Source: a virus | Virus record (IMG/VR): IMGVR_UViG_3300043419_001132 | Span: 1 to 25,778 of that record | DNA length: 25,778 bases | Reading direction: 5' to 3' (one strand) | Shown here: positions 1 to 25,778 of the stretch, piece after piece | Numbering within the stretch: position 1 is the first letter of the stretch | Layout: each line of letters begins with the position of its first letter | Position numbers and translations under genes: made by a program | Notes under the pieces: model-generated | Told to the model about the DNA's origin: nothing | Seen by the model: the letters and a program-made list of their open reading frames with translations, nothing else | Databases searched by the model: none

Positions 1-5
1 AACTG

Positions 6-11
6 TATACT
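6..11 (+). promoter_or_regulatory. -10 box, leaderless promoter of first operon
   Basis: TATACT lies exactly 6 nt before the ATG at 18, so transcription should begin at or next to the start codon. The -35 would lie outside the window. The same spacing recurs before at least ten other genes here. Confidence 0.6.
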
Positions 12-17
12 TGATAT

Positions 18-224
18 ATGATCAACATGGAAATACCAGATCCTTTTCAAACCTTCGTAGCCAAGAAGTATGCTAATGCTAAAGGCTATGTCCATGACTT
101 CTTTACTGGGGAATGGTCTTATAAGTGCTTATCATGTAAGGAAGATCTTTATGCTCCATCCCGCAAAATTATGACAAAGATTAGATTGTTTCATACCCGC
201 AATGAATGCCTTGGAGGATACTGA
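18..224 (+). CDS. hypothetical small CxxC protein, first gene of small-gene operon
   Basis: A 68-residue protein I do not recognise. It has one CLSC motif near residues 37-40 and no second obvious metal pair, so zinc binding is only a possibility. The ATG at 18 sits 6 nt after a TATACT box with no Shine-Dalgarno, so the mRNA is probably leaderless. The stop codon overlaps the start of the next gene (TGATG), making this the head of a coupled operon running to about 3064. Function unknown; probably an early or accessory phage protein. Confidence 0.7.
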   Translation: MINMEIPDPFQTFVAKKYANAKGYVHDFFTGEWSYKCLSCKEDLYAPSRKIMTKIRLFHTRNECLGGY

Positions 225-439
225 TGCCTATTCATGTTCCTATTTATGTTAACAAAACTTTAATTAAAACCTATACCATTGGAAGAGTTTCAGGTGATAC
301 AAACCCTGATTCTATAAATACTTATTTAATCACAGAAGAGGGTTTTCCTTGGGAGACTGGTCAAATGTTTAATCATAGGTACGGAGATAGCATTGAGACT
401 TGCGTAACCAAGGGTCTTAGTGCTATGATGGATACATGA
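224..439 (+). CDS. hypothetical protein
   Basis: A 71-residue protein with no recognised domain. I start it at the ATG at 224 rather than the in-frame ATG at 206: GGAGG at 213-217 is well placed for 224, and that ATG overlaps the previous stop (TGATG). Its 3' end overlaps the next start codon (ATGA at 436). No transmembrane segment or metal motif is visible. Its place in a tightly coupled run supports it being expressed. Confidence 0.65.
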   Translation: MPIHVPIYVNKTLIKTYTIGRVSGDTNPDSINTYLITEEGFPWETGQMFNHRYGDSIETCVTKGLSAMMDT

Positions 440-630
440 AAATAGGTCCATATACACTACGCAAACCTTGGGTTAAGTATGTTAACCTTGAGTTAGATAT
501 TGATGAGCAATTAACCAGAGCAATTATGAACTCAATTAGATCAGATATTGTGGCAGATATTATCTCTTTAGATCTTTGTGATATAGATTGTGATGTGATT
601 CACTACCTTGAAAAAACGGCACGAGCATGA
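436..630 (+). CDS. hypothetical acidic small protein
   Basis: A 64-residue protein, unrecognised. The C-terminal half is acidic and Asp/Ile-rich with two cysteines. It overlaps the preceding gene by 4 nt (ATGA) and the next start at 627 by 4 nt, typical of translational coupling. The first residues contain a short basic patch. Nothing supports a specific function. Confidence 0.6.
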   Translation: MKIGPYTLRKPWVKYVNLELDIDEQLTRAIMNSIRSDIVADIISLDLCDIDCDVIHYLEKTARA

Positions 631-767
631 GATACTTTACAAAGGGGTGGTTAAAGGGTGGTGTCACTGATTCCTGGGGTTTTGCAATTGAGTTCTACCC
701 AAGAGAAAGATCATTGAGCATTACTTTTATACATTGGTATTTGATTATTGAGAAGGATTACACATGA
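627..767 (+). CDS. hypothetical 46-residue aromatic-rich protein
   Basis: A short frame from ATG 627 to TGA 765-767 that fills the gap between two coupled genes. The product begins MRYFTKGWLKGG and is rich in Trp, Tyr and Phe, with an IEFYPRERS segment followed by a hydrophobic stretch ending IIEKDYT. I have an impression of similar short proteins in other phages but cannot name a family. ATGA overlaps at both ends argue that it is real. Confidence 0.6.
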   Translation: MRYFTKGWLKGGVTDSWGFAIEFYPRERSLSITFIHWYLIIEKDYT

Positions 768-1069
768 GTGCAGATAATTATTATTTAGTTAGAAAACATC
801 CAGCAGGTGGGTTTACATATGTTATGGGTTTTGCTTCAGATGTAGATGATGATGATTTTGAAATAATTCCAGAGGCTACTCTTGATGATCCCCGATTTGA
901 TACTAAAGAGGCTGCTATGAGTGCATGTATTCATGAGTATGCAGAGTATGGGCATGACTACCATTGGGAGACATGCGATAATCATGAAATAAAATATTAT
1001 CATTGCGATCAGTGCGGGGATTCAGATGAATATTGTGAAGAATGTGATTACTTTAAGGGGCATTTATAA
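764..1069 (+). CDS. conserved phage-type protein with C-terminal Cys cluster
   Basis: A 101-residue protein beginning SADNYYLVRKHPAGGFTYVM, an N-terminus I associate with small proteins of actinobacterial phages of unknown role. The middle is strongly acidic. The C-terminus carries CDQCG and CEEC pairs with histidines, consistent with a small zinc-binding module. GAGAAGG upstream of the ATG is a plausible ribosome site. It overlaps its neighbours at both ends (ATGA at 764, TAATG at 1069). Confidence 0.75.
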   Translation: MSADNYYLVRKHPAGGFTYVMGFASDVDDDDFEIIPEATLDDPRFDTKEAAMSACIHEYAEYGHDYHWETCDNHEIKYYHCDQCGDSDEYCEECDYFKGHL

Positions 1070-1347
1070 TGACTGATGGTTTACAGAAAAAGATTAATGA
1101 TAAACAAATACACTTTATTGAAGATGGAATACCAAGTCGGTGGGATGAGAAATCAGTGACACACGATGAATTGCCTTATATTGCTATAATAGAAGATTTG
1201 AATAAGTTAATACGCAAGGAAATGAAAGCCATAAATGCAGTAATGGAATTACATAAGTTTGACCAATGGGGTGAAGAATGTAAGCATTGTGATAATGGTT
1301 CTTATCCTTGTGACACTATTCAGGCTATTGAGAAGGAGTTAAGATGA
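1069..1347 (+). CDS. hypothetical protein with CxxC...C motif
   Basis: A 92-residue protein. The C-terminal part reads CKHCDNGSYPCDTIQAIEKE, an arrangement recurring in small phage proteins of unknown function. The three cysteines could bind a metal. The N-terminal part is charged and helical-looking. The start overlaps the preceding stop (TAATG), and its own stop overlaps the start at 1344. Function unknown. Confidence 0.7.
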   Translation: MTDGLQKKINDKQIHFIEDGIPSRWDEKSVTHDELPYIAIIEDLNKLIRKEMKAINAVMELHKFDQWGEECKHCDNGSYPCDTIQAIEKELR

Positions 1348-1706
1348 CATACGAATACTATTCACCACCTATGAGTTATGATGGAATAGTTGAAACTCAG
1401 GGTGATATTATTAAAGATTGGACTCTTGGATATTATCAGGGTGATTATGTATACCTGCTAAAAAATGGGGACAAATATGCGTTTACCGTTATTGGATATG
1501 GATCTTGCTCTGGATGCGATGCATTAGAAGGTTGCGGAAATGATGAAGAGTTTAATGAATTAAAAGAAGAGATTATCAACGATATTGTTTGGGGTACAAA
1601 GCAAGATGTTCTTGACTATGTAACTAATCAGGAAGCAAATCGCTGGTATTTTCATGAAGAAGATTGGGTTGAAATCAGAAAAGAGATTATGGAGATATTA
1701 AAGTAA
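1344..1706 (+). CDS. hypothetical protein
   Basis: A 120-residue acidic protein, not recognised. It contains a small Cys cluster (CSGCDALEGCG, around residues 52-62) in a Gly-rich loop and a Trp/Glu-rich C-terminus. The size and Tyr-rich N-terminus resemble other uncharacterised phage proteins, with no catalytic motif. Coupled by ATGA to the gene before and by TAATG to the gene after. Confidence 0.7.
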   Translation: MTYEYYSPPMSYDGIVETQGDIIKDWTLGYYQGDYVYLLKNGDKYAFTVIGYGSCSGCDALEGCGNDEEFNELKEEIINDIVWGTKQDVLDYVTNQEANRWYFHEEDWVEIRKEIMEILK

Positions 1707-1987
1707 TGTCAAAAGTAAATCAGGTAGCAAAAGAGAACAAAGATCATCACGACCATTTCAAAGTAAGTGACACTAATTCAGCAATTAATAATATCACTAT
1801 GGTTCAAGACTGGAGTCCAGATGGACATTCTACTGAGGCTTATTGGCGTAAGCGTATTGCTGAAGAGCAGAAGATTGATAAGATTCGTGATCTTGCTAAG
1901 AGTTTAGCAAAAACTGACTACCGTGGAAATCCTCCACCAGAGCATTACATTGCCAAGAAGATATTTGATATTTTAGATGGCAACTAA
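1706..1987 (+). CDS. hypothetical protein
   Basis: A 93-residue charged protein with a His/Lys-rich N-terminus and a helical C-terminal half. No transmembrane segment or metal motif is visible. It is coupled to the previous gene at 1706, and its last 11 nt overlap the start of the small Cys-rich gene at 1977. Codon use matches the rest of the operon. Confidence 0.65.
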   Translation: MSKVNQVAKENKDHHDHFKVSDTNSAINNITMVQDWSPDGHSTEAYWRKRIAEEQKIDKIRDLAKSLAKTDYRGNPPPEHYIAKKIFDILDGN

Positions 1988-2138
1988 TCTATTTAAACAC
2001 TGTTGGCACTGGTCAACTCTTTCATATAAAATGCCAGAGGCTATGGAAGAATGCTGCAACTGTGATAAAGTTATAGAAGAATACAAAAGGTGGGACGGAA
2101 CTGATAATGGAAAATGTGAGTGGGAGGTTTATGAATGA
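1977..2138 (+). CDS. small Cys-rich protein, putative zinc finger
   Basis: A 53-residue frame from ATG 1977 to TGA 2136-2138. It contains CWHW near residue 9 and CCNC at residues 26-29, with a further Cys near the C-terminus, a plausible single zinc site. It overlaps the previous gene by 11 nt and the next by 4 nt (ATGA at 2135), bridging what would otherwise be a 147-nt gap. This fill supports a real gene. Confidence 0.6.
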   Translation: MATNLFKHCWHWSTLSYKMPEAMEECCNCDKVIEEYKRWDGTDNGKCEWEVYE

Positions 2139-2512
2139 CACTTGAAGAAGAAATCACGGTACTTACTGAAAAATACTACAAGTATGTTAGTTTAGATCAT
2201 CATAAGGATAGAGATTGTCACTTCTGGATTGAGAAGAAGTGGTCTTATGGCAATGCCCCAACATATTCTGCACACCATGTTGGATATGTGGGAAGTGATC
2301 TTAATACAAAAGATTTTGATGAAGAGGAAGATGCAATGATGTGGCTTGCTGACAACCTAAGACGTAAAATTAAACAGGCTATTGAATATCTTGAAGGTAC
2401 TGATTACTGGGATAAAAATGATAAGGTTGGCTTTCCTAAGTATGAACTTATGGGTTTGAATAAAGAGCAGGCAGATGATATGCTTGAGTTATTAAAGAAG
2501 GAGTTAGTGTGA
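2135..2512 (+). CDS. hypothetical protein
   Basis: A 125-residue protein with an acidic, helical C-terminus and a central aromatic region. No family recognised. The start overlaps the preceding stop by 4 nt, and its end overlaps the next GTG start by 4 nt (GTGA). The sequence WLADNLRRKIKQAIEYLEG suggests an amphipathic helix. Function cannot be assigned. Confidence 0.7.
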   Translation: MTLEEEITVLTEKYYKYVSLDHHKDRDCHFWIEKKWSYGNAPTYSAHHVGYVGSDLNTKDFDEEEDAMMWLADNLRRKIKQAIEYLEGTDYWDKNDKVGFPKYELMGLNKEQADDMLELLKKELV

Positions 2513-2757
2513 TTAAACTATTATGGATATTGTGTAGTCTTGGCGTGTTTGTTTATACATTTAAAGAATGTGTTAAAGCAGAGTTGAAGGTTTGGGGAAC
2601 AGTAAGTGCAGATTTGCTTATGCTACTTACCTTGATTTCATTTCTGATTGCATTGCTTGGTCCCCTTGCAATTGTTGCTTTCTTCGTATATAATGGATTT
2701 AAGGGTGTTGCAAGAGCGATTAACGAAGGGTATGCAAATGAACGAAGCACAGTTTGA
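2509..2757 (+). CDS. small membrane protein
   Basis: An 82-residue protein with a GTG start overlapping the previous stop (GTGA). Hydrophobic segments at about residues 2-17 and 33-63 predict two or three membrane passes, and the tail is charged. It is the only membrane protein in this operon. It could be an accessory lysis or host-envelope protein, but there is no family evidence. An AAGGAG-like element lies just upstream of the GTG. Confidence 0.65.
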   Translation: MIKLLWILCSLGVFVYTFKECVKAELKVWGTVSADLLMLLTLISFLIALLGPLAIVAFFVYNGFKGVARAINEGYANERSTV

Positions 2758-2857
2758 TGAAGAGTTTAACCTTGAAGACATTACGAACGCCATAGTTAAT
2801 CAGGCTAAGGCTGAAGTTAAATCTAAGTTTGGTAATAAGAAACGGCATAGACAATGA
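2738..2857 (+). CDS. hypothetical 39-residue protein
   Basis: I place the start at ATG 2738 because GAAGGG at 2725-2730 is a correctly spaced ribosome site; a longer upstream frame would run inside the membrane protein gene. The product is acidic at the N-terminus (MNEAQFDEEFNLEDI) and basic at the end (KKRHRQ). It overlaps its neighbours by 20 nt and 4 nt. Unrecognised. Confidence 0.5.
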   Translation: MNEAQFDEEFNLEDITNAIVNQAKAEVKSKFGNKKRHRQ

Positions 2858-2955
2858 TCTGCCCTACTTGCAAAATGGATAAAGAAGACATTGAGTACTG
2901 GGATAAGCACCAGACAATGAGTGATTATAGGGTGTGGTGTGCCAAAAGAGCCTAA
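2854..2955 (+). CDS. tiny zinc-ribbon-like peptide
   Basis: A 33-residue frame from ATG 2854 to TAA 2953-2955. It begins MICPTCKMDKEDIEYWDKH and has a further Cys near the end (VWCAKRA). The start is coupled to the preceding stop (ATGA). CPxCK at the N-terminus is typical of mini zinc ribbons. Very short, so confidence is moderate. Confidence 0.45.
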   Translation: MICPTCKMDKEDIEYWDKHQTMSDYRVWCAKRA

Positions 2956-3064
2956 GATTACGAAGATGGACTGGAGAGCCTTGGGATATTGGCCTGTTTA
3001 TAAAGATGGTAAGAAGGTTTGGGAGAAAGATTCTGAACAGATTGACAAGAACTTAAATAAATAA
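2939..3064 (+). CDS. hypothetical 41-residue basic protein, last of operon
   Basis: A GTG-started frame at 2939 ending TAA at 3062-3064. The product is Lys-rich (MPKEPKITKMDWRALGYWPV...). It overlaps the previous gene by 17 nt and ends 4 nt before tRNA-Glu, so the tRNA may be processed from the operon transcript. Unrecognised. Confidence 0.45.
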   Translation: MPKEPKITKMDWRALGYWPVYKDGKKVWEKDSEQIDKNLNK

Positions 3065-3068
3065 TATT

Positions 3069-3140
3069 GGCTCCATCGTCTATCGGTTAGGACAACGCCC
3101 TTTCACGGCGTAAAGACGGGTTCGATTCCCGTTGGGGCTA
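3069..3140 (+). tRNA. tRNA-Glu (UUC)
   Basis: A complete cloverleaf: acceptor GGCTCCA pairs with TGGGGCT, anticodon loop CTTTCAC gives UUC, and the T-arm CGGGT-TTCGATT-CCCGT is canonical. The discriminator is A at 3140 and CCA is not encoded. It immediately follows the small-gene operon and is convergent with the GT61 gene that ends at 3150. Confidence 0.95.
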
Positions 3141-3149
3141 CTTAAAATA

Positions 3150-4172
3150 TTAAGCAAATATATTACTAAACCTTTTTAAGTTTTCTACAATTTTTTCGCT
3201 GTTGCTGGTATTTGACATTCCTATAAAGAAAAAGTTATGACCCAATGACTCCGCTATTCTTCTCCAAGCATTGTCTGTATACTCCATCCAAGAAGATATT
3301 TCAATTACATCTATAGGAGTATCTCTATCTGTCCACAAAACATTTGTAAAACCACTACCAGTAAACCCAACGACTTTGGTTGCTTTTGAAAAAAGTTCAA
3401 TCTGCTCGTTTAAATTGTAAGACTCTAGGTGGTGAACTGAATATCCCAAACTTTTAAAATATTCTTCGATGAGTTCTTCATTTTCTATGTATCTTGGGGA
3501 GATAGAGTTACGTGAGTCTGCATTTGAATGCCTTCTACTTATATAAATTTTCTCAGTTTTGTTATTTTTTAAGGCAAAGGTTTTGTTAATTAATTTAAAG
3601 ATAACATCATAGATGTCATTTTGTATGGTGTATGAGTGCTTTTCTTTTTTTAAAAATAGTTCTTGATCCCAATAATATAAGTTTTCTATTTTTAGTTGAG
3701 AGTATGGACTAACAAACTTAATGTCAATATTACATTTTTCACTAATAATCATTAAATTTTTCATCATATTGCCTATGCCATCATTAAAATCATATTCTTT
3801 TTGATCAAATTCTTTATGGTAATTTGAAACAACAAGAAGTTTTAAAGATGGAACAAAATTTCTAACGTATAAAAAAGGAGCAACTATATCATTTATGTAG
3901 TGACTATAGTATTGATGCTCCATAACCATAAAGTAGTCTCCAGATAGACTTACTGTATCTTTCCCTCCTCTAAAAGAAATATTTTTATACAAAAAGATAT
4001 CTAATGGCTTCTTGCCATATAATCTTGAATCCTTGCTTTTATCAAGGTCAAATATTTTATCGTCATATAAAAAATTAAAATCTTCCATGGTTGGAGATTT
4101 ATATAGGGATGCAGACTCTATTGATTCCAACATTCTCACTGTTGGTTTGGGCAATATACTAAAAGTCTTCAT
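3150..4172 (-). CDS. glycosyltransferase, GT61 (DUF563) type
   Basis: A 340-residue protein. The C-terminal half has the features of GT61/DUF563 glycosyltransferases: a YISRR strand, then GYSVHHLESYNLNEQIELF, then the nucleotide-sugar segment VVGFTGSGFTNVLW. Family members transfer pentoses or hexosamines onto glycans. I place the start at ATG 4172 rather than the frame's first start at 4370: TATAAT lies 6 nt upstream of 4172, and the extra N-terminus would run antisense across the divergent promoters and the HAD gene. A second GT61 gene lies at 10458-11450. Donor and acceptor unknown; surface glycan modification is likely. Confidence 0.8.
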   Translation of the reverse strand: MKTFSILPKPTVRMLESIESASLYKSPTMEDFNFLYDDKIFDLDKSKDSRLYGKKPLDIFLYKNISFRGGKDTVSLSGDYFMVMEHQYYSHYINDIVAPFLYVRNFVPSLKLLVVSNYHKEFDQKEYDFNDGIGNMMKNLMIISEKCNIDIKFVSPYSQLKIENLYYWDQELFLKKEKHSYTIQNDIYDVIFKLINKTFALKNNKTEKIYISRRHSNADSRNSISPRYIENEELIEEYFKSLGYSVHHLESYNLNEQIELFSKATKVVGFTGSGFTNVLWTDRDTPIDVIEISSWMEYTDNAWRRIAESLGHNFFFIGMSNTSNSEKIVENLKRFSNIFA

Positions 4173-4202
4173 TTGAAAATTATACCATCTGTGTGGTATA
4201 CT
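4173..4202 (+). promoter_or_regulatory. promoter TTGAAA-N18-TATACT for 4239 operon
   Basis: TTGAAA at 4173-4178 and TATACT at 4197-4202, spacing 18. It overlaps the divergent minus-strand promoter of the GT61 gene, so the two may compete for polymerase. The predicted transcript has a leader of about 30 nt before the GTG at 4239. Confidence 0.55.
4179..4187 (-). promoter_or_regulatory. extended -10 promoter of the GT61 gene
   Basis: On the minus strand TGG-TATAAT ends 6 nt before the ATG at 4172, predicting a leaderless mRNA. The hexamer 17 nt upstream (ATTCCA) is a weak -35, so the extended -10 probably carries recognition. Confidence 0.55.
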
Positions 4203-4238
4203 GGAATATATACAATAAAAAGAAAGTTTAGGTAGATA

Positions 4239-4685
4239 GTGAAGCCAACTGCATTTATTTTTGACGTAGATGGAACACTGGCAAATGTAGATCCATATCT
4301 GCATCTTGTTAGAGGCTCCAATAAAGATTACGATGCCTTTCATGAGGCCTCTATAGATGCCCTTCCACATTATGAAGTTGTTGATATGCTAAATAAAACA
4401 GTTTCTGATGGGCACTCAGTATTAATTGTTACCTCAAGAAAAGAGAAGTGGCGTGGTCTAACATCTATGTGGCTTGCACGTAACAACATAAGATCTAATG
4501 CACTCTTTATGCGTTCAGATGATGACCACAGACCAGACTATGAAGTTAAAAAAGATATACTTGATAAAATTAATAAATATTGGCATGTGCTTCATGCAGT
4601 AGATGATAACCCATCAGTCATACAGTTATGGCAAGAAAACGATATTCCAACTACTAAAATTGGCACTTGGGATGGCAAGAAATGA
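4239..4685 (+). CDS. HAD-family phosphatase resembling polynucleotide 3'-phosphatase
   Basis: A 148-residue protein with a GTG start. FIFDVDGT (D9, D11) is the HAD nucleophile motif; VTSR around residue 66 and the acidic DDNP late in the chain complete the HAD pattern. The text around DYDAFHEAS and FMRSDDDHRPD closely resembles the phosphatase half of T4 polynucleotide kinase (PseT). It removes 3'-phosphates or acts on another phosphate ester. The kinase half is absent. Translation is coupled to the sulfotransferase at 4682 (ATGA), so a role in tRNA or RNA repair, or in nucleotide clean-up for that pathway, is possible. Confidence 0.75.
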   Translation: MKPTAFIFDVDGTLANVDPYLHLVRGSNKDYDAFHEASIDALPHYEVVDMLNKTVSDGHSVLIVTSRKEKWRGLTSMWLARNNIRSNALFMRSDDDHRPDYEVKKDILDKINKYWHVLHAVDDNPSVIQLWQENDIPTTKIGTWDGKK

Positions 4686-5233
4686 CAACAAGTTCTGATC
4701 ATGTTATAGTTTCATATCCAAGATCTGGAAGCAATTACTTTCAACTTGCATGGAAAGATAAAAATAAACAACATGTTGAATGTCTTAGATCATCCAAACT
4801 AATATATAAGATATCAAAGAATGATAATAAAAAGATTATTGGATTAATAAGAAATCCTGTCGATGCAATATCTTCTAGAGTATTAATAGGCAGGACTCAT
4901 GAAAATACTTCTGGCACAGAAGAAGATATGGTTAAGTTTTCAATATCTGAATACATAATGATTTACCACTATATTATAAAAAATGCACATTTTATAGTAG
5001 ATATCTCTGATTTAAGCAAAGTAGATAAACTTGTAGAGACTATATCAGGCTTGCAATCAAGTCCTATTGATCAGGGCATTCTTCAGAATAAACTAAATAA
5101 TATACCAAACTACTCTGCTAGTTTTGTTGGACATAAAGATTACGATGCAACAATTGATATAGTAAAAAATATGGATATTGAACTATGTCAGGCGCTGTAT
5201 GATATAGCATACTCAAAAAGATTAATGGTATAA
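4682..5233 (+). CDS. sulfotransferase family protein (copy 1)
   Basis: A 183-residue protein. SYPRSGSNYF (residues 11-20) matches the 5'-phosphosulfate-binding loop of PAPS-dependent sulfotransferases, and IRNPVDAISSR (56-66) matches the 3'-phosphate-binding segment. It is shorter than cellular enzymes (250-300 residues), as are the other two copies here. I choose ATG 4682, coupled to the preceding stop, over 4667. It would move sulfate from PAPS to a hydroxyl on a glycan, protein or small molecule. The donor could come from the APS-kinase-like enzyme at 16143-16904. Acceptor unknown. Confidence 0.75.
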   Translation: MTTSSDHVIVSYPRSGSNYFQLAWKDKNKQHVECLRSSKLIYKISKNDNKKIIGLIRNPVDAISSRVLIGRTHENTSGTEEDMVKFSISEYIMIYHYIIKNAHFIVDISDLSKVDKLVETISGLQSSPIDQGILQNKLNNIPNYSASFVGHKDYDATIDIVKNMDIELCQALYDIAYSKRLMV

Positions 5234-5234
5234 T
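5226..5234 (+). promoter_or_regulatory. extended -10 promoter, leaderless
   Basis: TGG-TATAAT followed by exactly 6 nt and ATG 5241. The box overlaps the stop codon of the sulfotransferase gene. No convincing -35. Confidence 0.55.
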
Positions 5235-5240
5235 AAAAAT

Positions 5241-5372
5241 ATGAAAGAAAAAGAAGTTTGCGAATATTGCAGTGACTCAGCCAAATTTAATGATGTTGGC
5301 CTAACTTCTGATGCAGAATACTCTATAGTAGGTGTTTGTGAGCATCACCTAGTCAATTATGGAGTCTCTTAG
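5241..5372 (+). CDS. small zinc ribbon, DUF7455-like
   Basis: A 43-residue protein from ATG 5241. CEYC (residues 7-10) and C33-E-H-H reproduce the CxxC...CxHH pattern seen in the larger DUF7455-like protein at 20415-20660, so the two look related. It starts 6 nt after a TGG-TATAAT box without a Shine-Dalgarno, implying leaderless expression. Its last 24 nt overlap the 3' end of the convergent gene 5349-5546. Zinc binding is likely; function unknown. Confidence 0.65.
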   Translation: MKEKEVCEYCSDSAKFNDVGLTSDAEYSIVGVCEHHLVNYGVS

Positions 5373-5546
5373 TACCTCTACGCTTGATGGCTCTTGGCAG
5401 TTATTGCAATATGACGTTGGATGATCAGAATATCTTTCTCTATACCCGCTCAAAATAATCTTACCCTCTTTGTGCAGGCTGAGGTGTCTATCGTCTAAAG
5501 CCCCATAGACGATTGGGATAAGTTTTCCTTGACATGTTTGACACAT
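5349..5546 (-). CDS. small zinc-ribbon protein
   Basis: A 65-residue protein with CQTC at residues 2-5, LIPIVYGALDD, a Gly-containing middle, and CNNC at residues 47-50: a two-pair zinc ribbon of a type I recall from small actinobacterial proteins of unknown role. The ATG at 5546 is 6 nt after TGG-TAGACT on the minus strand, again suggesting a leaderless mRNA. It is an isolated minus-strand gene between plus-strand operons and overlaps the end of 5241-5372. Confidence 0.65.
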   Translation of the reverse strand: MCQTCQGKLIPIVYGALDDRHLSLHKEGKIILSGYRERYSDHPTSYCNNCQEPSSVEVLRDSIID

Positions 5547-5552
5547 AGTATA

Positions 5553-5561
5553 AGTCTACCA
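5553..5561 (-). promoter_or_regulatory. extended -10 promoter of the minus-strand zinc-ribbon gene
   Basis: TGG-TAGACT on the minus strand, 6 nt before ATG 5546. A second -10-like hexamer (TATACT) directly abuts the ATG but is too close to serve it. Confidence 0.45.
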
Positions 5562-5564
5562 TAC

Positions 5565-5593
5565 TGGACATCGGCTAGAAACTTTGATATACT
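5565..5593 (+). promoter_or_regulatory. strong promoter TGGACA-N17-TATACT, leaderless
   Basis: TGGACA at 5565-5570, a 17-nt spacer ending in TGA, then TATACT at 5588-5593. The second of two adjacent ATGs (5600) lies exactly 6 nt downstream, matching the window-wide rule and selecting that start. It is divergent from the promoter at 5553-5561. Confidence 0.7.
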
Positions 5594-5599
5594 TGAATG

Positions 5600-6133
5600 A
5601 TGAGGATCCTATTACCGTCTTACCCTAGATGTGGCACACACTTTCTGGCTGAACAGTTTTTACAAAAGACTGGGGTGGTTATGAACAAGACACATGCCCC
5701 AATGACTGGAAAATATGACTTATATGTAACACTGGTTCGAAACCCAAAAGACAGTATTGTTTCAAGGCTTGCCATGGAGTTGGAGTTTGAAGAAAATCCA
5801 AAAACTATGGAAGAATACTTGGAAATATGCAAACAGGAGTATATGGTTTTTTATAAATATATACTTAGACAGGTAGATATTATATTTCACTATGAAGATA
5901 TTTCCAACAATGTTGATAAAATGATTGATCACTTATGTGAAAAAACAAACATTAAAAGAATATCTGATGTATTCGTGGACAGCATAGTTGATAGACCTGC
6001 TACTGGGTTTTTAAAAACAAGCAAGAGTTCTTTAAGATATAGAGAATCAGAAGATTTTATGAAAGGTAAAGACCTTAGCGAATGCTATACTATATTTATG
6101 GAAGCAGAAAAAAGATCTGTGAGATTTAAATGA
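5600..6133 (+). CDS. sulfotransferase family protein (copy 2)
   Basis: A 177-residue protein from ATG 5600; an adjacent ATG at 5597 would add one Met, but promoter spacing favours 5600. LPSYPRCGTHFL (residues 5-16) is the PAPS 5'-phosphosulfate loop, KTH (30-32) resembles the catalytic-His region, and VRNPKDSIVSR (46-56) the 3'-phosphate site. The protein is helical and charged at the C-terminus. The last 4 nt overlap the JmjC-like oxygenase gene, so the two products are probably made together. It likely sulfates a hydroxyl on a protein or glycan; the neighbouring oxygenase could create that hydroxyl. Confidence 0.8.
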   Translation: MRILLPSYPRCGTHFLAEQFLQKTGVVMNKTHAPMTGKYDLYVTLVRNPKDSIVSRLAMELEFEENPKTMEEYLEICKQEYMVFYKYILRQVDIIFHYEDISNNVDKMIDHLCEKTNIKRISDVFVDSIVDRPATGFLKTSKSSLRYRESEDFMKGKDLSECYTIFMEAEKRSVRFK

Positions 6134-6684
6134 GTATCTTAAAAATATTAAACGAAAATGATCTTTGGGAAAATATTAAATCACAAAAACCATTTGTTTT
6201 TAGAAACTCAGGTTTACCAGAGGTAACATGGAAAGAGATTCTGTCACTTGTTTATTCAGATTTTAAAATAGGAAAGAGTCTTGGACAAGGTGATAAAGGT
6301 AGATATGATGAGTTTGGATTTAAGGTTATGAGAGCAGATAGAATTGAGGCTATTCATAGTGAAATCCAAGAACTAGAAAAACTATTTAATGTGTCTCAAG
6401 ACTTCACAGTTGTTCCTAGGGCTGCACACCAACTTTATATTAGCATAGCAACACAAGAAAGATCTTATGGTGTTCCACACAGTGATCCAGAAAATGTTTT
6501 CTTCTGGCAGTTACGTGGAAAAGGTAATTGGAAAATTTGGTCTGAAGATAAGCAAGAAGTTGAGTTAGATGAAGTTCTTCAACCAGGAGACATATTATAC
6601 TGTCCACCTAATAGAACACATCATGTTGTTGCTATTACACCAAGGGCTGGTGTTTCTATTGGATTTGGAGAACTAATTGAGTGA
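6130..6684 (+). CDS. JmjC/cupin-type 2-oxoglutarate Fe(II) oxygenase
   Basis: A 184-residue protein. H117-S-D119 followed by FFWQLRGKGNWKIW, then LQPGDILYCPPNRTHHVV with the distal His at 164 or 165, is the double-stranded beta-helix and iron triad of JmjC-like hydroxylases (ribosomal oxygenase/cupin-4 type). These hydroxylate amino-acid side chains using 2-oxoglutarate and oxygen. It overlaps the sulfotransferase gene before it by 4 nt and the nuclease-like gene after it by 8 nt. Substrate unknown; functional pairing with the sulfotransferase is my inference. Confidence 0.8.
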   Translation: MSILKILNENDLWENIKSQKPFVFRNSGLPEVTWKEILSLVYSDFKIGKSLGQGDKGRYDEFGFKVMRADRIEAIHSEIQELEKLFNVSQDFTVVPRAAHQLYISIATQERSYGVPHSDPENVFFWQLRGKGNWKIWSEDKQEVELDEVLQPGDILYCPPNRTHHVVAITPRAGVSIGFGELIE

Positions 6685-7090
6685 GTTAGATGTACCATGG
6701 TACAGAGATTTTCAATCAGAATCAAAAAGAAGTGGAGATCAGTTTGAAGACAGGGTTTATGAAGATTTGATTAGTCGTGGATTTAGTTCTATCGATAGAA
6801 ATTATTCTTTTGTTGGGATTGGCTGTGAGGTAGACTTTAGGGCTCACTCTGATACAAGGTTTGAGTACGTTGAAGCAAAAGGTGGCAACCCAGGAGAAGG
6901 CAAAAGGCCTGGGGCACAACGTACTGATAATGTAAAAAAGGCTATAGCAAATGGTGCTTTAATAAAAACATCCAACACGCTCTACTATGTTGTATATTTT
7001 TCTGCAAAGCCTGAGCCAGGAAGTTATTCTGATAATATGATAAATACTGCATTGAAACATAAGATAATCGATGAGGTTAGATATCTATAA
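6677..7090 (+). CDS. PD-(D/E)xK-like nuclease
   Basis: A 137-residue protein started at TTG 6677, supported by GGAG at 6667-6670; no in-frame ATG lies near. E24, then CEVDF (D53), then VEAKGG (E66, K68) fit the E...D...ExK core of the PD-(D/E)xK superfamily (restriction, Holliday-junction and VSR-like nucleases). The size suits a single minimal nuclease domain. There is no cognate methylase nearby. It could take part in host DNA degradation, DNA repair or exclusion of other phages. Confidence 0.6.
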   Translation: MSELDVPWYRDFQSESKRSGDQFEDRVYEDLISRGFSSIDRNYSFVGIGCEVDFRAHSDTRFEYVEAKGGNPGEGKRPGAQRTDNVKKAIANGALIKTSNTLYYVVYFSAKPEPGSYSDNMINTALKHKIIDEVRYL

Positions 7091-7126
7091 AAATATGCAT
7101 GTCATATTGCAAAAACTAAAAGAGTT

Positions 7127-7135
7127 TGCTACAAT
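7127..7135 (+). promoter_or_regulatory. extended -10 promoter, leaderless
   Basis: TGC-TACAAT followed by 6 nt and ATG 7142. The identical TGC-TACAAT precedes the divergent gene 7682-8383. Confidence 0.55.
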
Positions 7136-7141
7136 TGTATA

Positions 7142-7312
7142 ATGATCAAAAAAGCATACACATCAGATAAAAGAGATGGCTCTGGCCTTTTCTTTGTTCC
7201 AGAAGAAGTTCAACGTAGTATTCTTGTAGAGTATTTTTCTAGAAAATATTATTTGACAGTTGGATTCTTTATGTTTATTATTGGTGCATTATTTGGAATA
7301 CTAATAGGATAG
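7142..7312 (+). CDS. small C-terminal membrane-anchored protein
   Basis: A 56-residue protein from ATG 7142. The N-terminal 35 residues are charged, and residues 37-56 form one hydrophobic segment (LTVGFFMFIIGALFGILIG) that reaches the C-terminus, so it is tail-anchored. It has no Shine-Dalgarno; the ATG is 6 nt after TACAAT, implying a leaderless mRNA. Function unknown. Confidence 0.65.
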   Translation: MIKKAYTSDKRDGSGLFFVPEEVQRSILVEYFSRKYYLTVGFFMFIIGALFGILIG

Positions 7313-7321
7313 GTTAAAAAC

Positions 7322-7516
7322 ATGCCATGTAGTTGCGGATTTACAACAAACCAAGACAATACTTGTAATGGAAATCATAAGTTAGTTAAGTCTGTTAAAG
7401 ACAGAATTATTGAAGAGATTGAAAAGATTGATCTTGGAGAAGACAATTATCAATTAAATGCATTAGGTATGAAAATGCTTGTAATTGATACAATCAAAAA
7501 GGTAAAGGGTATTTAA
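7322..7516 (+). CDS. small Cys-rich protein
   Basis: A 64-residue protein. MPCSCGFTTNQDNTCNGNHK has a CSCG...C..NH arrangement reminiscent of small Zn or Fe-S fingers; the rest is a charged helix. It follows the membrane-protein gene by 9 nt with an AGG-rich weak ribosome site. Its stop codon lies inside the palindrome GTATTTAAATAC just before tRNA-Met. Function unknown. Confidence 0.6.
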   Translation: MPCSCGFTTNQDNTCNGNHKLVKSVKDRIIEEIEKIDLGEDNYQLNALGMKMLVIDTIKKVKGI

Positions 7517-7523
7517 ATACCAC

Positions 7524-7597
7524 GCACCAGTAGCCAAGTTGGTTAAGGCCCCGAACTCATAATTCGGTTATCGTAGGTTCAAGTCCTACCTGGTGTA
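7524..7597 (+). tRNA. tRNA with CAU anticodon (Met, possibly Ile2)
   Basis: Acceptor GCACCAG pairs with CTGGTGT; the anticodon stem CCGAA/TTCGG encloses CTCATAA, anticodon CAU; the T-arm is GTAGG-TTCAAGT-CCTAC. The anticodon stem lacks the three G:C pairs of initiators. Elongator Met is more likely than lysidine-type Ile because a tRNA reading AUA follows 4 nt later. CCA is not encoded. Confidence 0.9.
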
Positions 7598-7601
7598 CTA
7601 T

Positions 7602-7675
7602 GCATCTGTAACTCAGTTGGTTAGAGTACCTGCCTTATATGCAGAGAGCCGAAGGTTCAAGTCCTTCCAGATGTA
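7602..7675 (+). tRNA. tRNA-Ile (UAU)
   Basis: Acceptor GCATCTG pairs with CAGATGT; D-arm ACTC/GAGT; anticodon loop CTTATAT gives UAU, which reads the AUA codon directly. The outer pair of the anticodon stem (C27:A43) is mismatched, but the T-arm GAAGG-TTCAAGT-CCTTC is canonical. AUA is frequent in the genes around it. CCA is not encoded. Confidence 0.88.
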
Positions 7676-7681
7676 CAGAGT

Positions 7682-8383
7682 TTACCCTACATTTCCATTT
7701 CTTATATCTTGTAAGTGCATAAGCATATATTTGTATGGCCACATTCGAAAGTCGTGTCTTTTGTTCGGCAGATCCTTTACGTTGTATCCAATTAGAAGTT
7801 CTGGATTAACTGCTGCACCTTGAGCAATCATGCTATCTAAATTGCTATACACCTTGCCGTATTGGTTCATTATTTCTGGTGATCCTATTGCAAAGTAATC
7901 ATTGATTGCATAAGGCAAATCATAATCTTTGTATGGATTAAAGTCTTTTATATGTAAAAAATCCTTTTCATAATGATCTATAGGATTAACACAGTTAGGC
8001 ATAAAGAATATGTCTGACCTTATTCTAATAACATAATCATATACTATGTTATTTCTTTTTTCATAATCAAGCCTCATATCATTAACTCGCTCTATTCCAT
8101 AAAACTGTGAAACCATGGGTGGCGTATACCATGGGAAACGTGGATCTTGGACTATATCAGGCCTATTAAAATCAATCTTCTGCTGAAAGCATATATCCTT
8201 TGGCTTTATGGTCTCTACTATTCTATATATCTTTGAGTCTTTCTCTTCATTATTCATCCAAAAATGTGCAAAAATATCTACTTCATATTCTTTATTTGGT
8301 AGAATTAGGTTTTCATAATGATTATTAAAACAATCTAATATGTTTCTTATTTCTCCAGAGTATTGTATTGCTATTTTTTTCAT
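7682..8383 (-). CDS. putative glycosyltransferase-like protein
   Basis: A 233-residue protein. It opens with a beta strand and QYSGEIRNI, and has EVDIFAHFW around residue 35 and YDYVIRIRSDIFF near residue 120. The last looks like a GT-A fold with a DxD-like acidic residue after an RIR strand, as in capsule-locus glycosyltransferases. I cannot name the family. The ATG at 8383 is 8 nt downstream of TGC-TACAAT on the minus strand. The 3' end is convergent with tRNA-Ile (6 nt apart). Its context in a sugar and sulfate-modification block supports glycan transfer. Confidence 0.6.
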   Translation of the reverse strand: MKKIAIQYSGEIRNILDCFNNHYENLILPNKEYEVDIFAHFWMNNEEKDSKIYRIVETIKPKDICFQQKIDFNRPDIVQDPRFPWYTPPMVSQFYGIERVNDMRLDYEKRNNIVYDYVIRIRSDIFFMPNCVNPIDHYEKDFLHIKDFNPYKDYDLPYAINDYFAIGSPEIMNQYGKVYSNLDSMIAQGAAVNPELLIGYNVKDLPNKRHDFRMWPYKYMLMHLQDIRNGNVG

Positions 8384-8391
8384 AATGCTTT

Positions 8392-8400
8392 ATTGTAGCA
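8392..8400 (-). promoter_or_regulatory. extended -10 promoter of 7682-8383
   Basis: TGC-TACAAT on the minus strand, 8 nt before ATG 8383. It is back to back with the strong tRNA-Arg promoter starting at 8405. Confidence 0.5.
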
Positions 8401-8404
8401 TGGG

Positions 8405-8433
8405 TTGACATCTTTATAGCAAAAGTGTATACT
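8405..8433 (+). promoter_or_regulatory. consensus promoter TTGACA-N17-TATACT for tRNA-Arg
   Basis: TTGACA at 8405-8410, a 17-nt spacer, TATACT at 8428-8433. The predicted start site falls within 1-3 nt of the tRNA 5' end (8442), so little or no 5' leader needs to be removed. Confidence 0.75.
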
Positions 8434-8441
8434 TATATAAT

Positions 8442-8517
8442 ACCTCTGTAGTTCAGTGGACAGAACGTTGGACTTCTAAGCCAAGCGTCGCAGGTTCGAT
8501 TCCTGCCAGGGGTGCCA
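8442..8517 (+). tRNA. tRNA-Arg (UCU), CCA encoded
   Basis: Acceptor ACCTCTG pairs with CAGGGGT; anticodon loop CTTCTAA gives UCU for AGA; the T-arm GCAGG-TTCGATT-CCTGC is canonical. The pair closing the anticodon loop is A:G, a mismatch. Discriminator G at 8514 is followed by CCA at 8515-8517, the only tRNA here with CCA encoded. AGA is a common Arg codon in nearby genes. Confidence 0.9.
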
Positions 8518-8524
8518 GAATAAA

Positions 8525-8533
8525 TGATACAAT
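8525..8533 (+). promoter_or_regulatory. extended -10 promoter, leaderless
   Basis: TGA-TACAAT followed by exactly 6 nt and ATG 8540. It lies only 8 nt after the tRNA-Arg CCA end. Confidence 0.55.
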
Positions 8534-8539
8534 TAGTCT

Positions 8540-9883
8540 ATGAAAAAGAAGCCAAAACTGTTTATATTTGACCTGGATGGGGTCTTAGTTGACAGCAAAG
8601 AGGTTCATTTTCAATCTCTAAATGAAGCATTAAAAGAGATAGATCCAAGGTATGTTATAACAGATCAAGAGCAAAAAGATATTTATGAGGGCCTAAGTAC
8701 TAATCAAAAATTAAAGATATTATCTAAAAATAAAGGTCTTCCAGACTCTCAATATGATCGCATCTGGAAACTAAAACAAGAAAACTCTATAAAGTTCTTT
8801 AATAATCTTGGCATAGATCAAGAATTAGTTGAAATATTTTCAACAGTTAAGTCAAATAATATAATGATTGCTATTGCTAGTAATAGTATAAGACAAACAG
8901 TAGAGGCATGTATAAGTTCTCTTGGCATAAAAGAGTTTGTGAACTTCTATGTTACAAATGAAGACGGTATAGAGCCAAAGCCTAGTACAGATATGTATGT
9001 AAGATGTATGGAACACTTTAGTGCCATGAAACACGAGACCGTAATCTTTGAAGATAGTTACATTGGAAGAGTTGGATCAACCAATAGCGGTGCAAAGGTT
9101 GTGCATATAAAGGAAAGATCATATCTAACTAATGATGTAATTGAAGATTGTATAAATAGAAATAAGAAAAGAATAAACTTCTTAATTCCAATGGCTGGTG
9201 AGGGTAGCCGTTTTGCGGAACAAGGATACAAGGATATAAAGCCTTTAATCAAAGTAAATGACAAGAAGATGATAGAACTTATTCATGATAATCTTAATAT
9301 AGATGCACACTTTATTTTTGTAGTACAAGAAAAGCATCACGATCTTTTTAATATAGACAAAGAAATATCTAAGTTTTGCAAAGACTACACAATAGTAAAG
9401 CAAGAAGGAAGGCTAGAAGGTGCAGCGATGTCTGCATTATTGTCATCAGAAATAATCAATACAGATGCACCACTTATGATTGCAAACTCAGACCAGTTTG
9501 TTGTATGGAACAGTAAAAAAACTATAAACGATTTTATTGAGTCTGGTGTAGATGGGGCAATACTTACCTTTACAGCAACAGATAAGAAGTGGTCTTTTGT
9601 AAAAAGAAACTCTCATGGTTTTGTTTCTGCGGTTGCTGAAAAAAATGCAATAAGTGATGAGGCAACATGTGGAATATATTATTGGAAGCATGGATCAGAT
9701 TTTGTTAAGTATGCAAAACAGATGATAGAAAAGAATATTAGAACAAATAATGAATTTTATATCTGTCCAGTTTATAATGAAGCAATAGAAGATGAAAAAA
9801 TAATATCTGCTTATCCAGTCTATGAAATGTGGGGCCTTGGAACCCCTGAAGACCTAGAGACATTTCTAGATTTTCATCAATGA
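8540..9883 (+). CDS. HAD phosphatase fused to sugar-phosphate nucleotidyltransferase
   Basis: A 447-residue two-domain protein. Residues 1-205 are a HAD hydrolase of the phosphoglucomutase/phosphatase type (FIFDLDGVLVDS with D11 and D13; ASNS near 113-116; EPKPS; FEDS near 170). Residues 212-447 are an NTP_transferase domain (FLIPMAGEGSRF, residues 214-225; the metal-site region ANSDQF; GIYYW; late WGLGTPEDLE). It would dephosphorylate or isomerise a sugar phosphate and activate a sugar-1-phosphate to an NDP-sugar. It is coupled to the GDPD-like gene (ATGA at 9880) and has its own leaderless promoter. It could supply a donor for the glycosyltransferases nearby; the sugar is unknown. Confidence 0.8.
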   Translation: MKKKPKLFIFDLDGVLVDSKEVHFQSLNEALKEIDPRYVITDQEQKDIYEGLSTNQKLKILSKNKGLPDSQYDRIWKLKQENSIKFFNNLGIDQELVEIFSTVKSNNIMIAIASNSIRQTVEACISSLGIKEFVNFYVTNEDGIEPKPSTDMYVRCMEHFSAMKHETVIFEDSYIGRVGSTNSGAKVVHIKERSYLTNDVIEDCINRNKKRINFLIPMAGEGSRFAEQGYKDIKPLIKVNDKKMIELIHDNLNIDAHFIFVVQEKHHDLFNIDKEISKFCKDYTIVKQEGRLEGAAMSALLSSEIINTDAPLMIANSDQFVVWNSKKTINDFIESGVDGAILTFTATDKKWSFVKRNSHGFVSAVAEKNAISDEATCGIYYWKHGSDFVKYAKQMIEKNIRTNNEFYICPVYNEAIEDEKIISAYPVYEMWGLGTPEDLETFLDFHQ

Positions 9884-10335
9884 TAATTATTGCTCATAGG
9901 GCTAATATCTGTGGTCCTTCAGATAAAGAAAATTCTCCTGAGAGCATACTAAATGCTCTATACCTTGGATTTGACGTAGAACTTGACGTTTGGCTTGTAA
10001 ATGACCAACTAATGCTAGGCCATGATAGCCCACAGTATGCCCTTAAAAAGCCTCTGCTGGACCGTATAGGGGCTAATGGATGGTTTCACTGTAAGAACCT
10101 TGAAGCCTTAGAATACTTTAAAAATAACTTAGACAATCTTAACTATTTCTGGCATCAAATGGATGATTATACTATTACAAATAGTGGACATTTTTGGACC
10201 TACCCTGGCAAAAAAATATCAAGCAATTCTATAATTGTTTTGCCAGAACTTATAGATCAAAATGATTTAAAAGAAATGTTAGGCCAAAGCCCATACGGAA
10301 TCTGCACAGATTGGCCAATTGAATATGCAGATTGA
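9880..10335 (+). CDS. GDPD-like phosphodiesterase domain protein
   Basis: A 151-residue protein. IIIAHRAN at the N-terminus with ENSPESI, then FDVELDVWL and LMLGHDSP, follow the catalytic HR...EN...E.D...H pattern of glycerophosphodiester phosphodiesterases. YGICTDWPIEY near the end is the usual last strand of the barrel. It is shorter than typical GDPDs (about 240 residues), so parts of the barrel are reduced. It overlaps the HAD/nucleotidyltransferase gene by 4 nt, suggesting a role in the same sugar or lipid-head-group pathway. Confidence 0.7.
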   Translation: MIIIAHRANICGPSDKENSPESILNALYLGFDVELDVWLVNDQLMLGHDSPQYALKKPLLDRIGANGWFHCKNLEALEYFKNNLDNLNYFWHQMDDYTITNSGHFWTYPGKKISSNSIIVLPELIDQNDLKEMLGQSPYGICTDWPIEYAD

Positions 10336-10486
10336 TGAGAAGATTAATCAGGTTTTGCTAGAGGTGGGCCAAAGTATAAAGATACATACCATAGATAAAG
10401 ACAATATGATTATTGAATTAGACTATGAAAAATATGTAAACGTTTTATTAGAAATATTTAAAGATTACTGTCAGAACTCTCAATAG
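10325..10486 (+). CDS. small hypothetical protein, end of sugar cassette
   Basis: A 53-residue frame from ATG 10325 to TAG 10484-10486. It overlaps the GDPD-like gene by 11 nt and runs 29 nt into the 3' end of the convergent GT61 gene. The product is a charged helix pair (MQIDEKINQVLLEVGQSIKI...). Its AT-rich codon use fits its neighbours. No family recognised. Confidence 0.5.
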   Translation: MQIDEKINQVLLEVGQSIKIHTIDKDNMIIELDYEKYVNVLLEIFKDYCQNSQ

Positions 10487-11450
10487 CACGAATAATTTCT
10501 TGTGCTGTATGAGCGCCAAAACATTCAACTATTCTATGATCTCTTTCAAACCACTTAGACCAAAACATCGCAGCGTCGTGCTGTTGTGTTACTGAATTTC
10601 TTATTTCTATGATTTTGCAGTTTTTAGGAGCAAATAGAGTATTAACCATAGAACTTCCATTATAACTTACAATCTCTGAGCATGAAGACGCAAGATCTAC
10701 TTGCTCTTGAAATGTCATATCTTCAAAGTAAACCACAGAGTAGCCCTTGCTTATGTAGTATGCTGCAATTTCATCATCATCCTCTACTCTTCTTCCACCA
10801 TCATCTGCGGTAACTGCTTTTTTTCTGCTTACATATATTTTATTTTCATATGAGTATTTTTTTACAAACTTATTCCTTATAAGTTGTAACGAAGAATAAA
10901 AATTATCCATATTCCCAGTTGTTGATTCAGCAACAATCACTCTATCAAATGTAAGTTTGTCAAAATCTGCTATATTTACAATGCATGACTCGTAGTCTGG
11001 CAATCCTAATAGACTAAAAATTTCTTTATGAAATGCCTTTACTTGTTTCATTAAGAATGGCTCATGGTTTGGCATTTGCTTATAGTCAACAACTATAACT
11101 ATTTTTAAATCTTTAAATCCATGAGACTTTATAAATAAAATTTTACCTACAGCATCAATTAAGAAGTGGTGGAATGATGTTGTGTGATTGGTTAGAAAAA
11201 CTGGCACAGTTTCTTTGTTTGATCTAATGAGTTCTTTTTGCTTATTTTTTTCATTATAAAGGCTTAGACCATAATGTTCAGTTATTACTGGAGCAAGAAC
11301 TCTGACTGCCTCAACATTTTCTTCTCTGTAGTGTGGAACACCATCTGTTTTTCTTACAAGAGTTTGATTATGTATTAGTGGAGTATTTTTATATATAGAG
11401 TAATCAGATACTATTTTATAATAATTTCCATCTAAAAGAAAATTAAGCAT
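10458..11450 (-). CDS. glycosyltransferase, GT61 (DUF563) type, second copy
   Basis: A 330-residue protein. The C-terminal region has YVSRKK, then KGYSVVYFEDMTFQEQVDLA, then EIVSYNGSSMVNTLFAPK, the same order of motifs as the GT61 enzyme at 3150-4172, though the two are clearly diverged. The N-terminal half carries the VFLTNHTTSFHHFL region typical of the family. It lies at the downstream end of the long minus-strand gene series, 2 nt after the small gene 11453-11584. No strong ribosome site is visible, so translation is probably coupled. Donor sugar unknown. Confidence 0.8.
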   Translation of the reverse strand: MLNFLLDGNYYKIVSDYSIYKNTPLIHNQTLVRKTDGVPHYREENVEAVRVLAPVITEHYGLSLYNEKNKQKELIRSNKETVPVFLTNHTTSFHHFLIDAVGKILFIKSHGFKDLKIVIVVDYKQMPNHEPFLMKQVKAFHKEIFSLLGLPDYESCIVNIADFDKLTFDRVIVAESTTGNMDNFYSSLQLIRNKFVKKYSYENKIYVSRKKAVTADDGGRRVEDDDEIAAYYISKGYSVVYFEDMTFQEQVDLASSCSEIVSYNGSSMVNTLFAPKNCKIIEIRNSVTQQHDAAMFWSKWFERDHRIVECFGAHTAQEIIRAIESSDSNL

Positions 11451-11452
11451 TA

Positions 11453-11584
11453 CTACTTTTTATCTTTATGCTTAGGAGTGTATGGTTCTATCTTAGACTT
11501 GATGCGACCATCTTTGTATAGTCTAACAATCCATCCATCTTTGATTTGAATTGGATTAAACGCTGTTGCTTTTTTCTTTGGCAT
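11453..11584 (-). CDS. small basic conserved-looking protein
   Basis: A 43-residue protein from ATG 11584, whose first base overlaps the upstream stop (TAATG). The product is MPKKKATAFNPIQIKDGWIV followed by RLYKDGR and a Lys-rich tail. It is compact, basic and beta-like in the middle. It fills the space between the head-associated gene and the GT61 gene. Function unknown; perhaps a minor virion or nucleic-acid-binding protein. Confidence 0.6.
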   Translation of the reverse strand: MPKKKATAFNPIQIKDGWIVRLYKDGRIKSKIEPYTPKHKDKK

Positions 11585-12726
11585 TATAGTGTATGTCTTT
11601 CTGTTTGGTTTCTTGTATAGTCCTTGCCGAAATCAGCAAACAATGCCTTATCCTTTTCACGATTAACAATTGATCTTGACCAAGAGAATCCTGCGTCTCC
11701 ACCCCATGCAAGCCACATGATGTATCCATTAGATGGGTTTGCTGTATTGCCCCAGTCCTTACCCTTCTTATCTACTTCGTGGCGTGAGAAGTATGAGTAC
11801 ATTCTCTTAACAGTACTAAGAGATAGTGATTCTCCTCTTGCTAACTGCCCTGCACGAGTCCAGCCTACAGATGTTCCAGCACCATTTGCTTTTCCATCTT
11901 CCTTAAATTTAATTGCTCTACGAGCAGCAGATCTTGCTCCTGCTGGTGGTGAGTATCCTTCAGCCTTTGACACTGAATCTGTTTCGTATTCAACTGTGTC
12001 ATCGTCTTCCCATAGGTCATCTGCTTTTGCAGCAGGAACACAATTAGGAACTGGCTTACCATTTTCTCCTGGCTTCATTCCACGCTGCACATAACCATCC
12101 CAGCATGGTGCTTGCTTATTTAAATCAGGACAGCAGTCACTCTTCATTCCTTCTGACTGACATACTGGACAGTTTTCACAACTTACATTTAACTCTTTGC
12201 ATGTTTCGCATCCGCAACCCTGATATGTATCTGTTGGCATAATTGAATCATCTGCCTTGCCAATTGATGCATCATACATTGCCATAGCAACTTCTGCTTC
12301 TTCTGGTTCTTGTGGTAGTGGATCGATTGGGATCATAAGTGCCATCATGCAACCTGTGTAAAGATTTGTTGCTTCCCAGAAACCACTTTCTTCTTGTTCA
12401 AATAATTGAATTAAAACTGCTGGATTTTCTGCAGTTGCTTCAAGAGAATATTCTCCTCCAGGAACACCAAGCATGCCATCACGCATTACATGTACTACCT
12501 GACCAACATGGACCTCTTCATCAGATCCGTGTGCTGTCATGGCGAAATCGCCTTCTTTTAAGTTTGGCATTGCTTTACCTATGTTTCCTTCACTACGATT
12601 AATTGCATATATCTGTGCTGCTGCTTCTGCTCTTGTTGTGTGGCATCCCATCACTTCTCCACCCTCTTTTACTGCAGGGTATCCTGAGCAACCATAACTT
12701 CCTTTAGCACCTACTTTATATGGCAT
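11584..12726 (-). CDS. phage head-associated / structural protein with Cys-rich centre
   Basis: A 380-residue protein; I start at ATG 12726, just after the upstream stop (TAA-T-ATG). Residues 1-45 contain a Gly/Cys motif (GSYGCSGYPAVKEGG...GCHTTRAEAAAQ) of the kind attached to phage prohead-protease or head proteins. The centre (about 165-235) has several CxxC pairs and CWDGYVQRG. The C-terminus (about 255-365) is the block SPPAGARSAARRAIKFKEDG...GWTRA.QLARGESLS...WGGDAG, which recurs in phage structural proteins. Exact role uncertain: it could be an assembly or minor head component. No protease active site is evident. Confidence 0.65.
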   Translation of the reverse strand: MPYKVGAKGSYGCSGYPAVKEGGEVMGCHTTRAEAAAQIYAINRSEGNIGKAMPNLKEGDFAMTAHGSDEEVHVGQVVHVMRDGMLGVPGGEYSLEATAENPAVLIQLFEQEESGFWEATNLYTGCMMALMIPIDPLPQEPEEAEVAMAMYDASIGKADDSIMPTDTYQGCGCETCKELNVSCENCPVCQSEGMKSDCCPDLNKQAPCWDGYVQRGMKPGENGKPVPNCVPAAKADDLWEDDDTVEYETDSVSKAEGYSPPAGARSAARRAIKFKEDGKANGAGTSVGWTRAGQLARGESLSLSTVKRMYSYFSRHEVDKKGKDWGNTANPSNGYIMWLAWGGDAGFSWSRSIVNREKDKALFADFGKDYTRNQTERHTL

Positions 12727-12727
12727 A

Positions 12728-13300
12728 TTACATATCCATGTGATATACAACTGATGCTTGATTTTGCACTATATCACCCTTAAATTTAATTTTAACAAAA
12801 TACTGATTTTCATATTCTTGTGGTAAAGAAAGTGCATAATACTTTTGTGGGAAAACAATAAATCCACGACCAGCAACTGGCGAGAACATTGTAAACACTG
12901 TTAAATCATCTGCGCTCTTTGCCTCACCAGACTCTTCATTAAATACATATGTATGTGCATCAGAACTATTTGTTGAAATAAATAGCAACAAGTTTCCATC
13001 TTCTTCGTCAATTTCTGGTGACTCATATTCTAGTTCTTGCTTGTCAGACTTTCTATCCATCTTGATTAAAGTAATAGACTCTACACGCTTGACATCAATT
13101 CTGCTCGAATTAGCAAAACTATCTAGTTTCTTAACAAAAAATGATGCTTCTAGACTAAGTTCATCTGGGTTCACATCTATAGACACTGTGCTAATAAGTG
13201 GGTTGTCTGGGTCTGTGGACCAATCTCTTCTTGCAAGTAGAGCATTATGTAACTCTACCGCTTCATCTTGATCAATGTATCTATCATCAAAAATAATCAT
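12728..13300 (-). CDS. hypothetical protein, possible degenerate 2OG-oxygenase-like fold
   Basis: A 190-residue protein. The order VESITLIKM, then GNLLLFISTN, then AGRGFIVFPQKYYALSLP resembles the strand pattern of 2OG oxygenases (Gly-turn strand, then a closing strand rich in F and P). However, the expected HxD pair is absent (the region reads ELEYESPEIDEEDG), so I would not call it catalytic. AGGTGG upstream of ATG 13300 is a ribosome site, and a TGG-TATAAT promoter precedes it. It is next to the head-associated gene, so a structural role is equally possible. Confidence 0.55.
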   Translation of the reverse strand: MIIFDDRYIDQDEAVELHNALLARRDWSTDPDNPLISTVSIDVNPDELSLEASFFVKKLDSFANSSRIDVKRVESITLIKMDRKSDKQELEYESPEIDEEDGNLLLFISTNSSDAHTYVFNEESGEAKSADDLTVFTMFSPVAGRGFIVFPQKYYALSLPQEYENQYFVKIKFKGDIVQNQASVVYHMDM

Positions 13301-13334
13301 AATGGTATTACCACCTTTTCTTTAGTATTCATAT

Positions 13335-13343
13335 ATTATACCA
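13335..13343 (-). promoter_or_regulatory. extended -10 promoter for head-related genes
   Basis: TGG-TATAAT on the minus strand, overlapping the HNH stop codon. The predicted transcript has a leader of about 28 nt with AGGTGG before ATG 13300, so unlike many promoters here it is not leaderless. Confidence 0.5.
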
Positions 13344-13602
13344 TTCTTCTGTTGTGTGTTCTAATTCTGTGGCAATTGGCACAGACAACCTCACATTTTT
13401 CAATCTCTTTTTTTATAGCCTTCCAAGAGAATCCATCGTGAATCATCCTAGAGACATTGTATTTTTTATCCCTTATGTGATCAAAATCAAGGATAATATG
13501 ACCATTTGCTCCACAATCTACACATCCAGACGCTTCCTTTATGGCTGCAAGCCTGTCCTTATACTGCTGCTTATTGTAATGGTCTAACTCTTTGTCAGTC
13601 AT
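13336..13602 (-). CDS. HNH endonuclease
   Basis: An 88-residue protein. CVDCG (C27, C30) and CANCH (C74, C77, H78) form the zinc ribbon, and DFDHIRD (D41, H42) supplies the catalytic His of the HNH beta-beta-alpha-metal site. I start at ATG 13602, 7 nt after TATAAT, not at the frame's earlier start at 13644, which would run into the inverted repeat of the putative RNA. Free-standing HNH proteins of this size act as homing or packaging-associated nucleases. The structured non-coding region directly upstream is notable. Confidence 0.85.
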   Translation of the reverse strand: MTDKELDHYNKQQYKDRLAAIKEASGCVDCGANGHIILDFDHIRDKKYNVSRMIHDGFSWKAIKKEIEKCEVVCANCHRIRTHNRRMV

Positions 13603-13609
13603 TGATATT

Positions 13610-13615
13610 ATTATA
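13610..13615 (-). promoter_or_regulatory. -10 box of the HNH gene, near-leaderless
   Basis: TATAAT on the minus strand with 7 nt to ATG 13602. TTGTGT at a 19-nt spacing is the best -35 candidate, and it falls in the 3' arm of the inverted repeat. Confidence 0.5.
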
Positions 13616-13629
13616 CCGCCAAATGTTAG

Positions 13630-13713
13630 GTCCCACACAAGCAATTCACCTGACTTGCGCCACGGTCTCTATCCAATGGGTAACTAATCCATCACTAAGG
13701 TCCTGTGTGGGAC
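13630..13713 (-). ncRNA. putative structured small RNA upstream of HNH gene
   Basis: The 5' arm GTCCCACACA (minus strand, 13713-13704) is perfectly complementary to the 3' arm TGTGTGGGAC (13639-13630), closing an 84-nt element. ACCT/AGGT and ATGG/CCAT pairs inside could form secondary helices. An extended -10 (TGT-TACAAT) lies exactly 6 nt upstream of the first G of the stem, so transcription should start at the helix. It lacks a T-loop, so it is not a tRNA. No terminator follows, so it may be a small RNA or a structured leader of the HNH mRNA. Not matched to a known family by eye. Confidence 0.5.
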
Positions 13714-13719
13714 ACTTAT

Positions 13720-13728
13720 ATTGTAACA
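13720..13728 (-). promoter_or_regulatory. extended -10 promoter of the putative RNA
   Basis: TGT-TACAAT on the minus strand; 6 nt separate it from the 5' end of the perfect 10-bp stem at 13713. Confidence 0.5.
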
Positions 13729-13848
13729 TGAAAAGTGAGCACTTTATAGACTTACTCAGGTCCCCCAAGTTGCGACCTTGGGCTTATCCGTACTCAGCAA
13801 TAGGGTCGCTTAAAAAGCAACTGCATGTATCATGACGGAATGTTATCC
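13729..13848 (-). other. non-coding stretch with several potential hairpins
   Basis: No plausible gene lies here. The 6-bp pair CCCAAG/CTTGGG, the pair GCGACC/GGTCGC, and a short AAAGT/ACTTT hairpin overlap and could form alternative structures. A TATAAT (minus strand, 13854-13849) sits right after the Hsp20 stop and could drive a transcript. GGACCT occurs three times on the minus strand (ending near 13758, 13698 and 13628), linking this stretch to the RNA element. It may be one larger structured RNA or the Hsp20 3' region. Confidence 0.35.
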
Positions 13849-13854
13849 ATTATA

Positions 13855-14259
13855 CTACTGAATTTCAATAGTCTTTGGAAGTTTGTCTTCTGGGATCTGC
13901 TTTTCAAGTTTGATATCTAGGATACCGTCCTTAAATTCAGCCCCAATAACCTCAACAAACTCAGGAAGGGTGAAGATATCTGTAAACTTACGGGCTGCTA
14001 TACCCTTGTGTAGATACTCTGCTCCCTCTGGCAACTCAGGATCCTGCTTCTCGCCCTTGATTGTAAGTTTGCGATTGTCTAGCGATACTGAGACATCATC
14101 CTTAGAGAACCCAGCCAAAGCAAATGAAAGAATATATTCTTTATCATTTAGTTTGATTTGGTTATAAGGTGGATAGTTTGTTGTTGTTGTCACCTTCTGA
14201 AAATTTGAGAAGGTGTTAAAAAAGGGATCATTAAAAAGATCCAGTGCTGTTTTTACCAT
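13855..14259 (-). CDS. Hsp20 / alpha-crystallin small heat-shock protein
   Basis: A 134-residue protein. After a 30-residue N-terminal arm (DLFNDPFFNTFSNF), the alpha-crystallin domain runs to the end, with YILSFALAGF, VSLDNRKLTIKGE, FTLPEFV and the signature AEFKDGILDIKL. These ATP-independent chaperones hold unfolding proteins; in phages they may assist capsid or tail protein folding. AAAGGGG before the ATG is a good ribosome site. It has a consensus promoter and a 5' hairpin in its leader. Confidence 0.93.
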   Translation of the reverse strand: MVKTALDLFNDPFFNTFSNFQKVTTTTNYPPYNQIKLNDKEYILSFALAGFSKDDVSVSLDNRKLTIKGEKQDPELPEGAEYLHKGIAARKFTDIFTLPEFVEVIGAEFKDGILDIKLEKQIPEDKLPKTIEIQ

Positions 14260-14289
14260 TTTATTCCCCTTTCAAGCGAATAAGTTAAT

Positions 14290-14312
14290 TTACCCCCCAT
14301 ATGGGCAGGTAA
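14290..14312 (-). promoter_or_regulatory. hairpin at the 5' end of the hsp20 leader
   Basis: TTACC and GGTAA arms enclose CCC-ATAT-GGG, so the hsp20 mRNA should start at or within a couple of nt of a stem-loop. It could stabilise the message or respond to temperature, but it is about 35 nt from the ribosome site, so thermometer action is unproven. Confidence 0.4.
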
Positions 14313-14316
14313 CAAT

Positions 14317-14345
14317 ATTATAACATAGAAAAGCAGGCCTGTCAA
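14317..14345 (-). promoter_or_regulatory. consensus promoter TTGACA-N17-TATAAT of hsp20
   Basis: Minus strand TTGACA (14345-14340), 17 nt, TATAAT (14322-14317), with TGT forming an extended -10. It is the best promoter in the window by consensus. Its -35 lies in the loop and 3' arm of the upstream terminator. Confidence 0.75.
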
Positions 14346-14359
14346 ATAAACAGACCTGC
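14329..14359 (-). terminator. intrinsic terminator after 14373-14639
   Basis: Minus strand stem GCAGGTCTGT / ACAGGCCTGC (10 bp with one G:U), 7-nt loop, followed by TTTTCT. It ends the small-membrane-protein operon and shares DNA with the hsp20 promoter. Confidence 0.75.
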
Positions 14360-14372
14360 AATCCTAATTGTT

Positions 14373-14639
14373 TTACTTCTTTGCTGCTGCCTTCTTCTTA
14401 GCAGGAGCCTTCTTTACTGTTGCCTTCTTTACGGCAGAGTCTACTTCTGCTAGATCTGGAAGACGACCAAATGCTGTGTCATTTGGATTGATTGCTCTCA
14501 ATGCAACTGGCGCCAATGCTGCCAATAGTGAGTATGCAAGTGTCTGTGGATCTGTTACGCCTGACATATACAGTGCGATTGCAGCACCAAGTACAGATCT
14601 TCCGTAAGATGCGAGTAGTGCTTTAATTTGTTCATTCAT
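14373..14639 (-). CDS. small membrane protein with Lys/Ala tail, holin-like
   Basis: An 88-residue protein. Residues 12-50 are two hydrophobic stretches (SVLGAAIALYMSG and AYSLLAALAPVAL), followed by INPNDTAFGR and a tail of KKA/AKK repeats. I recall this layout from actinophage proteins sometimes called holins. The basic tail also resembles histone-H1-like DNA- or envelope-binding tails. GGAGG before the ATG is a strong ribosome site. It is the last gene before a terminator. The endolysin lies far away at 22485, so holin function is a guess. Confidence 0.6.
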   Translation of the reverse strand: MNEQIKALLASYGRSVLGAAIALYMSGVTDPQTLAYSLLAALAPVALRAINPNDTAFGRLPDLAEVDSAVKKATVKKAPAKKKAAAKK

Positions 14640-14651
14640 TTTTTATTCCTC

Positions 14652-14810
14652 CTAGGAAATGTGATTGGATAGTATATAGTAGCCCAGCCACAATCCAATT
14701 ATACCAGCAACTCCTGCAAAGACTGGGGGTGCAGGAACTGGAAGCCTAAATGCAGCAAAGACTATTCCACAGCCAAAGCCAGTTAGTACAGATAACAGTA
14801 TATCTTTCAT
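14652..14810 (-). CDS. XapX-like small membrane protein
   Basis: A 52-residue protein from ATG 14810 with AAGGAG upstream. The sequence GCGIVFAAFRLPVPAPP, followed by AGVAGIIGLWLG, matches the XapX (DUF1427) signature: two membrane helices separated by RLPxPAPP. Function of the family is unknown; members occur near transport genes. Its stop codon overlaps the ribosome site of 14373-14639, so they are co-translated. Confidence 0.75.
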   Translation of the reverse strand: MKDILLSVLTGFGCGIVFAAFRLPVPAPPVFAGVAGIIGLWLGYYILSNHIS

Positions 14811-14830
14811 TATTCTCCTTAGTTAAACTA

Positions 14831-15229
14831 TTACTCTTTTGGAAAAGCAGATTCGAGTTTTTTGTATGACTGGCACAAAGTTCTCATTTGACTATATAGC
14901 GGATTGCCAGTTGCAACTATTCCAAAATTATCAAAGTGCTCTATGACAGAGGACACCTCTTTTTTATATTCAGCAAATGATTCATGCATCTGACTAATGT
15001 ATTCATAGGCTTCATCTCTAGACTTACTTATAAAGTCAACATACTCATGTGTGCTCTTTATGGTAAACTCATCTCTCAAAACCTCTAAGTCTATTTTATT
15101 TTGAATTAGTTCTGCAGTTAGTTTTCTTTTTTGATTAGAGAGTTTAATATTGTTAAAAATAAAAAAGATAAAGAAAGTCATAAAAATAAAAAAGATTGAA
15201 AAGTTAACTACGCTTTCTACATTTTTCAT
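14831..15229 (-). CDS. membrane-anchored coiled-coil protein
   Basis: A 132-residue protein with one N-terminal hydrophobic segment (about residues 8-26, very Phe-rich), then a charged helical region to about residue 100 that looks coiled-coil. A topology with the helix on one side of the membrane resembles spanin-like or envelope-stress proteins, but there is no lipobox or partner, so I leave it unassigned. It overlaps 15226-15462 by 4 nt. Confidence 0.6.
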   Translation of the reverse strand: MKNVESVVNFSIFFIFMTFFIFFIFNNIKLSNQKRKLTAELIQNKIDLEVLRDEFTIKSTHEYVDFISKSRDEAYEYISQMHESFAEYKKEVSSVIEHFDNFGIVATGNPLYSQMRTLCQSYKKLESAFPKE

Positions 15230-15462
15230 TTGCCACCATCACGAACTAATAGCACGATTGCACCATTATCTTCTAATGCTTTTTTAACACGAATCATGTA
15301 CTCAACTGCACGAACCTTGTCTTCACCAGTAAGACCCATGAAGTGCTTTTCTGAAGCCTTAACAGTAATAAAAGTATCGTTGTCAACTAACTGCAAAGAA
15401 AACCCTTTAGGAGAAAAACTATCTAAAGATCTAAATGCTCTTCTCATTGAGTCTGTATACAT
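15226..15462 (-). CDS. hypothetical conserved-looking protein
   Basis: A 78-residue soluble protein, mixed alpha/beta (FSLQLVDNDTFITVKASE, then VEYMIRVKKALEDNGAIVLLVRDGGK). It has no metal or catalytic motif. It shares one nucleotide with the preceding gene's stop and 4 nt with the following start. Its C-terminal strand looks like a small ferredoxin-like fold, which is speculation. Confidence 0.6.
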   Translation of the reverse strand: MYTDSMRRAFRSLDSFSPKGFSLQLVDNDTFITVKASEKHFMGLTGEDKVRAVEYMIRVKKALEDNGAIVLLVRDGGK

Positions 15463-15680
15463 TATTCCTCTTTTCTCCAGTGTACGTATGATTTAATATA
15501 TACTGCTGCATAAGCAAGAGCCATTGCTATAAATCCATACTGATCTGTGGCAAGTGCATAAGCAATCCACAAGCACTCATTTACACATAGTATTAGCCAT
15601 CCCCAGATAGTCTTTCTTCCAACCAAGAAGATACCAGTTACACCAATTACTGCTAAAAGCCAAGACCAATATTGCATCAT
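15462..15680 (-). CDS. small membrane protein
   Basis: A 72-residue protein, almost entirely hydrophobic, with three short helices: WSWLLAVIGVTGIFLVG, IWGWLILCVNECLWIAYAL, and FIAMALAYAAVYIKSY. The pattern is reminiscent of half of a PnuC-like vitamin transporter, but it is too short for a full transporter. GGGG precedes the ATG and it overlaps the DUF2061 gene upstream by 4 nt. Confidence 0.6.
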   Translation of the reverse strand: MMQYWSWLLAVIGVTGIFLVGRKTIWGWLILCVNECLWIAYALATDQYGFIAMALAYAAVYIKSYVHWRKEE

Positions 15681-15880
15681 TTTCTACCCCATTGAATATA
15701 GTTCCAACCACGCTCATGTGCGTAGTAAATAAATACTTTAACTACCGTTTCCCAAAACGCAATCGTTACGGAAAGACCAGCATTTCTTGTAATAACATAG
15801 GCAACAGCAACAGAGGAAAGAGTTCCCCATATGCGATAACTTAATGCCTTAACAAATGATCTTGCCTTGGTTACTGTCAT
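15677..15880 (-). CDS. DUF2061 membrane protein (copy 1)
   Basis: A 67-residue protein. RSFVKALSYRIWGTLSSV, then a helix, then ETVVKVFIYYAHERGWNYI and WG is the DUF2061 signature: two membrane helices flanked by KSxxxR and YYxHERxW. No function is established for the family. It is coupled to a second DUF2061 gene immediately upstream (4-nt overlap) and is downstream of the APS-kinase fusion. Confidence 0.8.
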   Translation of the reverse strand: MTVTKARSFVKALSYRIWGTLSSVAVAYVITRNAGLSVTIAFWETVVKVFIYYAHERGWNYIQWGRK

Positions 15881-16080
15881 TCTTTACCCCACCTAACAGC
15901 ATTCCAAATTCTTTCATGGTAGTAATACGCAACAAAGTTAACAGCATTAGTTATTAATGTTGCTATGGTAGCCATGTTGATATCCTTACTTAAGGCATAC
16001 AGGGTTACAAATGTTGTTGTAAGCGCAACAACTCTCCAAGTTAAGGACTTTGCAAGAGACCTACTCTTTTTCACTTTCAT
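15877..16080 (-). CDS. DUF2061 membrane protein (copy 2)
   Basis: A 67-residue protein from ATG 16080, chosen because GGGAG lies just upstream; an earlier in-frame ATG at 16095 has no ribosome site. RSLAKSLTWRVVAL, a central helix, then VNFVAYYYHERIWNAVRWG match DUF2061. It differs from copy 1 at most positions outside the signature, so duplication is not recent. It follows the APS-kinase fusion gene after a 62-nt gap. Confidence 0.78.
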   Translation of the reverse strand: MKVKKSRSLAKSLTWRVVALTTTFVTLYALSKDINMATIATLITNAVNFVAYYYHERIWNAVRWGKE

Positions 16081-16142
16081 CTGGCTCCCATCCATACATT
16101 ACCCGCATCTCATTGTCTGCGATCTTGTTGTCAAAGAGTATA

Positions 16143-16904
16143 CTATATACCCAACTGCTTGCGTTTTTCAGTAGCGCTAATAGCATGAATGTCTGCCCCC
16201 AAATCCACTTGCTCAATCTTATATCCTACATCACGACCATATACAATATTGGTAATGTTAGGTAGTCTTAATACTAATGCTCCATCCATGAACTCATCCT
16301 TAGCGATGTAGCCCTTTACCTGATCAAAGGTGAGTGGGTCTTTCTCGCTTGTGTTGTATGTATTACGGACTCCCAGTAGTACTTGTTCTGTTCTCTTCCC
16401 CGCTTCTTTGTAAAGAGCGTGGTGGCCTTCGTGCCATGGCTGGTACCTACCTAGCATAAGTGTTGTAGGTGCAGACCAATCATGAAGATCAAAATTTGTT
16501 ATAATCTGCGTAGCCTTTTGATCTGGATTTAGTTCGTGATCATTATAAACTACATCAAAGTTTATTGGCTCTTCAAACATTTTGTTCGTGTCTTCGAAAC
16601 GACCTTCTTTGATAGTCTTCATGTATACTAGAATGTCTGGCTTACCGAATGCTGCACGAGTTAAGTCAGTTGGACAAACAAAGTCAACAATTACTGGAGC
16701 AACACCCTGCTTTGCAATAAGTCTTGCCATCTCACCCATGCGTCGTGCTTGTTCAAGTCGATCTTCTGGTGTAAAACCAAGATCAGAGTTGACTGTTGCA
16801 CGAACCTCATCTGCATTGAGATGAATTGCATTAATTCTTTCTTTTAGCGCTTTGGCTAGTTCTGTCTTACCGCTGCCTGGCAGCCCAATAATTTGTATGA
16901 TCAT
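16143..16904 (-). CDS. APS-kinase-like domain fused to HxGH nucleotidyltransferase
   Basis: A 253-residue protein. Residues 1-110: GLPGSGKT (Walker A, 7-14), NADEVR (30-35), EQARRMGEMA, then DFVCPT, in the order of adenylylsulfate kinase (CysC), which phosphorylates APS to PAPS. Residues 145-253: LGRYQPWHEGHHAL with H158 and H161, the HxGH site of nucleotidylyltransferases. The second domain might make APS or another nucleotide conjugate. It is the only obvious PAPS source for the three sulfotransferases. AGGAG precedes the ATG, downstream of a TATACT box. Confidence 0.75.
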   Translation of the reverse strand: MIIQIIGLPGSGKTELAKALKERINAIHLNADEVRATVNSDLGFTPEDRLEQARRMGEMARLIAKQGVAPVIVDFVCPTDLTRAAFGKPDILVYMKTIKEGRFEDTNKMFEEPINFDVVYNDHELNPDQKATQIITNFDLHDWSAPTTLMLGRYQPWHEGHHALYKEAGKRTEQVLLGVRNTYNTSEKDPLTFDQVKGYIAKDEFMDGALVLRLPNITNIVYGRDVGYKIEQVDLGADIHAISATEKRKQLGI

Positions 16905-16921
16905 TTTTCTCCTATGTAATA

Positions 16922-16927
16922 AGTATA
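16922..16927 (-). promoter_or_regulatory. -10 box TATACT of the APS-kinase fusion gene
   Basis: Minus strand TATACT with 17 nt to ATG 16904. The transcript would have an 11-nt leader that is essentially just the ribosome site (ATAGGAGAAAA). No convincing -35. Confidence 0.5.
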
Positions 16928-16952
16928 CACCATTGGCTTATGATGCAATATT

Positions 16953-17246
16953 TTATAAACCAGAAGACTCTGTTGTAAGATACTGCCAAGTATCTGCCCA
17001 GTCTTCTTTTGTTTTATGACTATTAAATTCTTTTGAGATTGCTCCACCCTCTAAATATATTCCTCCCCACACACCCCACTCTTTTGTGGACACACCAACA
17101 GCAAAGCATTGCTTTGATACTGGGCAATGTGAACAGACATTATCGACTGCAACCCTCAAAACTTCATCTTCTTCATACTTGTCAAAAAATATGTCTGTAT
17201 CATATTCAAAACAAGATGCATTATCTTTCCATTTATCCTTATGCAT
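16953..17246 (-). CDS. WhiB-like Fe-S transcription regulator
   Basis: A 97-residue protein. C12, then C38-SH-C41-PVSKQ-C47, is the four-cysteine [4Fe-4S] set of WhiB proteins, followed by the GVWGG turn (58-62) that contacts the primary sigma factor. Only actinobacteria and their phages carry this family. Phage copies act on host transcription and can confer superinfection exclusion. The ATG is 2 nt after the upstream stop with no ribosome site, so it is translationally coupled. It might tune the -10-dominated promoters of this phage. Confidence 0.92.
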   Translation of the reverse strand: MHKDKWKDNASCFEYDTDIFFDKYEEDEVLRVAVDNVCSHCPVSKQCFAVGVSTKEWGVWGGIYLEGGAISKEFNSHKTKEDWADTWQYLTTESSGL

Positions 17247-17248
17247 AA

Positions 17249-17458
17249 CTATACTGCAAACTTGTCAGGTAATTCCCATCCATCAGATCCCAATTGAAAT
17301 CTACGTGTGATGTGCCACTTACCATTTATGTAAGCGCCAAACTTAGATGTTGCACCCTTGTCAGAAGGGTAAGCATGAACTACGTCCCATCCATTCCAGG
17401 ATAATGACTTGTGGCTTGAAACAATCTTTTCCATCTTTTCTAGTTCTTTAACATTCAT
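17249..17458 (-). CDS. hypothetical protein
   Basis: A 69-residue protein: a charged N-terminal helix, then a Trp-rich beta segment (WNGWDVVHAYPSDKG, FGAYINGKWHITRRF). AAAGGAG precedes the ATG. Its stop is 2 nt from whiB, so the two are co-translated. No family recognised, but the pairing with whiB may be meaningful. Confidence 0.65.
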   Translation of the reverse strand: MNVKELEKMEKIVSSHKSLSWNGWDVVHAYPSDKGATSKFGAYINGKWHITRRFQLGSDGWELPDKFAV

Positions 17459-17469
17459 AGTGCTCTCCT

Positions 17470-17820
17470 TTAGTAATTAAAAATTCCTACATCGATTTTA
17501 TTAAGTTGTGCTTCTCCAACTAGCCTTGACAAACTTTCTTTTTCTTTTGACAGGAAGATAAAGTAGTTTACATCAGGCATGTTTTCCGAAATCCATTCTG
17601 GTGCAACCTTATAAAACTTAATCTTCTTTCCTCTAGTCTTCATTCCACGCTCTGATAGATTTACAAACTCCATGACCATTGAGTTAACTCTTTGTGGTCC
17701 TGCAGAATATATGTAAAAGTATGGATCGTTTTCTGGTAAACTAGAAAGTGCTACGCCCATAGAGCGCAAAAAGACATTGTAGTCTTCGAAACTATTCGTT
17801 CCCTGTACTCCCACGATCAT
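17470..17820 (-). CDS. putative SLOG / YspA-like nucleotide-binding protein
   Basis: A 116-residue protein. MIVGVQGTNSFEDYNVFL, then YFYIYSAGPQRVNSMVMEF, then KKIKFYKVAPEW follow the Rossmann-like order seen in YspA-type SLOG proteins (G-first strand, a phosphate-binding turn, then a later strand before W). The usual GG-x-x-G-A-D loop is altered to SAGPQRVNS, so ligand binding is uncertain. It overlaps the gene upstream by 29 nt. Confidence 0.5.
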   Translation of the reverse strand: MIVGVQGTNSFEDYNVFLRSMGVALSSLPENDPYFYIYSAGPQRVNSMVMEFVNLSERGMKTRGKKIKFYKVAPEWISENMPDVNYFIFLSKEKESLSRLVGEAQLNKIDVGIFNY

Positions 17821-18214
17821 CTTCTAGTCCTTCCCTTAATCTGTCCATGATGAACAGCATTTTATCTAATTCTACCTTACTCATACCTATTGTGTCAACT
17901 ACCTCTGTTGTTTCTGAGTCAACGCCATCATTCATTACATTTGCTTTATAGAATACATTTTCCTTTACCCAGTAAGCAGTTCCACCAACTATTATTACTC
18001 GTATATTTGTTTTTTCATCATACTTGCTTGACTGAGATATTCTTTTTTTAATAGGCTTATTACTGATATGTGGAAGCAGTGGTTGAACCAGATCATATAT
18101 ATGGCTCTGACTATACCTGACTGTGACCTTTTGTTTTACAACTTCTTCCTTTCTAATGAAGGATATTGTTAAAATTAACAAAAAAGTAGTAAAAGATCCT
18201 ATTAAATATTCCAT
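17792..18214 (-). CDS. hypothetical N-terminally anchored membrane protein
   Basis: A 140-residue protein: one hydrophobic segment at residues 4-20, a basic stretch, then a soluble region with a hydrophobic strand (NIRVIIVGGTAYWV) and an acidic C-terminus. AAGGGG is its ribosome site. Family unknown. It lies between the SLOG-like gene and a redox/nuclease group. Confidence 0.6.
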   Translation of the reverse strand: MEYLIGSFTTFLLILTISFIRKEEVVKQKVTVRYSQSHIYDLVQPLLPHISNKPIKKRISQSSKYDEKTNIRVIIVGGTAYWVKENVFYKANVMNDGVDSETTEVVDTIGMSKVELDKMLFIMDRLREGLEDDRGSTGNE

Positions 18215-18235
18215 TTAACCCCTTATTCAATTGTA

Positions 18236-18568
18236 CTACTTTTCTTTTTTAGTGGCCTCTACGACTTGGCTAAGACTATGCCTAGAATTCTTATCTAGTG
18301 TCTTAGTTGCATCTTCGTCCAATGCCTTTTCTGTTATAGATACCATTGGGTCATCTGATTCAAGATCTATGTCTAAAAATCCCTTTTCCCATAGATTCAT
18401 CATCTCTAAGTAAAAATAATTTTTTGCAGCGGAGTGCAACTCAGGATTAATCTCTTCTAATTTATCAGTAAAACTGTACAGTGCTTCTCCAGTGTTTATG
18501 TCAATGGCAGCAACTTCAAGTCCACCGTTTAGAATTAAACCCTCAATAATCTCATCTTCCCTATCCAT
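18236..18568 (-). CDS. hypothetical acidic protein
   Basis: A 110-residue protein. MDREDEIIEGLILNGGLEVA and LWEKGFLDIDLESDDP give the impression of a conserved actinophage protein of unknown role; it ends in a Lys-rich helix. It has no metal motif. It overlaps the thioredoxin gene by 8 nt and so is co-expressed with it. Confidence 0.65.
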   Translation of the reverse strand: MDREDEIIEGLILNGGLEVAAIDINTGEALYSFTDKLEEINPELHSAAKNYFYLEMMNLWEKGFLDIDLESDDPMVSITEKALDEDATKTLDKNSRHSLSQVVEATKKEK

Positions 18569-18809
18569 TTAGAAAGTCCTTTAGTTGATCTTTTGTTTTT
18601 GCTCCGTTAGTTCTTGCAATCTCTTCCCCATCATCTATTAAGATAAAGGTTGGAATGCTCATAACCTTAAAGTTTTTGACCATATCTGTTTCAGAGTCAG
18701 CATCGATAAACTTGATGTTTGCACCCTCTGAGATTAACTCTTCAGCAAATGGCTTAGTTCTTTGACACGGGTTACACCAGTCTGCGGTAAAGTAAAGTAG
18801 ATGTCTCAC
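18561..18809 (-). CDS. thioredoxin-like protein
   Basis: An 82-residue protein with ADWCNPC (C12, C15) as the redox site, cis-Pro53 in SIPTF, and a DDGEEIARTNGA turn typical of the thioredoxin fold. It lacks the first strand and helix of full-length thioredoxins (about 105 residues), as is usual for phage glutaredoxin-sized forms. It may supply electrons to ribonucleotide reductase or keep proteins reduced. It overlaps the nuclease gene by 4 nt. Confidence 0.9.
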   Translation of the reverse strand: MRHLLYFTADWCNPCQRTKPFAEELISEGANIKFIDADSETDMVKNFKVMSIPTFILIDDGEEIARTNGAKTKDQLKDFLNG

Positions 18810-19213
18810 TTACCAGACTTCTTTCTTGCTTTTGCAAGGGCATCAAAGTCTTTTACCTTTGTGTCACCTAAGTACCCCCAGGCATAACCATCATTGATCA
18901 TCATGTCATTAAGAGATACTGTGTCTCCATTAATATATACCCAGCCTAAAATACGACCATACTTCTCAGATGAATCCATCTTTTCTGTCTTGATTACAAC
19001 AGACTTGGCATCCTTTAGAGATTTCTTTAGGTATTCTTTAGACTCAAGGCCAAGTGCCTTTTCTTTAAGATCTTTTGTACGAGACTCAGGAGTATCAATA
19101 CCAGCCAACCTCACACGGGATTGAAATAAAATATCAAACCCTAAATCAATAAGAACGTCAATGGTATCTCCATCTACTACATTCTCTACTTTTCTTACAT
19201 AGTATTCGTACAT
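18806..19213 (-). CDS. staphylococcal-nuclease-like thermonuclease
   Basis: A 135-residue protein. VVDGDTIDV, then RVRLAGIDTPES (R35, D40, E43), and EKYGR (R87) are the SNase catalytic residues at almost the same numbering as the staphylococcal enzyme. There is no signal peptide, so it acts inside the cell. Likely host or competitor DNA/RNA degradation. AGGAG lies before the ATG. Confidence 0.9.
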   Translation of the reverse strand: MYEYYVRKVENVVDGDTIDVLIDLGFDILFQSRVRLAGIDTPESRTKDLKEKALGLESKEYLKKSLKDAKSVVIKTEKMDSSEKYGRILGWVYINGDTVSLNDMMINDGYAWGYLGDTKVKDFDALAKARKKSGK

Positions 19214-19223
19214 TATTTATCTC

Positions 19224-19799
19224 CTATTTTATATACTTGTTTGGCATTATATCAAAAAGCAGATGGATTCTTTCTGTATCTCCGCCATTGATAGCACCAT
19301 GTAGTCTCGCATTGTTAATTTCCCAACAATCTCCAACTTTTAGATGCTTTTTGTCTTGATCAATTAAAAATAGTGCACTTTCATTTGTCTTAATTGCTAT
19401 GTGGTGCCTATGAATAAGTGCAAGGTAGTCTCCATCATCATTATGCTGATAGACAACCTTTTCTTCTGGAAGCCTTAAAAAAATAACACGAGCAAATTTG
19501 CCATCATGCATATTCTCATATACTTCTACTATAGGCTTAATTAATTCCCACAACTCTGCATCATAAAAAACTAGTTTTGGGTCAAATGGATCACCAATCT
19601 CCCATTCTGGAAGTGATGAAACAAAAAGAGATGTTGTTTCTTTATGAACAAATGGTGGAGACTGCTGTCTAGTTTTATTTAAATACCAGACCTCTTCTGG
19701 GTATGACTCAAGTTTTTCTCTTATGCTAGTCACATCATGATTGCCGTAATACTTGTACAGCCAATCTTCTTCTCTTTTTTGTTCTATAAGAGTTTTCAT
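19224..19799 (-). CDS. Asp/Asn beta-hydroxylase-like 2OG oxygenase
   Basis: A 191-residue protein. YQHNDDG (H119, D121), then IHRHHIAIKTN, then RLHGAINGGDTERIHLL (H167, R177) match the iron and 2-oxoglutarate sites of the aspartyl/asparaginyl beta-hydroxylase family. Such enzymes hydroxylate protein or peptide side chains. Its ATG overlaps the sulfotransferase stop by 4 nt, the same arrangement as at 6130, which suggests a hydroxylation-sulfation pair. Substrate unknown. Confidence 0.85.
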   Translation of the reverse strand: MKTLIEQKREEDWLYKYYGNHDVTSIREKLESYPEEVWYLNKTRQQSPPFVHKETTSLFVSSLPEWEIGDPFDPKLVFYDAELWELIKPIVEVYENMHDGKFARVIFLRLPEEKVVYQHNDDGDYLALIHRHHIAIKTNESALFLIDQDKKHLKVGDCWEINNARLHGAINGGDTERIHLLFDIMPNKYIK

Positions 19800-20422
19800 T
19801 TAAGTTCCTCCAGTATCTCTTTATATATATCCATAGACTCTTTATAGCCATCGAATTTTAGTAGGTGCCTCTTGATATTTTGATACTCACCTGTGTCTCT
19901 GGAATTTCTTGGAATATGACCAGAAAAGACTCCCTCTCCCCTAGTGAAGTCTTGAAATTTAATCTTATCAATTACATCCAAGTCGGTTATTGTCTTGCTA
20001 TAGTTTAACCCTAAGTCAGAGTAGATGGAGTTTAGTACAGAGTTAATGTCAGAAGTCAGGTTTTCAAACAATATCATTTTAGAATTTTTATTTCTTATCC
20101 ATTCATTATAGAATAGATTATATGATATAACTGTTTGATTACATAAAGACTCTGCGCCGTCCTCTGAAAGCATATCAGTGGATGTATAGTTTCCATCATA
20201 TAAGCAGTTGCTAATGATTGTATCTTCTGGATTTCTTAAGATGCTTACCTGGTAGAAATTTGATGATTGTGGAATTCTTTGAAGAAACTTATTGTGCATG
20301 TGGCTATTTATATTATACATTTTCCAGTCCACATCGTTAGCAAAATATGATAACTCTAATGCTGTTGACAGGAAAGTATTTCCAGTTCTTCTAAACGAAT
20401 TCAGCACAACATCTTTAGTCAT
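19796..20422 (-). CDS. sulfotransferase family protein (copy 3)
   Basis: A 208-residue protein from ATG 20422, chosen over an in-frame TTG at 20431 because AGAGG is correctly spaced and the ATG overlaps the preceding stop. NSFRRTGNTFL (8-18) is the PAPS-binding loop and LRNPEDTIISN (62-72) the 3'-phosphate site, though the loop has R-R-T-G in place of the commoner P-R-S-G. It is diverged from the other two copies. It is transcribed with a 2OG oxygenase, a nuclease and thioredoxin. Confidence 0.78.
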   Translation of the reverse strand: MTKDVVLNSFRRTGNTFLSTALELSYFANDVDWKMYNINSHMHNKFLQRIPQSSNFYQVSILRNPEDTIISNCLYDGNYTSTDMLSEDGAESLCNQTVISYNLFYNEWIRNKNSKMILFENLTSDINSVLNSIYSDLGLNYSKTITDLDVIDKIKFQDFTRGEGVFSGHIPRNSRDTGEYQNIKRHLLKFDGYKESMDIYKEILEELK

Positions 20423-20660
20423 CCAAATCAACCTCTGGCTGCTTCTCTAATCGTTGTCTTTCATCTACAACCTTGTACATAAACTTCATCATCTTGTCAT
20501 AACCAACTGCGTTATCCATTATCCTGTTGTAGTGGTGACTGCAAAATAGCAACTCTCCAGTAACCCCAGTAACCTGTACATAGGCCTGGGCTCCACAAGA
20601 ATCGCAGCGGTCATTTGCTGTTAGAATATAGTCTGGCTTTGCTTCTTTGTTTTTTATCAT
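20415..20660 (-). CDS. DUF7455-like zinc ribbon protein
   Basis: An 81-residue protein. DRCDSCGAQAYVQ, then GELLFCSHHYNRI, is the CxxC...CxHH ribbon I associate with the small actinobacterial DUF7455 family. The correct start is the ATG at 20660: a full consensus promoter places its -10 exactly 6 nt upstream, while an earlier in-frame start at 20696 lies inside that promoter. A shorter relative lies at 5241-5372. Function unknown. Confidence 0.78.
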   Translation of the reverse strand: MIKNKEAKPDYILTANDRCDSCGAQAYVQVTGVTGELLFCSHHYNRIMDNAVGYDKMMKFMYKVVDERQRLEKQPEVDLDD

Positions 20661-20666
20661 ATGATA

Positions 20667-20696
20667 ATTATACAGCCTGTTGATTGCCTTTGTCAA
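20667..20696 (-). promoter_or_regulatory. consensus leaderless promoter TTGACA-N18-TATAAT
   Basis: Minus strand TTGACA (20696-20691), 18 nt, TATAAT (20672-20667), 6 nt, ATG 20660. It overlaps the last codons of the GT60-like gene and likely drives the operon down to whiB. Confidence 0.75.
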
Positions 20697-21663
20697 CTAT
20701 ACTTTTTATCTGATCAAGGGTTATATTATGAAACGCAAGATACTCTCCCAAGGATCTTTCTGTACTTCTAAAATCTTCCATTAAAACTTCGTTAAATTCA
20801 TTTTTAATTAACTTGGCAGTCTCCAGCATTTTATCTATTACTGTGCTGGTTCCAGAATAAAATAGGTGCCTTGACAACTCTAGATTATCTGATTGATACA
20901 CAATATTAGAACTGCTTTCAACATTGACGCCTTGAGAAAGTGTATAACTTTTATCAGTTTGATATTTTTTAATTGCAGACAAGAACCAATTGCTTCTATC
21001 TTCACAGTCTTTTGCATTTTTAGGTGTTGTTGTTAAATATGTACGGTCAAGTTCATACATGTCAAAACCATTACAAAAAAGTTTTATAGAGAGTATGTGG
21101 TCCTCATCTCCCCAAAAATACATATATGGGTATGCAATTTTTGCTAAGGCTTTTGTTCCAAAAATAAAGTGTGGAGCAACCCTTTGAGAGATATGCCTTT
21201 CTTTTATGAAGTCTCTATCTGTTGAGTGCACATAGTCAAGTCCCCACGGATCATCGCTAGAATACACATACTTAGATTTTGTGCAATTAGACATAAACCT
21301 TTCACTTAGAAACTGTGTGATTACCGCCTTATCGTTTTGAATAAGATTGTGCTGGTCAATTAATTTCTCATCCCACCCTTTTGAAAATCCAGTATGACAA
21401 TCTATGCTAAGGATATAGTCTTCGTTATTATACAGTTGTTGAAGTTGATATCTTGTTTTACCTATTCCATAAACAATATTGCTGTCTAATACAATTATTT
21501 TTTTTTCATTTTTAATATGAGAAAAATCAACATTTGACACGCCCTGTAATGAAAGAGCAAAAGTTATTCTATCTGGATATGTTGCTTTTGCTATGCAGTC
21601 TTCAACAGTTTTTTGAATAGAACTATCAAATAAACTTGGTATCATTACAAATATTGTTTGCAT
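20668..21663 (-). CDS. GT60-like (Skp1-type) GlcNAc transferase
   Basis: A 331-residue protein. IFVMIPSLFDSSIQKTVEDC, then YGIGKTRYQ, then SIDCHTGFSKGWDE (D88, H90 as the metal-binding DxH), and YFWGDEDH (183-189) follow the layout of the GlcNAc transferase family first known from Skp1 modification in eukaryotes. It would transfer a UDP-activated sugar to a hydroxyl, often on a protein. AGTAGG precedes the ATG, one base after the FmdB-like stop. The leaderless promoter of the next gene starts in its last codons. Confidence 0.75.
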   Translation of the reverse strand: MQTIFVMIPSLFDSSIQKTVEDCIAKATYPDRITFALSLQGVSNVDFSHIKNEKKIIVLDSNIVYGIGKTRYQLQQLYNNEDYILSIDCHTGFSKGWDEKLIDQHNLIQNDKAVITQFLSERFMSNCTKSKYVYSSDDPWGLDYVHSTDRDFIKERHISQRVAPHFIFGTKALAKIAYPYMYFWGDEDHILSIKLFCNGFDMYELDRTYLTTTPKNAKDCEDRSNWFLSAIKKYQTDKSYTLSQGVNVESSSNIVYQSDNLELSRHLFYSGTSTVIDKMLETAKLIKNEFNEVLMEDFRSTERSLGEYLAFHNITLDQIKSIVDKGNQQAV

Positions 21664-21664
21664 C

Positions 21665-21850
21665 CTACTTTTTTCTATTGTCCGTGGAGTAAAATCCTGA
21701 TCCAGAAAATACGGCTCCTATTGGTGTATAGTGTCTACTCATATCATTTCCGCATGCATCGCATGGATAGATTTCTTTGTAATTGGCTATACTAGTGTTA
21801 AACTGCACAACTTCACTATTGCATGAACACATATACTCATAAACTGGCAT
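21665..21850 (-). CDS. FmdB-like zinc ribbon protein
   Basis: A 61-residue protein. MPVYEYMCSC, then PCDACGNDMSRHYTPIG, and SGSGFYSTD match the FmdB-type zinc ribbon (two Cys pairs, then a GFYxTD tail). The family is linked to regulation of formamidase and other genes, but most members are uncharacterised. The first base of the ATG is the last base of the ferredoxin stop (TAATG). Confidence 0.82.
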   Translation of the reverse strand: MPVYEYMCSCNSEVVQFNTSIANYKEIYPCDACGNDMSRHYTPIGAVFSGSGFYSTDNRKK

Positions 21851-22155
21851 TAGATATCCTTTATCTCTTCGTGATCTAAATGAATCTGAGTATGATACCT
21901 GGCACCATCTAAGTTGCCGATTGGTATAAAAAACTCTTGATTAATTCTTTTAAACTTTTCTTTATCTTTAGGCAACTCTTCATCCCAAAAGATTGCATCT
22001 GTTGGACATGCTGGTGCACAGGCTCCACAGTCGATACACTCATCTTGATTGATATACAGCATTCTGCCACCCTCATAGATGCAGTCGACTGGGCATTCTG
22101 CGATACAAGATCTATCTTTTATATCTACACATGCATCAGTAATAACGTATGCCAT
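21850..22155 (-). CDS. fdxA: FdxA-type 7Fe ferredoxin
   Basis: A 101-residue protein. C9, C17, C21 and C25, then C40-x2-C43-x2-C46-x3-C50-P, are the [3Fe-4S]/[4Fe-4S] ligands of actinobacterial FdxA; the text ITDACVDIKDRSCIAECPVD is very close to that family. It carries electrons, typically to P450s or reductases. The C-terminal extension is normal for FdxA. It could supply electrons to host or phage metabolism. It is coupled at both ends by TAATG overlaps. Confidence 0.9.
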   Translation of the reverse strand: MAYVITDACVDIKDRSCIAECPVDCIYEGGRMLYINQDECIDCGACAPACPTDAIFWDEELPKDKEKFKRINQEFFIPIGNLDGARYHTQIHLDHEEIKDI

Positions 22156-22265
22156 TACTTATTCTTTTTCTTTTCTTTTACAGTCCAGATTGGTGCATTC
22201 AATTTATCTCCGCCCCATTCATAACCAAGAAGTTTTACTACTGCCTTAATTATTTTAATACGCAT
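22155..22265 (-). CDS. small basic hypothetical protein
   Basis: A 36-residue frame filling the gap between the DUF2061 gene and fdxA, sharing one base with each neighbour (TAATG at both ends). The product begins MRIKIIKAVVKLLGYEWGGD and ends in a Lys-rich tail. The N-terminal helix is amphipathic and basic. The perfect fit in the operon is the main evidence. Confidence 0.55.
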   Translation of the reverse strand: MRIKIIKAVVKLLGYEWGGDKLNAPIWTVKEKKKNK

Positions 22266-22483
22266 TATCTAATCCCCTTTCCAAAGTTTGCCCACACTCG
22301 TTCATGAATAAAATATCCAAGCGCTTCCCACAGAATATAACCAAGTGCGCCAAGTGTTGCATATTCATATTCAACCTCGCCAGTTAATGCATATGTAACT
22401 ATTGCAATAATTCCAGCAACGCCAACAAGGTGAAAGGTTTCCCAACTTAATGTCTTAAGAAGTGTTCTTTTTGTTGATTCCAC
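22265..22483 (-). CDS. DUF2061 membrane protein (copy 3)
   Basis: A 72-residue protein with a GTG start and GGAG in the endolysin stop region as ribosome site. TLLKTLSWETFHLVG, a helix, then ALGYFIHERVWANFGKG keep the DUF2061 pattern (K-S/T-x-x-W/R and FIHERxW). It is more diverged than copies 1 and 2. It sits between the endolysin and ferredoxin genes, well away from the other two copies. Confidence 0.75.
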   Translation of the reverse strand: MESTKRTLLKTLSWETFHLVGVAGIIAIVTYALTGEVEYEYATLGALGYILWEALGYFIHERVWANFGKGIR

Positions 22484-22484
22484 C

Positions 22485-23273
22485 TTATGCTCCTAAAATC
22501 TTCTTGTATGTTGTAATGTCTACTACACCAGTCACTGGCAAAGAGTTCTTCTTCTGAAAGTCTTTTACAGCCTTCTCTGTTCCTGGACCGAACTGACCGT
22601 CTGCTTTTAGTCCAAGTGATTCTTGAACCTTCTTAACAGATGCACCTTTTGCTCCAGCCTTGAACGACTTAAATTCTTTCTTAGCAGCAGGTGCTGCAAC
22701 GGTGGACTTAACTGGCGCATCAGAAGATCCAACCTTTGAAAGCAGCGGAAGGTTTTCTTCTCCAGTGTATACTGGACGACCCCAACCAACTACAGCATTC
22801 ATCAACTTTTTCTTGTTATTCTTAACATATGCACGTGTCTTTTCTACGCACATTCCGCCATTGCGTTGATCTCCCTTTGCAGTTCCCGAAGTGTTTCCTT
22901 CAATAACCTGGATAGTTCCATCGCCATTATTCTTAATGCAAATACCTACATGTGAAATTCTATTGACACCATCATCTGGAAAATCAAAGTAAATCCAGTC
23001 TCCTGGTGTTGGATCGTCATTACGAGCATCTGCCCAACGATCATTCTTCTTAAACCAGTCTGCTGCTGCAACTGTTGATGCAGACTTTGGATACTTCTTA
23101 GCATCTAATCCAGATGTAAAAGCACACCACGAAACAAATGACTGGCACCATGGCTGAAAGTTAACCTTAGTCCATGCCCCATACTTTGTTTCGTTATCTT
23201 TTGGACCTTCTATGGTCCCGATTTCTTTCTTTGCAACTTCAATAATTGATTCTAGAGATCCTTTTGCTGGCAT
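22485..23273 (-). CDS. endolysin: CHAP amidase/peptidase plus peptidoglycan-binding domain
   Basis: A 262-residue protein. Residues about 10-170 form a CHAP domain: PWCQSFVSWC with catalytic C43, PGDWIYFDFP, and RISHVG with H108. A linker of Ala/Lys follows. Residues about 205-262 form a PG_binding_1 domain (GASVKKVQESLGL, DGQFGPGTEKAVKDFQ). It cuts the host cell wall at the end of infection. There is no signal peptide, so it needs a holin. Its start overlaps the upstream stop (TAATG). Confidence 0.92.
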   Translation of the reverse strand: MPAKGSLESIIEVAKKEIGTIEGPKDNETKYGAWTKVNFQPWCQSFVSWCAFTSGLDAKKYPKSASTVAAADWFKKNDRWADARNDDPTPGDWIYFDFPDDGVNRISHVGICIKNNGDGTIQVIEGNTSGTAKGDQRNGGMCVEKTRAYVKNNKKKLMNAVVGWGRPVYTGEENLPLLSKVGSSDAPVKSTVAAPAAKKEFKSFKAGAKGASVKKVQESLGLKADGQFGPGTEKAVKDFQKKNSLPVTGVVDITTYKKILGA

Positions 23274-24199
23274 TATATTGTTTCCTTTTCTGTTTTTGGC
23301 ACTACACCTTTTCTTTGGTGTATGTTTGCGTCTTCTTCTGTTGGTTTTTCATCAAACGGAATGTCTGGAGCATCACTCTTATATAAAGATTTTAGGTAGT
23401 ACTTCTCAAACATATAACGTCTTTGTGCTTGAAAGTTTTTAAACTTTTCAGTATCTCTAAAGTACTGCCCAAAATCATTCGACTCTTCAAGATGGTCTGG
23501 CCTATCTACACCTGGCTTTTCTGAGTTCCAGCACCAGTGATTTTTATTCACCATGTGAAAAAATAAGGCTTGATAATATTCAGATGGGTCGTCGTTCCCC
23601 CATGCTGGTCTATAGTGATAATCAAATTGTGGCTGACAGATTATTGCCTGGTTTGGCTTTGTAATAAACTCTTTATATCTAGCAACAAAGCCCCAGTCAC
23701 GATTTCCACCAATATGTAGATCAATCATGTATGGTCCTGGAGACCAGTCTATATGCAATGGAAGTTTTGGAATTCTGCCTTCAGAAGTTATCTGATGATG
23801 TGCATACATGTGATACCCAAAATGTATGTCATCAGTTCCTACAAGGGATTTTAATTTTTCAACTGCATAGTCTATAAATTTTTGAGGTATCTCTACCCCT
23901 TCTTCCCACTTATTCATTTGATGAGAATAACTTATTTCTTCTAATTTATTAGATGTTAAAAGTTCAACCAATTCGTTAAACATTTCTTCTGGGTAAAAAT
24001 TTTCTACCAAAAATGGCTCAAAGAAAACTATGTCATTTGTCATAATCTCTTCCAATTCCATATACTCTTTTTTAGAGGTCAGAGTCCATGGTGCCTTATT
24101 GAGATCTCCAGGATAATTTTTTAATAGGGGTGGACCAATTAAGTCTGGTATATCCATACTAAGATATTTATTCTTGTGCTGCTCTGATATTGATTCCAT
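23273..24199 (-). CDS. 2OG-Fe(II) oxygenase-like protein
   Basis: A 308-residue protein. LPLHIDWSPGPYMIDLHIGG (H149, D151), then QPQFDYHYRP (H195, R197), fit the HxD...H...R pattern of 2OG oxygenases of the prolyl-hydroxylase type. The C-terminal third is Glu/Lys-rich and seems to be a separate tail. GGAGG precedes the ATG and a TGG-TATAAT box lies just upstream. Located immediately before the endolysin; substrate unknown. Confidence 0.7.
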   Translation of the reverse strand: MESISEQHKNKYLSMDIPDLIGPPLLKNYPGDLNKAPWTLTSKKEYMELEEIMTNDIVFFEPFLVENFYPEEMFNELVELLTSNKLEEISYSHQMNKWEEGVEIPQKFIDYAVEKLKSLVGTDDIHFGYHMYAHHQITSEGRIPKLPLHIDWSPGPYMIDLHIGGNRDWGFVARYKEFITKPNQAIICQPQFDYHYRPAWGNDDPSEYYQALFFHMVNKNHWCWNSEKPGVDRPDHLEESNDFGQYFRDTEKFKNFQAQRRYMFEKYYLKSLYKSDAPDIPFDEKPTEEDANIHQRKGVVPKTEKETI

Positions 24200-24214
24200 G
24201 GTTCCTCCAACTTA

Positions 24215-24223
24215 ATTATACCA
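24215..24223 (-). promoter_or_regulatory. extended -10 promoter upstream of the oxygenase/endolysin operon
   Basis: TGG-TATAAT on the minus strand between tRNA-Asn and ATG 24199. The short predicted leader contains only GGAGG. The -35 region would lie inside the tRNA gene. Confidence 0.5.
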
Positions 24224-24232
24224 GTCTCTTTG

Positions 24233-24305
24233 CTGGGGTGGCAGGTATCGATCCTGCGACATCCGAATTAACAGTTCGGCACTCTACCATCTGAGTTACA
24301 CCCCA
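24233..24305 (-). tRNA. tRNA-Asn (GUU)
   Basis: Acceptor TGGGGTG pairs with CACCCCA; the anticodon stem CCGAA/TTCGG encloses CTGTTAA, anticodon GUU; the T-arm has GCAGG/CCTGC with loop ATCGATA. Discriminator G; CCA not encoded. A TGC-TAGAAT box ends 9 nt upstream, so it may have its own start site. Confidence 0.93.
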
Positions 24306-24310
24306 ATACT

Positions 24311-25498
24311 TTATATTCTAGCATACCCCTTAGCGCATTTTGGATTGGCACCAGTCACATAAACTATAGTTTTTCCCTTTTTGCACTTTATCTTATAGGT
24401 TTGTTTTGTTTTTGTCTGTTGTGTGGTTGCTGGTTTGATGGCCTCAACTGACAAGGGCACATCTATATTTGTTGTGACATCAGATACTTTTTCATTTTTT
24501 ACTGAGTTACTTTCTGTAATTTTAGCCATATCCTCAGTTTTTTGCTTTAACTCATCACCCATAGATATTGCTTTCTTCATGAGTTCTGGGTAATTTGCAA
24601 TGATGATATGAGAGGAGATGTTTCTGTACTTGTAGAAGATGCTGGTTCTCGCTTCGTTTTCGTCATGATTCTTTAACTCAGGGCAATTCCATCCAGTTGA
24701 GTGAGACCCAGGACCTACAAGGAACTCTTCGCCATTGATTTCAATTACTGCAGGGGAGCCAGAAGTTCCAAGTGCACCACAAATAGGAGATCTTGCTAAA
24801 ACCATTTTTGGAAATCCAACATGATGGGTGTATCCGCTAGGCATTGCTTCCGCTACAAAGTCGTACTCTAACTTTCTTGGATCAAGTTGATCAGAAACTT
24901 TATATCTTAAGTTTTCTGGTGTTGCATAATATGCATCTTGCTCTGCAACGGAGTTTAACCCATAGCCGTAAACTCGCATCTTTAACTTGTTGTCTATAGC
25001 AAATTTGATCTGTTCTAATGTTGCAATTTTATGCTTTACTTCAGTAACAATTGGCTTTTCCAAAACCAAAAAGGCAATATCATCTTGTGATTCAACCTTT
25101 CCAACTGGAAATGATTTGACATTTCCTATTGATTCTGGATTGATAACCTTGACTACCTTAACTCTTTTAGCAGAAGGGTCATCTGCACGTTTACCAGGCT
25201 CTTGAATCCAAATGACACCACCATTGTAGAAGTATTCACTTGCAGTGTCCCCATAGATACCCCAGATGCAATGTGCTGCTGTGACAACTACATAGGGATG
25301 TATTGGCTCACTAGTGCAACCCATGATATTAAAACTATCAGACTGTTTTGGAAATTCGATTGATCTCATTGGGGCAGCAAATTGATTACCCAGTGCAACT
25401 GTAAACTCTTGATAACGCTTCCATTCTTGGGCAGATGCGTTATTAATACCAACAATATTTAGTAAGGCCAAACACAAAACGATAGTTATTTTTTTCAA
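24311..25498 (-). CDS. secreted trypsin-like serine protease
   Basis: A 395-residue protein with a TTG start (AAAGGA upstream). Residues 1-23 are a signal peptide ending ASA. VVVTAAHC (H76), SQDDIAFLVL (D140) and GTSGSPA (S246) form the chymotrypsin-fold triad. A Lys/Thr/Gln linker (about 310-370) leads to a C-terminal KCKKGKTIVYVTGANPKCAKGY module with two cysteines, resembling tails I associate with acI-type secreted proteins. It is probably exported, perhaps attached to the cell surface. Unusual cargo for a phage; likely taken from a host. Confidence 0.88.
   Translation of the reverse strand: MKKITIVLCLALLNIVGINNASAQEWKRYQEFTVALGNQFAAPMRSIEFPKQSDSFNIMGCTSEPIHPYVVVTAAHCIWGIYGDTASEYFYNGGVIWIQEPGKRADDPSAKRVKVVKVINPESIGNVKSFPVGKVESQDDIAFLVLEKPIVTEVKHKIATLEQIKFAIDNKLKMRVYGYGLNSVAEQDAYYATPENLRYKVSDQLDPRKLEYDFVAEAMPSGYTHHVGFPKMVLARSPICGALGTSGSPAVIEINGEEFLVGPGSHSTGWNCPELKNHDENEARTSIFYKYRNISSHIIIANYPELMKKAISMGDELKQKTEDMAKITESNSVKNEKVSDVTTNIDVPLSVEAIKPATTQQTKTKQTYKIKCKKGKTIVYVTGANPKCAKGYARI
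24315..24323 (-). promoter_or_regulatory. extended -10 promoter of tRNA-Asn
   Basis: TGC-TAGAAT on the minus strand, 9 nt before the tRNA 5' end, overlapping the last codons of the protease gene. Confidence 0.5.
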
Positions 25499-25500
25499 TT

Positions 25501-25683
25501 TTATTCCTTTATTTTAAATACTACCTGGCAAGGATCTCCGCCAGTCTCCCACTCTTGCTCTTCTTCTTCGCTCATATATGGATCACCATCATGTGTGTTA
25601 CAAAATGGTTCTGTGATCCATCCACGATCAATTCCGTTATTCAACCAAATGTCAAACTCTGCGTAGTCTTCTTCTTTTAACAT
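25501..25683 (-). CDS. small acidic conserved-looking protein
   Basis: A 60-residue protein. WLNNGIDRGWITEPFCNTHD, then EEEEQEWETGGDPCQVVFKI, is a compact pattern I associate with short actinobacterial or actinophage proteins of unknown function (two Cys, possible metal site with His). A full consensus promoter places its -10 6 nt before ATG 25683, so the mRNA should be leaderless. Its stop lies in the ribosome site of the protease gene. Confidence 0.72.
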   Translation of the reverse strand: MLKEEDYAEFDIWLNNGIDRGWITEPFCNTHDGDPYMSEEEEQEWETGGDPCQVVFKIKE

Positions 25684-25689
25684 ACTATA

Positions 25690-25718
25690 AGTATAGCGTT
25701 AAGCGCTTATGATGTCAA
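25690..25718 (-). promoter_or_regulatory. consensus leaderless promoter TTGACA-N17-TATACT
   Basis: Minus strand TTGACA (25718-25713), 17 nt, TATACT (25695-25690), 6 nt, ATG 25683. It sits in the 3' end of the partial upstream gene. Confidence 0.78.
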
Positions 25719-25778
25719 CTGGACCCATGCACGATGGATTAAATTTAATTGCTGCAGAGACTGCTTGATTTACCCTAT
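25699..25778 (-). CDS. partial gene, C-terminal end only
   Basis: An open frame enters from beyond the window and ends at TAA 25701-25699. The visible end reads VNQAVSAAIKFNPSCMGPVD plus a few residues; it looks like a genuine conserved C-terminus rather than chance. Too short to name. The promoter of the next gene is inside it. Confidence 0.5.
   Translation of the reverse strand, partial: RVNQAVSAAIKFNPSCMGPVDIISA

Follow-up and report, generated by a model that had tools for sequence, protein, structure and literature searches.

Does a phage that carries several sulfotransferase-like genes also encode the enzyme that makes their donor, PAPS? The question is raised by the window analysed here, the whole 25,778-nt (25.8 kb) virus record IMGVR_UViG_3300043419_001132 (positions 1 to 25,778), in which three sulfotransferase-like genes (ST1, ST2 and ST3) accompany a fusion gene, KIN, with an APS-kinase-like domain. 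The window encodes a WhiB-like regulator (16953..17246, minus strand; Pfam Whib, 7.6e-12), a marker of actinobacterial hosts. The host is probably a freshwater actinobacterium, and acI is a likely candidate host group; assimilatory sulfate reduction is absent from cultured acI genomes (PMC5301498). A DNA search with the window among cultured phages found no relative.

The original prediction held that three diverged genes each carry both PAPS-binding motifs. Indeed, all three were found where it had placed them, and both motifs were seen in each: ST1 (4682..5233, plus strand; SYPRSG and RNPVD), ST2 (5597..6133, plus strand), which has the full signature (SYPRCG, KTH and RNPKD), and ST3 (19796..20422, minus strand; SFRRTG, SHMH and RNPED). 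The start first given for ST2, 5600, is its second Met, the gene beginning at 5597, and ST3 has an alternative upstream TTG start at 20431. Profile searches and structure prediction, which had been proposed as checks, both support the assignment. Against Pfam Sulfotransfer_1 (curated cut-off, 22 bits), ST2 (28.7 bits, 1.1e-6) and ST3 (25.2 bits, 1.3e-5) scored over the cut-off and ST1 slightly below it (20.3 bits, 4e-4); ST1 and ST2 are homologous to each other (phmmer, 4e-8). A 61-sequence family alignment including ST1, ST2 and ST3 matched PDB sulfotransferases at 1.2e-7, and R11, G13, P50 and S56 are invariant in all 61 members. Both the 5'-phosphosulfate loop and the 3'-phosphate motif (RxP.....S) are present in the three proteins. 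The catalytic His occurs in 56 of the 61 members and is retained in ST2 and ST3; in ST1, Arg occupies this column, and the activity of this sulfotransferase-fold protein is therefore uncertain. Further Foldseek analysis of an AlphaFold model of ST2 (pLDDT 96.5) returned only sulfotransferases, mostly PAP- or PAPS-bound, as the top 25 PDB matches (E from 3.7e-5, TM about 0.45-0.58). The resemblance of the three-gene family to sulfotransferases is far beyond chance, and their identification as sulfotransferases, two of the three with complete active-site signatures, is well supported by motifs and predicted fold; ST2 and ST3 are predicted to be PAPS-dependent. A tblastn search of 50,697 phage records with the sulfotransferases gave no match. 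Judged by its sequences, the family appears to be phage-specific.

The sulfotransferases have their closest gene partners in 2-oxoglutarate oxygenases rather than in glycosyltransferases. ST2 shares an ATGA overlap with the gene of a predicted JmjC/cupin 2-oxoglutarate oxygenase (6130..6684, plus strand; JmjC_2, 3.5e-12; PF08007, 46.4 bits, over the cut-off of 22), and this gene order is repeated in three loci (L003, L004 and L134). ST3 is joined by an ATGA overlap to the gene of an Asp/Asn beta-hydroxylase-like oxygenase, AspH (19224..19799, minus strand; Asp_Arg_Hydrox, 4.8e-11; PF05118, 43.2 bits, over the cut-off of 22.6), and the pair sits 2.3 kb from KIN. A sulfotransferase adjoins the Asp-hydroxylase gene in 11 of 13 homologues (background 1.6%, P=1e-16). 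The gene cluster of sulfotransferase, AspH and KIN fusion is recurrent and new in this analysis, with seven such triads in KIN-selected loci plus those in L222 and L261. Since ST2 and ST3 are translationally coupled to 2-oxoglutarate oxygenases, hydroxylation followed by sulfation is likely: the oxygenase would hydroxylate the target, and the coupled sulfotransferase would then sulfate the new hydroxyl. ST1 has an ATGA overlap with the gene of a HAD_PNKP-type phosphatase (4239..4685, plus strand; Pfam HAD_PNKP, 2.8e-21), and 4 of 18 non-identical homologues of this phosphatase are also encoded next to a sulfotransferase; speculatively, this protein is a candidate PAP 3'-phosphatase.

The locus had also been credited with four glycosyltransferases, and virion or host-surface glycans had been suggested as the target. 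Three of the four are supported by Pfam, two of the GT61 type (3150..4370 and 10458..11450, both minus strand; Glyco_transf_61, 1.2e-19 and 3.7e-19) and one of the GlcNAc type (20668..21663, minus strand; Pfam GlcNAc, 1.4e-18); the putative fourth (7682..8383, minus strand) matched solely phrog_13607, a PHROG of unknown function. With oxygenases as the closest partners, the glycan target is unsupported in the form proposed.

KIN (16143..16904, minus strand) was originally described as an APS-kinase-like fusion, a description that fits only its N-terminal half. The protein of about 253 aa comprises an APS-kinase-like domain (about residues 1-135) and an NMNAT-like adenylyltransferase domain (about 145-253). 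KIN matched Pfam APS_kinase at 3.6e-15 (56.7 bits, over the cut-off of 21.1), and its N-domain matched PDB APS kinases at 2.7e-11 and retains the NADxVR...GF..DR stretch, aligned with APS kinases. The APS_kinase alignment covers the 152-position model only as far as position 90, leaving the C-terminal half and lid unaligned, and the N-domain scored 58.9 bits against the TIGR00455 equivalog, far under the cut-off of 138.7. The closest family of the C-domain is NMNAT (1.9e-9), to which similarity is clear but membership is not (PRK01153, 27.6 bits, under the cut-off of 127). ATP sulfurylase (PF01747) was touched by just 2 of 20 C-domains, with a best E=0.013 that falls short of membership. By these profile matches, the C-domain is NMN-adenylyltransferase-like and no ATP sulfurylase. 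The two domains always occurred together in the members examined, either fused or as neighbouring genes. AlphaFold prediction of KIN with 12 close sequences gave no usable model (pLDDT 36).

KIN is a core gene across a large family of WhiB-bearing phages of ~115 kb each, where it is nearly invariant and sulfotransferases are variable accessories. An APS_kinase match was found in 21 of 23 sulfotransferase-bearing virus records, including all those of at least 60 kb (uncorrected for phylogeny and completeness). A sulfotransferase directly adjoins KIN in 6 of 67 non-redundant loci (expected 1.2, P=5e-4), in a test that omitted HMM classes C and D because their scanned members were not recognised by Pfam; the KIN-adjacent sulfotransferases come from three Pfam sulfotransferase families. 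Several near-complete KIN-bearing phage genomes show few or no sulfotransferases, and no Sulfotransfer_2 or _3 match was obtained in two cultured phages of 56 kb that carry homologues of KIN. KIN was rejected as a dedicated sulfotransferase partner gene, being core with or without detectable sulfotransferases, and the original grouping of KIN into one sulfation unit is unsupported in the form proposed. The near-invariant neighbour downstream of KIN is the gene of a small membrane protein (15877..16095, minus strand), found in 72 of 80 loci at no more than 300 nt from KIN, and the same survey showed a second copy in the window (15677..15880, minus strand); we take these proteins to be candidates for DUF2061-like.

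KIN also occurs on the chromosomes of SAR11, SAR86 and related bacteria, as the fusion or as adjacent genes for its two halves, an occurrence that is new here. Of 30 bacterial genomes with fused or split KIN, Sulfotransfer_1 was present in 26 (uncorrected for phylogeny and completeness), CysD in one and Sat in none. Within the SAR11 family, a sulfotransferase occurs in 68% of KIN-positive versus 33% of KIN-negative genomes, a comparison likewise uncorrected for phylogeny and completeness; 38 KIN-positive SAR11 genomes had no Sulfotransfer_1 match, and 26 SAR11 genomes have a sulfotransferase and no KIN, with a CysD match in 4 of the 26 (over the cut-off in 2), which makes for a weak case that CysD and KIN are distributed in complementary fashion. 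In one SAR11 surface-polysaccharide cluster (L251), KIN is followed immediately by a sulfotransferase gene. At 26 loci of one lineage, the split pair is preceded, at a distance of about 10 bp, by a gene for CysQ (TIGR01331, 288 bits, over the cut-off). CysQ is a PAP phosphatase.

We consider it somewhat more probable than an even chance that KIN is a compact PAPS synthase feeding the hydroxylate-then-sulfate enzymes of a phage sulfation module. Its NMNAT-like domain would replace ATP sulfurylase and convert ATP and sulfate to adenosine-5'-phosphosulfate, its truncated APS-kinase domain would phosphorylate the 3'-OH to give PAPS, and interchangeable sulfotransferases would consume the product. 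The earlier suggestion that the fusion could supply PAPS gains from the gene clusters, the co-occurrence, the CysQ operon and the lack of other ATP sulfurylases in bacteria with the KIN pair, and loses from the NMNAT-like C-domain, from the N-domain score under the equivalog cut-off and from the near-invariance of KIN in phages with few or no sulfotransferases. The fast turnover of the sulfotransferases and their partners, against the persistence of KIN, makes it plausible that the targets lie on the surface or the virion, under host-phage selection. More tentatively, at slightly less than even weight, KIN and its split bacterial form may represent a third way of activating sulfate that has yet to be described, in which an NMNAT-like ATP sulfurylase of ~110 aa and a lid-less APS kinase make PAPS solely for sulfation; this route would be used by streamlined bacteria that do not reduce sulfate (SAR11, SAR86 and HIMB59-like) and would be core in actinophages that pair it with hydroxylase-sulfotransferase couples.

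The principal rival, which we regard as unlikely but deserving of weight, is that KIN functions in the metabolism of NAD or of some other nucleotide cofactor, with the C-domain as an NMN adenylyltransferase, the N-domain as a nucleoside or nucleotide kinase, and the proximity to sulfotransferases reflecting a shared variable region. Consistent with this are the nearness of the C-domain to NMNAT, a NADAR gene beside KIN in one of the cultured 56 kb phages (Casjensviridae), the presence of a PnuC-like gene close to KIN (6 of 80 loci), and six SAR86 genomes in which NadD was not found. However, 20 of the 30 KIN-bearing genomes also have a normal NadD, the N-domain is of the APS-kinase and not the ribosylnicotinamide-kinase type, and the CysQ operon, the triads and the missing ATP sulfurylase all argue against it. 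Somewhat less probable is that KIN is merely an APS kinase, or an APS-kinase-like kinase, acting on host APS for the PAPS-using sulfotransferases, while the C-domain does something else. The N-domain is the sole part with clear sulfate-pathway homology, and phage cysC genes have already been published (PMC10914622), but cultured acI lack assimilatory sulfate reduction (PMC5301498), KIN-bearing bacteria have sulfotransferases with no Sat and almost no CysD, and in every member examined the C-domain accompanies the N-domain, either fused to it or encoded by the adjacent gene.

The published interpretation of phage cysC and cysH is that they boost host assimilatory sulfate reduction, here for cysteine supply, which would make the sulfotransferases unrelated cargo. 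It comes from the COBRA study of freshwater phages, which reported cysC in large genomes and WhiB phages and in whose text the term sulfotransferase is absent (PMC10914622). For KIN we find this very unlikely, given that KIN is flanked by sulfotransferases in gene clusters, that CysQ adjoins its split form and that acI hosts are without the pathway (PMC5301498). Slightly less credit is due to the view that the sulfotransferase-fold proteins are other P-loop kinases or inactive relatives: the loss of the catalytic His in ST1 and the HMM-linked classes without a Pfam match (C and D) point that way, but fold and profile match PAP/PAPS-bound sulfotransferases, and ST2 and ST3 retain both the 3'-phosphate motif and the His.

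If KIN is a PAPS synthase as proposed, one short protein would convert ATP and sulfate to PAPS, which would explain the donor supply of sulfotransferases in abundant bacteria without sulfate reduction and would place many 'cysC' genes of phages in sulfation instead of sulfur assimilation. The hydroxylase-sulfotransferase couples would then represent a phage-encoded modification of a new kind, with a target open to direct search. No phage system of this composition was known to the original prediction. Its parts have precedents, namely phage cysC (PMC10914622) and the sulfotransferase genes of OM43 phages and Synechococcus phage S-SRM01, whose function was called unclear (PMC10580990); the latter belong to another family (Sulfotransfer_3), with no donor-making gene discussed (PMC10580990). 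The combination itself appears new, as we found no paper in the open-access literature that joins phage sulfotransferases with a donor-making enzyme.

Among known systems, the PAPS synthases (PAPSS1/2, CysNC and fungal/bacterial Sat-APS kinase fusions) share with KIN the coupling of APS kinase and adenylyltransferase, and PAPS is the product proposed for KIN. In contrast to these enzymes of about 550-630 aa, KIN has about 253 aa, its adenylyltransferase half is NMNAT-like and not Sat or CysDN, and its alignment omits the latter half of the APS-kinase model, lid included. The ST family has in common with cytosolic sulfotransferases (SULT / Sulfotransfer_1) the P-loop SYPRxG, the catalytic His, RNPxD...S and the predicted fold, whereas the window proteins are shorter (178-208 aa versus about 280-300 in SULT) and ST1 lacks the His. 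In the Campylobacter Cj1415/Cj1416 phosphoramidate pathway, a CysC-like kinase is paired with a nucleotidyltransferase, as in KIN; the nucleotidyltransferase family and the product differ, so that CysC-like need not mean PAPS. The C-domain shares the GR-x-QP-x-H-x-GH and ISAT..R motifs with NadM and NadR, but it is about 110 aa long, scores far under the NMNAT cut-offs, and is set apart by an invariant PN...YGR.VGY block and, in the members examined, a constant APS-kinase-like partner.

All three sulfotransferase genes claimed in the original prediction, ST1 (4682..5233, +), ST2 (5597..6133, +) and ST3 (19796..20422, -), were found in the window, each with both PAPS-binding motifs. Against sulfotransferase family profiles, ST2 and ST3 scored above the Sulfotransfer_1 cut-off, and ST1 scored slightly below it. 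The structure of ST2 predicted by AlphaFold (pLDDT 96.5), a check proposed with the original prediction, gave sulfotransferases as top PDB matches, mostly PAP- or PAPS-bound. In a family alignment of 61 members, whose profile matched PDB sulfotransferases at 1.2e-7, R11, G13, P50 and S56 are invariant and His33 is present in 56 members. Because Arg stands where this His is expected in ST1 and its close relatives, ST1 may be inactive or rely on another base, as judged from sequence. Iterated profiles retrieved 263 sulfotransferase-like ORFs of several classes, a number that does not represent distinct genes because the loci searched overlap. The record is linear (25,778 bases) and encodes five tRNAs, WhiB and a CHAP endolysin, which makes it a phage fragment whose host, based on WhiB, is probably an actinobacterium.

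ATGA overlaps couple these genes to their neighbours. The ST2 stop lies within the start of a JmjC-like oxygenase gene (6130..6684, +; ATGA at 6130), the ST3 stop within that of AspH, an Asp/Asn-hydroxylase-like oxygenase gene (19224..19799, -; ATGA at 19799), and the stop of a HAD_PNKP phosphatase gene (4239-4685) within that of ST1 (ATGA at 4682). The order ST1-ST2-JmjC recurs in loci L003, L004 and L134, and the ST3-AspH pair in L023 and L071. Among loci selected for KIN, the APS-kinase-like fusion gene (16143..16904, -), 11 of 13 Asp-hydroxylase genes adjoin a sulfotransferase (P=1e-16; the background among other genes is 1.6%). In two of these cases the neighbour belongs to class D, a class without Pfam recognition. 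Triads of sulfotransferase, AspH and KIN occur in seven KIN-selected loci and in L222, and a Bacteroidetes-binned contig (L261) has the order AspH-KIN-sulfotransferase. Other redox partners (2OG-FeII_Oxy_3, luciferase-like monooxygenases, tryptophan halogenase and peroxidase) and, by eye, SGNH-like proteins also adjoin sulfotransferases (L150, L156, L157, L162, L168, L170, L193, L196 and L209).

The HAD_PNKP phosphatase also adjoins sulfotransferases in L003, L147 and L155. Since no homologue of the PAP phosphatase CysQ was found in the searched loci of these phages, it could be a candidate for removing the 3'-phosphate of PAP. Beside a GT61 gene, a HAD/sugar-nucleotidyltransferase fusion (8540-9883) overlaps a GDPD-like gene (9880-10335), both with homologues in L003, L004, L023, L071 and L075. 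That the module sulfates glycans or virions, excludes superinfecting phages or provides masking is a guess.

The predicted APS-kinase likeness of KIN held in part: similarity to APS kinases spans residues 1-84 (Pfam 3.6e-15; PDB 2.7e-11) and the stretch NADxVR...GF..DR is kept in the N-terminal part, but the remainder of the APS-kinase model is unaligned and KIN lies far below the equivalog cut-off. Residues about 145-253 are similar to NMN adenylyltransferases (PDB 1.9e-9) and, in sequence and profile comparison, not ATP-sulfurylase-like. KIN is very frequent: no fewer than 597 matching stretches occur in viral contigs, and the 80 best of them are 84-91% identical and come from phages of ~115 kb. 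Its most constant neighbours are small membrane proteins, which we take to be DUF2061-like, lying within 300 nt after KIN in 72 of 80 loci; they may be candidates for a sulfate or anion permease. Three such proteins, on the same reading, are encoded in the window (in 15677-16095 and at 22265-22483). Two records (G033, L213/L232; G038, L212/L231) each carry two KIN-type genes ~13 kb apart. The Casjensviridae phages Bhz60 (L233) and Clavibacter phage 33 (L235) have a KIN homologue with cysteine dioxygenase close by and, next to the homologue, a gene that in Bhz60 encodes a NADAR protein, another context for the same fusion. A Chitinophagaceae MAG contig with 86% identical KIN (L248) is probably a mis-binned phage contig.

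An APS_kinase match was present in 21 of 23 records with an ST2-like gene, the other two being fragments of 56 and 28 kb; with KIN a core gene of the lineage, this co-occurrence by itself could reflect shared ancestry. Among the observations that link KIN to sulfation, a sulfotransferase immediately adjoins it in 6 of 67 non-redundant loci versus 1.2 expected (P=5e-4). This count includes two related loci, L074 and L084, and one, L251, whose sulfotransferase class was defined after that locus was seen. These adjoining genes belong to Sulfotransfer_1, _2 and _3, and the position therefore recurs with different families.

KIN, fused or as adjacent halves, is also chromosomal in SAR11, SAR86 and alphaproteobacteria that we call HIMB59-like. 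In 30 genomes with KIN or its halves, Sulfotransfer_1, the one Pfam family searched for bacterial sulfotransferases, was detected in 26, CysD in one and Sat in none, while controls did detect these families. In SAR11-family genomes (n=197), Sulfotransfer_1 occurs in 68% of those with KIN versus 33% of those lacking it (odds ratio 4.3, P=1e-6, before any correction for phylogeny or genome completeness). One SAR11 cluster that includes sugar genes (L251) has a sulfotransferase directly after KIN, and CysQ lies ~10 bp upstream of the split pair in 26 HIMB59-like loci of one lineage. Split pairs also lie near a DMSP-demethylase-like gene (DmdA family) in SAR86/SAR11 loci L264, L268, L272, L273, L278 and L287. 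In the KIN-free SAR11-family genome G179 (C3:27770-29418), CysD comes directly after a sulfotransferase, so that a canonical donor enzyme is paired with the transferase. Sulfotransferase-bearing bacteria need PAPS, and those covered here have an APS-kinase-like gene, with an NMNAT-like gene fused to it or beside it, but no recognised ATP sulfurylase; from this we infer, as the simplest reading and the most interesting claim, that the NMNAT-like protein would form APS.

KIN may instead have a NAD-related role, as suggested by the NMNAT likeness of its C-terminal part, by the NADAR gene that neighbours the homologue of one cultured phage (56 kb), by the presence of a PnuC-like gene close to KIN in 6 of 80 loci, and by the failure to find NadD in six SAR86 genomes; this alternative is weakened by NadD also occurring in 20 of the 30 KIN genomes. 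Sulfotransferases behave as accessory genes: by profile, the near-complete KIN genomes G008 and G007 have five and four, and G003, G005 and G006 few or none (a single Sulfotransfer_3 match in G005); the retention of KIN in phages with few detectable sulfotransferases counts against sulfation. The window encodes a short PnuC-like membrane protein (15462-15680), perhaps relevant to a NAD role; a match to NMN_transporter at 9.4e-6 probably comes from its homologue L170:5829-6107.

Published phage cysC genes were interpreted as assimilatory sulfate reduction (PMC10914622), and the function of published phage sulfotransferases was called unclear (PMC10580990). Assimilatory sulfate reduction is absent from acI genomes (PMC5301498), so that, for an acI host, sulfation would be a better fit than assimilation. 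The parts of the module are real, and it is likely functional for sulfation. In the literature, we found neither the sulfotransferase/AspH/KIN cluster nor KIN as a PAPS synthase described. What makes the module interesting is its proposed donor enzyme, together with the pairing of hydroxylases and sulfotransferases, rather than the presence of three sulfotransferases. PAPS synthase and CoA synthase are known to be built in this way, as an adenylyltransferase fused with a 3'-kinase.

Follow-up and report, generated by a model that had tools for sequence, protein, structure and literature searches.

In the IscB/HEARO systems, a structured omega RNA of approximately 200 nt is encoded beside an HNH protein. 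A related arrangement is present in type III toxin-antitoxin systems such as ToxI and CptI, where a small structured RNA is located beside a small nuclease gene. Structured RNAs are also found near ibpA, which codes for an hsp20-type chaperone. Within cyanophages, the manA and wcaG motif RNAs have been described in potential 5' UTRs, and the manA motif is present before ibpA chaperone genes as well (PMC2864571). Furthermore, segB genes are reported to co-localize with tRNA genes in phages (PMC13096335; PMC2988022).

Here, an 84-nt RNA located beside a gene coding for an 88-amino acid HNH protein was analyzed in a viral window, meaning the whole stretch of 25,778 nucleotides of the IMG/VR record IMGVR_UViG_3300043419_001132. 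The locus shares with IscB/HEARO a structured RNA adjoining an HNH-protein gene. In contrast to the omega RNA of about 200 nt, however, the RNA comprises 84 nt, the protein consists of the 88 amino acids only, a guide segment is absent and Rfam contains no match. With ToxI and CptI it has in common that a small structured RNA adjoins a small nuclease gene, but tandem repeats are missing, the HNH protein is not ToxN-like and the RNA also occurs without it. The manA and wcaG RNAs, too, are structured, come from environmental phages and are found close to host-metabolism genes; they lie in potential 5' UTRs, whereas the 84-nt RNA is placed behind hsp20, has its own start site and again is without a match in Rfam. 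The likeness to SegB of T4 and T6 is that, in a phage, a structured-RNA gene has as its neighbor a free-standing gene for a nuclease from a mobile family, although SegB is a GIY-YIG nuclease, the neighbor here is not a tRNA, and both homing and cleavage are putative for the HNH protein. As kinds, both structured RNAs of phages and homing genes located next to RNA genes are already known, and what is new is an unclassified and strongly supported RNA family in abundant uncultured freshwater phages.

Position and Fold of the Element

The structured RNA, called type D in the following, occupies positions 13630–13713 on the minus strand, as supported by the R2 covariance model, covariation and relatives. 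An earlier note, made on this DNA alone, had described an 84-nt element closed by a perfect 10-bp stem, an extended −10 set for a start on the first stem base and an HNH gene just downstream, and all three claims hold. The arms GTCCCACACA/TGTGTGGGAC lie at 13630–13639 and 13704–13713, and this stem P1, which covaries in the relatives, measures 12 bp once G-U pairs are counted, with its 5' strand at 13702–13713 and its 3' strand at 13630–13641 in the alignment termed A2. The extended −10 (TGT-TACAAT, 13720–13728, minus strand) ends 6 nt before 13713, the first base of the RNA. The HNH gene (13602–13336) starts 27 nt behind the element. Inside P1, the hairpin P2 (13675–13693) has 5 bp and the 9-nt loop AUUAGUUAC in A2, while the hairpin P3 (13648–13666) is variable; its loop is of a GCAA type in the window and of a CAUCGU type in other copies of the alignments A1 and A2. 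The first bases directly 3' of P1 are T-rich in the distinct relatives. Along the minus strand, hsp20 is followed by a candidate RNA of type A, the 84-nt RNA, HNH, an ORF of 190 amino acids and an ORF starting with MPYKVG.

Taken singly, the stem is unremarkable, since the window contains four perfect inverted repeats of at least 10 bp spanning at most 90 nt, where 2.7 are expected. The z-score of the fold is −3.2 for the minus strand and −3.3 for the plus strand and, with values that close, folding cannot pick the strand. The RNA was assigned to the minus strand, read from 13713 to 13630, because of the promoter and the placement of the HNH gene; the earlier note had named no strand. With the R2 covariance model, the window element reaches 71 bits, the window sequence being itself among the members of the model.

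Relatives and Covariation

Copies of the RNA were located at no fewer than 402 places (about 400) of viral contigs, many of which are overlapping stretches of one contig, and these represent 106 distinct sequences. A scan using the RNA motif only yielded at least 120 stretches, approximately, and more divergent copies came from a second motif scan as well as from a further scan based on a less closely related HNH. Every relative stems from a single environmental phage group, in which the RNA is widely spread as a single-copy gene: out of 23 large viral records, 17 contain one RNA and the rest none. All locus frequencies given below refer to the matches listed, which are the best matches.

The members of alignment A1 were picked by the motif only, and seven P1 pairs display changes on both sides. 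In A2, which comprises 50 distinct sequences, 75 cells are changed on both sides in comparison to 15 in the shuffled alignments and at most 8 in the slid controls. The covariation score of A2 was reached by none of the 500 shuffles, and it collapses for slid versions. The P1 cells of A2 are paired to 99.5%, a figure that is biased upward since the ends of P1, but not P2 and P3, were picked by complementarity. Within P2, one pair shows an exchange of A-U for G-C and another one alternates between G-C and G-U. Compensatory changes thereby preserve a common fold at 10 of the 12 P1 pairs and at one P2 pair. Such a covariation search had been called for in the earlier note, and its result rules out the lack of compensatory changes in homologues, one half of what the note had named as speaking against the element.

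Alternation of G-C and G-U is present within P2 of 18 sequences and within P3 of 19, and likewise in P1 of A1. Neither P2 nor P3 entered into the selection of the sequences, so their frequent G-U pairs indicate that the minus strand is the RNA. Invariant among the unpaired bases are UAGUUAC in the loop of P2 and CUU in the junction of P1 and P2, and the junction strand AGGACCUU is conserved. Of 91 distinct upstream regions, 82 have a TANNNT 2–9 nt 5' of the stem (mean of 21 and maximum of 33 after shuffling), and this −10 is kept even beside different upstream genes. It is this comparison with the relatives, namely the compensatory changes of P1 together with the conserved −10, and not the stem of a single sequence, which confirms the 84-nt element on the sequence level as a genuine structured small RNA gene of an unclassified family with a predicted transcript.

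Searches Against Known Families

That no known element is evident, as the earlier note had stated, agrees with the searches. At the gathering score of Rfam 15, the 84-nt RNA matches no family, either in the window or in divergent relatives, and permissive searches gave chance-level matches only. Overall, the Rfam matches in these sequences are tRNAs, one tmRNA and chance matches, and neither a tRNA nor a tmRNA fold was found at the element by ARAGORN or Rfam. A blastn search with the RNA against cultured phages gave no match. No copy was found in 84,980 genomes of bacteria and archaea, and the absence from bacteria is based on this one exact-pattern scan plus covariance searches at selected loci. 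Literature searches returned no paper describing an RNA of this kind.

The mobile intron, of which the earlier note had been reminded, is not supported, since intact genes are present on both sides, the RNA has a start site of its own, copies without HNH exist and no intron family is matched. Group I and group II introns were rejected separately, as Rfam gave no intron match above the gathering score and no host gene is interrupted. The covariance model of HEARO is contained in Rfam, and a HEARO or IscB omega RNA was dismissed due to the lack of a match in the Rfam searches, the 88-amino acid size of the HNH protein and the absence of an IscB-type nuclease downstream. For Septu PtuB, the profile gave only an E-value of 0.009, and no PtuA-like gene was seen by eye in the ORF list of the window. 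An antisense role of the invariant loop was also discarded, because most 12-mers complementary to it in phage genomes belong to the RNA gene itself and no second site is shared.

Proposed Role of the RNA

The explanation favored here, with moderate confidence, is a free-standing small RNA gene which acts in trans and is carried in interchangeable cassettes, while the neighboring HNH gene of homing type is unneeded for the persistence of the RNA. The gene would consist of a promoter, an RNA of about 84 nt and a T-rich tail and would be transcribed independently. Its product is predicted to fold into a closed three-way junction of P1 with 12 bp, P2 with the invariant UAGUUAC loop and the variable P3, including the conserved strand AGGACCUU. 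It would be one member of a set of structured-RNA cassettes that replace one another at a cargo locus headed by hsp20, carried by an uncultured, probably actinobacterial, phage group. From the conserved unpaired bases, we infer that it may be a stable, trans-acting RNA which most likely binds a host or phage protein via the invariant loop and the junction. The clean anatomy of the gene, with its start, fold and strand, makes the RNA testable. WhiB is encoded in the window, which suggests an actinobacterial host; a megablast search of the window against cultured phages gave no match and thus no near cultured relative.

The HNH Gene and Its Linkage to the RNA

The HNH gene (13336–13602, minus strand) codes for 88 amino acids and matches the HNH endonucleases of PHROG 2255/3106/4234 with E-values down to 8e-22, whereas the match to Pfam HNH (E 0.0016) remains below the cut-off. 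The CxxC and CANCH motifs are present, as expected of the HNH motif and zinc cysteines of a homing endonuclease. A TATAAT −10 (13609–13614, minus strand) is located 6 nt 5' of the ATG, giving a leaderless start, and this arrangement recurs in the relatives.

Among the matches listed, the adjacency of RNA and HNH amounts to about 95%. Scans starting from the RNA gave 104 and 60 true copies that could be used, of which 101 and 54, respectively, have HNH directly 3', and scans starting from HNH found the RNA directly 5' at 80 of 80 and 70 of 78 loci; at six further loci, the RNA is located about 0.9 kb 5' with an extra gene in between. For the two HNH loci L409 and L411, no RNA was found in the recovered sequence around the gene. 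This linkage in both directions would fit a single functional unit in which RNA and HNH travel together, the RNA serving as cofactor, guide scaffold or inhibitor of the nuclease. Such a unit would also explain that the pair stays unbroken where a glutathione peroxidase gene intervenes, and that, of four genomes of 115–118 kb without the RNA, two are devoid of any HNH relative and two have remote ones only. Nevertheless, we regard it as rather unlikely. Five divergent copies of the RNA (L087, L308, L328, L330, L347) are without an adjacent HNH; L328 and L347, for instance, have the order hsp20-RNA-MPY, compared to hsp20-RNA-HNH-MPY in L010. Bacterial and cultured-phage relatives of the HNH protein lack such an RNA, the RNA has no variable guide-like segment and HNH has a separate promoter of its own. 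Moreover, the distance correlation between RNA and HNH (0.22) equals that between RNA and hsp20 (0.22), so that no special co-evolution is seen by this measure. Given the five copies without it, HNH accompanies the RNA closely but not obligatorily, and the RNA can persist in its absence.

The glutathione peroxidase gene between RNA and HNH was identified by Pfam (GSHPx) at L310 and by eye at L132, L392, L395, L396, L399, and L402, and is a cargo insertion into the interval.

The hsp20 Locus and Other RNA Types

The hsp20 gene of the window (13855–14259, minus strand, Pfam HSP20 E 2e-17) has counterparts upstream of the RNA in 320 of 388 copies among the matches listed. In about 45 copies, the upstream gene appears by eye to be phosphate-binding-protein-like, its C-terminal pieces being without a Pfam match, and a few copies have some other gene at this position. 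Further cargo genes of the locus are, e.g., glutathione peroxidase and ferritin-like genes.

Between hsp20 and the 84-nt RNA, the window contains a candidate structured RNA, type A (13737–13841, minus strand), with a possible 3' H-type pseudoknot and a TATAAT −10 (13849–13854, minus strand) adjoining the hsp20 stop codon. After hsp20, the unrelated types A, B, C, and D (the 84-nt RNA) alternate or stand in tandem, and the four genomes of 115–118 kb without the 84-nt RNA carry other types there. Types A, B, and C have in common the possible 3' H-type pseudoknot and some paired changes, where S1 is AUAGAC/GUCUAU, AGAC/GUCU or AUAGUC/GACUGU and S2 is GAGCAG/CUGCUC; none of the three matches Rfam. 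At L157, the 5' part of type A is joined to the 3' part of type B. At a single cargo locus, these freshwater phages maintain a number of structured-RNA cassettes that can replace one another.

In the candidates of types A, B, and C (L243, L237, L254, L138, L259), the RNA is preceded by a TAGTAYAAT located at the stop codon of hsp20. In many contigs, among them L303, L311, L114, L184, and L183, the module that forms the 5' hairpin of type C (GUCGGGGGAGACAGCGAC...CUGGYAU) is joined immediately to the 5' side of the 84-nt RNA, after the promoter. Genes here and in the relatives look leaderless, having a TATAAT 6–8 nt 5' of the ATG that often overlaps the preceding stop codon, and, judged by these TATAAT boxes, almost all genes around the locus seem to be equipped with a promoter of their own.

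The hsp20 stop codon often overlaps or abuts the promoter of the RNA, and its distance to the RNA is at most 50 nt at 212 of the 320 hsp20 loci among the matches listed. With a start right after the upstream stop in most loci and a T-rich sequence 3' of P1, the element could also be the 3' end of the upstream gene, be it hsp20, phosphate-binding-protein-like or peroxidase, and act as a stabilizer in the 3' UTR or as a terminator. This is unlikely in our view, since the −10 of the RNA is conserved, the bases of loop and junction are invariant whereas a terminator requires the stem alone, and hsp20 is in many loci separated from the 84-nt RNA by another RNA that ends in a 3' hairpin of its own.

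A leader acting in cis, as riboswitch or attenuator of HNH or another following gene, would be in line with an aptamer-like three-way junction containing invariant unpaired bases and with a gene of the same orientation that is always downstream. It is very improbable, because at nearly every locus read a separate −10 with leaderless spacing stands between the RNA and the start codon and the downstream genes (HNH, MPY ORF, peroxidase) are unrelated. A DNA element, i.e., a recognition site of HNH or a recombination site, is suggested by the palindromic arms and the DNA nuclease family of the neighbor, but can be dismissed almost entirely, as the G-U pairs of P1, P2, and P3 are strand-asymmetric and the arms vary in sequence while the promoter is conserved.

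HNH Relatives Beside tRNA Genes

The bacterial relatives of the HNH protein are mostly 35–60% identical (approximate values). A tRNA gene lies within 300 nt in 41 of 57 of these loci, and in 25 of the 41 bacterial loci outside Microbacterium; the tRNA density is 1.44 per kb near and 0.17 per kb far from the gene. Three relatives in cultured actinophages (Streptomyces and Mycobacterium phages) are located inside or beside tRNA clusters. A covariance search beside the bacterial and cultured-phage relatives detected no copy of the 84-nt RNA. Genes of the HNH family from several bacterial phyla (L436–L493) and from cultured actinophages (L433–L435) adjoin tRNAs of many isotypes.

As the relatives adjoin tRNA genes, similar to SegB in T4-like phages, the HNH protein is most likely a free-standing, putatively homing nuclease whose gene came to lie immediately 3' of the RNA gene. 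The 88 amino acids leave little room for a DNA-binding domain, which counts against homing, and the adjacency of about 95% to the RNA might be tighter than expected of a casual homing neighbor. Since this small HNH family adjoins structured-RNA genes in phages and bacteria, the theme of SegB and tRNA would be extended to another nuclease family and to RNAs other than tRNA.

A bolder proposal is that the 84-nt RNA and the 88-amino acid HNH protein form a minimal RNA-partnered, or RNA-controlled homing, nuclease, the wider family using a neighboring structured RNA, elsewhere tRNAs, as cofactor or substrate. We consider it distinctly unlikely; if true, the hsp20 locus would be an exchangeable RNA island of phages, possibly serving counter-defense.

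At one locus (L086, 8385–8810, minus strand), the 84-nt RNA itself stands after four consecutive tRNA genes and before a longer HNH ORF, with an open frame of 178 amino acids that is approximately 50% identical in the HNH part.
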